Source: Amphibalanus amphitrite
Lineage: Eukaryota > Arthropoda > Thecostraca > Balanomorpha > Balanidae
Assembly (NCBI RefSeq): GCF_019059575.1
Contig: NW_024881597.1
Coordinates: 600,501-664,500, forward strand
Reading direction: 5' to 3'
Length of the DNA stretch: 64,000 bases
Part shown: piece by piece, positions 1 through 64,000 of the stretch
Layout of the letters: every line of letters begins with the position of its first letter
Numbering within the stretch: position 1 is the stretch's first letter
The notes under the pieces: model-generated
Told to the model about the DNA's origin: nothing
The model's database searches: none
Seen by the model: only the letters and a program-made list of their open reading frames with translations
Translations under genes and position numbers: made by a program

Positions 1-61
1 TTTCCGAAAAACCTCAGGGGGGGGGTTGATACAACCCCCCCCCTAGGCGTTCTAGGGTTAA
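1..61 (-). mobile_element. TTAA-family MITE, terminal remnant cut by the window edge
   Basis: A G-run and a C-run separated by TTGATACAA form a hairpin, followed by a short terminal motif ending in GGGTTAA at 58-61. This is the terminal architecture of the family described at 14808. The hairpin-to-TTAA segment has no duplicated terminal motif, so this is the simple end, and the element body lies outside the window to the left. Confidence 0.75.
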
Positions 62-1134
62 GCTGTTAAGGTGTTAATAGTGAAAGACAAATAGAAGTAA
101 ACATGATGTCATATCATACCACCCAGTGCCGTTCTGTCTAATACCACCGCGTTTTCCACTCCCCCAGTCTCTAGTTTCCTATAGTCCTTCTCCAGATCCT
201 ATGCTACCTTCCATCACCCAAAATCCATCATCCCTTTCCTCTGCATTTACCGAGACAGCATTGGTGTTGAGTTGCCAAAACAGACACCCTCCTATTTGTT
301 TCCACACCCTTCCTGAGCTACAAGTTTCACAGCTACAAGATCAGCTCCACTTTTCTCATGCATCTTACTAACTACCTGAGCTTCCCCATGCTGCTGCTGC
401 TCATGACATTGCTCTCCTCCTTGCTCACTTTCTCAGGACCACTTCCTGGTCACGAGCCACAATCACTAGCATCCCCACAAGTTCCTATTTTAACTCCATC
501 TACCCTTTTCCCTCATACAAGACACTTTGACAAAAGTTCCTCCAGCTCAGCTACCCTGGCCTGCAGTACTTGAATATCCTAGTCATATTCACGTCTAGGT
601 CAGTACCTCACTCAACTAAAAACCTTTTCAACGATTCCTTATTACTAGGTATAAAGATTTTTTTTCTTTTTTGAAGTTGGATAACTAACTAGGTATTAAG
701 CCTGCAAAAAAAACTGCCTCACAATTAGTGCACGGACTTAAGGTAACTTAATATCTGCCCTTTATCAATAACCTAAGAAAACCGCTTTGCCCTGAAAAAA
801 ATGAGCCTCAAATTCACTTAATTTTCCCAGATCCAACTCAGCTAACCAGCAATCTAAATGGTCCGCAATGCCTTTTGAACGTAACACCAAGACACATATT
901 TTTGTATGTTAGGTAGACAAACATGTTTTAAATTTTAATGCCCGCTTTTTAAACAAACCAGTAGAACGTATTGCAGCAAAATTAAACATTAAAAGTTGCA
1001 AAATCGGATGACGTTTTCTCCCAGCACCGGTGCATTAGTTTGCTCTCAGGAAACTCTGTTCAAAATAGAATGGCTGACCGTAACTGTGTATTGTTGTGGC
1101 GTACATTAATAACATCCATTTGTTTGTTATTCAG

Positions 1135-1842
1135 AGTCCCAGCACCTCTGTCGATGCGGAGGTCACGGCCACCACCGCCGACCCCGACGAGGGCACCAGC
1201 GCGAGCGGGCCGCCGGCGATGGACATTGAGGAGAGCTGGCTCGTTATCGGTGAGTATAGAGAGTGAATGTTCATTTGAATGAATACGGCTTCGCTCCGCT
1301 CAGCCTCGGTCTGAATAATATGTTGTCCTGCCCGTCGTCAAGGACGTTGTCCGGCCCTCTGCCAAATTTGATTTATTTAGCAGCATTTATGGACTTTGTG
1401 AACATTTGTGAGCGTCGCATGTTTGGAAATGAACTTGCCCTAGGGCTGGCAATTTAATTATATAACCTCGTATTTTATCGAAATACCTCGGGTCTAATGA
1501 CCCTCGGAACTTCGGCAAAAACTCGGTGACATAATTAAATTGTCCCCAGCCCCGGGTGTGTATATTTTCTTTTTTGCTCTCAAAATTCCTGTTTTTTTTT
1601 TCTCACCTGACGGCTCGGGATAAAACCGTTACATCACTCGAGAATAAATTATGCGTTAATCGACTCGAGGCAACTTGCTCGGGATATAATAACCATTCAT
1701 AATATCGGAAATATTTGTTCTCGTTGCAGACGATGCAGTCGACCACCTGCTGCACCGCGCTGGCGAGCACGGAGCTGTGTTTCAGCCATCCCCAGTACCC
1801 ATGGCCGCAAGTTCGAGCTGGCACGCTCTACGTGGAGAATGA
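1135..1842 (+). CDS. Two putative coding exons of an unrecognised gene, 3' end
   Basis: Exon 1135-1249 is preceded by TTATTCAG and followed by a consensus donor GTGAGTATAG. Its frame reads 38 residues, rich in Ala, Thr, Ser and Pro, then acidic, ending in the motif MDIEESWLVI. Exon 1730-1842 follows an acceptor TCGTTGCAG and joins in phase (1 nt + 2 nt) to give DDAVDHLLHRAGEHG and a stop at 1840-1842. Both exons are much more GC-rich than the intron between them. The acidic ESWLVI segment could be a short linear motif, but I do not recognise the family. The second exon is also open in another frame to 1869, so the true C-terminus is uncertain. Upstream exons would lie left of 1135, possibly outside the window. 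Confidence 0.4.
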
Positions 1843-2830
1843 GACGGTTGTCGAGTTCAAAGAGCTATAACCTCGGCGGTCGACTTAAGTGACCACCTGC
1901 CGGGACAGAGACTGACCGGCAGAGATCTGTTGGTGCCTCATACTTTTCTCTGTTTGTTTCTGTTTTCTGTTCCGCAAGTTTTTGTCTTTACAACTAGTTG
2001 CAGTCGAATTAGCTTGTTGCAGTTCGTTTATATTTTGTTGCAGGGTGTCCCTTAACCGTAAAGAGACGTGAAACGTTGGGCGCTAATGAATGAGATAACA
2101 AGGCACTTTGATGTAAAGCACAGGCAGAGCTTTGGAGTTGGAAATGTATCAGTTAACCAAACCATTGAAACTGTGTTTGCGTATGACAATTGAAACTGCG
2201 CCTTTCACATGCTGGTTGCACGACCTTTCTACAGAATACGAAATAACATAATCGCACATAAGACTGTGAAATAGAAAGCTGCTTGGTATAATAGGTCCGT
2301 CTGCTCCTTATGAAGTTATGATGGGTTCCTATTAGCTGGTCTGGTCTTGCAACCAGCTATGATCATTGAGCGTTACCGTCCATAATAGGTTGTCCAGCTT
2401 GCTTGTTCGTATGTGCATAAAATACAGACTTAACTTTGCTGTTCTCTTGACTTGTCATTCGTTCTCAACAGTACAAAGTGAGCGCAGGGTTATCATTTTG
2501 TCAATTTTATGTCGCCCATGGCATGACAATAGGTTCCAACTTCCACGCACTTGTCGTCTCACGGATCATTCGATATCTTGTTGATTGTTCCTATAAAACG
2601 ACCACGTTTCTGTGTTCGGTGTCATTACTCGGTGTTAGTATTACGGATAGTGTATGGTCTTGTTGGATGTTCTTCCTCGTCTTGCATGCTTTTTTGCACA
2701 CGAAGTAACACGCAAGATGGGAATGAAAATCTGATAAGTCGCGTTATCCGTAATATTAACAGCGGAAAATCTACTCATCTCCTGCCGGTCAACCTTGCCT
2801 ATGACTGATGAGTAGGTTGACTGGTAAGAG

Positions 2831-3260
2831 GTGAGTAGATTGACCGGTCGCTGGCGCAGTCAAATAGGTGGTGTCCATAAAACCGCCCATCCATTAGTAA
2901 ATTAACTCACAGAATGAGAGTAACGGAAATGAGTAACCAGCGATACATGAGTTTTCACAATGAGTAAGGTGAGTAGATTGACCGGTCGCTGGCGCAGTCA
3001 AATAGGTGGTGTCCATAAAACCGCCCATCCATGAGTAAATTAACTCACAGAATGAGAGTAACGGAGATGAGTAACCAGCGGTACATGAGTTTTCACAATG
3101 AGTTAACTCATCGAGCGTGGGTAAATATGCATGAGTAAACGCACGTTTCATCGGAAAGTTGACCGGCATGTGGTGAGTTGATTAACCGGTCGCTGGGGCC
3201 GTCAAATAGGTGGTGTCCATATAACCGCTCTTCCGTGAGTTTACTCACGAGAGAAGAGTA
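2831..3260. repeat. Tandem repeat, about 138-bp unit, three copies
   Basis: Units begin with GTGAGTAGATTGACCGGTCG at 2831, 2969 and, diverged, 3173. The first two are nearly identical over 138 bp. The third follows after 204 bp and diverges after the segment GTCAAATAGGTGGTGTCCAT. The words GAGTAAA, GTGAGTT and TTAACTCA recur in both orientations inside each unit. No coding potential is supported. Confidence 0.75.
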
Positions 3261-4163
3261 GATTTGTTTTCAGTGAAAATGCATATCTACGCTATTGTAG
3301 GGACTCTGCAGAATATGTTTACACAATTTTCATTACGATATTATTAAGCACTTAGCCTACTTATCTTGGTTTTCGTGACGTCATCACTCACAAAACCTTC
3401 GACTTCCCTCTGGGAGCTCTAGGCAGTAACTTACCGGCCGCACAGACTTGTAACTGCGTAGTATCATACGCACAACCATGCTACACACGCTGAAACTTGT
3501 CTCATCGGTTAGTCTCTTTTACACACTTCTCAAGCTTCGATCACGTCGACGCTTGCTTGCGTTGCGAAAACGCAACGAAGGGCGTAAATGGGTTAAGTAA
3601 TGTATATGCAGCAAGTTTTCTAGGCATTCAACCTCGACTATGACCTTGACCGACTGACTCGGCCTTCTGCACCGTTCCGTAGAAAGGTCGGGATTGTAGT
3701 CTCCTTTCAGGGCTGTGGCCCAGGGTTTGGGCGGAAAACTGTAGCCTAGGGCACCTCTGCAGGTCCGAGGTTACGGTCGGTGACCCGGGATTCCCTGGGG
3801 CGGTCCGTGCGCCGGCCCAGGTCGATGTCGTCTCCTGCGAGACCCGAGTGTCCTGTTATGTCTGGTCTCGTGTCGTCCAGCGTCTCCCGGGCACCCAATT
3901 AACCCGGCAGCGTGCTCCCGGATCAGTGGCTATGACCAGAGGGAGGTGCCCCGTCCCAGCAATGGGAACAGGTGGTCTGGTCTGGGGAACGAGATGACCT
4001 ACTCTGGTGGTAGTATGCCGTTTCTTGAAGTCTTCTCAGACCTGATTTTCAATAACAGAAAATCAGTAGCAACAGGACACCTTCCTTTGGTCCCATTCCT
4101 TCCATGTAACATCCATGTAATATGTAACATCTTTCCATTTAACATCAGCCCTATGGGCTGATG

Positions 4164-5358
4164 TTAACCCGGCAGGCTGTGGGCCTACCAGCCACCTTCC
4201 GCGCGGTGGGGGGGGGGGACACTTTTTTGCCCCCCCCCATATCTCCGAAACTACTGGACGGATCCGGAAAATTCAAACGGCGTTCGATAGCCCTGTTAAA
4301 TTTGTTGAGGGAAACCAAATTTCATTGACCTCGAGGTCACCGATGACGTCACAGGTCAGGTCAAAGATAAAATGTTTCACCGTTCACGGGGCTTCTAGGG
4401 AAAGCGCTATAACACCGAGTAAAACGCATTTTGTCGAAAATCAGCGATAAGGCGTCAGTTGTCTAGTAAATATGTTGCTATTAGAGGTCACTGGTCATAC
4501 CAGGTCAGGTCACAGGTCAGGTCACCAAAGGTCACCAAGGGTCACCACATGAGCCCAACTTTACTAAGGTTATGCGATGCATGTTTTATGGCCAGTTTTT
4601 CATTTCCAACTCAATGGTGTTGGTTATAAGACCATCAGGTACGGTTTAGGTCACTTTCTGGTGGAGGTCAGGTCAAGGTCAGGTCAAAAAAGGTCAAATT
4701 TCAAAGTTGATATTTTTGCATAAAATCGGTATCGATTCGATGCAGCTCGTCACGGGGAGTCTAATGGTGGTCTTTGTTTTGCGCTACGAGGTCTAGAATT
4801 GCTAAAAATTGAGTTTGAAAATTTGACGTCATCAATTTTGAACAGTTTTTTCGCTATAACTTGGCCAAAAAAAGAGGTATCGATCTCAAATTTGGTATGT
4901 AGATAGAAGGCGGTAGGGGATATCACATATATTCCGGTTTTTTTCGAAATTTAAAAAGCTTTTTGGATTTTTAGGCTATTATATTCGAAAAATCTATTTT
5001 TTGATTTTTGGGGGTCAAAATCCAAAAAATTCGAAACCGAAAGAGCAGTTTTGTAGGCCTTTTAATTCCACACCTTTTATGTCAAAAATATTTTTCTGTA
5101 TCTCTAAAGCTGTAGGTCTGACAGCTCTTCCCGCGAAACCTTTTTTTGGGTCGAAAATGGCAAAAATGACGTCACTCTGACGTCAATAGCGGCCAACCTA
5201 TCATAGCCTCTGGAAAAATTTTTGGTCACCATGTGCGCTAGCTGCTCCCGGGAGGGTACTGAAAGTTTGGTGACGATCGGCGCAGCGGTTCTCGAGATAT
5301 ATCGAAAAAACTAAAGGGGGGGCAAAAAAATGCCCCCCCCCACCGCCTGGAAGGTTAA
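4164..5358 (-). mobile_element. TTAA-family MITE, copy A (1.2 kb)
   Basis: Bounded by TTAA at 4164-4167 and 5355-5358. A G-run/spacer/C-run hairpin lies inside each end, with spacers CACTTTTTTG and, inverted, CATTTTTTTG. The left end carries an extra segment before the hairpin, which marks it as the long end of the family. The interior has many AGGTCA half-sites (about 4330-4700) and paired CRE-like TGACGTCA sites near 5166-5185. There is no transposase frame, so the element is non-autonomous. Confidence 0.85.
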
Positions 5359-5829
5359 AATGCTCAAATCAAAGGGGCACGGTGCCCCGATGCCTCCCCG
5401 TTCCGCCGCCTATGCAGAAAATGCAAGCTGGATAGAAGTGAAGGAGCTCCTCCAGTTCACCTTCCATCCACAAGTTTTGAGTGCATTTGTTCCGGTGATC
5501 GCCTACGCGGATATTGCGAAAATATTGGAAGAAAAATGTGCAGACACTCTGTCTACTGACGCATTATTGCTGAGAAAAACAAGTTTTCAGTTTTCGTTCA
5601 GTTTTCTGTGTCGGCACAAACAGTAAACACCTGTACCGGTTTCCATAGTTTCACGTTTAGAAGCTTTCCTGCTCAATTCCTCTTTTTCAAACGGAGAAGT
5701 AACGCTCTGAGCAGAAGATTTCAGTGTTGAGAGACTTGTTTGACATTTTAGAAGTTTAGCGGTCAATGGTAGGTAAATTACCCTTCCTAATAGTGGTACA
5801 CCTAAAATTGTCTGTCGCACGCCAGCAAG

Positions 5830-7260
5830 AGGAGATGACTAACAATACGTGATGTTTAATTTGAATATGCCATAACAACATAAGCCCACTTTTTGCGACG
5901 TCAATTTCTATCTTTCGCATTCAAACGAGAGGGCTATGCATATCTTTGATGTTAGCAAAAAGTATGGAAAATTCGATTTTCCGCTTTGACATTCTTGTAT
6001 AGCTTGCTGGTGAATACAGGAACATCTGTAACTGTCAGAGGCGAGGCGGAGAACAATAATGGTTGTTTGTGTCGTCACCTGAGGACTTACGGCTTGGCAA
6101 AAAGAGTTTTCCTATTTCCAGGTAGCCTTACATAACTAGGCTTATTTACTGTACTGCATGACCAACTCCAAATGGTTATTACCCTTTGTACATACCTACA
6201 TAGGGAAAACATCTTTGCCAAGCCAGCGGCTCACTTTAGCGCTGGCACCTTTATTTATATTCGTTTTATTGCGTGACCACAGGAAGCTTTGGCCTAATGC
6301 CACGAAGGCGAGATGAGAATATGTCAACTATAAGAAAGAAATGAAAAACCATCGACCAGCAATAAGAGTCTATCACAAACAAATACCAGCTAACTCAGGG
6401 ACAATGTAAGTACCTAATATCAAACAATGACCATTGGCAAGAATGTTTAGTGAGCCCTGTAAAGACCCACATCCAACGTTATTCATCAACAACAACAAAA
6501 AAATAGTGTTCAATTCATTGAGCACGAGTGAGCACTGCCGATGCTATCAAACCGTAATTTGCAACTCAACGCATTTTAGAAAATTAGAAATAGTGTAACG
6601 AATGTTCGCCGATGTTGCATGTTTTATACCGTAAATTCTTCCAATCCAATCTTGAACAAGGACGGCAACTGATATTGTTATACGTTTGTAACAAGTGCAT
6701 ACTCGTCTCAAGTGCTTTATTGTGCATGACAGCCAATTTTAAAGCAGTGCAGAGCTATTTGATTTCGTATGCATAAGGTCTCCCGTTGGAATCAAGCGGC
6801 GATTTATCAGGCGGCTGTTTCAGCCGGACACACTCGAATAGCTTTTCACTGGCTGTCCGAGGTCTAAATGTGACCAATCATTAAAAACCAATAGTCGGAA
6901 TGAATATGCTCAGATGCTGTCACGAAATTTCCACAGGGAATGCATATAAAAAACGTGTTTTGATAGTGATAATGCAACATGAACTGCGACTGATGCCGAC
7001 GGATTGCCATGACCGGGGTGCCGAGTTCTTACGGATGCTGAAATATCGGAGTGCGCTGTTATTTTCAGTGCCAAGATTGTGGTAGCATTTCATTAATCTT
7101 TTTTTTCTCGCTTCAGAGAGGATCGACTCATTATTTGTAGATTGAGTCCATCTAGCAGCTTAGCCTGCCGGTATACCTATACCACCCACCATCGCCTGCA
7201 CTATTCGGACCAAAGGTCTACTGCCTTGACTCTGATATTTATGTAGACGGCGCTTGACAT
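5830..7260. other. Intergenic, no supported feature
   Basis: AT-rich unique-looking sequence with stop codons in all frames and no recognised repeat, RNA gene or splice-bounded exon. The short open frames here have no compositional or splice support. Confidence 0.5.
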
Positions 7261-7541
7261 TAGCCGTTTTCACGACGGTCATCTGGTACACAATATTTGG
7301 TGCACATCTGGTGCAGATCAGGTGCAGATTTGGTCAAATCAGGTTCAGTGTGTCTCTTAGTAGCTATCAGCTAGGGTTACACTAATTGCTTATATACCGG
7401 CTTTGTCGTTTATCAGAGAGCATCATCGATTGAAACACTGAAATAAATTCATAAAATAAAGATATTTGCGGTAAAAGAGATTAGGTGCAGATTTGGTCAA
7501 ATCAGGTGCACTCGCCGGATAGACCGTCGTGAAAACGGCTA
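7261..7541. mobile_element. Short MITE with TA target, Tc1/mariner-like
   Basis: Perfect 20-bp inverted repeats, TAGCCGTTTTCACGACGGTC at 7261 and its complement ending at 7541, flank about 240 bp. Each end has an outer TA, which fits the TA duplication of Tc1/mariner elements. Inside, the phrase GGTGCAGATTTGGTCAAATC occurs twice near the two ends in the same orientation. It is non-coding. The superfamily is inferred only from the TA. Confidence 0.7.
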
Positions 7542-8111
7542 CTGTTGACTTTAATGATCAATTGATCAAGCACTCTGCTCAATCATAGTTTGCCACAGAG
7601 GCCAGAACTGATTTTTTTTTGTCGTTCTGTCCCGACAGATTCAGGGAGGTCTTCGTATCTATCCAGCAGGAACTAATGCACAATCCAAGGAGTTCTACGT
7701 GTAGAGCTACGCTACAGACGTTTTTACGCCTTGTTGTCCTGAATCGAGGCCTTGCAGACAGCCCACAGTAGGCTTGAGCTAACTACTTCGTTTCATTTGG
7801 TCCTCCGGGAGCAATTGCATGCCTATCGGAAAGGCATGCCGAATGAAAACAATTAAACTAAGACACATTTTTCCAGTTTACCAGAAGCCTGGAGATGAAG
7901 GTATCTGATAGGAATATTAAGTTCCGATGCAAGAATAAAATGTTAAATGGAAGATCAGTTGCATGTGCCTGTTACCGACGCGTAAATTTGAAAGAAAACG
8001 TGGCTCCCTAGTAACACATTATGCAAGGACTCCTCGGAAACTATGGTGATTGTGTGGTTCTGCTCTGAACAATGATGAGACCCGATGCCTTTGATCGGAA
8101 ACGGGAGCCCA

Positions 8112-9297
8112 TTAACCTTCGCCCCAGTGGGGGGGGGGGGGGCATATGTTACCACCCTGTCGCGTATTTTTCGTATAAATAAAAAACCGCGGCGCGTAGC
8201 GCCGCGCCGCTTGGGGTAGCTTTTGGTACATCAATTTTGGACAATATGTGAAATTTTTGACCCCAGGTCATGTCAGGTCAGGTCACTAGGTCAAGTTAAC
8301 TGACCAAGCCTAAAAAAAGTTTGCAATCATGTCCAGCCTGCAGTGTTTGTCAGAGAGGTTTCAAACTTGGTGGATTACATGATGTTATGGGTGCCTACAA
8401 TTTGTATATCTCGGATTTTTTATATGCGTGACCTAAGGTCAGGTCAGTGGCGTGACCTTTCCATTATAAGTCAATGGAGAAAAACAAAAATGCCTCTAGA
8501 TCCGTGTGTACGCATAGGAACAGTCCAAATATTTCAGGATAACAATGATTTGGACCACCCGTGAAGACCAAGATGTCTTTTTTGCTGATAGCCTCTTGAA
8601 AGGTCATCCGAGGTCATTTGAGGCTACAAACTGTTTTTTGCCAATAACTCTCGATTGGAAAGAGATAGAACGCTGGGGTTGGCCTCATTGTGTTTGTCTT
8701 GCCGAGACGCATCGACTGATATGCAACATGACCTTTTTCGGTCAGGTCATGACCTTGACCTGAGGTCAAATTTTGAAGTTGACCTTTCAAGGTCAAATTA
8801 TAGTTCATTCGACGCGTCTCGGCAAGAGGAACACGATTCTGGCATTAGAAATGACCTAGCTTTTTTTAGTCAAAAGTTATTGTCGAAAAACACTTTTCTT
8901 AAAAACAGCTATTTTTGGAGTTTTTGCCCTCTGGAGGCTAAACCGTTGACCTGAGGTCATTTTTGATGATGACCTTATCAAAAGAAGAGTTCAAAAGCTA
9001 TCGATTGCTTTTCCCAGCGTTTTTCTAGCTATCATAGTTCCTGAGATAATGGCATGTTTTCTGAAAAATATAATGACAATTCGCAAATTTTGACCTTTGA
9101 TGACCTCTGGTGACCCCAATATTGCTCTAAGATGAAAAATGACCGAAATACTTTCAAACGTACGCATCAAGAGCTATCGACTGCTTTTCACCGCGTCTTT
9201 CTAGCCCTCTTAGTTTTTGAGTTAGAGATGGGTGGTAACATATGCCCCCCCTCACTAGGGCGAAGTTGGCGGAGACCGCCACTGGGGCGCGGGTTAA
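8112..9297 (+). mobile_element. TTAA-family MITE, copy B (1.2 kb)
   Basis: TTAA at 8112-8115 and 9294-9297. The hairpin-side sequence GGGGCATATGTTACCACC at the left end is exactly repeated in inverted form at the right end. The right end carries a second copy of the terminal motif beyond the hairpin (long end). The interior holds a strong dyad: CTTGCCGAGACGCATCGA near 8698 against CGACGCGTCTCGGCAAG near 8810, with AGGTCA/TGACCT half-sites between. Short open frames across this element are chance. Confidence 0.88.
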
Positions 9298-9599
9298 CAA
9301 CGTTACATGCCGCCGCATTTTACCAGCTCCTTTGAACTTCGAACTTTAGGCGAGGTCTTTCCGATGGCAGTTAGGTTTACTCAGCTGCTCAAGAGATTCG
9401 GCCTCAAACGCCCCAAATCGCGCGTGGATAGCCGAGTCCACAAAGGTCACGCACCGGATCAACGCTGCCCTCATGGCCTGGCTGAGTTATCAGTTAGATA
9501 GAATCGGCGGAAGCTTTTAAAGGTATCTAGCTTCATATTCATCTATAAATATATAAAATAAATAATCGATGTAACTTCCATCGCTGAACTCAGCACACT

Positions 9600-10600
9600 T
9601 TACGGAACGAACGCATCGCTGATCTCTGATGGCTGAAGTCGGTTAACGGAGGCAGGATGATTCCAGCGTTCCAGTCTCCGGACGGGGCTAAGGGAGCAGA
9701 CCCGGTCCTGGGCGGGCCCTCTAACTCGTGTCACGGGCCAGCCGGGGCTGTGTCTGGCACTGTTCGCCGCTCTCCATGAGCCTGCACCGGTCGTCGGCTC
9801 CATATAACAGACCGTGTATCGGTCTGGTTTGGTCCCATCCCGCACCAGACGGCTGCACCATTGACTGAGCCCGGCGGCCAGACCACGCCTTGCAGGTCCC
9901 GGGTCGTCAACCACACGGCAGCACAACGGCAGAAAGTATCTGTCTGTTAGAAAATCGGCTTGGGAGATAGAAAATATGACCTTCCAGATATTGGCACCTA
10001 CCGCAGTCACTCGAATGCCGGAGGACGAATGGAGAAAAAAACTACAACACTTTATGTTGATCATCAAGGTGTATATCTTTTTTAGCGCAAGAAGCACCTA
10101 GCGCCTGAGCACCTGAGCACGGAATCCACCCTTGATCTAAATAAAACGCATGCCCCCCCCCCCCCGCCTTCCCATATTCCTCGACAGGCACCCGCTGCCA
10201 TGGGTGACAGAGTGTCCCGCCCGTCGCCCTGCAGTTCCGCTCGATGGAGTACGTCGGTAGGCCACGCCGCGGAGCCGAACTGAAGCCGCTCTCGTGAAAA
10301 GATGCCGACGGCGACGGCGGCTCTGAATTATTAGCGCATCGACGGACGGAACAGCATAACTCACGACGGCGTCTTTGACCTCGTCAGCTGTCCGGGCACT
10401 GAAGCCTGATAGTGTTTGTGTTCGGATTGAGGGCGGGTTTTTATTCTGCAGCACAAAACCCGATATGAAAGCGGATTTCGGAATTATTGTGGCTGGTAGA
10501 AAATACACGGAGGATGAAGCTGCAGTCGGCAGTATAAAGAATGTTGCAGTTCCAAATGCCAATCGTGCGATATTGTCCACTCGACGCATATGTGAAAAAA
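9600..10600. other. GC-rich block, possible exon(s), unassigned
   Basis: Two GC-rich patches (about 9610-9930 and 10140-10420) stand out from their AT-richer surroundings. On the minus strand the first follows a good acceptor-like TTTTCTAACAG near 9950 and stays open in one frame to 9600. No frame gives recognisable protein, and both strands are partly open because of the composition. It may be a terminal exon or a CpG island. Confidence 0.2.
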
Positions 10601-11253
10601 TATATGCCTGCCATAACCCAATTTAACTAGGTATTGCATCACCAACGTGAAGGCTAGGAAAATAAGATTTTGATGCCTTATGAGTTTGGCTGAGCACGAT
10701 ACACGGAATCACTGTGTCCACTCCGCGATATTCAACGTTGGTGTTTGCCGTGCACTTTATGTGCAACTGAGGAGAGTCAGCATTCAGTGTCAGCAGCGAT
10801 GGAATAATCAGGCTAATGGTGCCAGCGGTGGGGGGATGTCACCTGTTTAATACCTTTTATTTGTTGAATTCTTATTTGACATCTCGGTTAACGTTTTTGT
10901 GGTCGAGGCATGTGATTGGGTGTTGTGTGTACTCGGTACTGCGAGTTGTCAGTAATAAAAAAAATCAATCAAGGTTTAATTAGTCTGTGTAGGTGAGAGT
11001 GGCATCGAAGGTCTGTCGAATAGTCACTGACTCGATCGAACCTATTCTGCCTTCCAAAGAGTAGCATCACAACAATGTGATTTTAAAGAGAGCAACATGA
11101 GTTTCAAACAGTCAAACACTATTATCCAGAAGTCCTACATGGATTCTGAGCTGCCCGAGCGCAAAGAGGGGCGCTATGTGCATCTTTTTCTGTTTTACTT
11201 TATCTCAATGTTTTTTGACGTCCCAGATAATAAAATCAATTATATTCATCTAG

Positions 11254-11380
11254 GATCAGCAGACGGGAGCAGTCGGCAGCTCTGCGGAAATGTTCAGCCG
11301 TCTCCTAGAGCTGCCATACAGCGACCGAGACCAGCCACAGCGAGCAGCACAGCCGTCAGGGCGCCCGCCGCTCGGTGCTA
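11254..11380 (+). CDS. Possible coding exon, unrecognised
   Basis: After the acceptor-like ATTCATCTAG the frame reads DQQTGAVGSSAEMFSRLLEL and continues with a Gln/Pro/Arg-rich stretch to about 11380. GC content rises sharply here. The donor is weak (CTAG/GTTGAA), and the frame otherwise continues into AT-rich DNA to 11499. There are no neighbours to link it to. Confidence 0.2.
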
Positions 11381-12045
11381 GGTTGAATAATTGTATAATT
11401 TGCATGCTAATGCGGGGTGGGGCGCCACTCAGAGGGACGCTCCCCAGACAGCTTTATAGACGCACTGTCTATAGCGCTGATGCAAACCGGTGGCCGTAAA
11501 AGGGACGGCTCCAGTCATGGCCCCTGGCCACAAAGCGACCTCACGCTACCATGCCGTCGTTTTGAGGTCAGAGGAGAGGGCTGTATGCCAATCTGCTGAT
11601 GGCTGTCATAAAACATTTACAAAAATCCAGACTACCAACTAAGCGTGAATTACATTACTCGCACATACCAGTAGACTTTCTATATTGCTGTGCGCGCGGT
11701 GGACAAAAAAGAATAAAACTTCCCTGAACGAAAATTTCAATTATGTGTTCTGTGTGCTGTGGCCCAGTCACCTTGAAGCTTCTCTTTGCATGTCCAGTGA
11801 TAGGTAGGTACTGAAATAAGATTCAGAATCAGCGTAGATGAGAGTTGGACGATGGCCGGCAACAGATAGCTCACTGACTCGCCTCATTAGGCACACGTCA
11901 TCGGAAAATTAATCTTCACGGCCGGTTAGGTGTTAATAAGACATTATAAACACAAAAGCTATTACCTTCGGATGTTAAGAGCCCCACCCGAGGCACATCC
12001 ATTCCTCAGCAACCTGTCAGCTGATATGTCACCTATTCCTCGAGC

Positions 12046-12169
12046 ATGCCTTCGGCTACAGATGTGCAGCAGCAAATTCATGGCAACGGCCACCTAACCT
12101 TGGCAGAGATGCAAGATTTTGTGACGGCCGGCAAGAAGCAAATGGAAATAATGAGAAGTTATCTCCACG
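12046..12169 (+). CDS. Putative first coding exon, unrecognised
   Basis: An ATG at 12046 opens 41 codons ending at a consensus donor, CCACG/GTGAGC, at 12169/12170 (phase 1). The peptide begins MPSATDVQQQIHGNG and continues with the helix-like segment LTLAEMQDFVTAGKKQMEIM. Codon-like composition, a start codon and a donor together support a real exon, but no following exon was found, since the next few kilobases are repeats. No signal peptide. I do not recognise the family. Confidence 0.35.
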
Positions 12170-12650
12170 GTGAGCACTTTGTGACTACCGCTGTCATCAG
12201 AACACGAGTTGTATGATTTTATATAATTTTGTTTTTGCATTATGCTAAGTTCGAATCAGGTTAACTCCTATCTATACCACGGGATGCCAAGTGTTTCCTG
12301 AAACTACAGCATATAAGCACTCGTATATGGATTACATATGAGAATGAGCTCAGTGGGACGTTTCAAGTTTCAACTGCGTAACTACTTTCAACTGGCTCAG
12401 TGACGTTCTCGTCAAAATAATCACAGTGTCTGTTTCTTTCAATGAATTATTTTGGAACGACGAATCGCATTATGTGTAGTGCAAATGACTTATTGCCTCC
12501 AACATAAAGTGGAATAGAGAGCGAAATCACCACTAATGTGCATGCAAGAAAATACTGGTTCAGAGAAAATGTAAACCTTCATTCATATTGCACAAAAACG
12601 AAGCGCAAATATTCAGTCTGCGCTGAGTACCGGCACCCATGAGAAAGGGG

Positions 12651-12887
12651 TACCGTAAGGTGGGGCTATTTGAGACAGTGGGGCTATTTGAGACAGTATT
12701 TAAAATGGCTATAAAATAAAAACCACTTAAAATTTATCCTTAATTTTTTGCTCAGGCGATTTACTGCTCGATCCCACACCTCCCTGAGCAAAAATATCAC
12801 ACAAAAATCAAACGATCTTCATTTTATAGCGATTTTAAATACTGTCTCAAATAGCCCCACTGTCTCAAATAGCCCCACTTTACGGTA
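12651..12887. mobile_element. Hairpin MITE with doubled terminal motif, TA target
   Basis: Inverted repeats of about 54 bp, each made of two tandem copies of GTGGGGCTATTTGAGACA after TACCGTAA, face each other at 12651 and 12887 with a TA at each edge. The centre is about 125 bp of AT-rich, non-coding DNA. The TA target and TACCGTAA-type end suggest a Tc1/mariner or pogo-related element; the assignment is inferred. Confidence 0.8.
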
Positions 12888-13327
12888 TATCTATCAGCTT
12901 ATAAGGAATGAACATAATACAAATTATAACAATTCATGACAAATATGTACCTATTACCCAGCTGCATTACCTTGCCCATACATTACGAGCATTTGTACAG
13001 TGTACACTGAGGCCCATTCAACCCAGGCCAAAGGCCCAAATGCACCAACGTCCTGCAAATTGCAATAAGATAGCAAGCTTCCGGTTCATAACTCCGAGAG
13101 CGTCAACTATTTTCCGGTGCTTTGAGCTGAGAGCATAAAACTTGCTGGGTGTGCAAATTGCCCCTGACGCGTACTTATCGAAAAGCACTCAGCCGACGTC
13201 ATTGGACGGTGGCGTCACTGGCTGGCGGCAGATTATTGTATTCGGAGCGTTAATCACAAGTTTGGACAAAGTCCCGGCTGACGGTTTCTGAGAGCGGCGA
13301 TAGATCGGCTGGAACAGCTGGCGACGC

Positions 13328-14205
13328 CACAACTCACGTCAGTGCCAATAGCTGCGCCTCGGGAGCTGAGAGCTGCGGGCACAATTCAAGTCAGTGACTC
13401 GGCGCCTCAGGAGCTGGGAGCTGTTGGCACAATTCAAGTCAGTGACTCGGCGCCTCGGGAGCTGGGAGCTGCGGGTGCACAACTCACGTCAGTGACTAGC
13501 TGTGTCTCGGGAGCTGAGAGCTGCGGGTGCACAACTCACGTCAGTGACTAGCTGTGTCTCGGGAGCTGAGAGCTGCGGGTGCACAACTCACGTCAGAGAC
13601 TCGGCGTCTCGGAGTTGGGAGCTGTGCGTCCCAGGAGCTGGAAGCTGTGCGACTTGAGAGCTGCGAGCTGTTAGCACAACTCACGCCAGTGACTAGCTGC
13701 GCTTCGAGGCTGGAAGCTATGCGGCTCAGGAGCTGTGAGCTGTGGGCACCAGAAGCTGGAAGCTGTGCGCCTCAGGAGGCAGGAGCTAAATACTGTGTAC
13801 CTACATCGGGAAATAGGCAAAAAGGCAGTGCGCACTGTGCACCGTGCAGTGTGCAATGTCCACCCGTAAGCTGGTAGGCCTGCACTTGAAAGCTAGGAAC
13901 TGCAGACTGCATAGTTTGCGAGCTGGAGATGTGTAGATTGTGCAGCGTGCACATCGAAATCTGCTCGCGTACTTCAGCAGCTGAACAGCTGGTGCACGAA
14001 GCTCAAAGTCATCAGCTGGGCAGCTTCGGGGCTGGACATACCGGCAACTCAGTGAGCTGTGAGGTGGGCAGCTCAGCAACTCAGCGGCTCAGGAGCTGAG
14101 CTGAGCAGCTGTGGCTCGAAAGCTCAACAGCTCGGGAGCTGAGCAGTTTTGGCTCTGAAGCTCAACAGCTCGGCAGATCAGCATCTCAACAGCTAAGCGT
14201 CCGTG
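13328..14205. repeat. Minisatellite with about 52-bp unit, decaying into AGCT-rich repeats
   Basis: The unit begins ACAACTCACGTCAGTGACTA and continues into CGGGAGCTGAGAGCTGCGGG. Five to six units run from 13328 to about 13640; two adjacent ones (about 13480-13585) are identical at 52 bp. The array then degenerates into runs of GGAGCTGNGAGCTG and CAGCTCA words to about 14205. Long open frames on both strands come from the repeat and are not called as genes. Confidence 0.85.
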
Positions 14206-14807
14206 CAAATAGTGTAACAAATAGCCAGACCAATGTAGAGTAATACTCAATGTAATGTCGCCCGTCAATCACCTAGCTGCAAACCTCACTGAGCCATCAA
14301 ACCGTCACTTCACCGGACTGAATGGTGTGCCAGACGACAGGCTGTCATTGCGTGGTGAAAGGAGAGACGATCCACCCGGTCAGCACTGCCGGCAACCTAT
14401 ATCCAGAGTGCAAAAGTCAAGCCTTCACGTCCCGCCCCGCCTTTCTAAAATATATACGCATAGTATTTTCGTTTCTCTAGCGTGAAATGGACATTTAATG
14501 AGGGTCCTGTGCACTTGAAATAAATAATCAAAAATAAATTTCATCTAAAATATGGTCTGATTTATCGTACTAATTACTGATGGTTATATATCCAGAAATA
14601 AAATAATATTTGAAATGTGCGCGGCGCTCGAGCAACACGAATGCAAGCTAATTAGGGCTATATTTCTGAGCATCCAGGATTTTGTGAAAGCTAAAGCTAA
14701 AAATGAGTGCCAATAGACCAACACAAAGTCGTTTGTCTTGAAAAAATGAATTTTAAATTACTTTTCAAAAATAGTGGACCTGGCAACTTGTGCAAGATGA
14801 TTACGCC

Positions 14808-15990
14808 TTAACCCGCGCGGGGCTGGGGGGGGGGGGTAAATTTTACCCCCCCTCGCGAATTTTTGCGATATCTCAAAAACGGCGGCGCGCAGCGCCGCCA
14901 AACTTTCAGTACCTTTTCTCACATCAATTTGACACGTTCCCTGAAAATTTGAGCGAAATCCGTCGGAAAATTTTTGAGAAATTGACGTTTTAGTGACGTC
15001 ATGTTCGTCATTTTCGCCTCAAAAACGGCAAAAGTTCAAACGCCGCTAACATCTTCATTTTTAAAGGAATCAAGACGTAACAAAAAAGGTTATACGTAAG
15101 TTTACTTTGTCTATCAAATGGCTATCTCGGTTTTTTGAAAATTTTGGATTTTGGCCTAATTTTTTTCAAAAAACTGACTTTTTTGGAAAAATCATTATAA
15201 AATCCAAAATTTTGAGCCTATCGAAAAAACCGGAATATATGTCAGAGAGGTGGTCTATGTGCACCTACATACCAAATTTTAGAAGAATCGGTTCAAAAAT
15301 GTGGGAGTTATTCAAAATTTTATGACGTCACGACACACAAATTTTTTTAAAAATGACTTTTTTGGAAGTTCTAGACCTCGTACGGAAACAAAAATAGCAC
15401 CATTCGATTCGCCGTGAAAAACTGCATCAGATAGACACCTTTTTAGGCCTTAACAACCAACTTCAAAATTTGACCTCACTTGACCTGACCTTGACCTGAC
15501 CTCGACCTGAAATTCATCCAGAGGTGGTCCATATCACTTATTGAGTGTGCCTATTGAATTCTATGAGTAAAATGACCCATAAAACATGTGTCGCACATGC
15601 CCTTTTCTATATTTTGTTTTTTGGTGACCTGACCTGACCTGACCTGACCTTGACCTTGACCTCTGAATGATATTGTATGCAACGAATATTGTCTTGGTAG
15701 CCTAAGAACACGTTTTGGGCGATCAGTCTCAGTCCATGACTCCATTCTTCGGCAACTACGGTGCAAGGCCGATACTGTAGAAACTTGCAATTTGTACCCT
15801 TGACCTGACCTTGACCTGGACCTCAAACTTTAAATTAAGTACATGTTTTTAGTAGTTCGTGATGAGAGCTTTCGATTGGCGTTTGAATTTTCCAAATCGG
15901 ACCGTTAGTTCGGGAGATAACAGGGGGGGTAAAATTTACCCCCCCCAGCCCCGCGCGTTCGGCTGGAGACCCCAGCCCCGCGCGGGTTAA
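14808..15990 (+). mobile_element. TTAA-family MITE, copy C (1.2 kb)
   Basis: TTAA at 14808-14811 and 15987-15990. Left terminus CCCGCGCGGGGCTGGGG and hairpin spacer TAAATTTTA; right hairpin spacer TAAAATTTA, followed by AGCCCCGCGCG, a short spacer, and AGCCCCGCGCGGGTTAA. The terminal motif is therefore doubled on the right. The interior has tandem TGACCTGACC words (15478-15510, 15628-15662, 15800-15825) and CRE-like TGACGTCA sites. Termini of CCY type on TTAA are characteristic of piggyBac-type elements; no transposase is present. Confidence 0.9.
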
Positions 15991-16868
15991 CCCTATTAGT
16001 GGCAGGGGGGGTTGTTTTTATCCACCCCTCAGGTTTTTCGGGAATATCTCCGAAACCGCTGAAGCTACGATGCTGAAATTTTCTGACATTTCCTAAAACT
16101 AAATTGGGCACATTCCCTGAAAATTTCAAGTTCATAACTTTACCAGGGGCGGCTCCAGAGCACTGGGAATTGGGGGTCCTATTCGTGAAGCGAGTCATTT
16201 GGGCGAAGATCACGATGCTGCACCAGTTTTACGAACAGTGAATGAAAGGTATCATGTGATAACATATACAAAGTTATTGTGCATCCTCTTTTGACACGTT
16301 TTTACTATAATAGGCGGATCCAGGCGTCCAAAAAGGGGGGTTATTTTTTACCTCCCAACATAGGTGCCCTGACACCGCCTATGCATGACCAATACAATTT
16401 TAGTCGTTCTCTCATAAGAAAATTGTAACATAACAAGACCATTGCCACCCTTTTTAGAAACAGTACCAACAAAAACCTTATTTACTATACTTTTTGTGTA
16501 CCCCCAATCTCAATTATCTGTATCCGCCTATGATTTTTGAAAATGCATATTTTTAGGATCCATGTGAATTCCTGGTTCATTCTCTATCGATCGGCAAAAG
16601 TTGCGTTAAGATTGGTTCAGAAACCTGGCCGTGATAAACAGTCTAAAATGTATCTGCAATTTGCCCGTTTTTACCCCCCCTCTACCCCCCTATTGACATT
16701 TTTTAATTTTATTTTTTTAGAAATGTAGATCTCGTTGAGCGAAATCGAATGCCGTTTGAATTTTGAAAATCGGCCCGTTAGATCTCGAGATATCAAGGGG
16801 GGGGTCGTAAACAGCCCCCCCCTGCCACTAATAGGGGGTAGCCAGGAGCCTGCCACTAATAGGGTTAA
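15987..16868 (+). mobile_element. TTAA-family MITE, copy D, abutting copy C
   Basis: It shares the single TTAA at 15987-15990 with copy C and ends at TTAA 16865-16868. Left terminus CCCTATTAGTGGCAGGGG; on the right CCTGCCACTAATAGGG occurs twice, separated by a 14-bp-scale spacer, before the final TTAA. Between the hairpins the sequence differs from copies A, B, C and E and contains a nested small element (16312-16531). Non-coding. Confidence 0.85.
16312..16531. mobile_element. Small nested element with GGCGGATCCAG-type ends
   Basis: AGGCGGATCCAGG at 16312 faces CTGTATCCGCCT at about 16531. Such GGCGGATCCAG ends are typical of hAT-like termini in animals. A related GGGGCGGCTCCAG motif lies upstream at 16147. 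It sits inside copy D, so it is probably younger. Target duplication is not clear. Confidence 0.4.
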
Positions 16869-17443
16869 GAGTACGTTATGAGGAGATAAAGTATATAAAT
16901 GAGCTACGGGTCATAGGAATCCATAGTTCAATTGATAAAAATATACGCCCGTATACAGTCACCACCAGCCATGTACATTGTGCATGGAACCGAGTGATGG
17001 ATCTATGATGATCCCAGTAGATCTCAAGGCTGACGACAAACTATAGGATCTGTGCCGATCCTACGTAGAAGGTAAATCCTGGATCTTCGTCTATGAGCTT
17101 ATAAGATCTGACGACAAACCAAGAACAGGAATCTACGAATCGAGTAAGTCAATCCCACCATATGCATCATGCTGCGAGTTGGGAGCGAAAAAAAGCCATG
17201 TATTCCAATGGGAGGAGCGAGACGCGACTCGCAAGCGTGAAAGCTGTGATCCAGCCTATACCATCGATACGACAGGTGCGCTGTTGAGACATAAGTCGCG
17301 TTTACATAGCATTTTTGACGAGGCTCTAGCTCATTGATTTTGCAATAATTTCGATGCAGTGATCTTCGTATATTTGGAAGGGATCATTTTGTAAATTGTA
17401 AAGCACCATTGGCATCTTTTGCGACATGTCGGGCGGAGCTTAC

Positions 17444-17686
17444 AACAACCCCAATGTAAACGCGGCTATTGACCGCCGGCAGCAAACATTTCATTCCCTC
17501 CAGCCCATCCATGCCGACCCCGACCTGTCGATAATCCTCGTCAAACGTCACTGGTGACACAGCCGCACCTGACGCCCCCTCACCTGTTGCGCGCGGCAGA
17601 CTCCTGACCGGTAGGCGGGACGACATCGCGTCGACGCTGACGAGACAGCTCAGCAGTGCTGTCAGCAGTCTCAGACGGGAGGCCAT
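17444..17686 (-). CDS. Putative first exon of a secreted protein
   Basis: ATG at 17686 lies in a good initiation context (GCGACATGG). The first twenty residues, starting MASRLRLLTALLSCLVSVDA, have the basic n-region, hydrophobic core and small residue of a signal peptide. About 60 further residues follow, including FDEDYRQVGVGMDGLEG and a cysteine, up to a good donor GTAAGC at 17443. No second exon is found downstream (17300 and below is AT-rich repeat). It is GC-rich, unlike its flanks. It is probably the start of a real secreted or membrane protein, family unknown. Confidence 0.4.
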
Positions 17687-18229
17687 GTCGCCCGGAGGTC
17701 CGCTGACACACGGTTCGGATTACAGGCGGTCCTCTCACCCCGGGTCCGGGTCAACCCTGGTCCGCACTTCCCCGGCCAGCTATGGCACTCAGAAGAGGCT
17801 GAAGTCCCCGTTAGCTCACCTCGCTTCGCGGCTTGGCCGCTCGGCAGTACGGGGGAAGCAGCGTACTTTGCCGCAGAACGGACGCTTTACTCAAAGAATT
17901 CACTAGGCAACTGACAGAAGTTCAGTCTGTGGAGACTGGTGGATTTAGCGGCTGCAGCTTCCACATGTTAACTACATTTAGGCCAAATTACTCTTGACCA
18001 TTTAGCCAAATTGAAGACCAAATTACAATCAGATCAAACGCTCCACCGACTGCGCGGATTACATGAGCTAAGTCCACCGAGCTGTCCAACTAACCCAGTC
18101 AATCTCAGTAGACCAGCTCGGAGGCTTCCGATCACTCAGCCGATATCAGTCTCCCAACAACACAGTCGCTGTATGTACAGCACCACCCCACCCCACTGTC
18201 CTCACCGCTCCATGTCCACTCCCGAGCCT

Positions 18230-18510
18230 CCCCACTCGGTCACTGTGCGGAGTCTCGGCGACCGTCTCCGGCCGTCGGAGACGACGCGGGCGACCGTCGG
18301 AGGCGACGCGAGCGACCGTCAGAGGCGACGCGAGCGACTGCGGCGGCCGTCGGAGCGGCACCTGAGAGCGGTGTCGGGTGCCGAGCCGCGTCGCCTCTTC
18401 CGACGCTCCCGAGTTGGATCCTTCCCCGCTCGGTCAAGGAACGCGGGGATGGGGACGCATAGTGGGACACACTGGGGACACGCTGGGTCACTGGGACGCA
18501 CTGGGAAGCT
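18230..18510. repeat. Short GC-rich tandem repeats
   Basis: Three copies of a 22-bp-scale unit, CGACCGTCGGAGGCGACGCG, at about 18288-18350, then a loose 10-bp-scale repeat GGGACACACT around 18450-18510. Stop-free frames on both strands here reflect the repeats. Confidence 0.55.
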
Positions 18511-19735
18511 GGGACGTGAGGACTACATATAGATGGGGCTCTGCAGCATGCTGCGGAGCAGGGGCTCATGAGTACCGAACCAAAGCAACTCAGTTGCTAC
18601 CCCCTAATGTAATTAATGACCTGATGACCTAACGATTGTCAAACTGATGAGCCATACCAACCAACATGTTTTTTGTTGTTGTTATAATTAGCATGCCTTA
18701 CGTAGTGCATGGAGCGGTCGTTTATCAGACAAAGGTAAATACTGCAAAACAGGATTAAAAAGTACTCAAATAGGTACCTACAGCCTTACCTTATCATTTC
18801 ACATTTTTAAAAATAATGGAAAGAAGTACCTATACCTACATATCGGCCATACGTACAACTTTTAAACCAAATTATGGGCATGCCGCATGGTCTACGCCAA
18901 TCTATTTCCGGTAGGTTGTCACGTTCTTTTCTAGTCCTCAGACACCCAAGAATGGTTCGAGAAAGAATGTAAATTCGTAAGTAACATAGTTTGTTTTGTT
19001 GGAATCTTCCGTTCCTCTACCGCGAGTATGTTTTTCTCAGTAATTCGCCCTCTTTTCAGGATATCCGCTTCACCAGTCTTCTAGTTGGCTGACTCTTGCG
19101 CGGTATGTCCCGATTACTCACAAAATTGCATGCATTTTGGTATTCAATGATAGCGGAATGAGGCAATTTTCCGGGCTCACTCAGGTACGTACGTGTAGCG
19201 CCGCTATTGCCTAGCAACCGCCGGCTCAATCCACCACCATACACGCCCGTGCACGATCGAGGGTGGCCTCTCGAGATACATCAGCTCGCCTCTGGTCGAT
19301 GCGCGGCGCGCGCGCAATCCAACGCGCCATAATTAGATGAAACCCACGCTCCAAGTCCATAAACACTGTGCACCGCGCAGTTTTCTAACGGATCCATCCT
19401 GTGCTGTTTTCAAAGGTGATGAAATGAGGCGAATGGGGAATCAGACGTGCGGCTCTGGGCTGGTCTAATGGAATGGGTCGTGTCACGTGTGACTTTGAAC
19501 GTGTCTAATGGAATGGGTCGTGCGACTGGACTGGTCTAAAAGAATGGAGCAAATGACTCCAAATGGAATGAGCGACTCAAGATTTCTTTCAGTAACGGGT
19601 TTCATTCGTCACTCGTCAGTCCGACTCAGTCAGGGCAATATTCCGAATTGATTTAAGAATGTGCCATGTATTCCTCCAGGCTAGTTTTATAAAAACGTGC
19701 CTTGCGTCTTCGCATTTGATGGAATGTGAACACGG

Positions 19736-19890
19736 GTGAAACTTTGTGCGGAGCTGGCAGGGCCCGGGCGCAGCAAATCCGCCACCGCCCTAGTGATGTC
19801 CTTGACCTCCGCGGTCTGTTGCTGCTCCAAAGCCAAGCCGGCGTCGAATTTACAGAGCTCGGGCCCTCCCAGCTCGGCACAAAGTTCCAC
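19736..19890 (-). other. Inverted repeat overlapping a possible coding exon
   Basis: Arms of about 33 bp, GTGAAACTTTGTGCGGAGCT at 19736 and its near-complement ending at 19890, face each other. On the minus strand an acceptor-like TTCATAG precedes GTGGAACTTTG, and the frame reads VELCAELGGPELCKFDAGLA then a helix-like ALEQQQTAEVKDITRAVADL. It could be a GC-rich exon whose ends happen to be palindromic, or a small foldback element. The frame continues to a stop near 19687. Confidence 0.3.
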
Positions 19891-20379
19891 CTATGAATGT
19901 GAATATTGGCTGACGATTGCCAATGTGAAATGGAACGTGCTGCGCGGCTGTAGATTTGTAGGTTACCTTCAATGAAGTGCGGCCGTGAGTGAGTGAGTTC
20001 AGATGAACGGGCATTGGCATGAATGAACAAAACCATGGATTGGTAACCAAAATATGAGACATTACGGGTATGGAATGTGAAAAGAGCTGTCATAGACTGG
20101 CCATAGGTTCATCTGAAGTATAAATTCTCTGTTCTGGTACTTCATTCAGCGCAATATCATTTCTAATTCGAGTAATTGCCGACTTCTTTGAGTCGAGTAA
20201 CTATGCTCAAAATAGGTAGAGGTACTGTGTGAAATCCAGCCCCATATAGAATCTGGTCCAAGGCCAAACACGCATGAGTTTCGGTGACAGTGTTACCGTC
20301 CAGAAACATGTCCAGATGGCTTCTGCGGCCTGGACAACACACCCTTTCAACGTCTTACAACTACTGACGCGGCAAAGTT

Positions 20380-20960
20380 GAAAGCGTTCTTTGAGCCTAT
20401 CCACACGATTCAGGCTGCGTGGTGCGCAGCCTCTGTGTGTCGGAAATTTTCCAGACGTCCAAATGTGGCTGCTATCTCATCTGAGGCGTCTCCCCGGCCT
20501 CGACGACCGACGGGCGTCCGACTCAAAGGTGCACTCCTTCTATTTCCGTCTGTCGGCGGCTGGCCGAGATCGAACCCAGAAAACCAATGGGCTCCATCGC
20601 GACAAACGCCCTCAGAGCGCCGCGCTGGACAGATCAAACGCGGCCGAGAATGCAAATGGAAGGTGACTGGTGACTCGATAAGGGACGGCCTGTCCGCCGG
20701 CGTCTGGGGTTCCGCACGCGCGGCGGACCGTCGACGCGTCGTTTCCGTCGCGGAGGCGTCGGACGCGCTCCGCCGAGACCGACGCCGGATTAGGAGACGG
20801 GACGAGTCGGTGGGGGGGGGGGGGGGGGGGCGGCAGACGCGTTCCGGCCGCGCCGCCGCCGCACAAAGCTCCCACCACGAAACCAGCCAGAGGGGATTTA
20901 GTTCAGAAATGTCAACAGCATTTCGTCGGCAGAGATTACTTTCGCGTCTGGACGGCTAAT
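20380..20960. other. CpG-rich island with long G-run
   Basis: GC- and CpG-rich DNA with a G-run at about 20812-20830. Both strands are open for long distances, which is expected of the composition. A promoter/5' exon is possible; no start, splice or domain evidence singles out a frame. Confidence 0.25.
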
Positions 20961-21479
20961 CGCATGTTATATAAGAGTAAACGGAAAAACAATTGCATCA
21001 TTCCCTCGTGTGACATTCAGATAAAACACGATTGCAATGTAGACACAAGTGCAACCCCCTCTTCCATGAAAATTCGCAGAGAATGTCTCACAGACTGACC
21101 ACTTTTGACCAGCGATACAATATGCGGCCTAAGCACCAATAGCAGCACGACGATAAGGCACTAATGTGACGCTAGCGAACGATGAGATGAGAACTGTTGA
21201 TAACATAATCTTCAGTCGCACACGGCACATGTCCCGCTTCCAAACCGTACAAAACCGTGGATCGAGTGTTTTTAAACGTTGCACGCGAATCGATACAACT
21301 ATTTGCACGATTAACCAAGTCAAGAACATACGACGCTTCCTGACCCTGTGATAGGGTGTGAGGAAGCAATTTGATAAAGGAAATAAAGAGAAGGAAGTTG
21401 ATTTAGGATTAAGGGCTCAACCGATGATAAATCGGGCAAGTTTCGATGGTGCGCACGTTCGCCATCTTCCCAGAACTGA

Positions 21480-21960
21480 GATACCTCCAGCCGCGGGAGC
21501 AGTCGTCTCGCTCTGACCTATACGCGGCGCGGCGCCGGCTGCTATGAAGTACTCTGCTCGCCCTGACCGCAGCGCCGGCTGCTTTCAAGAGCCGCTCGAC
21601 TGAGACGTGACCCCAGGTGCGTCGGCAGCCGCGAACGATGGCCGGCCATCCTCGGAAACGGCCGCTTCGGCTTCCACAGACGGGATGGCCGGCCGCCGCG
21701 GCTCCGGGAACAGGCCGTCATCAGTCGAGTCATGAGGGATCGATGACGCGCCCCGCCGGCTTCCGGACGCGTGCGCCTGCGGGACGCCAGCGGGTCTGCC
21801 GGGCCGCCATCGGGTCTGCTGGCCCGCCGGTGGCGCCGTCTCGGTGGCTGCAGCTCGAGGCTCAGCCTACCGCCGGGATAAGTGAGCGGGGGCGCTGGTC
21901 GAAAACTGAGCGCAGGGTGATGGACGGGCAGAAGATTCGAGCGAATACATTCCGTTATGC
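21480..21960. other. CpG-rich island, possible promoter or first exon
   Basis: GC- and CpG-rich DNA, with overlapping open frames on both strands and a donor-like CCCCAGGTGCG near 21612. No protein family is recognised. It contrasts strongly with the AT-rich flanks. Confidence 0.25.
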
Positions 21961-22167
21961 ATTTGTGGCGTTTTGTTGATGTATTTGTAAAATAACAGCC
22001 CACTCACAAGTACCAAGGGAAAGAAAGTATCACAAATGGCAGCTTCTCTTCATTTCCTCCTACAAAGGACACACAACTACTCTGATGACTAAGCTCTTGC
22101 ACTTCAACCCAGACTGCTTAGATGTTCGCGGATGTACTCATTTCTTGGGGAGGGGGAGGTGAGCTTA

Positions 22168-22431
22168 AGGCCTGGCTACACTATGCGTTTTCTGCGTGCG
22201 TTTTTTGCGTGTTTGCGTGTTTTGCGTAATATCGTTCTAGAAAAAAGACAATATTACGTTTTTGTGATGTTTTTTATCTTAAATTTTAGTAAATATAAGA
22301 GTTATATTAACTTTTGTATAAAACTAGTGTAAAAGTTATATTATTTACAACTGTTTTCCAGAACGAATTTACGCAAAAAAACGCAAACCCGCAAAAAACG
22401 CACGCAGAAAACGCATAGTGTAGCCAGGCCT
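22168..22431. mobile_element. 264-bp MITE, PIF/Harbinger-like
   Basis: Ends AGGCCTGGCTACACTATGCG and its exact complement extend as inverted repeats for over 40 bp through GCGTTTTCTGCGTGCG words. The direct TTA on each side (22165-22167, 22432-22434) fits the 3-bp TWA duplication of PIF/Harbinger elements. The AT-rich centre is non-coding. Confidence 0.82.
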
Positions 22432-23685
22432 TTAGAGTGGAGTGCACTTCTCTGTCAAATATACATAATTCAAAAGAAAACTACTAGGCAAACCATAAGG
22501 TTGACAATTACCGTCAAGGGTCGAACGAAAACAAAGGACGATAAAACATTTTAACCGCAAAGCTTTGAGCTTGTAGCGCTGTGGTGGTGGTCTACGCGTA
22601 ATTTTAGGAGGTTCCTCATTCTTTCCTATTTTCCATATGCATTTATCTTCTTCAGTTCACCTTCAGCGTATCCCCGGATGACAGCGCTTGATTCACGGTT
22701 TCCATCATTCAGAAAAAAATACCTAATGCAATTGAAACGCATCGAAAATGGATCGTAAAGCTAAAAAGTAATCGACTGAACACGTTATTTAAATCGAGTC
22801 GAGAACACGGCAAAGACAGAACAAAATAAATAACTAAATCGAGCAGATGAATGCATCTGCAGTTAGTATGAGATGGCATCAGTTCAGCTGTCTCAGACAA
22901 ATCGTCACGATGAACCATTCAAACCCCAAGCAGTTGAAAGACTAACCCCAAGAAGACGCCACCTCTCGCCCAATTCCGATGCGATAAATTTAGGTGATAT
23001 GATAATCATTGTTTGAATATTAGTGTGCCCTCTGTAGAGTGTAGACTACAGAGGTTACTAACACCCAATTTTCAAGACCGACCACCTGACGGTCAATGGA
23101 CTCAGATCAGATATTGCACATCAGACGGGCCAACTGTCGTCTATCCCAGACTGTCCCAGAAGCATCGTTCCAAATTGATCCCAGAACTGCCCCATCAGAC
23201 CATCAGACGGACAACTGTATCCCAGACTGACCCCGGACCAACTACCACCTACACCGCACCATCAGCCAGACGATGACGGCTGTTGGACCGAGAGACTCCC
23301 ATTGGGGCAGTACAGCCGATCCTCCCATCCGCGGCGACCCCGGTTATCGGCCGTTCTCGGCTCGTCTTTTCAGTCAGCTCAGTTCGTTATGGAGGTCCAC
23401 ATGTGGTGCGGACGTGCGGCGCCGGCCATTGGTGCTTTGGTCGGCGGAATCGCCGTCTGAATGTGCTTCATTTGTCAGGGAGCAGACAAAATAATTGCAG
23501 CTTATTTACGGCAAATAAAGGTTTGCAGTTGACTGGTGCACGCCGCTGCATTCACAGGACATACGTCGTAATAACAGCCAAAGGGAGCTGCGAATTCCAC
23601 ATAGGAAGTGACTTTAATTTTAATCGCATTACACATAGGTAAAGTTCGCATACGGTTCATCACAAAGCATCTTCTGTAAACTAGC

Positions 23686-24875
23686 TTAACCCGCGCCCTG
23701 CTGGGGGGGGTGTTTGAACACCCCCCCTTGTGGTTTTTCGCGAATATCTCAAAAACGGCGGCGCGGAGCGCCGCCGTTTTTGGTACACCTTATCATACAT
23801 CAATTCTACACATGTTGTGAAAATTTCAGACCAAGGTCATTCAAGGTCAGGTCACCAGGTCACTTGAAGTGACCTCACCTCATAAAAAGTTTCAATGTCT
23901 GTCATAGCTACACCGAGTGACCGATCGCTTTGAAACTTTCAGCGATTGCTAAGAGCAATAGCATGTACAAAATGTATATCTCAGAATTTTGATATCGATG
24001 ACCTAAGGTCAGGTCAATTTTGCGACCTCCCCATTATAAGTCAATGGGAGAAAATTGAAATGCGCCTCTTTTGGACGAAAGACATTATAAACACTCCCAA
24101 ACACCGAATTACAAGTGGTTTAGACACACTGAACATGAAAATGGTGTCCGTGACCCCTGTTTATGCCCTGAGGTCATCTTAGGTCACGAATGGTATCTAA
24201 CAGTTTTTCTCAAATAACTTTTGATAGAGGCATGCTAGAGCGATGAAAACGCCTTAGATGTGTTCAGCTCGACGATACGGATCGACTGATATGCAACATG
24301 ACCCTTTCCGGTCAGGTCATGACCTTGACCTGAGGTCAAATTTTCAAGTTGACCTTTCAAGGTCAAGTTATAGTTCATTCGATGCGTCTTGACGAGAGGA
24401 ACACGATGCCGGTAAAAGTAAGCTCGTACAAGGCTTGGGTCAAAAGTTATTGCAGAAAAACTGTTTCCGAAAAAATCGGCTATTTTTGCAGTTTTTGCCC
24501 CCTGCAGGCAAAACCGTTGACGTTAGGTCAAATCTGAGAGAATTACTTAGAAAGGGCGTTAATAGGGCTATCGAATGCGCTTTTCCGCGGCGCTGTAGCT
24601 CTATTGGTTCCCGAGTTATGCGTTGGCTTCTTGGAAATTTTCGACATTCGACCCGGAAATCGGCGAAATTTTGCCTTCAATGACCTCTGGTGACCTGACC
24701 TTTGACCTGACCAAAAAATTGACCGAAGTGATTTCGTCATTATTTTTGACGCTCTTTCGAACGCCGCCTTTCGCGTATCGCTACGTGGCCCAGGAGCCGA
24801 GTTAGAAGGGGGGTGTTCAAACACCCCCCCCAGCAGGGCGTGGAAATCCAGGACCCCCAGCCGGGCGCGGGTTAA
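23686..24875 (+). mobile_element. TTAA-family MITE, copy E (1.2 kb)
   Basis: TTAA at 23686-23689 and 24872-24875. Hairpin spacers TGTTTGAACA (left) and TGTTCAAACA (right) are exact complements. Left terminus CCCGCGCCCTGCTGGGG; on the right CAGCAGGGCG is followed by a spacer and CAGCCGGGCGCGGGTTAA. The interior is clearly homologous to copy B, including the central TGATATGCAACATGACC block with GGTCAGGTCATGACCTTGAC. Confidence 0.9.
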
Positions 24876-25908
24876 CCCTCGCCGGCCGAGGGGGGGGGGC
24901 GGGTGCCGCCCCCCCATAGGGTTTTTTTCTCGATAGCTCCGAACACGCTGGCGATAGAGAGCTGAAACTTGGCATACCTGACCTTTGATCCAAGCCGCAT
25001 CTTTTGACACCAACCGCATTTTTGGGTCAGGTCAGGTCACTGACCTATGACGTCATAAGTGAACCTCTGCACGGTCTTCAGATGTCGCAACTTCGCAACG
25101 CCCTCACTGCCAGAGGAGATGTCACAGGGAAATGAAACTTGCAGGATCTAGTATCCATTATGAGTCTCACAACTTGTATATCTCGGATTTTTCCTAAAGG
25201 TCATATGAGGTCAGGTCATTTTCGTGACCTCACCATTATAAGTCAATGGGGAAAAATGAAAACTGCTATTCTGGCGCCGGGAACGATCTCCAACTATCTC
25301 AAGCACACAGAATCGTGATTTGATGCACTCCTTGCAAGGTTAGATGCGTCACTTTTGCAATTTTGACCTTGCGTGACGTCATTTATGACGTCATCAAGGT
25401 CATATTAGTTTTTCGTCAATAACTCTTGATCAAATTGAGCTAGCGAGTCGAGAAAGCCACCAATGGATTCAGGAAGACCTGCCGAATCGAATGATATGCG
25501 ATATGACCTCTTTCGACCAACTTCGTGACCTGGGGGTGCTGACCTGACCTTGACCTGAGGTCAACACCCAAAGTTGACCTGACCCGGACAAAAAGTATAT
25601 CATTCGACGCGCCTGAGCGAGGCGAACACGATGCTGCCAAAATCGCGGCTCTGCGGCCGTTTTTTGCGAAGTTATTCACCAAAAACTGAACCGTACCCTG
25701 GGGCACTTGACCTGACCTCAGAGGTCACCGGTTGACCTAGGACCTTAAAATCGGGTACCAATCTCTGCGTCTCGTAACGGCGCACACGCTCGTTTTTTCC
25801 GCGACGCGCTAGCTCCACCAGGGGCGAAACGGCGAGGGGGGGTCGTACCCGCCCCCCCCCCCTCGGCCGGCGCGTATGTAGAAAACCAATAGGTCCGGCG
25901 AGGGTTAA
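24872..25908 (+). mobile_element. TTAA-family MITE, copy F, abutting copy E
   Basis: It starts at the TTAA shared with copy E (24872-24875) and ends at TTAA 25905-25908. Left terminus CCCTCGCCGGCCGAGGGG; on the right CTCGGCCGGCG is followed by a spacer and TCCGGCGAGGGTTAA. The interior carries two full CRE palindromes TGACGTCA (25374-25381, 25386-25393) and many AGGTCA half-sites. This subtype recurs in reverse near 50545 and at 57923-59765. Confidence 0.9.
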
Positions 25909-26838
25909 AGGAAATAGGCGATTCTTCAATACCCATCCATTGTCATCCATCGCTCCTCTAGCATGTGATACCTACCTACCTTGCAGAATCGTCGTCACGA
26001 GTCTTTGACAATCATTGAACGAGTACGCCGCCTAAGACCGAATAAGTCAATATGGCATTGCCAATAATGAATAGGGCATTGCAATTATTTGCACGTTCAC
26101 CTATTTTCGGCTAAAACAGTTAAGATCACTCTCTCGTTGATGCTACACAACACAACCATTAAAATCGATCATTACAAGGTCCCTCTGACTAGCACGCGCT
26201 TTATCAACACCTACACTCTACCTACACTGAGAAAAATCCTGACTCCGCATGACACCCCCAGGGGGAGTTCACCAAAACGACACCCCAAAACTCCCAGGTG
26301 GTACTCCTCATTACACCCCCTCCAAAACTCTCCATTACACCCCAAAACTTCCCTCGAGAAACTCTCTGTAACTCTCCCTACCGTTTTAGAAAACTCTTCA
26401 TTTCTCTCCTTTACCCTATCAAAACAAACAACACACTCCCCGAAACTCCCTTCCATTACTCTCAATGACTCTCTTACAGCCTCATAATTACTCCCGATTA
26501 CTCCATTCCATTATTCCCCAAAACTCCGTTTACAGCTTCATGGTATACCTCTAGTTAGTCCCCATCAAACTCACCCAAACTTCCCATCACTCCACTCCAG
26601 CCCCCCCCCCCCCCCGAAAATAAATATTGGACGAATAGCGTAACCACCCAAAGCTCGTGTACCGGAGCACAGATAAAAAAATATATATTTCAAGAAATGT
26701 GTATTCATAGTCCGGGGCGATGGGAGGCTTAAAAAATTGACAAAAGCTTTCGACATCCCGCCGCGGCACGCTCTCCGGGGATCTCACACCATATGCTACA
26801 CGGTCGCGAGTTTTGATGTTAAAAATCCAAAAGGCGGC

Positions 26839-27014
26839 CTACCACAGCAGGAATGCTTGGTCTGGTGGTGCCGCTACCACCTCCTGGGCCTCGACGAATA
26901 CTGCGTCTTCTTCGTCCGGCTCTCCTTTCACGATGGTGGGATGGATATTTTGCGGGCCTCCGTTGGCTTCCGACGTGTCTTGCGGGATGCGCTGCAGGCT
27001 CTCCAGCTCATCCC
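26839..27014 (-). CDS. Putative terminal coding exon, acidic protein
   Basis: On the minus strand an acceptor AACATTTTGCAG precedes 57 codons ending in TAG at 26839-26841. The reading frame (phase 2 entry) gives DELESLQRIPQDTSEANGG, then IHPTIVKGEPDEEDAVFVEA and a hydrophobic end AFLLW. VKGE fits the sumoylation consensus psi-K-x-E, common in transcription regulators and also in transposon-encoded proteins. Composition differs from the surrounding AT-rich element. Upstream exons were not found within the CACTG element. It may be a captured host exon, part of the element's own protein, or a host gene that the element spans. Confidence 0.45.
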
Positions 27015-27059
27015 CTGCAAAATGTTAATAACCATGAAATTATAGGCACACTTAACATT

Positions 27060-27300
27060 GCGTGGGAGGAAATGGGGGAGAAAGAAAAAGAGAAGGAGGG
27101 AAATAATGAAGGAGGGAGGGAGGGAAGGAGGGGAGGGATGGAGGAAGGAAGGAAGGAAGGAAGGAAGGAAGGAAGGAAGGAAGGGAGGGAGGGAGGGAGG
27201 GAGGGAGGGAGGGAGAGAGGGAGAAAGAAAGGGAGAGAGAGGAGAGGGGAAGGAGGGAGTGAGGAAGGTAGCGAGGAAAGATGGAAGGAAGAAATGAGGG
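27060..27300. repeat. Purine microsatellite (GGAA)n/(GGGA)n
   Basis: Mixed GGAA and GGGA tetranucleotide repeats with a clean GGAA core at about 27138-27185 followed by a GGGA run to 27214. The open frames on both strands are low-complexity artefacts. Confidence 0.9.
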
Positions 27301-28359
27301 AGGAGACTGAGAGGTAGGCAGATGAGACAAGATGAGACGAGACGAGACACACGCGACCTGACGTGTTGGCACTGATACTGCATTTCGGCACATGATGTCA
27401 AAATAATGAAAGCAAGAGATTGCAAAGTTAGCATACTTTTTATGCACTACAATTTTGAGAAAGTTAAGTTTCAGTGAAAGTCTAAAGGGCAAGTTAACAG
27501 CCTCCATCTTAGTTGCAGACACAGTAGGGAAATGCTATAAAACGTACTTGAGCGCTCAAAAAGTTAAGGTCGCTTAAAATAAGCTAAGGACGTTATACGC
27601 TGCATAGGTACCCATGTTAACATTAAAGAACAACAAGTGGACAATAACAATAGGATCCATGACGTGTAAAGCTTGTGTAATCCTAACTTTCCAATTTATT
27701 CGAGGGAAATGATGAATGAGATTTGCCAATACCTAGAAACACAGAGCATGCTGTTTCCCATCTTTATCTCACTCGGGAACGAAGCAAATCAATTACCCTT
27801 ACTGAGACCATTCCAGCCCATCAAGAACATGGCGTTACCATATGTTCTCATCACAGCATTATAACACTTTGCACTATAAAAGCATGATGAGAAATACAGC
27901 TAAGCTTACCTTTAAATCCAAAGTAAGGTCCAATTATAATCCGTCACTGTATGGTCAGGTCCGTCTAAGTCAACACGCTCTTCACTAACACCTCGCCCGC
28001 CGCCCCGCACAACGTGCTGTATACTACGCGCAAAAGATGGCGGCCACCGGCAGCCTCGCGACGTATGCTAAAACCCCTTCGTAACTCCCCTTTTACTCCT
28101 GTCGGAACGTTCGGGAAAAGTTTTTCGGGAGTAATGGAGAGTTGCGTCACAGAGTTATGGGATGTCACACATGGAGCTTCATTTCGCCATCCATTAAGAA
28201 CTCTTGAAAACTCTTTCGCAAAATGAGGAAGGTTCAAAGTTACCCTAGAACACACTCAATAACTCTGCTGGAAAGGGTGTTATCGATGGTTTTCAGGAGT
28301 TTTCAGGGGAGCATTTTCAAGAGTTTTGACCCATATGGAGTCAATTTTTTTCTCAGTGT

Positions 28360-30650
28360 ACAGCATGCTCCCATACCTGCAACCTTAAATCTATCACTCA
28401 GCATACAACCCGAGCGCCGGTTAATTGCCTGTCGACTGAGCCGTGACCCTACCTGTTAATCATAACCAATTAACCACCAGCCTACCGGTGACACTATTCT
28501 GATCGCATTTTAAGCATGATTTGTGGACACATGGCCGCAACGCCCTCCATCAGGCCCTAATGCGTGCAGCCGACAGCAATGGCCCAGTCCGGGGCCGATT
28601 ACGCTCGGCGCAGCGTCACTAATTTATGGCGTCAGTGGTCCCGAGTCCGCCGGGGATCTAGCTGTGAGCGGCAGCGCCGGGGGAACCGCGACGAGAAACG
28701 GGCCATAATCCACAGCACACGGCGAGAAGCGGGCACACAACTGACATCATTAGGCGCACGTATTTCACGAACTGGAATGTCGGGCTGTTGCGTTCTGCGA
28801 TATCAGGAGCCGGGCTGTAGCCACACTCGCCGCATCTCGAACCGTAATCTGATCCGATAATGATCGATGCGATCGGCCTTAATTTGATCATGCGATGCTA
28901 GACGGTATAGTATGACAGTCATTGGGAGCATGCGGAGCGCGGCCCGATCATGTCTAGACATTTCTAAGAAAGGAACAGAAATCGCACCTTGCAAATGTCA
29001 AATAGATGCATTAGGAGAAGGGAGGCACGCATGTCAACCTGCCATCTTATGCAACGAGCATCGGACATAACGTTAGACCTTAGAAGATAACGTTGCATTA
29101 TTTTGCGCAGAAAGCCAATGACAATAATCCCACACACTGATGACAGCCTTTCGGTTTTAAACGAATCGTCCAATATACCAACGATATCATCAGCAAATCC
29201 ATTCGAAATCATAACGAAGAATTTCAAACGGGACGGCTGAGCAATGCAAAGACCGACATTCCCTGGAAAGGTATGCAGCTACTGTCCAATAACGTGGAAC
29301 CGCTGTCGCCCCGGCCGGACATCATTCTCAACCGTCGGCCATTGGGCACGAGAGGCCAAAGCGCGGCCAAGCGGAGCAATTCAGCCCTCGGCCCCGGGCC
29401 GGCCGGTCCGACGGGCGACAGTAATTTGAGATCATCGGTCGGCACGTGTCCACGCGGAGAGATCGGTGCAGCGACAGACGAGACTTCAAGGAACAGACAG
29501 ACGAGACGATACGGCGGTCACACATCAATGACAGAAGAAACGTCACGGACCATCCCTACAGGAAACATAGGAAGCACGAAGGAAATTGATAGGAATGCGC
29601 GTTTTACTGCTAGTTAATTGCTGTCGTCGTCATTATCGTCTTAGTTTAGTTGTTATGCCCGTTTTAGCTTATATGCATATGGAAAAAGTCAACATCAAAA
29701 GTGTCAACATCATGTCACACATCAAAGACAGACAAGACGTCACAGACCATACAGAACGGACCGTCGAAAATGGGTGGTCAAATGTGACCCATAGGCCTTA
29801 TGACCCGTCCAAATCCAAAGAGGTCATACCCCACCAAAAGCTCAAATATTCCATTGCAACATATTCCAACCGTTATTGTTATAAGTCAGAACAAACAGAC
29901 AACGAAGCGTTTGCCGACGGCTATCCTTCAACGATGCGCTCGATGATTCGGTGATGGTGGTTTGGGTTTTAAGGACGCCCGGACTGCGGTGTTCATCGGC
30001 TAAGGATCGACTCCAATCGATGATGTGGTATCCAAGAACCGAGCACGACCGACCTTTTCTGATGTAGACGCGACAGTAGTCGTAATTAGCAATAGGTACC
30101 ACGATAGTTCTTCCAGCAATAGATACAAATATCATACATATTCGCAAGAACGACGCGTGAGCTGTTGGTTACCCGCAGTTACCCATTTCCGACCAACGCC
30201 AGGAACACCAAAATTAAAAGAAGCAAGCCGTATATTGTGAGGTCATTGACAAAAGAATACATGAGTTGAAGCATCCCTAGAATAAGCACGATTAACACTC
30301 ATCACACACCTCATCGGTCAATGGATTACACAAGATAATAAATTATACTAGATAACGTTAGCGGTACATAAACGGGCACCCGTCGAGATCGGGAAGGGAC
30401 ACGCATGTCGGGATATTCCAACACAGGATCACCACATCAATACACATCCTGCCCGCGATCGTAGCGCCCGTTGAACATATGTGATTAACTTGGACGACAG
30501 CAACAAAAAACATATGAACAGTGATTGGTGAGGGTACACATTCATTAATACGTGGATCGGAATGTCTGCATCAGAAGTACACTAGTGGTACGCATTGGTA
30601 TCGATTAGTTGTACATTCCGCAACATCGCGGACATCAAGGCGTCTGGTCG
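28360..30650. other. Intergenic, no supported feature
   Basis: Mixed-composition DNA with GC-rich patches at about 28560-28860 and 29240-29500. There is a donor-like GGAAAGGTATGC at 29267. No frame shows recognisable protein, and no RNA gene or clear repeat is seen. Confidence 0.4.
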
Positions 30651-30654
30651 GTCT

Positions 30655-31530
30655 GTGTGAGCAGAACACAGCCCGTGCTCTTCGTCAATAGTCCGTGGTG
30701 TTCGTCCATAACCCGTGGTCTGTCCCAGTCTTTTGTTTGCCTCCACAGTCCGTGTTCTGCGCGAACAGCCTGTGATCTCCCCCAATTCGTGGTCTACCCC
30801 CACAGTCAGTATCCTGTCTCCACAGCCCTTGGTCTGTCTCCATTTCGTGATTTGCCCTACAGTCCGTAGTTTGCATCCACAGCTGTGAGGACAGACCATA
30901 GCTCATGGTCTGTCCTCACAGCACGTGGTGTACGTCCACAGCACGTGGTGTACGTCCACAGCACGTGGCGTACGTCCACAGTACGTGGTGTACGTCCACA
31001 GTACGTGGTCTACCCCTACAGTCCGTGGTCTGCGTACAGTCCGGCTGCTCGGCAAAGTCCTAGGTCTGCCCCACAGTCCGTAGTCTATCCCGCAGCTCGT
31101 GGTCTGTGGCCACCCCTGGTCTGTCGCTTTCAGTCAGTGGCCCATGACTCCCACAGTTCGTAATTCGAGCCTATAGTTCACGGTCTGTCCCCAGAGCCAG
31201 TGGTCTGCCTCCAAAGTTCGTGGTCTATCCCCACATTCCCCAGTCCCACAGCCCGTGACCTACCCCCACCGCCCGTACCCTACGTCAACAGTCCGTAGTT
31301 TGCGTCCACAGTCAGAGGTTTGCTCTTAATAATTGTCAGTCCCCACAGTCAGTGGCATACGCTTATAGCCCATGGTCTACCCCACAGTCCATGGTCTGCC
31401 CTCTCCCCCTCGGTTCGCAATCTAACCCACCGTCTGTAGTAATTTACGTCAACAGTCAGAGGTATGCCCTTAGTGGTCTGTTTCCACAGTCCACACTCCA
31501 TGTCTGCCCCACAGCCCGCGGTCCACGCCC
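30655..31530. repeat. 20-bp minisatellite (CCACAGTCCGTGGTCTG type)
   Basis: A degenerate 20-bp unit, best preserved as CACGTGGTGTACGTCCACAG at about 30920-31010, repeats over roughly 870 bp. Because 20 is not a multiple of three, each frame cycles through all three readings, giving long stop-poor frames on both strands that are not genes. Confidence 0.88.
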
Positions 31531-31595
31531 ACAGTCGCCGAGTGGCTCGTCTGACATGGATTTCCCTGCCCTGGAGTCGCGCTCGAATGACTATC

Positions 31596-31680
31596 TCACT
31601 CATCCACGGGGTGGATCTCCAGCACCCGCGCCAATGACTCGATATCACAGGTGGGCTGGCGGCGACCGCTGGGGCTCTCC
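31596..31680 (-). CDS. NCSTN: Candidate alternative last exon of nicastrin
   Basis: On the minus strand a pyrimidine-containing acceptor GTCTGTGTGCGTGCTTAG precedes GGAGAGCCCC. If spliced from the donor at 34519 the phases fit (2 nt + 1 nt). The cytoplasmic tail then continues after FESPR with ESPSGRRQPTCDIESLARVL and a short end EIHPVDE before TGA (31596-31598), giving 734 residues instead of 707. An arginine-glutamate at the junction echoes the PRE in vertebrate nicastrin tails. The intron would be 2.8 kb. Without this exon the protein stops at TGA 34515-34517. Confidence 0.35.
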
Positions 31681-32199
31681 CTAAGCACGCACACAGACGG
31701 CTAACCGCACACACAGGCGGCTCGCGGCTCGCGGCCATAGACGGCTCGCGGTCGCAACTCACCCACGCCGCCACCGCACACAGTCGCACCCGCTCACCGC
31801 AAACCAGGTACTCGGCACAGCTGGGCCAGCTCCCGGGCCGACGGACAGACGCCGAGACCGGCGCACCACGGCCGCTCGAGTCCCTAGAGTTCCGCCCGCC
31901 AGCGCCGACCGCACCGCACCCGCCGGCGGCGCCACGTGGCCGCGTGTCCCGTGCGGCGCACGTGGCGGAGGCCCGTTCACGTGGCGACGGGCTCTGTCAG
32001 AGAGCCGTACTGGCCACCCGCGCCGGCCGAGCGCAGCGGTCGTAATCTGCCAACAGTACCTGGTTTGCGTCGCGTTCCTAGCTCTGTATCTCGTACCTGG
32101 AAACGGGCCGGCGTCAGTGGCGGCGGGATTGGGACGCGGGATGGTCGTGGTAGTTACGTTATTTACCGGCTGTTTTTACATTTACATATATGCATACAT

Positions 32200-34500
32200 T
32201 TCCTTCAAACATCTCTATTTGGGAGTGAGGTCGTTAATAGCATCACACAATGTAAATCAGCCTTTGTTTTGTTTGCTGTGACTAAAAATATTCTCACCCA
32301 AATCTAACATACCGTTTCACACTTATCACGCCCTAGTCACACTCAATACAAGTTAAAGCCATATTGTGGTCTTTTAAACAAAGTAGCAGTGATTATCAAA
32401 ATTAACCGCTACCAGCGATTGCTAGAGCTCCAACTAACGCACTACATCAGAGCGACCCCATCTCACGACGAAAGTAGGCACGGAGAGCTGAAGCACGCAG
32501 CGAAATTTATGTCACGTCTTTAGAGCGTCGGCCAAAGGTAATTTCCTATTCTACTTTAGACCATCTCCCCTTCAATTTGGTGAACCGTTTGTAGCGATGC
32601 TGATCTCGAGCCCACAAGAGCGGCCCGGGCCAAATTCCATCCGAATAGTTGATCACGCATCTAAATGAGATCAGCGTAGATGAGCCCGAACCCTTGTCGG
32701 CCGCTGCATAAATGATGGTTTGCTGAAAGGATACGCCGCCAGGCGCGGCGCCATAAGACGATGAAAGTAGTTGACATCATTGTGGATGTGCTTGCCGGCT
32801 GAATGAATTATGGATGCTGTGACAATGCCACTTTGACTAGGCATTAACAGCGTTGGAACCATATGTTCAAGGCGGTATTTACATACACGAGCGAACGAGG
32901 CGCACTAAAGGCTAAACTCGGGACTAGTGCTGTGCAAAAGTCAACTCGATGAATCAAAAGTAGGACTTAATTGACATCGGACGGAATTAAAGCACCGTTA
33001 TGTCGGATACTAACTTTACCATTTCCCATCAGTTATCACCTACGCATTTGTGGGCGACTATGTATGGTGGAAATCGATCGACTTGAGCGCGGCGTAGCTA
33101 CAGCAATAGCTATTCGCTCATACGTGACTCGGCTCTGACGCTAACTCACAGAAGCCAACGGGCATCCCTGTCCCAGATGTGGGCGGAGACCGGAACGAAT
33201 AAACCGCTTATAGCTAGCGGTACCAACACGAAAGTTAACCTATATAAAATTATAGAAGACAATAATTATGATAAATCAAAATAAGTAAATCAAATAAAAG
33301 CAAGCAAAAAGCGTATAAGAAAACAACTGAACGTGGGAAAGGGGAATGCCACTGACACTAGCACCGCAACCAAGCAGAGATATACAAACAAACATAGGAA
33401 ATACAACCGAAAAAATACAACACAATAAACGAAAAAGAAGAATGACAAAATTGAGGAAAACAAATTCATAAATTCCCAACTTACTGACGTAGGAAAAGTG
33501 ATATTGGTCAAATTCATTTAAATGACGATGGGCAACAGACACTGACGAAAGCTGTAGAACTGTTATGCACGAAAATCGCTCTACAATACAAGAGGAAAAT
33601 AATCAAGTAGTTCTTGGTAATAACTCAAAATGAATGCAAGGCTATGAACTATAACTACAATCCTTAGTGGTTGTAAAACAAGTCTAAAAACAAAGTACGC
33701 ATCCAGAAGGTTTAAACATGCAGCTACAAACAGGCAGGCGACTTCACAAAACAGGAAGAGAGTCAGACGAAAGACTCTCTGACGAAACCCGACGCAGCCT
33801 GACGGCACAGCCACCAGGCATGCGATATTCATCACTGTCATGCGTGCTTGTTTGGACGTCACAACCTCTTCCGCGTGCCCTCACAATTTTACATTACTAG
33901 CACAGGCAAAAGGCGGCCGCAGTGTCACGCATTACCCCAGTCGCAGACGCACATGCTATTACATCCGCTCGTCCACACACACGCAGGCACAGCCCAGCCA
34001 TGCCCGACCCTGTGCGCCTTATCATCGGCACCTTTCAGTCGCCAGTTGGTGGTACGGCATGCCACGTACGATCAGGGCTCACTAAGGTTGGTTCGTAAGC
34101 ATCAACGCACCAGCGTCCCATCCCAGCCACGAGTGCAGTTCTCGACGGCTTCACGGTCAGTGTCAAAGTCACCGCTAATGCCGAACTACAGCCAGGTTGG
34201 TGAGAGCCACAGCCAAACCAGCGCCGAGCCAGCGCCATGCCAACTGACCAGCCCCGAGCCATGAACAGCCACGGCCGAGCGAGCGCCTTGACTAGCCCGA
34301 GCGGGCCGCGAGCCGAGCAGCACCCAGCGCCGAGCAGCAACCGACATACAGCCCGACATACAGCCTGTTCGCACCGTCTGCTCGGTACAATCAGTGCAAT
34401 CGGCATGTCTCTGCATTACCCGGCAAGGGCAATACAGAGACATACCCAGTGTCGGGCGAGCGCCCCGGCCAGCGCCGGCGCCAGCTGTCTCACCCGTCTG
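32200..34500. other. No supported gene; GC-rich to A-rich DNA
   Basis: A block that is A-rich on the plus strand (about 33240-33720) gives hydrophobic, T-rich-codon frames on the minus strand that I do not accept as genes. The 34160-34500 part is GC-rich with repeated GAGCCAGCGCC/CCGAGC words. If the alternative nicastrin exon at 31596 is used, this is intron. Confidence 0.4.
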
Positions 34501-34514
34501 CCGGCGCCGCGGGC

Positions 34515-34714
34515 TCACCTGGGCGACTCGAACAGCAGGTGGCCGCGCCGCTCTGCCAGCAGCACCAGACCGATGGCTAGCAGTGTCACCGTCAGACCCA
34601 GCAGCAGGTGCAGCAGCTCGTGGCCCAGAGACGGCATCAGGAAGATGCGCAGCTCGAAGCCGATCCACTGCGACTCGGCCCAGGTCGGGTGGTCGCCGGA
34701 CGACCAGTCGTAGT
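34515..34714 (-). CDS. NCSTN: Nicastrin coding exon 12: membrane helix and tail
   Basis: The acceptor CGTCAG precedes ACTACGAC. Residues 642-707 include TWAESQW and ELRIFLM, which match the conserved juxtamembrane segment, then the hydrophobic LLHLLLGLTVTLLAIGLVLL and the tail AERRGHLLFESPR before TGA. The stop overlaps a perfect donor, CCCAG/GTGAGC at 34519/34518, so the exon could instead be spliced onward. Confidence 0.93.
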
Positions 34715-37700
34715 CTGACGGAAGGCGAGGGTAGGTCAGAACACAGGCCAGCAGCAGGGCAGGCCGGACGACAGGCCCCTGGGCACTGACAGGATGCTTA
34801 ACAGAAGTTTGTTCGGCGGGGCAACTAGGTAGACATTGGATAGCTGATGGTGTAAAACACGCTCGGACATATCGCGATTCACACCATCCATCCACCGTCT
34901 TCCCAGCTATCTACTCAGATATCTTTTTTAACCCAACTGACAGGGTATCTCCGCACTAACCAGGTATCTCGCCGCACTCACCAAGCATCTCTCCGTAGTC
35001 CGTACTCACCATCCATCTCGAAGGCAGGACTGACGGCGCTGGAGAGCTCCACCAGAGACCGCGTGCAGTATCCGCTCAGTGTGCCGTTTTCCAGCTGTCT
35101 GATCAGCCAGCGGTGTGAGTAGATCCGATCCGTGTCGTTACGGCACTTGTCAGCGTTTGTCACGTTCGCCAGCGTCTCGCCCGTCCAGCGCGACAGCACG
35201 TTGTGGGTCAGCCGCATCAGGTACGAGTGCATCGTCGCCTGGCCTGCCACCTGGTGGAAGAGGAGAGAGTTGCAAAGTGGTAGGGAGGCCCCGGCCGGGT
35301 GGCGAGAGGCGAAGAACAGTGAGCGTGGGAGGGCAACGGAGGGCCATATTGTCTATTGATGCCTTCCAAGGTTAGATGCAGACACGTGGGCAGAATATAG
35401 GGGCGTAGAGCATTGAGGTGAAGTCAGAAAGCTTACCCAGAAACAACCGTGCCAATGAATGGAAACAGGCTTTTAGGTCAATGCACCTAACCCGTCCCAC
35501 ACATTAATGATTCAGTTTCGATGAATCCTCGGCTCTAGCTGGATGGAGGGGTAGCAACAACAACATAATTCACTTTAAGAGTCCGGGCAGGTATACATAA
35601 AGGCCTCAGTCTTCAACGACAAAGCCTAAATTTATTGCTTATCCATTATTGACCATTGAGGTCACCAGTCGAGAGCCGTAATTGACCGTTGCGCCTCTCG
35701 GTATTCTAGCACAAGCCAGATGAGCATCCAGCGGCGACACACCACCATCCCATACGTACCGACACATAGGTGGGCAGCGGCCTGTTCTTCTGCCAGAGCC
35801 TGGTGAGGGTTTTGTCGCTCATCTCCGAATCCATGGCGTCTCTGAAGAGGGAGCAGTTGGCACGCACCAGGTAACACTCCAGCAGGTCGGCCACCTGTCG
35901 GGGGGAAGAGGGGGTAGTCACTAGTCAGACGCAGATAGGTGCTACGACAGGGATGCAAAACAGACAGACGGACAAAACAAGTCGGACGAATAGATTAAAG
36001 TCAGGGACGCACAGACAGATGAAGGTTAGAGACGCGAAAAAAAATCGATTGTAGTGCCCTCAAAAGCCGACTTAATTTATTTTCCTTACTTGCTCGTTTT
36101 CCTTTCCATATCTGCAACTCCCCTCCAAAGCTAGACTTGTGAGCTTCTCCTCTCCATGCCTCCCTTTCTCACACCCGCTCTCTCCTCGCATCCCTACACC
36201 CCATTTCGCCCTCCCACTCGGGCTCCCCTCTCTCTCCCTCTCAATGCTGTTCCCAGTAGCAATTCCCTCCCCTCCGCCGCCTCACCCATTTTTTATCCAC
36301 AGTGACGTCGGGCGCCGTCTGCCCGGTGGCCAGGCCGTAGGCAGCGCTCGCCACCACCTGGGCCAGCCGGGACAGCCGGTCGGCCAGCTCCGTCAAGTCG
36401 CCACCGGTCGACACTGTCGAGCGTACGTCGTACACGCTGTGGAAGAAACTGACGAGCGGGGGGAGGGGGGAGAAGTTAGTGGTGTAGACATCAGAGGCCG
36501 AGGGGGAGGGATGCTGAATCTATCGGATAGCCAATGATATCTAAGCAGGACAGAGCTATAATTGTTGAGAGCTCTACGGCGTATGTTGCTCATATGACAG
36601 TGACTGCCTTGTTCGGACAAGTGACAAATTTGTATTGCTTTATAATCGGCATTATTAGACAACATTTTAACCCATTTTTTCATTGAAAACATCATGTCTC
36701 TAGAATAAAATTGTATCGCTGAACATCAATAGGATCCTGTTTCTGTTAGTAGCTTGATCCAGCTGCCAATCAATATCAAATTTATGCAAAGTTCTCGGTG
36801 CAATCACTTTGGCGCCGAACACTTTTCTTCCCACAGGACTGTGCCCCCATGGTATTTGCGGAAATTGTTAGCAATAGTTCACCTCACTAAACTAGTACAT
36901 TGCTGAGTGATTTAGATTGCTGTTAACTTTCCTACAGTACTCAGTGCTGCCACTGGCTTGCTCCGAGACGGCGGCGTGTAATCCAGCCCGTCTGCCGTTA
37001 CCTGTTAGTGTAGCTCTGGTTGTGGTCGGTCACCACCAGACCCGGCACGGTGTCGTTTCCCCTCAGCAGCGCGTGCAGAGAGGAGGGCGGCAGCGGTGTG
37101 CCCGGCGCCGGCTCTGCCAGCGGCACGTTGTACCGGCCCGGGTCGGCGTAGGTACGCAGACCGTCCATCAGCTCTCGGACCTGGGTGGAGGCGGTCGGAT
37201 GGTCAGAGCAGCTGAGCAACCCTGATGATGATGGTGATTTGGTGTTCTAGGGCGCACCAACAACGAGGCTATATGGCGAACATAACCAACCATTCTTCTT
37301 CAAAGTCGGGGGTTAAAAATCACCTGAAGCCCGGAGGCCGTGATGAACGAAAAAAGGCGAGAGGAATCAAGCAAAGGGGAATCGTCGCAAAGAAGAGTTC
37401 TCAAGAAGAGCTGGGGGCCACGCAAGCCCAAGAACCGCAATCGCTCAACGTCCAGTCTCGGACACTCGACCAAGACGTGTCGACTGAGCGACCCTGACCA
37501 GTGGATACCGTCACACTACAGGGGCGGTCAGACGAGCCATTCTGATCGACGAGTTACAAGGCAGAGCTTATTAGACAGAACACATGGTACTTACACAGCA
37601 CAGAACACAGCACAAGTCACACATTCATCGATGTTATGTTATGACCGGTGGTGATTTTCTTGCAAGCCCCAGCAATCAACTCCACAATAGAACTTTCGTC

Positions 37701-40700
37701 AAAGCAAATCAGCGCCCCAGTGGAGTCAGGACACATGCGTCGGAGTTTTATGCTCTCAGGCAGCTTCCCTGTCAGGAGTCCCACTCCAGTCATTCCTCAC
37801 GGCTTACCTTGCTGTCCACCTGCGGGTTCTTGCGGCGAGTAACAGGATCCGAGTGTAGAAAGAGCGGAGTCCCTCGCGCTAACTGGTTCAGCTCCAGGTA
37901 GTAGCTGACGTTCGATAGTCGCATTGGCGATGGACGTCGCTTCGAGCCAGCCTTCTCATCGTCAGGGACCACGGCCTGCGGCGGGAACTTGCCCAGCGAC
38001 ATGTCGTACACCATTCGGTCCGAGCCGATGTAGTCGAAACTCTCCTGGAAAACGGGAGGGGAAGGTGACACAGAGCAGGGGAGAGCAGTGGCGAAACTTG
38101 AGAGCTTCTGATGATCGGTATTACAAGAAGTGTGCCAGTGGTGATGGAAGACTGGAGTCAATCGACGTGTATTGTGGAACATATGAAGCATGGTTATTGG
38201 ACACAAATTATGCCAATTAAAATACGTCACTAGTGGCAGTAAAATGAAGTACCGGCTCTGCTTCCTTGTATCTAATTTCATTCACGATCCAACCCGAGCA
38301 CAAATGAAATAGCTAATCATTACGAGCGAGCGAGCGCAGCGAGCGAAGTGAGTCTTTTCAATGACACGGGAAAATCTCAGTATGAGCGGCCCGGCCCAGC
38401 ACGGCCTGTAACGCTTTTGAGAGGCTTATATCGACACCTTTTTTTTTAAACCCCACATCTGCTCTCCCGTGAATTTCCGGGAGGCACGAAAGATCTCCTT
38501 TTAAAAGTGTCCAATCGTCCCATCCTGATCAAATATGTGTGTTCGTAGGCCTGTTCTGGTATTGCTTTATCTGCCAAGACAGACAAACTTGAGAAAAATC
38601 GAGTGATTGTACCTTTTATGAAGGTCTCTAACCAACTTGTCTGAAATTCACTGGAGAACAAATGTGGGGTTAAAAAAAGGTGTCGATATCTCAGCAACCG
38701 CTGGACCGATTTGCCTGCGGTCTTTTTTGTTGGGTAGCCCCATCCCTTCTACCCCGTAATTGACTACTTTTGATACATCTCAGTGACCGTCGTGGCATGC
38801 GCCACGTGAAAAGTCAAGGGTGTTCAAGCTGTTTTGCAAAAGTAGTGATTTTGAGAGGCTCATATCTCAGCAGCCGCTTGGGCGATTGGCTTGCGGTAAT
38901 TTTTGTAGGGTAGCAGCATCCCTTCTACCAAAAATAGGATACTCTCGATGCATGTGGGTCAACCCCAGTGCACGTGCAAAGTACAACAATATGAGGTGTC
39001 AAATTTGTTCCCATTTTAATAACTCGGTAATTACTGGGGCGATTTCGCTGAAACTTGGCATACAGGTAGGCACCCACCAGACAATGCATTCCCATGTGTT
39101 GCGGTTAAGGTGCTACTGCACTTGCGCACGTGCAGGGGGCGCTTCCAGATCTCGAGAACGGCTGGGCCGATTGAGCTCAAATTTGGTACACGGTTGGGGA
39201 CCAGTTAGCAGGGTGCCGTGCAAAAGTCAGTTTGGACCCCGTTTGCACGTGCGCACGTGCAGAATGCCGCTTCCAGATCTCAGGAACGGCTGGGCCGATT
39301 GCGTTCAAATTTGGTACACCGCTAGCGACCGGTTAGAAGGGTGCTTTGCGCAAGCCCGTTGGAAGTACCCTCTCGCCCTTCCGCACGTGCAGGGCTCACT
39401 ATCTCGCTCGCTCGTTCTTCGCCCAAAAGGCGTTTTACTGGTGTATTAATCTCAGGTCCAAATGTCTAACACATCACAAAAGCAACAGCGAAAAGCATAC
39501 ATCAACGCAGTGTCCCAAAATTGAGTTTTGTCTTGGGTGTCAGAGGGGAAAATTACCCACCAAAAAGAGGGGAGAGAGTGGAAAACTGCTGATTCGATTA
39601 GATCAAAAAGGAGTGAGAAATGACAAAAAGCATGCATTTTATTCTAGGGTGTAGAATGTTTGATGCTAACTGGGCATCCACACAGCTCTTTCTATAGGTA
39701 AAAAATCTATGTTTTCTTGGTTGGGACTTGGGAGTGGAAAATTGTTCTTAAAAATGGTGGTGAGAGTGGAAAATGAATTTCATTTGGATGTCGTTTCCCA
39801 CCCAAATAGACAAATTTTGGGACATTGCATCAACGGACACATCTCCATCAAGGGACACATCTCCTATCTCTCCCAGCCGTTGGGGAAACTCACCCCGCTG
39901 AAGAGCATGAACATGACGTTGGTGTTGGTATTCTGAGGCGGGGCGAGGTCGGCCATGGCTCGTGCGGCCGCCATCAGGGCGACCATTCCCACCACGGCTG
40001 AGTCAGCGCCGGGCGCCAGCCGGTCGAACATGGTGGCCCCATCCGTACGCGCCGCTACCAGCACCGTCTCAGCAGCCGGCGCCGGTGCCGCAGCCGGCGG
40101 CAGCCAAGTGCTGAACAGGTTGGTGGAGCCCATAGGCGAGCAGAACGCGCCTGTCTGTGTGGCCAGCAGGTTCTGTCTCTGCGAGCGTCGCCAGCAGATC
40201 TCGGAGTTACCGGCAGCTGACATGAAGGTCTTCATCTGGGCGGCGCAGCGCGGCCACGGCCCCTCCGCGCCGGCCGAGTTGTACTGATGGTGGCACTGCG
40301 GTGGGGCGGGGGAGATGGTCAGAGTGAGGGGGCGGGATAGTACCGGGCTATTGCACAGAAACGACAGCCGGTCGGCGAGGTGGCAGCTCACAATGCACAG
40401 AAATGAGAAGAACCAAACAAAATGGTAGAAAACCTGCCCCGAGGCCCATCATCACACATAACATAATTCCTCAGAAAATTGAATTCCCTTCCCCAGCAAA
40501 TTCAAATCAGGAACAGCATGAGCACCAAACATTCTACCAGTTAACCCTATCCCTTCCGGTCACAGCAAACCAGAAACAATACACAGACCAGACTCTGATC
40601 TGTCCGACCGTCACCTACCAAGGCGTCAGGTCACCGTATCCCTTCTGAGGCGCTCAGTAACACATCCAGTGCCCCCCCCCCCCCCAGCACGTAAAAACAC

Positions 40701-43700
40701 ACTCTGTCCCTCCCGTTGCGTCGCCCCTGGCCTCTCACGTTCACAAGGTCATCGATCTGCGTCTGGTTCTTCAGCAGGATGATGGGGAAGCTCCAGCTAC
40801 GTTTGAACATGCCGGTGCCGGCCGGGTTCCAAGGCGTCTTCGGACAATAACGGAACTCGGCCGAAGCGGGGTCGGACCGGTAAAAACCTGGTGAAACAGA
40901 GACGATATTCACAACGGAGTCAGCCAAGGGTTCCAGCATGCCTAGCGACATATGCTTACGAATGAACAAAAACTAAAATGCAGACTTATCAGCAAATAAA
41001 GCATGCAAGCTCAAAATAATCTGATTGACCAACAGCCTCGCAAAAATACGAAGAAAAATGGCTTGTCTTTGGTCGCCGACTTATGTTTTCTCAAACAATG
41101 TTACGAGGAAAGGGGTAGGGCTATTTGATGTCTCCTTTATATGCAATGTGTAGCGTTCCAAAGAACTCAGATGGCTTCTGTTCTTCGCTGCTAAGGTGGC
41201 AGACAGCATGACAAGGTGGCATCCCAAGTGACTCATCAGATCCATATCCCGGCTCTCAGTGGATATCGGAATTCAGAGCTGCGGCCGCTCTTAGCACGGT
41301 GGCCGGAGTCACTGCGTGTGGCGACCCTCGCCCCTCCCCCTATTTCTGACGTCCCCAGCCGCGCATCACAGCCGAGGGAAAGGTGCTGCACTCCGCAGAG
41401 ATGTGTTATCCATACAAAATACCCCGTCCGGTAGGTATGCAGTTGGCATTGAGAGCTGCGGTCCGCCAGGAGTGATTGTGAAAAAAAGCGCTGCAGGGCA
41501 GGCTGCAAGCGGTCGAGTCCCGCAACATGCACAATATCTTCCGGTTTGTGAGCAATGTTCAATACAAGGTGCCTTTTAAATAGGCAACTGTCATTCAGAA
41601 AATGCTGACATTACGTTATTGTGACCCAAACTAAAATAAAACAGGCTTACATGTCAATAAATCAGCATTTAGCCTGCTTCGCTGTACGACTAAGCTTTCT
41701 GTCATAGGCATTGTGAGAAGTGATGCTAAGACCGCCTGACCCATAGTGGTTACTCAAAGCAGATGCATTTGGGGCCAGGAGCAAGTAATCCCAAATGAAA
41801 ACATAAACTTTACAAATGTTGGACGACATATTATTCGCATTTTGCTTCGCATGCCACGAGAGTACTTATTTTCGCAGCAGAAAGTTTTAGCAGGTGCAGT
41901 GAGACACGCAGCCTGTTTGGCTATCCCGCCACGGCCAGTGACCCCTCCCCTCCCCCGCACCGGCCTTGGTCTCCGGCCGGGGGCTGTGTGGGAGAGAGAA
42001 CCGGCTGGCTGGGGATGGGGAGCCCGCCCCTCTGCACTGGGAGACCCCGCCTCCCTGCACTGAGAGAGGTGCAGGGGAGCAGCAGGGAGGGGAGAGGGGG
42101 GAGAGGAGAGAGTGGCCAACAGCACCGGTCAGCCGCTCCTCCGCCGGCCACTCTGGCAGTCAGACGTAACCCGCCGCCGCAGTCGCCGTCTCCCAGCACA
42201 GTCCTGTCACCATGAGGGTCCTGCTCGCCGTGGTTATTGTTCTGCAGGTGAGTAGTGGCCCGAGATATCCGGCTCGCAATGCAGGGGCATTAGGTTTTGA
42301 GGACTAATCACTGACTTGTGTATGTACAGCGGAAGATAGAGTATGATACTGTGCCTGTGATAGATGATAGGTGCGATTAGGGATAGGTGATCCATGATAG
42401 TGGCTATATGCACGTAGATATTGATCTTTGTGTGTTTAGAGCAACGAAGCGTACGTCATAACAAGCCATTAGCTACATGTCTTGAAGAGAAAATCATAAC
42501 GATTCTTACGTCAACCAAGCATTACATAACACTTATCCTCATCGCATATTTTTGGGTGAGACTGTAACTAACTATAATGGTCACGACAAAAATAACAGCC
42601 ACTTTTATCTTGAATTGGTTCGCATCTTCGACGTTTCGCTAACGCATTAGCTGCCGATCACCTTTATGACTTACGTTTTATTAGGAAACCCTACAGGGAT
42701 TAAAACAGAATAAAGATTAAAAGGCCCCATAACGCGGAACACTTTTAGCCAAATACGCCACCGAGGCACTGCCCAGCGCCCAGACGCCCAGGTCCTAGTT
42801 AAAGCACAAGTCTGATTGTGCAAAACATTAAACCATCACATGCTAATTGCTATGTCGACACAGCAAACAGCGACTGCCTTTACCATATCCCGACCGTCCC
42901 GAACCGGCCCAACACTCTCCCGAAGCGTTCGTGTGGCGATAGGCTATCCGCCGGGGCTACAGCTGACTGGTTTATATCGACACTTTGCGCAACCCAAGGC
43001 CGCTGGCTGCATTAGTGATGCGGCACATGTACCGACTCCGCGTGTCACAGACGTTTGACAAGATATAGTACCGGGCGGTACAAGTCACCAACGTTTGAGT
43101 CACTGACAAGGAGACGCCAGTGCATGGCAATTATTGGCAGATACGCGACAGCTTGAGGCCAAAAGTCATCCTGATGCATCGTAATTCTTGCACTCCATTC
43201 AATCATTTACGGTCAAACATTTTCGGCACACAGGTGTGCTTCTAGCCCAGCTAAAAGTAAAGCTGGTGTCCCGTATTTCTGACGCAAAAATGGTCGGGAC
43301 GAAACTCCGCAGCATATTGCTTGGCTTAAACAATGTCTCGCCATTCTTTCCTGTTATCACTTTGCTTTTTGCCGATATCAGCCGTGTTTCATTCAGCGCC
43401 ACTGTACTTAAACGTGATGATCAATTAACTTCAGTATACCTGGTGAACTGATGTACATAGATCAGTGCAGCATCTCCTCATGTTGCAGGGAGCACATCAC
43501 CGTATTCTAACCAGCATCTCCCGTCTTCAGCTACGGTGTTTCAGGCCCCGTATTTCAGCCCTCCGTCTTTCAGCCACCGTGTTTCAGTCGCCGTGTTTCA
43601 AACCCACCGCTGTGTTTCAGCTGCTGTCGCTGGCGCTGTCGGCCCCGCGGTACTACATCACGGTGGCGTCCGGCCTGCCGCCGCCCGCCGAACAGCGCAG

Positions 43701-46700
43701 CCGCTCCTCCCTAGACGCCAACTCGGGATTCGTCATCACCGTGATCCAGCCGGGCGGAGGGGTGCAGCCGCAGCAGCCGGTGACACGGGACGCTCCGGAC
43801 GCCTGAGAGGGGACAGGACCGGCCGACCGACACCGCCGGGTTCCGCGACACAAAGACTGACCAACAACACAGCAGAGTACAGCGACAAACAGTCGAGCCG
43901 GGTTAAGGAGCGACTGTGGAACGAACAAAGCCACATCACGGAGCGAGCCGAGTCACGGAGCGACTAGCATGAACCGAGCCGCGTGATGGACTGAGCCGCA
44001 TCACGGAGCCGTGTACTAACAGATCACTTGTAGAGGGCGAAGATGACGTCCTGACTCATGACTGATGCAGCTAATTGAGAAAATGTGTGACATGTGTAAT
44101 TGCATTGACGTGTATTGCGAGGTTTCTTAGTGGAATTAGTGACAAGGGTAGCATTAATACTTTTGCTCTTCGAGTACAGCACAATACTTGTAGTTCAGAG
44201 TGTATTGGCAGTTGGCAATGACTAGCCAGCCTGAATCATCTCCGTTCATGGTTGTATTTATCCCTCTCTCGGAGATGTGATACCCATAATCGTTTCATTC
44301 ATGAATCCACTGGCGCTTTTTCAAGAATATGCATGGTCATGGCCCAAAGAAACTTACCTTTGCGTATGCAGTTTCTCACCATTATGCCCCAAAATATACA
44401 GATGCCATGCATGACCATTAACAAATATAAATTTACATGAACACGGTCCCTGTCGCCTCACTGACGCCGACGTTGCCCACCATAACGAATAAACTTGCGT
44501 GAAACCATGCATTTGTGCTCACTTTGGTGGTTCAGATTTCAATGGATCAAGCAAAGACATAATGACGTTAAATACATTTTTGACGAAAAACATCAGGCGA
44601 AGCTTCTGCTATCGTAGGAGATAAATGATCGCTTGGCCTGATCGAATCTGCACCGTTTAACTGCAATATCGCTATGGCGAAATTAACATCCTGATATTTT
44701 TGAGTTCGGCCTTCCACGAGTGTCTCGTTCTTATGTCTCGGGAGGGGATAGAATCATGTCAGTGTGACATCAGATAGGGAGGGAGATGGCCGACAGTGTA
44801 TCTACAGAATGATGTTCCACTTTTCACAGGCAATTATTGCCTGGAGTGGTAGGCTGTGGCGCATCACACGGGCCGAGTTCACAAATTATAGCTTTGTCCC
44901 AATGCTCACAATCGACACGCTTAATTGCGTGATAAACGGCGCAACTTAGCACTCCCGTTAACCCGGCAGTTGCTGGGGTATTTCGCCACCCACCGTTTGC
45001 TGGGGGGGGGGGGGGCGTTAAACGCCCCCAGCCGATAACTCGAGAACCAATAGGCGCAGCGAAACGCACGAGGCGGCAAACGAAAGAGCGCGACGAGACG
45101 CTTCAGATGAGTACTTTATTGTTGAATTTTGAGGTCACAGGTCGGGTCAAGGTCAGGTCAAACACCTGAAATCGGGCTTTCAGTAGCATGGACTTCAGGA
45201 CTTCGCAATGGGCGCCTCTCGCCATATACTCTGTCAAAACGGTGCACAATCCATCTTATAAGGCCTACAAGAGTGTCAGCTCCATGTAGGGGTCAGTCAA
45301 GCATAGGTCAGGGTCAAGGTCAGGTCAACTGGATAGGCACATATCCCCGAAAATCAAAACTGATATTCGCAGCCTGTGACACATGTTTTATAGGTGATTT
45401 GGGGCGTAGAACACGATGGGGACATTTATTTTATCATATGTGTACGTGTTTGGCTCAAAAAGTTCAATTTAAGAAATTCATGTATCATGGTCGTGAAGTA
45501 GTCACGAAAAATTGTCAAGATTCAGTTCAAGATTATGGAAAATGCGGAACCATAATCAATAATCGAAGATAGCCATTTGATTGATCATGGTATTGGCAGT
45601 CTAATGGCGTTTACAGCATGTCTGTATGTCTATTCTGTGATTTTATATGATTTTTTGAACATATGCCGTTTTTGGTCGAAAACTCAGAAATCATGACGTC
45701 ACTAAAACCTCGATATCTCAAAAATTTTCCGACCGATTTTTTTGAAAGTTTGTCACAATAAACTTCAATCAATTCCCTACAGGTACCCAAAATTTGGCGC
45801 GCCTGCGGCGCGCCGTTTTTATGCTATGGCCCGGCGAAAAAAGTGGGGGCGTTTAACGCCCCCCCCCCCCCAGCAACTCGCGGGTTAACTGATAGCTTCT
45901 GAGGAGTGGAACATAATTCTGTAGTCGACTATACAGTGAAAGTGTGCGACGATCGGTACTCACTGGACCAGCGGTTCGGGCAGCTGTCATCCTCAGAGTA
46001 CTGAAAGGCCTCGTCCGGGCCCCAGTCCTCGTCGGGTAGCATCAGAATCACGCCCTTCACGTCACCTGACAACAAACACATCACGGCGTCAGTACGTCAA
46101 TTCACGACAGCGGGGAGGGGTGAGTAGTACAGACAGATTCGACACGGTGAAATGTTAGGAATACTACCGAGCCGATGTCATTCACCAACAAATCAAAAGC
46201 CCCAGTTCCCGTACCAACAAGTCAAAAGCCTTAATGCCCGTACCCACGGCGGCCGTTAGGGCGGACGGAAATCACTAATTACGACCGGCCTCTGGAGTCT
46301 GGGACTGACCCCAGTAGCTTGGAGTTGAGTCGGGCCCGGTGCTTGCCCTCCATACAGTCCGCCCTGAACTCAGCCCAGTTAGAGTCGGTCCCCGGCACCC
46401 ACCCTTGTAAACGTCTGCGCCCGAGCTCACCACAGTGTGGGTGAATCGTGGACTGAACCCACCCCGAGTTTCTGAGTCAACTCTGGTCGGGGTAGCCCCT
46501 CCCGTCTATACTCTATCTGCACCCCACCTCACTGGTCTGTGTGGTCTGCGCTCTATCCCGTAGCCATCCTGGGCCTCGTTTCATAAAGCGAGTCCGTAAC
46601 CTACATCAGTTTTTGGTCTTGAATTGCAAGTGCATGTGAAGCGATGACGATAGTTTCAATCGTTAAATTTATTTATCTTGTAAGCAAGAACAGAAGGGAG

Positions 46701-48094
46701 AGGGGGAAATAACTAATCGCTTCACATGCGCTTGCAATACAAGACCAGAGACCGTGGTAACTTACGGACTCGCTTTATGAAACGAGGCCCTGGTCTAGGC
46801 TCGGTCCATCCCGTGCCCAGTGCCCACCCTACTCGACTGGTCGTGGTCGGCCACGTAACCCGAACCCATCCTGGTCTGGGCTCAGTCCTTCCTGTACCCA
46901 CCATGGTCTGTGCTCTGCGCTACCCTGTGCCTACCTCGGCTGCGGTCTCCCCGCAGCCTCCATCCGGCCCTGTCCGGGGTCATCTAGCACCCACCCTGCT
47001 ACCCTGAACTCACCCTGATCGGGGTCGGCCGTCATCCTCTCCAGTCGCTGCAGTGTGTCCACGGTGAACCATTGGCGCGGCACCACGGCCACCACCGACT
47101 GCCGCTCGCCAGAGGTCGTCAGCCGCGTCAGGTCGGCACTCGAGTTCACCACTCGCAGTAGGCCCACGTTGCCGGTGAAGTCGGCTGGAGTGCAGAGTAA
47201 GAGGAGTCAGTTATAGGCAATGAAGGGGCGCAGAGTGGTGTAGGACTACATGAGTGAAAGACGTAGTCATGCGATCAAAGCAGACGAAGGCACGGATCAA
47301 ATCTTTGTTCGATCGTCCACAATCCACATGGTATAGGTTGAACAACCCGCCTTTTAAGGTCCATCTCAGTACAAATTGACAATGTGACAGGAAGCAAATT
47401 TGAGACAAATAGACAATGTAGCATTACTGCACCAAAAGCATAGAAGTTTTATAGCAAGCCTATTGAGAAGCAAGAACTTATCTAGCCTCCCGTCTACCCT
47501 AACCCAAGTTCATCAGTGGTTAGATGTGACAAAATGAAAGAAACAGAGTTACCTCTGCAGCCAAATTCATGTGTTCCATTCAAAATCTTGAAGCAGCTGT
47601 ACGTTGCATCCAGATCCTGGTAAATGGACTCCCAGATTCGGTTGGCTGTTGCTGTAGCAAATAACATTTATCAATTATATTGCATGTCTAACTAATAAAA
47701 TCATTATTTATTGTCTTTGGGCCGCTTCGGCATAGGTATTATTCTCATACCTAGCTAGACAGCAAAAACATGCAAATTGTCAAACACCATAGTTCCGAAC
47801 ATATCATTTCTCACGAGCAGTATCGACTCATCAGTGAATTTTAGGACTTAGGCTTATTCAAAGAAAATGAGAAATGGACAAGCATTCAAAATTCAGACGA
47901 CAGGTACCAACGGTGGGAATCATCTCTTACAAAGTTGACTAGTGTGTCAGTGAACTTATTTTAAATGTTTGCCAGAAAAATGTTGGCAGAAAAAATAAGA
48001 AACATATCTACAGCAGCAAAAATGGATATTTTCAGAGTAGGTACCTACCTTCACTTGACAGTAGAAGAATTGTTGTCATCCATATCAGCCACAT
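34515..48094 (-). CDS. NCSTN: Nicastrin, gamma-secretase subunit (12 coding exons, complete)
   Basis: Nicastrin is the heavily glycosylated type I membrane subunit of gamma-secretase, the intramembrane protease that cleaves Notch and other single-pass proteins with presenilin, APH-1 and PEN-2. Coding exons on the minus strand: 48094-48049, 47651-47553, 47184-47014, 46065-45964, 40887-40739, 40295-39894, 38044-37808, 37180-37002, 36448-36286, 35894-35760, 35250-35010, 34714-34515. All introns are GT-AG and all junction phases agree; the sum is 2124 nt, 707 residues, against about 709 in vertebrates. Visible are a signal peptide (1-15), the family's DYIGS motif at 327-331 preceded by the conserved Glu324, many N-x-S/T sites, and one C-terminal membrane helix (about 675-694). 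Homology runs end to end. Introns hold several transposons and, in intron 4, another gene. The C-terminus may be alternatively spliced to 31596-31680. Confidence 0.96.
35010..35250 (-). CDS. NCSTN: Nicastrin coding exon 11
   Basis: Acceptor CTTCCACCAG, donor GATG/GTGAGT. It encodes VAGQATMHSYLMRLTHNVLS through ALSPAFEL-like SSAVSPAFEMDG, the conserved end of the ectodomain. It has N-glycosylation sequons (NVT, NDT, NGT) and paired cysteines (DKCRND, GYCTRS) as in other nicastrins. Enters in phase 0, leaves in phase 1. Confidence 0.94.
35760..35894 (-). CDS. NCSTN: Nicastrin coding exon 10
   Basis: Forty-five in-phase codons between acceptor CCCGACAG and donor GTGTCG/GTACGT. The segment VADLLECYLVRANCSLFRDA aligns with the helical region following the TPR-like part of vertebrate nicastrin. 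One NCS sequon. Confidence 0.93.
36286..36448 (-). CDS. NCSTN: Nicastrin coding exon 9
   Basis: It enters in phase 2 from exon 8, completing a serine codon, and reads FFHSVYDVRSTVSTGG then DLTELADRLSRLAQVV and AAYGLATG up to the donor AAATGG/GTGAGG. The spacing of FHSVYD and the following helix matches the YYQSIYD region of vertebrate nicastrin. Confidence 0.93.
37002..37180 (-). CDS. NCSTN: Nicastrin coding exon 8
   Basis: Acceptor CTCCACCCAG, donor AACAG/GTAACG (phase 2). It encodes VRELMDGLRTYADPG, then the strongly conserved TPLPPSSLHALLRGN and GLVVTDHNQSYTN, matching the PLPPSSLQRFLR and VVLADH segments of the family. Confidence 0.95.
37808..38044 (-). CDS. NCSTN: Nicastrin coding exon 7: DYIGS exon
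   Basis: Begins with GAG at 38044, which encodes the conserved glutamate (Glu324 here, equivalent to vertebrate Glu333) at the start of ESFDYIGSDRMVYDM. It continues through VSYYLELNQLARGTPLFLHS and DPVTRRKNPQV to donor AGCAAG/GTAAGC. The DYIGS region is the family's diagnostic segment, in the aminopeptidase-like fold of the ectodomain. Confidence 0.96.
38319..39442. repeat. CACGTG-unit repeat family, copy 1, in a nicastrin intron
   Basis: Starts ATTACGAGCGAGCGAGCGC and ends with CTCGCTCGCTCG followed by CCCAAAAGGCGTTTTACTGG; the GAGCGAGC words are inverted at the two ends. Five related units of about 115-160 bp each carry a phrase like AACGGCTGGGCCGATTG and a GCACGTGCGCACGTGCAG-type palindrome. 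A 254-bp MITE interrupts the first unit. Homologous to 49486-50176. No transposase. Confidence 0.82.
38432..38685. mobile_element. 254-bp MITE nested in the CACGTG repeat
   Basis: Inverted ends CGACACCTTTTTTTTAAACC and GGTTAAAAAAAGGTGTCG continue inward through CCCACAT/ATGTGGGG, about 33 bp in total. ATAT is duplicated on each side (38428-38431, 38686-38689). The homologous position in the second copy, TTATATCTCAG near 49590, is uninterrupted, so insertion and target duplication are directly visible. Confidence 0.88.
39894..40295 (-). CDS. NCSTN: Nicastrin coding exon 6
   Basis: The largest exon, 134 codons, phase 0 at both ends (acceptor CCACCGCAG, donor AGCGGG/GTGAGT). It reads CHHQYNSAGAEGPWPRCAAQ, CWRRSQRQNLL and FCSPMGSTNLFSTW, then ETVLVAARTDGATMF and GADSAVVGMVALMAAARA, ending NVMFMLFSG. 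These match the CYQDHN, CMRR, VVVAATRLDS, GAESAV and NVMFVFFQG segments of vertebrate nicastrin. Confidence 0.95.
40739..40887 (-). CDS. NCSTN: Nicastrin coding exon 5
   Basis: Acceptor TTTCACCAG, donor GTGAAC/GTGAGA. It completes the codon begun in exon 4 and reads FYRSDPASAEFRYCPKTPWN then MFKRSWSFPIILLKNQTQID, matching the SFPIFLLEDENET region including its N-glycosylation sequon (NQT). A C-run (40668-40685) lies just inside the following intron. Confidence 0.94.
42212..43806 (+). CDS. Two-exon gene for a small secreted peptide, nested in nicastrin intron 4
   Basis: Exon 1 (42212-42247) encodes MRVLLAVVIVLQ and ends at CTGCAG/GTGAGT (phase 0). Exon 2 (43621-43806) follows TGTGTTTCAG and adds 61 residues: LLSLALSAPRYYITVASG, RSRSSLDANSGFVITVIQ and a Gly/Gln/Pro tail, ending in TGA. 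The two halves of a signal peptide join exactly across the splice, with likely cleavage after LALSA, leaving a mature peptide of about 53 residues without cysteines and with Arg-Ser-Arg. It lies opposite to nicastrin, between nicastrin exons 4 and 5. A GC-rich 5' region (41930-42210) could be its promoter and leader; AATAAA follows at 44488. Not a family I recognise; a neuropeptide- or cuticle-like secreted product is possible. Confidence 0.72.
44488..44493 (+). terminator. Candidate polyadenylation signal of the nested gene
   Basis: AATAAA in the context CATAACGAATAAACTTG, about 680 bp past the stop codon at 43806. It is the first canonical hexamer I see downstream of the nested gene. Use is inferred. 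Confidence 0.35.
44958..45888 (-). mobile_element. TTAA-family MITE, copy G, in nicastrin intron 4
   Basis: TTAA at 44958-44961 and 45885-45888. Hairpin spacers CGTTAAACG (left) and CGTTTAACG (right) complement each other. The left end has the doubled motif (GCAGTTGCTGGGG, spacer, GTTTGCTGGGG), the right the single motif CCCAGCAACTCGCGGGTTAA. The interior has AGGTCA arrays at 45130-45330 and GGCGCGCCTGCGGCGCGCC near 45795. Confidence 0.88.
45964..46065 (-). CDS. NCSTN: Nicastrin coding exon 4
   Basis: Acceptor GTTGTCAG, donor GTCCA/GTGAGT (phase 1). It encodes GDVKGVILMLPDEDWGPDEA then SEDDSCPNRWS, matching the IAGLAVSL and QCPNDGFGVYS region of the family. Confidence 0.93.
46572..46789. mobile_element. 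218-bp MITE in a nicastrin intron, CTG duplication
   Basis: Ends GGCCTCGTTTCATAAAGCGA and the complement form inverted repeats of roughly 75 bp with interruptions (GAGTCCGTAA..., TGCAAG, CATGTGAAGCGAT). CTG is repeated directly on both sides (46569-46571, 46790-46792). A 3-bp duplication would suit PIF/Harbinger-like elements, though CTG is not their usual TWA; superfamily left open. Confidence 0.75.
47014..47184 (-). CDS. NCSTN: Nicastrin coding exon 3
   Basis: Acceptor GCACTCCAG, donor ATCAGG/GTGAGT. It reads ADFTGNVGLLRVVNSSADLT and VVAVVPRQWFTVDTLQRLER, matching the GDTGVIHVV and PYMVLLESKHFTRDLMEKL segments near the N-terminus of the ectodomain. Confidence 0.92.
47553..47651 (-). CDS. 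NCSTN: Nicastrin coding exon 2
   Basis: Acceptor TTGCTACAG, donor GCAGAG/GTAACT. It encodes TANRIWESIYQDLDATYSCF and KILNGTHEFGCR, matching the mature N-terminus of nicastrin ([24 protein letters not shown]-like) with its two cysteines and NGT sequon conserved. Confidence 0.93.
48049..48094 (-). CDS. NCSTN: Nicastrin coding exon 1: signal peptide
   Basis: ATG at 48094-48092 opens MWLIWMTTILLLSSE and ends at GAAG/GTAGGT. Its one-nucleotide overhang joins exon 2's two nucleotides to make alanine, so the phase fits. The peptide is short and hydrophobic as expected for a signal sequence. A possible acceptor (GTCCCAG) at about 48118 suggests a further 5' untranslated exon upstream. Confidence 0.85.
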
Positions 48095-48119
48095 AGCAAC
48101 CAATCTTCAATAAGGTTTC

Positions 48120-49100
48120 CTGGGACACAATCGCTGGCACTGGAGGTTCAACAACAGTTAGGCTATAAAAAAGATCTAATTGATCACCTGGACAAAGGAC
48201 CAGTGAAGCTTCCTGAAAATAGGGGCATGCATAATTAGATACCTACTTAAGAGAACAGGTGATTCAATTCAACACATCCCTGCTTGTCCAGGGCAAGAAA
48301 CAATGGTCAATGAGCATTGACTATAAGAAGTTATTTAAATCTACCACATTAGCAACCTGAACAAAACATATTGTACCTGGGATTGTGATGCCTAAGCTTT
48401 CCTATCAAGGCCTGCATGGTATTTCTGCATAGCCTGCATTATCTCAACATCTGTCACAGGTCCGCTGACTCTTAGCCCACAGACTGTAGCCATGCCTTGC
48501 CTTCAACCTGCAAGCCCAGTTCCCCAACCCACAGGTAAGGTTGCAGCATAAATGTGACATGGTAAGATTCACTAGCAAATAGGCATACTAAATAGTAAAC
48601 TCCTGCTCAACTTGAGACTTTTCCCCATCTATTAACTTCTGCAAAAATGGTAGCTTATTAGGAATCATACCTTACAAATCCTCACCATTTAGATAAGAAT
48701 ATATCTTTTATTACAATTATGACTTAAGTCATAACTCAGAGGTTAACAAATCCAAAACTGAGCTGCAGAGCACAATGAAAACTGAAAACTGTAAGGCAGA
48801 GATAAATTAGCTCATACAACACATTTTATCAGATTATGTATCACAGATTCTTTAAAAAAAGTTTAGATGTTCATTGGATCACCAGCATCATCAGTTTAAG
48901 ATGTCTTGACTATACTGCAAATCCGTACAGAAACCGGTAGTTGTTGCCTGTGCTACCTGTGGTGTTACTGTCATCAATGAACAGGGGAGTGATCCTGGTA
49001 TTACAAATTTCAAAACAACTAAAAGTGTGATCATGGCACATCCACCTTGAATTGCTTGTTTAATGCATCATTCTCTGAATGTAGGTATGTGGTCTGTATT
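48120..49100. other. AT-rich region upstream of nicastrin, no supported gene
   Basis: Long AT-rich stretch with no extended open frame, clear repeat or RNA gene. It should include the nicastrin promoter or a 5' untranslated intron, but I cannot point to a specific element. Confidence 0.4.
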
Positions 49101-49129
49101 GTGCTCGTCCCTAACATCACCCTTGTGAA

Positions 49130-49212
49130 TTGACATTGACATGCAATGGTGAAAAGCCAGCATGCTGTTGACTTATTGTTAATAAATGAGTCTGAATCTG
49201 AATCTGAATTGG
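49130..49212 (+). repeat. Likely non-LTR retroposon 3' tail
   Basis: GTTGACTTATTGTTAATAAA followed by TGAGTC and the hexamer microsatellite TGAATC repeated three times (49190-49210). An AATAAA plus a short simple-repeat tail is typical of LINE or SINE 3' ends. No coding region is attached, so it is probably a truncated copy. Confidence 0.4.
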
Positions 49213-49485
49213 CAGCAACCCTAATTGCAGGATAAGAAAATGGTTAAGGTATCATCCTGTAGTGTGGCGAATTCCACCAAGTGGAAAGTCCAATCCCCAT
49301 CACCATGCCGCCTGCTTTTGCTACGTGGGCGCTGTCCCCAGGTCAACATTGCCAATTGTAACATTTAACGGCATCATTTTACTTCATTAAATAGCATGTT
49401 GAAAAATAGAGTAAAATAAGTGAGATGCTATGAAAGCAGCTACACCTATAATAAAACTAAAAAAAACTCAAAACATCTTCAATTT

Positions 49486-50176
49486 ATTACGGAGCGAGCG
49501 AAGCGAGCGTAGTCTTTCCTTAGATTAACGGAAATTTCTGAGTATGAGCGGCCGGCCGGCCGGCCGGCCGTGGTCACGCTTTTGCGAGGCTTATATCTCA
49601 GCAACCACTTGACCGATTTACATGCGGTAATTTTTGTAGGGTAGCTTCATTCCTTCTACCAAGTATTGGACTATTCCCGATGCATGTGGGTGACCCCTTA
49701 TGCACGTGCCACGTGCAAAACGAAGAGGTGTCAGTTTTGTAATTGTTGCAATATCTCGGTAACTACTTGGCCGATTGCGCTGAAAGTTGGCATGTAGGTA
49801 GGCACCCACTAGGCAATGCATATACATGTGCCAGAGTTGGGGTGCTGCTGCACGTGCGCACGTGCAGGGGTCGTTTCAAGATCTTGGGAACGGCTGGACC
49901 GATTGCGCTCAAATTTGGTACACGGTTAGGGACCGGTTAGTAGGGTGCCGTGCACAAGTCAGTTGGGACCCATTTTGCACGTGCGCACGTGCAGGGTGCC
50001 GCTTCCAGATCTCGAGAACGGCTGGGCCGATTGTGCCCAAATTTGGCACATCGCTACAGACCAGTTAATAGGGTGCCGTGCGCAAGTCAGTTGGAGGTAC
50101 CCCCTCGCAATTTCGCACGTGCAAGGCCCACCCTCTCGCTCGCTCCGTTAGTCGCCCCAAAAGGCGTTATACTGGT
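49486..50176. repeat. CACGTG-unit repeat family, copy 2
   Basis: Begins ATTACGGAGCGAGCGAAGCG, ends CGCTCGCTCCGTTAGTCG followed by AAAAGGCGTTATACTGG. It contains an (CCGG)-rich stretch at 49548-49570 and units with CACGTGCGCACGTGCAGG. It lacks the MITE found in copy 1 and is uninterrupted at TTATATCTCAG, so it serves as the empty-site reference. Confidence 0.82.
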
Positions 50177-50544
50177 TCGTAAATTTGTTGTCGCTGATGA
50201 GCAACTACCTAATTCCTTGAACTTAGCACAATTATAGTCCTAAAATATTTACATCTGAAAACGCAGATATGAATATGTCTATGATATCAATTGTTATTAT
50301 CCGCACGGTATAATAAATAATAATTGAAATAATAATAGCCGACGCAACGCCTATACCGCTATCAACACACGAAAAATTACACGCGCCACTTTTGCCGCGA
50401 TACCGTCATTTATTTTTCAAGATTATATCAAAAGACTACGGACTCTTATGATAAATTACTGACGTCATAAGTACTTCTGCTTTTCTAATGACGTCATTAT
50501 GATGAAACGATGCATTAGATTAGATCTATTCGGAAGTTTCAAAC

Positions 50545-51135
50545 ATGCTCAACGCTAGATGACAAATGGAGTATATTCGTTGCGTTCGGATGAGGTCAAC
50601 TTTAGGTGTTGACCTAGGGTCAAGGTCAGGCCAGAGCCCCCAGGTCACGAAGCTGGTCAAGGAGGTCATGTCGCATATCATTCGATTCGGCAAGACTTCC
50701 TGAGTCTATTGGTGGCGTTCCCGACTCGCTAGCTCAATCTGACCGGAAGTTATTTGCAAAAAACTCTCATGACCGACGTCACGCAAGGTCAGCAACGCAA
50801 ACGTGAAGCATTGGAATTTGGACCAAAAGTTCATGAAATCACGATTCCATGTTTCCATGTTCCATGTGATAGTTTTTAACCCTATTACTGCTGGGCTTTC
50901 TGGACTATCATGGTGAGGTTACGTGACCTACCTGACCTATGTGACCCTTAGGGAAAATCCGAGATATATAAGTTGTGAGACCTCTGAAAGATACTCCTAA
51001 GTTTCAGAGCTATTGTAAAAAAAAAAAACAATATGGCACGTCACTCGCCCCCTCGGCCGGCGAGGTTTAAGCGTTCGGGAGACATCGCAAATATTCGTCA
51101 GGGGGTGAAAATCCCCCCAGGCCCGCGAAGGTTAA
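50545..51135 (-). mobile_element. TTAA-family MITE, rearranged copy H (subtype of F, reversed)
   Basis: Reverse-orientation homology to copy F: TCACGAAGCTGGTCAAGGAG near 50645, the GCATATCATTCGATTCGGCA block, and TCCGAGATATATAAGTTGTG near 50958. It ends in TTAA at 51132-51135. Between about 50860 and 50905 it departs from F and contains a stray TTTTAACCCTATTACTGCTG, like a family terminus. The outer left end is missing, so the copy is truncated and rearranged. Confidence 0.65.
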
Positions 51136-51304
51136 CTATCCTGAAGATGGAAGCGACGGATTGGAGGGTAGCCAGACTTTTGCGCAGCCTTCCTAATGCC
51201 TCGACCGTCTCTTCAAGATCGATAGGTGTGTACGCGGTAACGTAATGCAGAAAGTCGTCGTTTTCATTGCGACACGAATATATTGTTTTTACTTTTTACG
51301 ACAG

Positions 51305-51502
51305 GCATGGCGGACACAGCGCGCTCATGACCGCACAACAGGCGACGAGCAGGTACCAGCAGAGCATGTGAGAACGGACAGACCCGAACAGACTCAAGGA
51401 CAGACCCGAACAGATTCGGACAGATCCGATAGCGGAGCCCGGCTGGACAGGGAAGACGGACTGGCAACCATCCTGACATCTGGCGACAGAACATCGTACT
51501 AA
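51305..51502 (+). CDS. Possible terminal exon, hydrophilic protein
   Basis: After the acceptor TTTTTACGACAG, 65 codons run to TAA. The peptide is very polar: AWRTQRAHDRTTGDEQVPAE, then Asp/Arg/Gln/Thr repeats (RTDRPEQTQGQTRTDSDRSD), ending LATILTSGDRTSY. The ACAGACCCGAACAG word repeats inside it, so the frame could be repeat-driven. It could be the 3' end of a gene whose upstream exons lie outside recognisable sequence. Confidence 0.25.
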   Translation, partial: AWRTQRAHDRTTGDEQVPAEHVRTDRPEQTQGQTRTDSDRSDSGARLDREDGLATILTSGDRTSY

Positions 51503-51911
51503 ACGTTCACATATACAGGCAGTCACCACCCTTTGAGATCTTAAACAACAGAGTGAGCGAACAACAAAGCTATAATGATAATGGTCGGTGGGTCACTGTG
51601 TAGTGTGTATAGATGTGACAAAAGTTCTGGTCTAAGCATTGGTACATGTACCTATCGTCCACTAAATTTGAGATGAGCCAGTGTACCTAAAACAAAACTT
51701 ATCTTCACTAATAGGTACTTACGAAATTAAATGCTATTAAAAACTTACGAGATTTCATATCTTCCAACCCAGGAGACACGATGTTGTACAAAATGCAACG
51801 GAACAACGGAACGATGTGAAGCGATGAATGCGCTGCGCAGTACAACTCATGGTCAATGACAATGGTGAATTCAATCAAATAGGCAGGTACAAATACGTTT
51901 ACACGAAACTC

Positions 51912-52077
<166 letters not shown>

Positions 52078-52212
52078 AGGAACAGGAACAGGAAGGGGGA
52101 GGCGAACAGGAACAGGGGACACGCCCAGATTAGGGAGCAGAGGGGCGAGCGGGAGGCTAGACAGGGAGAGAGGACTCAGGAGGGAGAGAGACGTGATGAT
52201 GTTCCAATTGGT

Positions 52213-54486
52213 GTGGACAGCTCGAGGGGACCTAACAACCGTGATAGACCACCTTCTGATGAGAGTATGAGGGACCGCATCGGGGTGGTTAATCTGTCTG
52301 ATAGACATCTCACAGATGCAGAGCTGTCTCTTCTGGGTAAAGGGCTTTCTTTTGTGCCGACCAAACGCCAGACAGTAGCACAGCTAGTGTCTGAGTTGAA
52401 GGAGTGGGAGCGCCTGATGAGGCTCAGAGAATACTGGGACGGGGAGATAGGAGAACGGCAGAGTGGGCAGGCTGATATAGACGCGCGTTATAAAGAGTCA
52501 AGGTGGACACCACCGAAAGGGAGGGACCAGTGGCTAGACTTATACATTGAGGAAGTATCCACTGGTATCGTGAGAGGACTGAAAAAGAAAGGTAGGTCAA
52601 ATCTCACTCAGGCCGAGAACGATGCTCTGCTCTCTCTGGTGAACGATGAGTCCATTGTTATAAGGCCAGCTGACAAGGGATCGTCCTTTGTGGTGATGAA
52701 TACTAGCGACTACATCTCGAAGCTGGCGGGTGAAATTGAGGAGGGAGATGGATATGACAGGACCAACGGTGACATAACCCCTTCAGTAACGAAAAAGGTT
52801 ACCAAACTCGCTGCTAAGATGGAGGGAAAAGGGTACATTGGCAAACATCAAAAGAAATACTTAATACCTCCAAGACCCACTCCGGGGGCCCTACAGGGTA
52901 ACCCCAAGATCCATAAGGGTGGGGCCCCGATGAGAGCAGTAGTAAGCGGGAGGGGACATGCCACGGAAAGGATGGCAGAGATGGCAGAGAGCCATCTCAC
53001 AGAGCACGTGGAGGCCCAAGCATCATACATCAGGGATACTACAGATTTCCTTGCAAAATTACGGGACCTAGGGCAGCCGGTAACAGGAAGGGGTGGAGGC
53101 AAACCACTACTTTTTTGTATGGACGTAGCGAAGTTATACCCCAGCGTCCCGAGAGATGAGGGAGTAGCCGCGTGCCGAGAGGCTTTAGACCAGAGGAAAA
53201 CAGCTAAAATTCCCACGGAAGAGCTCCTTGAAGTCATACAGTTAGTTTTAGATAATAACAATTTCCAGCTGGGAGGGGATAACAACTATATTCAGACCGA
53301 AGGAACGGCTATCGGCTCAAAATTGGGAAGGAACTTTGCATGTACCTATATGGGTGCATGGGAGAAAACTCTACTGGAAAGGGCGTCCAACCAGCCAGAC
53401 CGGTGGTACCGTTTCATCGATGACATATGGGGAATCTGGACCCACGGGGAAGAATCACTAAAATCCTTTCATCACCTAGCGAACCAAATTCATCCAAATA
53501 TACAAGTAGACTTACGATTTTCGGATACAAAAATAGAGTTTCTAGATGTGGAGGTATTACTGAGCGAACTGGGCTATATCACAACAAATTTGCCTATCAA
53601 GCCGACCGATGCTCAGGCATACCTCCACTACACCTCAGACCACCCACCATGCGTCAAGAGGGCTATCCCCAGGGGACTGGGAGTGAGATTGAAACGGATC
53701 TGCTCAGATGAGAAAGATTACAGGTATCACAGGGACCGACTGGCAAACAGGCTGAAGGAGAGAGGGTACCCTGGGAATGAGGTCAGTTCCGAGCTAGCGA
53801 GGGTGGACCAGATTGATAGGGGTGGTTTACTTGTCAGCAGGGATAGCAAACAGAAAAGTACGGACAGGGTTCCAATGGTGATAACCTTTAGCAGCTTCCT
53901 CCCAGACGTAAGAGCTATCATGAAAAAGAACAGGTATATCTTGAGGAAATCTGACAGGTTAAAAAGTATTTTCAAGAGAGATTCAATGGTAGCTTACAAG
54001 AGGGGAAGCAACCTAAAGGATCTACTAGTGCATAAGAAAACGAGGAGGGCACTTGCAACCCGGGGAAGGCAGGACTGTGGAGGCGATTGCGTTATCTGCA
54101 AAGTCTTCTACGAAGGAGAATCTGTCCCTGGAGCACAGGGACCTGTGCACTACGATAGAACTATTGGTTGCAAAACTTCAAATTTAGTGTATGGGATCTG
54201 GTGTGAAAAGTGCAAGAAGGTGGTTTATGTAGGACAGACGGGAGACACTATATACAGGAGGGTTCAGAACCATCTCTCATCAATTAGGTGCAACAGAGTT
54301 GGGAGAATCCCGGTTAACAGGCACTTTACAGTGGAAGGGCACACAGAGGGAGACTTCAAAGTCGTTGGACTAGAGAGAACCTGGGGTAACTCAGAGGACC
54401 GTAGAAAATTTAGAGAGATGAGATGGGTGGGGTTACTGGGAACACAGAGGGACAGTGAGGGAGAGAATGTAAGAAGGGAGGGTTAG
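52213..54486 (+). CDS. Penelope-like element polyprotein: reverse transcriptase plus GIY-YIG endonuclease
   Basis: One uninterrupted frame of 757 codons (opening at GTG; first ATG at 52267; the frame stays open upstream to the TA tract). The reverse transcriptase shows [17 protein letters not shown] (about residues 230-245), [12 protein letters not shown] with the first catalytic aspartate, [26 protein letters not shown] with the catalytic Asp pair, and IEFLDV. Near the C-terminus are CGGDCVICK and a GIY-YIG nuclease ([18 protein letters not shown], then YRRVQNH). RT followed by a C-terminal GIY-YIG defines endonuclease-bearing Penelope-like elements, which copy RNA into nicked chromosomal DNA. 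All key residues are present, so this copy looks recently active, although the 5' end may be truncated. Confidence 0.93.
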
Positions 54487-54637
54487 GTATACTCTAACCG
54501 GCTGCCCGGTGCAGGTACGTTTTGGTCCGACGTCGCAGTCTTCCATGGGTGCCTGTGGGGACGTGTCTAGGTTTGGCGCGTCCCCGCAGTCATACATAAT
54601 GGTTTTTCGGGCTTACCCTGACACATTTTAATGCCGT

Positions 54638-54706
54638 TCAATTTATCCTAACAAATTTATCCTGACATATTTATCCTGACGCACCCGATGTCAGGATAAA
54701 TTTGTA
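54638..54706. repeat. Short hairpin of ATTTATCCTGACA words
   Basis: Three direct copies of AATTTATCCTRACA-like words are followed by the complement TGTCAGGATAAATTT, giving a stem-loop. It lies about 150 bp after the Penelope-like stop codon and could be part of its 3' end or a separate palindrome. Confidence 0.5.
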
Positions 54707-54948
54707 CGCGATGATCGGGGAGGAAAACCTTCGGCTCATGAAATGCGTTTGCACTTTCCTTTATTGTATCGCCCTCGCCCATGAACTGGAACGGTCAGCG
54801 AACGGAAGGCTCAGATAACCTGCTGTATCTAAAGCACTGCCATATTAAGGCTTAGACCGTTTCATGCTGTCAGAGACGATGTGTAGCGCCATAATATCGA
54901 TGACGGATGAGAAGTGGGAAAGGCACTGAAGCACATGCACATTGCACC

Positions 54949-54992
54949 AGTGGCGGATCCAAGGGGGGGGTCACATGGGTCATGCCCCCCTT
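54949..54992 (+). mobile_element. Possible hAT-like left terminus
   Basis: CAGTGGCGGATCCAAGGGGG is close to the CAGNGGCGGATCCAG termini seen in hAT-like elements, followed by a G-run and a C-run. No matching right end was found; the minisatellite begins immediately after. Confidence 0.35.
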
Positions 54993-54994
54993 TG

Positions 54995-56245
54995 GGCCCG
55001 GGGCCCAAAGGCCTGCCAGGGGCACCACCGGCCTATCAGGGGTATCACAGTCCTGACAAGGGCACCACAGGACCGCCAGGGGCACCACAGGCCTAGCAGG
55101 GGCACCACGGGCCTGGTGCCCCTGAGCCCTGACAGGACTGTGACGCCCCTGACAAGCCTGAAGTGTCCCCTGGCAGGCACGTGGTGCCCCTGACAGGCCT
55201 GAGGCGCCCCTGAGAGGCCGGTGGTGCCCCTGGCAGGCCTGTGGTGTCCTTGCTAGGCCTCTGGTGCCCCTGGCAGACCTGTGGTGCCCTTGTTAGGCCT
55301 CTGGTGCCCCTGACAGGCTTGCGGTGCCCCTGGAAGGACTGTAGTGTCCCTGGGCTCTGACAAGCCTGAGGTGGCCCTGACAGGCCCGTGGTGCCCTTGC
55401 TAGGCCTGTGGTGCCCCTGGCAGGCTTCTGGTGCCCCTGCTAGGCCGCTGGTACCCCTGCGTCCGGAGGACTGTGGTGCCCCTGAAACGCCTGAAGTGCC
55501 CCTCGGCAGGCCCGTGGTGCCCCTGACAGGCCTAAGGTGCCCCTGAGAGGCCGGTGGTGCCCCTGGCAGACCTTTGGTGCCCCTGGCAGGTCTGTGGTGC
55601 CCCTGGTAGACCCGTGTTGACTGGTGCCCCTGCTAGGTCACTGGTGCCCCTTACAGACTTGTGGTGCCCCTGGAAGGACTGTGGTGCCCCTGGGCCCTGA
55701 CAAGCCTGAGGTGCCCGGCCATGACAGGCTCGTGGTCCCCCTGACAGGCTAGTGGTGCCCTTGCTAGGCCTGTGGTGCCCCTGGCAGGCCTGTGGTGCCC
55801 TTGCTAGGCCTCTGGTGCCCCTGGCAGGCTTGTGGTGCCCCTGAAAGGACTGTGATGTCCCTGGGCCCTGACAAGCCTGAGGTGCCCCTGACAGGCCCAT
55901 GGTGCCCTTGCTAGGCCTGTGGTGCCCCTGGCAGGCCCATGGTGCCCTTGCTAGGCCTGTGGTCCCCCTGGCAGGCCTGTGTTGACTGGTGCCCCTGCTA
56001 GGCCGCTGGTGCCCCTCACAGGCCTGCGATGCCCCTGGAAGGACTGTGATGCCCCTGCCCCTAGGGGTGCTCATGGGCCCAACAAGCCTGTTGTGCCCCT
56101 GACAGGCCTGTAGTATCCTTGCTAGGCCTGTGGTGCCCCTGCTTCCTGGCGGGCCAGTGGCGCCCCTATAAGGCCGTAGGTGGCCCTGACAGGTTTGTGG
56201 TGCCCCTGGAAGGATGTGGTGCCCCTGATAGCCTGAAGTGCCAAC
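54995..56245. repeat. 20-bp minisatellite (GGTGCCCCTGACAGGCCTG type)
   Basis: A 20-bp unit GTGGTGCCCCTGGCAGGCCT repeats, with variants, for about 1.25 kb; GACTGGTGCCCCTGC and GGGCCCTGACAAGCCTGAG interruptions recur as larger blocks, so a higher-order repeat is likely. On the minus strand it reads as a 300-residue Gly/Ala/Pro/Gln-rich frame, which is a by-product of the unit and not a collagen gene. Confidence 0.9.
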
Positions 56246-57136
56246 GACAGGCCCTTTAGACGCCAGGGCCCAGTTCGTCGGACTGACAACGATTCGCTTA
56301 CCTGATAACGTTCCTGGTAAGTACTCACTACTCAGTGTCCACAACAAACCTATACACATAGTATATTCATATAGGTACTTGCTTACAATTGGTAGGGGAA
56401 GATGGGGGAACACCGCCCTTTGGGGAACACCGCCCACCCTGATATCAGAAATATAAAAAGGTCTAGGGCGAAAGCTGGCTGTCTTTTGGCAGCGTGACAA
56501 CAACAGAAGTGCAGGTATGGGCAGTGCACCGCATTGGTTTAGGTGATTAGCGATACGTTTCGTGAATGCGTGTGCGCAAGGTCAGACAGAGTACAATGCG
56601 GCGCGGCGCGCAGCCAGTGTGCTAGCATCAAATTGTGGCGACACCCCTCCACCTCTCCCCAGTGCAGATGTTGACGCACTGAAACAGTAGGTACTTCGTG
56701 GAGGTCGGTCCGATGACCGCAACTGGCTCCGAACTGCTGGTTCGTTTGCTGTGTGTTACTATTGATGGTTATGTGTCTCCCCAGATGTTGGGACGACCTG
56801 AGACTCGTGGTGGAGAATGCGCAATAGCACGGCGTGCGGCACTGATGGCTTGTGTATGCGATTCGTGAAGTTGTGCCCGTCGTCGTTTAGTCATGTTTTA
56901 ACGCATGCAACGCAACATCCACTACGTTTCCAGTTCTCGGAAACTCAAAATTGTACATCCAGCCTGTATACTAACTAAATCGACTGATATTACTAACATA
57001 TTAACCTTTTTCTATTTCACCGCCAGCGCCAAGATCATTGAGCGTTTTGTATACCAGCAGCTCTTAGTACTTTACAACGAGCCACCTACGTACAGTATAT
57101 CTAAAAAGTATGTCCCCTGGTTTGGCTCTCCCACAG

Positions 57137-57260
57137 GAGGCGAATCGGTAACTTGGCTGAATCCCAGTTGCGGCACCCCGCCGCCAGGGTCGCTGCCGCG
57201 CGAGCGGCCTTGACCGCTCGCATGTCATTGGCAGTTCGGTCCCTCCCCATCTATACCGAG
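57137..57260 (+). CDS. Possible coding exon, Ala/Arg-rich
   Basis: Acceptor GGCTCTCCCACAG and donor-like ACCGAG/GTGGGA bound 124 nt, one frame of which reads RRIGNLAESQLRHPAARVAA, then ARAALTARMSLAVRSLPIYT. Helix-forming composition and splice-like bounds are suggestive. No partner exons or family were recognised, and the frame stays open past the donor. Confidence 0.2.
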
Positions 57261-57922
57261 GTGGGAGGGAGAAGAGGGGAAGAGAGGGGAGGGAGCGGCT
57301 TTCGCTCGGCACTTGGCGATACCTGGCTGACCCCGCGCTCCCTCGCTGACCTTTGTCCTGCCCTCAGGCGAAGACCGACTTCCTGGCCTGTAGCGGCCCA
57401 GCGGAAAACCGAGCTCGCGGGGCGCGACTCCATTGGCCCAATCTTATAAATGGAATGCTGTCGTATTCACGGCTTATAATAATATTGATAGTGATACCAG
57501 CAGTGGATGTGGTAAAATACAGTCCAAAATAAACGAAAGCACACGATTCGTGAATAATGCGCCCTCCCATTCAAATAAGCCCGCCCACTTCCATAGATGG
57601 TGTAGTTTCTTAGGGCGTAATAGATGCAAAACACTACCGATTTTATTTTAGCTCGGCCACTGGGACCGACAATATACAATTGACTGAAATGCATGAAAAC
57701 CATTTTGCATTTAGGTAATAGCCGTTTTCTGCACCCAAACTTTAGCCAGTGACACCCTGTCCATTCTAAAGCGTTTATAAGATTGGTCCCAGCACCCGAT
57801 TTTATATGAGGAAGTCGTTTAAAAAGCATCTTATTTCTAACGAATTTATTATTATGGCCACTTTTACAGGACGTCTATAGAGCTTTGACTTTCACATTTC
57901 TTCCTCGTTCAGGAGAAACGTT

Positions 57923-59765
57923 TTAACCCTCACCGGACCTTCAGGTTTTCTGAATACCGAGGGGTCGTTGGGGGTTGGAAGTGAGGAAACAACCCCCTTC
58001 GCCTATTCGCCCCTAATTGAGCTAGAGCCTCACGAAAGAAACGATCGTGTGCGTCGTTACGAAATGCAGCGATTGGTCTCCGATTAAAGGACCAGGGTCT
58101 GCCGATGACTTCGGAGGTCAGGTCAAGTGGCCCAAGGCACAGGTTCGGTTTTTGGTAAATAACTTCGCTAAAAATGATCGCAGATCCGCGATTTTAGCAG
58201 CATCGTGTTTGTCTAGCTCAGGCGTGTCGAATGGTATACTTTTTCTTCGGGTGAGATCAATTTAACCCTCGCCCGTATAGAGGGGGGGGTCGAACGGACC
58301 CCCTCCCTCGGTTTTTCGCGAATATAACTCGCGTAAAAAGCGGCCGATCGCGACGAAACTTTCAGTACCCTCGCGTTAATCAATTTTACACCCACCCTGA
58401 AATTGTCATGACCCTGACCTTAATGACCTTTGACCCGCGACCTACTTTTCGAGACCATGTTTGGCCGGAATCGCGATTCGGCGTATGTCGGCTCGCATTA
58501 GCGGCGCGTTTGCAGTCTTTTCGTGGTTTTAAGCGTTCAAGCATGGGATATGATCTTGCTTCCATGCATTAGGGTGGGTGCCAAGGTCACCGGAAAGTCA
58601 GGTCAGGTCATTGACCTTTGATGAGCTCGGTTCACTTTTTCGAGTTTTACATGTTTCTAGGCCAGTTTTAGGAGCTGAATTCGAATTTAGCAGCCATATG
58701 AACATTTACGAAGTAGTTTTGGTGCCCTCGTAACATGTTGCGAAGCTGTCAGAGGCGGTTGCCACCTACTACGAATACCCTTACTGTTTGACCTGACCTG
58801 ACCTGACCCGACCTGGCCTAAATGCATGAAGACATCATCTGTGATCAAAACGAACATGATATTCGTGATCAGCACCCCGAAAACCCCATAGCAGCCACGC
58901 TTTACGACTTTCTAACAGGTCCCGATTTCCCCGACTTTTGGGTCATTGACCTGACCTGGAAAGTCAACCGATGACCTAGGACCTTAAAATTGGGTATCAT
59001 CGACTTCCTCTCGTCACGGCCAACACGCTCGTTTTTCCGCGAAGCTCTAGCTCGATCAGGGGCGAAACGGCAAGGGGGGGGGATCCAACGGACCCTTATA
59101 CGTTTGAGGCTGGAAAAACACCAATACGGGCGAGAGTTAAGGTGTTAACCTCGGGTCAAGGTCAGGTCACAGCCCGTCAGGTCACGAAGCTGGTCAAAGG
59201 AGGTCATATTGCATATCAATCGATTCGGCAGGTCTTTTCATGTCCATTAGTGGCTTTATCGACTCGGTAGCTTTAGTTGATCGGGAGTTATTGACGAAAA
59301 ACTGATAGCCTTAGTTACATGATAAATGACGTCACGCAAGATCAACAAAGCAAAATTGAAGCATCAGACCTTGCAAGGAGCGCATGAAATCACGATTCCG
59401 TGTGCTTGAGAATTTGAGATAGTTGTATATCATTTCCGGACCAAACTAGCAATTTCCATATTCCCCTGACTTTTAATGGTGAGAGACTGACCTGATCTCA
59501 GGCGACCCTTCAGAAAATCCTAGATATACATTTATACAAGTTGTGAGATCTCTCGATCATACTATAAGATCCTGTAAGTTTCATCTCCCTATGAAAGCTC
59601 TGCACTGAGGGTGTTGCGAAGTTGGAGCATTTTAGCACAGTCCTAAAATGCTCATTTTAGGACAGTTTAGGACAGTTTCACACAGTTCATTTTAGGACTG
59701 CTCATTTATGACGTCATAGATCAGTAACCTGACTTGACTTAAAAATGCGGTTGGCGTAAAAAATC
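57923..59765 (-). mobile_element. TTAA-family MITE (F subtype, reversed) split by copy I
   Basis: Its long end starts at TTAA 57923-57926 (CCCTCACCGGACCT, like copy F's right end in reverse). Homology to F runs to 58261, is interrupted by copy I (58262-59140), and resumes at 59141 (GGTGTTAACCTCGGGTCAAG) until about 59765. The last hundred or so bases of the family are missing. A palindromic stretch of CATTTTAGGAC words (59625-59705) replaces part of the F sequence. Confidence 0.82.
58262..59140 (+). mobile_element. TTAA-family MITE, copy I, inserted in another copy
   Basis: TTAA at 58262-58265 and 59137-59140. Left terminus CCCTCGCCCGTATAGAGGGG; right end CAATACGGGCGAGAGTTAA after a spacer beyond the hairpin. 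The interior has TGACCTGACCTGACCTGACC at about 58788-58807. Removing it and one TTAA restores continuity of the host copy compared with copy F. Confidence 0.88.
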
Positions 59766-60044
59766 CGACTTATCAAATCCCGACTAAAAAAATCGACTTA
59801 TAATCCGGTTAATCAAATCCCGACCATGTTTTTACCTGGCCATTAATGTTCTAGCCTTACAGGTGATTGTTTGAACGCGGAAGATGCTGAATCTTGGTTA
59901 ACCCCATGCTTATCGTATGATAAAGAACGTCAGTGCTAGAAAGTTAATTAACAATTTTATTTAGGATAGTTTAATTCAAGTGGGTATAATCCGACTTGAC
60001 AATTTACTAGGAGGGTTTTGCAGCGCTATTAGTTCGGCATTTAG

Positions 60045-60960
60045 GGTAACTGTGGGGAAAACGCACCCCTGGGTTAAACGCCTCCCCTAAAAAAATCGTA
60101 CTTCTTATCGACGGATAGGTGTTTTATCCTGTCTTTCAGGACAGTCAGCTGCTTGTTTACCTAGGTTTCTATTTCCGGTTCTGAGTCTTGAGGAGCAGCG
60201 TGGGTAGGTGCTGACGTTGGTTTTGGATGTTGTTTTTGTTGTTTTTGCAGAAGATTCCTAATATTTTGATGCCCTCTTTATATCACAAACCTTGCTATTG
60301 TGCAGTGTGCACATCACTCAAAACTGCGTTTTATTGTCATTCTGTTGAATATATTATGCTGCGGCGTTAGTGGCGCGTTTTTTGTCAATATTTTGTTGAC
60401 CGGAAATGGAGTGGATGGGGCAAGACGCCTACTCGATGCATGGGGCAAGACGCCCCCAGTTTTCTGAAAGGGGGGGGCGTTTTGCACGGTGGTGAGAGTG
60501 CAGGGTAGCGCCCTGTAGGTCGGGGCCGAAAAGGCCTCTCCCTGTCCTTTTTTGCTGATATATCCTAAACGACTGCAGATATCGTCACCAAACTTTCAGG
60601 ACTCCTCCGCGCATCCATTTTACACATTGCAACAAAATTTTATTCCAAAGGCTATGATAGGTTGACCACAAATGACGTCAGAATGACGTCAAGTTCTGCC
60701 ATGTTCATCATTTTCTGTTGATAGATGGGGTGGGGGCGCTTTGCACATGGGTGTGGGCGTATTACCCAGGGTATGGGGCAAAACGCCCTTTTGCAAGGGT
60801 ATGCGAAAACCTTTTGGGGGGGTTAAATACCACACGCAGGTGTCTTTTCTTGGTCTCAAAACGTAGTAAAAAGAATGAGCTACATGATGGTGCCCAAAGG
60901 TTTAAGTAATCTGTGTTGGGTTGAGTGTCAGAAGGTTTCGCGCTTAAGGGGGGCGTTTTT
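60045..60960. repeat. GGGGCAARACGCC-word region with an embedded TTAA-family fragment
   Basis: Words such as GGGGAAAACGCACCCC, GGGGCAAGACGCC (twice near 60420-60455) and GGGGCAAAACGCCC (60777) recur across 0.9 kb. Between about 60540 and 60710 lies a reversed fragment homologous to the right part of copy A (AACTTTCAGGACTCC, CTATGATAGGTTGACC, ATGACGTCAGAATGACGTCA). The element boundaries are unclear. Confidence 0.45.
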
Positions 60961-61577
60961 GACCTATTCACTTTAATTATAAATCATTGCTAATTTCGAT
61001 CCGGATATCGTTATTCAATGCTGGCCTTTGCGTCCTCAGAAAAGTTGTTTATAGTCATGAAGGCTTGCATTGACCCATACTTTCCATTTTTCAGCACCAT
61101 TATTCGCCGTAGTTGACCAGGTGTTTTTCTTCAGCTCTCCCCTGAATCCTTTGGCTTAGACCTGGCGTATCACCCGTGCATCGCAAGACGCACCTACCAC
61201 ACACAAGTTCATGATCCCCACGAACCCACAGCAGCGTCCGTTCGCTTGGTGTGTGACCCCTTGACCTTTGGCCGCGACAAATGCCAGCTTGCCGGAGCAC
61301 CCCTCCCTACACGCGCTGCCCCGCCCGCTCCCCTCCCCCCCCCCCCCGGGTCGTGTCACGAAGGTTCGGGCTTACGCTACTACCGGCCGCTGCGCAGCTG
61401 TCACCTAGCGCTTGGGAATGTGTGGTCTGGTGCGGATTCAGCCAACTACCGGCTCGCGACACCAGCGCCACGTAGTGGCGACGGTACATTCTTTTTAGAC
61501 ACACTGTACAACTGGTCAGCATGACTATACACCGAACAACGTTACGGATACTGCGCTTCTGTTACTGACAGTGACCT

Positions 61578-62253
61578 ATGACGATTTATGGCGAGGTTAA
61601 GCTCTGTTTTCCCTGCTCGACGTGTCCTGTCGAGCTGCTCCACGGCCGACAGATGCGGACGGACCAGGACAACGCAGTCACGCCGGAGGGTGGCAGCACG
61701 GGAGACGACGCCGTGCGACAGCGGGTCAGCCGGAAGCAGCGCCAGATCGAAGCGCTACTTCGACAAGAGACAGCGAGTCCGTGCACCAACCATCCAGGTG
61801 GGAGACTGGGTCCGGTATCGGGTGATGCCGCGGCCACGTAAAGGACGCCCGCGTTTCTCGTCGCCGTGTCGTGTCACTGCTCGTCGTGGACCTGCTACGT
61901 ATGAGCTGGAAGGTGGTGTGCGTGTCCACGCCGAGCGCCCGTCTCGCTGCTCGCCACCTGATCTTCCCAGGTCTGCACCGTCTCCTGAGTGCACGGGTGT
62001 ACCGGAGGCCGAGCTGGGCCTGCTCTGTCAGCCCATCACCGACTCTGACGCTTCGACGGCCGGCGGACCGCGACAGCGAGCGTCGGCTGCTAGCGCCGAT
62101 GCCGCTGGTGACGCGGACCCGGAGCAGTCGCCCGTCGCCGGAGCAGCTGTAGCTGGCGAAGTGGTGCCGGAGCCGTCGCCCATCGCCGGAGCAGCCGCAG
62201 AGCCGTATCGAACGCGTAGTGGGCGATCAGTGCGAGCGCCGGTTTGCTTGTAA
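61578..62253 (+). pseudogene. Ty3/gypsy-type retrotransposon pol remnant (integrase C-terminal part)
   Basis: One frame holds CPVELLHGRQMRTD, like the SPAQLLYGRQLRT motif at the end of Ty3/gypsy integrase cores. A different frame (from about 61735) continues RSKRYFDKRQRVRAPTIQVG and DWVRYRVMPRPRKGRPRFSS, then GPATYELEGG, the GPY/F-like module, and ends RTRSGRSVRAPVCL at a stop. A frameshift therefore separates the two parts, and nothing upstream encodes RT or protease, so it is a dead 5'-truncated copy. A purine tract AGGGGAGGAAATAGG right after the stop, followed by TGATGTCG, could be the polypurine tract and start of a 3' LTR. Confidence 0.7.
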
Positions 62254-63466
62254 GGGGAGGAAATAGGTGATGTCGTATTGTTGGGAACTTTCCATCACGC
62301 TACCCGTGGCGCCTACTCTGCACTCGGCGGCTCCGGGCCGGCGCCGCCGAGGTGCAACCCGAGTCAACCGGCGGCCGGGTCAGGCCGCCCGGACCGGCCG
62401 GCGGGCAGAGCTCGGTGCGTCCTGGGGGCGGCTGGACGCTTGGTACCTACTATTGTGCTGTTGAACTCAACCGTTTTATTTTTTACTTACGTTAATATAC
62501 TACACTGTGTGTCAATGATGACTCCAAAAAATGTGCTCAACAGCCAAGACGCCCAGGTTTAGGTCGCTTGGGCGTCTGGCGGCATTGACTCTGTTCACCA
62601 GGGCTGGGAAATCTCTCATACTTTCATACCCCAGTAGGTAGCAGATATCGCTTTATTGTTCCATCAATTGTAGCAAAATCAACATTTCTCTCTTCCGTAC
62701 ATCATAAAGAAAATACAATAAAAACATCAAAATTCGCACATTCTTAAAATAGAGGGACCACCAGCCAGTGATCTCGTCGGCGAATAAGAACAAAACATTT
62801 GTGAGACTAACACAAGTTCAAAACGTCAGCTTTGTGCTCCATTTTATGACGAATCTGGCGGCTCTTTGTAGCAGTTTCCATTGTAGCATCACTAATTCTT
62901 CATACTCTGAGTCCATGGTGTGTCGTTTCGGGAACTAGCGAATGAAGTTTAGTACCGCCGTTCACCGGTGGATGGCGCTAGCTGGTAGTTTCGGCGAAAA
63001 CTCCGTCTGAGATGTTTGAAGGCTTCCCTTAATCCCTTGTTCAAACATGGACCCCGTCAGCCCCGGCAGAGGTATTTGTCCAGTGTACACCGCACCTGAG
63101 GACGGGTCAGCTGAGGGAGGGGAGTCACTATTGTGGCCTGAGGAATGCCGCGCCGGTCGGGGGACGGGGTCGGGAGGAGGGGGAGGGAGGCAGCGCCGTT
63201 CTTGCGGTGACGGGCTGGCTTGTCGCCTCAGCCTGGCATACGCTCAGTCGGCGAGGCGATGCGCATGACCCGGGAGCAGCTGAGAGTCCATGACTCCATA
63301 TAGACAATTGGCTCGTTTGTAAGCACGAACACTTGGAATGTTGCTGGTGCAGAATTTAAGCATAGGGACTATGTTTTTTTTGTGCCAAATTTTGTGTAGG
63401 TAGGTACATGTAAGGAATTTATAGAAATTTATTGTGACAGTTTCCAAAAAATCGGTCCAAGTTTTT

Positions 63467-64000
63467 TTAACCCTCGCCCTGGCAGGGGGGGGGGTCGATG
63501 CGACCCCCCCCCTAAGGTTTTTCGAAGATAGCGTAAAAACGGCGGCGCGCAGCGCCGCCAAATTTGGCACAGCCTATGGGGCATCCTTTTTACATATGAC
63601 CTGAAAATTTCAAGTCCGGGTGACCTTGGGTCAGGTCACCAGGTCAGAAAAACCGGTACAAGGTCATGGTCAAATTTCAATTTTCTTTTTGCACCTGTCC
63701 AACTCACAGTTTTGGACTGATTTCCTTCAAACTTTCAGGATGTGCTAAGTTCACCGAGTTGTATAACATATAGTTCGTTTTTTTTTAGGTCACTGACCAC
63801 CCCACTGACCTGAGGTAAGTTAGAGGTAATTACGTCATAATGTTAAGCCAATGGGAAAATACTAAATTCGGAAAATACTGGAGATATCCGCTTCATTCTA
63901 TCACTTTTGTGCTTTGAAACCACAGTACTTAACAGCAGGTCACTTGGTACTTCTTTATTTGGTGTACAGTCTGTCTTAAAAGTACCGCGCAAAGTGGCGG
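63467..64000 (+). mobile_element. TTAA-family MITE, copy J, cut by the window edge
   Basis: TTAA at 63467-63470, terminus CCCTCGCCCTGGCAGGGG, hairpin spacer TCGATGCGA, then AACGGCGGCGCGCAGCGCCG as in copies C and E, and AGGTCA arrays. The simple (left) end is present; the other end lies beyond the window. Confidence 0.85.

Follow-up and report, generated by a model that had tools for sequence, protein, structure and literature searches.

The window, that is the whole 64-kb stretch of DNA that was analysed, holds at least 11 non-autonomous elements of the TTAA type, with hairpin ends that vary between copies and match inside each copy. Element sizes span 645-1657 bp, and the elements are arranged as follows.

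Element X, 1..61, minus strand: single-motif end only; the body and the opposite end, with the double motif, are situated outside the window to the left (L070)
Element A, 4164..5358, minus strand: 1195 bp; the double motif is at the 4164 end and the single motif at the 5358 end; hairpins at 4208-4238 and 5316-5341
Element B, 8112..9297, plus strand: 1186 bp; loop CATATGTTACCA in both ends
Element C, 14808..15990, plus strand: 1183 bp; hairpins at 14825-14852 and 15923-15946
Element D, 15987..16868, plus strand: 882 bp; motif CCCTATTAGTGGCAGG three times; adjoins C, with one TTAA common to both
Element E, 23686..24875, plus strand: 1190 bp; hairpins at 23703-23727 and 24808-24831
Element F, 24872..25908, plus strand: 1037 bp; hairpins at 24890-24915 and 25836-25862; adjoins E, with one TTAA common to both
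Element G, 44958..45888, minus strand: 931 bp; the double motif is at the 44958 end; hairpins at 45002-45029 and 45845-45871
Element J, 57923..59777, minus strand: decayed relative of F, the likeness extending to about 59777; double-motif end at 57923; split by element I
Element I, 58262..59140, plus strand: 879 bp; nested within J; loops TCGAACGGA and TCCGTTGGA
Element H, 63467..64000, plus strand: single-motif end with loop TCGATGCGA; runs past the window to a length of 1657 bp (L069)

Pfam comparison of 10 of the 68 listed reading frames of the window returned a nicastrin piece as its sole match. Each complete element displays a single motif at one end and two motif copies at the other, an asymmetry absent from the initial annotation, and either end has a palindrome composed of a G-run, a self-complementary loop and a C-run. 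In each of the 15 subfamilies the double end has its two copies at an offset of 26-28 bp, the best fit among offsets of 22-33. Pairing of the loop arms covers 36 of 45 positions in the single ends (shuffle mean 16.1, with 0 of 20,000 shuffles as high) and 31 of 45 in the double ends (1 of 20,000 as high); the arms of B pair at 0 of 3 positions, and those of A, D, F and K3 at 1 of 3 at one or both ends. TTAA bounds each of the eight complete window copies at both ends, and likewise 59 of 60 genomic E and C loci; the remaining one, L020, is flanked by CTAG on both sides. The termini read CCCT or CCTT in A, B and I (at the single-motif end of each), D, F, H, X, K4 and K5, and CCCG in C, E, G, K1, K2 and K3, the latter unlike the piggyBac hallmark CC[C/T]T.

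The succession of TTAA, terminal motif, G-run, spacer and C-run, proposed at the outset for all intact copies, was compared end by end: with runs of at least 6, A, C, E and F have it at either end and D, H and X at one, G follows once the run length is relaxed to 5, and in B, I and the second D end the pattern is recognizable by eye only. The motifs named for single elements were recovered at their sites, with TGTTTGAACA at 23711 and TGTTCAAACA at 24814 in E, TAAATTTTA at 14837 and TAAAATTTA at 15930 in C, CGTTAAACG at 45016 and CGTTTAACG at 45850 in G, and CATATGTTACCACC at 8143 with its reverse complement at 9231 in B. The D motif was likewise found, at 15991 and as the reverse complement at 16821 and 16849, hence in three occurrences rather than two. 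Indeed, the ends match within and differ between copies, as had been claimed: comparing 15 subfamilies with one copy each, an 8-nt core agrees at 7.2 of 8 positions within and 3.5 of 8 between elements, and the within-element agreement of the 16-nt motif was reached by 0 of 20,000 shuffled pairings. The two ends are nearly identical in C, E, G and H and match imperfectly in D (loops TTGTTTTTATCCA and CTGTTTACGA) and likewise in F and X; in I, one loop approximates the reverse complement of the other (8 of 9 positions flipped, 5 of 9 direct).

The ends are specific to subfamilies, and not to individual copies as initially proposed. Among the best 40 matches scored per query in the window's own genome, which makes the counts lower bounds, each of A to G and I recurs at no fewer than 39 further places, namely at least 39 for A (97-98%, over about 437 bp of the element), B (96-99%), C (97-99%, one partial), D, E and F (98-99% each), G (98%) and I (96-99%). 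For K5 and X2, all 40 best-scored places are full or near-full length, at 98-100% and 99-100%, respectively. The many copies of homogeneous length without a transposase are a MITE trait, with H as an exception in length, although 645-1657 bp exceeds the size usually given for MITEs in the strict sense (<500 bp, PMC2872659). In 16 of 38 H copies the match began no earlier than query position 28-50, as if a changed single end were combined with an unchanged double end. This reading was rejected: all 11 of the 16 that were fetched have the H motif and loop, and in these the shift reflects run length.

A transposase-bearing partner was recovered for one lineage. The locus C44, elsewhere in the same genome, yields a PF13843 match (E 2.9e-68) inside a TTAA-flanked element of 3,975 bp, the ends of which equal those of X (double end TTAAAACCC) and X2, run lengths aside. 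The recognition cores of X2 and the C44 element are identical at 24 of 24 positions, and both retain the same differences between their own two ends. The C44-group loci C527 and C171 share the double end, and in a third, C42, this end falls outside the fetched stretch. The Cys-rich C-terminus of the C44 copy, read by eye, lies in a different frame from the preceding stretch; its 32-residue and 89-residue pieces gave no Pfam match, and the latter no PDB match. The profile search, which also took in 14 control genomes, was followed by sampling 10 of 116 transposase loci: one has these ends, four apparently carry different ends that lack G-runs, and for five (L072, L073, L077, L078 and L079) the ends could not be located. 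No partner for subfamilies other than X/X2 was found among these 10. Kolobok and Sola3 elements target TTAA as well, each with its own transposase; the single partner found for the elements described here is a piggyBac.

K5 and X2 represent one body in two end pairs. Alignment columns 200-800 are identical at 592 of 600 positions (98.7%), whereas the double ends agree at 21 of 43 and the single ends at 12 of 18 positions. On its left side X2 is of the C44 type at 48 of 49 informative sites, a stretch of about 200 bp that extends far past the hairpin, and then of the K5 type at 38 of 38 resolved sites; on the right, C44-type sequence (30 of 32) is followed by K5-type sequence (77 of 81). The switch is sharp at both ends (Fisher p 6e-24 and 1e-20). 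Judged by its sequence, element X is a mosaic of C44-type piggyBac ends and a K5-type body. The recombinant could be X2, K5 or the C44 element, and the near-identical middle in two end pairs suggests that such elements are able to change the enzyme that moves them. The matched ends look like predicted transposase-binding modules that are exchanged as pairs, as demonstrated for this one lineage; beyond it, the sign of a possible exchange is patchwork similarity, in the pairs A-K2, B-K3 and E-K3, and the other subfamilies may have the same origin.

The layout agrees with that of the Trichoplusia ni piggyBac LE35/RE63 ends, which share the TTAA target, a palindromic internal repeat behind the motif, and one short end opposite one that exceeds it by 28 bp and has the motif twice (PMC7351741). 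In piggyBac, bp 34-63 of the right end almost equal bp 7-35 of the left end, and a CRD dimer is described to bind the palindromic repeat (PMC7351741). Unlike piggyBac, the present elements are non-autonomous, and their palindrome is a G-run, loop and C-run that varies among at least 15 subfamilies. Since this is the arrangement of piggyBac binding sites, it supports the part of the initial annotation that invoked selection for pairing ends in a radiation of subfamilies, which had missed the exchange of end pairs between bodies.

We favor, as the probable account, non-autonomous piggyBac-type elements with matched transposase-binding ends and exchange of end pairs. Each end would form a transposase-binding module, with TTAA, a terminal motif presumably read by the transposase core, and then the palindrome, at the position that in piggyBac is occupied by the site of the dimerized C-terminal domain. 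One transposase would have to read every motif copy at both ends, so that motifs would agree inside each lineage and depart from those of lineages with different transposases. A new lineage would emerge when recombination at homologous sites, through gap repair with template switching or through conversion, sets a body between the two ends of a transposase-bearing element; as both ends would stem from a single donor, they would be matched from the start. The route may, however, be another than gap repair following excision, since piggyBac is described to excise without a footprint (PMC7351741) and the breakpoints reported for animal Pack-TIRs spoke for breaks within elements more than for excision (PMC8277862). 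A more far-reaching version is tentative, and we lean slightly against it: end pairs would serve as interchangeable address labels, successful bodies being repeatedly repackaged, by two-sided template switching, in the matched ends of any piggyBac transposase that is active, loop palindromes would record the changing recognition code of the C-terminal dimer, and families would be combinations of body and label rather than lineages of descent.

The strongest competitor, which we nevertheless regard as unlikely, is gradual coevolution, in which ends and transposase specificity drift jointly and selection drags all motif copies along without any exchange. Congruent with this, subfamilies differ more in their ends than in their flanks, the loop arms covary, and the X2 and C44 cores are identical. 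However, a selection gradient is not expected to yield reciprocal steps such as the C44-type sequence of X2 reaching beyond the hairpin and then abruptly becoming K5-type, nor does it sit well with the nearly identical K5 and X2 bodies having different ends. Coevolution may act alongside exchange.

It is improbable that the hairpins are kept for DNA structure, as a cruciform or G-rich single strand, rather than for protein binding. G- and C-runs with self-complementary loops do occur at both ends in most subfamilies, but the arms are lineage-specific and yet mostly matched across both ends, a match that structure alone does not need, and the position of the palindrome fits the piggyBac CRD site.

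Less probable still is that the ends are kept alike inside each copy by gene conversion from end to end or by templated repair of the hairpins, two mechanisms raised initially, the former of which proved unsupported while for the latter no positive evidence turned up. The near-identical ends of C, E, G and H and the seemingly flipped loop of I are compatible with such a process, and two observations can be read either way: at 5 of 30 E loci a polymorphism renders the outer motif equal to the single end, and in the E loci L019 and L033 the double-end hairpin is directly followed, on its inner side, by a G that the opposite end has as well. Across 30 E and 30 C loci, however, the ends are nearly constant, and the changes detected, three private and one common to two loci (L011, L014, L031, L055 and L066), are all one-ended with none mirrored, which makes it unlikely that conversion between the ends is ongoing. 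The G-run lengths of the two ends moreover correlate weakly (r 0.16 and 0.31), and the end-to-end differences are preserved alike in X2 and the C44 element.

Ordinary ageing, with ends and bodies of old subfamilies diverging equally fast, has very little probability although the copies do form well-separated subfamilies: between subfamilies the cores are 46% identical as compared to 84% in the flanks that could be aligned (49 of 120 pairs, by local alignments that bias the flank value upwards), and as the ends thus differ more than their neighbors, ageing alone is insufficient, as had been anticipated, and for X2 and K5 it is refuted, their flank beside the double end being 96% identical over 148 bp and their bodies near-identical, yet the cores agreeing at 10 of 24 positions.

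The pattern has parallels, and the assertion that no described family has this pattern was wrong, with coral CMITEs (PMC2872659) and Galileo (PMC2775673, PMC3573991) as precedents. The Acropora CMITEs share the TTAA target, the relation to piggyBac, tandem copies and, as in the elements here, an internal region that varies less from family to family than the TIRs do, with the TIRs of one family being those of an autonomous element (PMC2872659). CMITEs are about 100 bp with TIRs of 13-14 bp, as opposed to 645-1657 bp here, and the available part of their description mentions no double-motif end, hairpin or end exchange (PMC2872659). Two copies of Galileo, a P superfamily element of Drosophila, have TIRs with a likeness of >99% inside each copy and a divergence of about 7% from one copy to the other (PMC2775673), and the chimeras reported in that system include both TIRs of one subfamily flanking the interior of another (PMC3573991), within a study set of 170 copies (PMC2775673, PMC3573991). 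Galileo differs in its long repetitive TIRs, 7-bp target duplication and P-type transposase (PMC2775673, PMC3573991). P-MITEs of Anopheles gambiae were proposed to derive from a master element whose gaps were repaired on an ectopic template (PMC1562414); these belong to the P superfamily, and the route was, in the available part of that report, put forward without breakpoints against two parents.

The origin of the CMITE pattern, with interiors more conserved than ends, is left open in its authors' account (PMC2872659), and X2 and K5 offer a concrete case of this puzzle: one body, two end pairs, an element of the same genome with one of the pairs, and breakpoints on both sides. If general, neither ends nor body alone would suffice to classify such families, and non-autonomous elements may outlive their own transposase through a change of ends. 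The many subfamilies with co-varying palindromes would furthermore represent natural data on how end recognition of the piggyBac type changes, with binding predicted by analogy.

All the motifs named in the initial annotation were recovered in the window (C100:600501-664500, in an assembly of 807.55 Mb and 2,644 contigs). Among its TTAA-type elements, A, B, C, D, E, F, G and I are complete within the window and J is decayed, while H and X have only ends inside it and were filled in from adjoining sequence. The complete elements are bounded TTAA to TTAA and measure 879 to 1657 bp with H counted in; K3, located outside the window, is 645 bp. We compared 15 subfamilies by one copy each: A-I, X (taken from X2 at locus L015) and K1-K5 from fetched loci.

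Going inwards from its tip, the single end of an element starts with TTAA and a motif of some 16 nt, followed by a G-run, a loop (usually 9-10 nt) and a C-run. The opposite, double end has two motif copies with the hairpin behind the inner one. The best outer-inner offset was 26, 27 or 28 in all 15 subfamilies, with 22-33 allowed. Loop edges are more self-complementary than shuffled partners: at the single end 36 of 45 pairs match, against a shuffle mean of 16.1 and with none of 20,000 shuffles reaching that level, and at the double end 31 of 45 match, a level reached by 1 shuffle in 20,000. B matches at 0 of 3 pairs. In the three copies of subfamily I examined (window 58262-59140; L057, L067), the loop of one end approximates the reverse complement of the other's, and may have been flipped. 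According to PMC7351741, the piggyBac ends are 35 and 63 bp, with bp 34-63 of the right end almost equal to bp 7-35 of the left; the main domains bind the first 16 bp, and a C-terminal domain dimer sits on a palindromic repeat. The ends of piggyBat are described as different from those of piggyBac (PMC11707139, PMC13405395).

Copies of A-I were sought in the same genome, J and the window's X copy being left out; as the best 40 candidates are scored, copy numbers are lower bounds. D, E and F each have at least 39 other places at 98-99%, G at least 39 at 98% and I at least 39 at 96-99%, all full or near full length. C has at least 39 at 97-99% (38 of 39 full length, one partial), B at least 39 at 96-99% and another at 94%, and A at least 39 at 97-98% plus one weak match (query ~437 of 1195 bp). 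The window's H is a long form (L069:968-2624), about 600 bp of which (502-1110) are missing from 38 of 39 other scored copies; these span ~1.04 kb in all, with the right part at 97-98% and the left part, whole or partial, at 91-96%, and the remaining copy matches 1-1111 at 91%. Since every searched subfamily is multi-copy, the ends, first taken to be specific to each copy and mirrored within it, are instead common to whole subfamilies (at least 39 other places each). Across 30 E and 30 C loci, window copies counted, they are almost constant save for run lengths; given their common flanks, L021 and L022 in this set probably represent a single locus.

The subfamilies and the C44 element, a 3,975-bp transposase-bearing piggyBac elsewhere in the genome, form 120 pairs, 49 of which are alignable beside the ends (three with the C44 element). 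Pooled identity there is 84% (5036/6014), a figure inflated by local alignment and drawn from non-independent pairs, and agreement at 24 core positions of the ends is 46% in the same pairs. The clearest case stands without pooling: X2 and K5 match at 96% in the 148 bp flanking the double end and at 83% in the 145 bp flanking the single end, and their cores agree at 10 of 24 positions.

The piggyBac transposase domain (PF13843) occurs at 116 places or more in the genome. Ten loci were read, with 650 bp downstream of each: four have apparent ends TTAACCCATTAGTGCC or TTAACCCATTAACGCTC without G-runs, in five the ends could not be located, and the tenth (C44:1061854-1062912) continues into the double end of X. 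This is the C44 element (C44:1060842-1064816), with TTAA on both sides and an ATG 1,418 bp in from its single end; run lengths aside, both of its ends have the motifs and loops found in X and X2. Of three other loci in this group, C527 and C171 have the same double end, and in the third, C42, it falls outside the fetched stretch. At the C-terminus lies a cysteine-rich stretch, at most a putative domain: in the C44 copy it is in a different frame from the sequence before it, and it has no match in Pfam or PDB.

X, X2 and K5 (L042) have a common middle, K5 and X2 being identical at 592 of 600 positions (alignment columns 200-800). X and X2 carry the C44 pair of ends, K5 another pair. Scored by the positions that distinguish C44 from K5, X2 agrees on the left with C44 at 48/49 and then with K5 at 38/38 resolved ones; on the right it agrees with C44 at 30/32 and then with K5 at 77/81. 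The best-split Fisher p values are 6e-24 and 1e-20 (minima of 300 shuffles each, 7e-5 and 5e-4). X has the same pattern, with an additional K5-type patch at columns ~61-114 on the left (best-split p 1e-9 left, 5e-23 right). Among the best 40 scored places, all 40 were full or near full length for both K5 (98-100%) and X2 (99-100%). Given a near-identical middle, different end pairs and many copies of both, almost one and the same body is circulating inside two matched end pairs. The recombinant could be any of X2, K5 and the C44 element. Further patchwork is seen between K2 and A (92% over 287 bp mid-element), K2 and K5 (93% over 71 bp near the K2 single end), B and K3 (90% over 220 bp), B and E (94% over 127 bp) and I and K4 (89% overall), which fits exchange without amounting to proof.

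End-to-end gene conversion had been proposed for the mirrored ends. With runs collapsed, the comparison took in ~37 nt at the single end and 60 nt at the double end of the 30 E and 30 C loci; 8 and 2 loci, respectively, depart from the common end. L014, L055 and L066 have private changes at one end each, and in L011 and L031 the same change affects the single end where the C-run borders; no such change recurs at the opposite end. In E loci L023, L025, L029, L032 and L033 a T in the outer motif gives identity to the single end, and in L019 and L033 a G immediately inside the hairpin of the double end, beyond the compared stretch, equals the single end; both could fit either reading. Between the two ends, G-run length shows a weak correlation (r 0.16 and 0.31). 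On balance, the one-ended changes and weak correlation argue against ongoing conversion.

Several side observations concern the surroundings. C and D, and E and F, abut with one TTAA in common each (15987-15990; 24872-24875), and abutting elements also occur at L042, L051, L055 and L057. By flank octamers, 6/30 C loci and 1/30 E loci, window copies counted, lie next to another element's end; possibly, TTAA at element ends is a preferred target. The E copy at L020 has CTAG rather than TTAA on both sides, as though a non-canonical palindromic site had served for its insertion. Outside the counts are a single-motif-like end at about 51101-51135, minus strand (TTAACCTTCGCGGGCCT, then G-run, loop ATTTTCA, C-run), adjoining an F-like fragment (50573-50981), and loops TCGGATCCGA (L074 near 1-110) and CAGATTCTG (L004 near 2400-2479), ends of two more subfamilies. 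The window also holds a 160-bp stretch (51915-52074), 96% self-complementary, within an open frame of 867 aa that has no Pfam match, a long array of short inverted repeats (54996-56227), and the following features, the palindromes (~230-290 bp, 75-79%) possibly being other hairpin elements:

12651-12887, imperfect palindrome
22164-22435, imperfect palindrome
46568-46793, imperfect palindrome
39867-40448, minus strand, nicastrin gene fragment (Pfam E 1.3e-13), making an animal source most likely

The notion that no described family has this pattern does not hold: coral CMITEs were already known to combine conserved interiors with family-specific TIRs (PMC2872659), and Galileo has TIRs alike within copies as well as chimeras in which both TIRs come from one subfamily and the interior from another (PMC2775673, PMC3573991). 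Among the open-access PMC matches listed, no title or abstract opening reports that piggyBac-type MITEs exchange matched end pairs. Gap repair from ectopic templates is the route suggested for P-MITEs of Anopheles (PMC1562414). Template switching has been considered for TIR elements of animals, although there the breakpoints favoured breaks inside elements rather than excision (PMC8277862), and excision of piggyBac is said to leave no footprint (PMC7351741). In the simplest account, each end would be a binding module for one transposase, such that all motif copies would have to agree, and a body would acquire a new module pair by having its two ends copied from a single element, with the template presumably switching to another element in homologous stretches.
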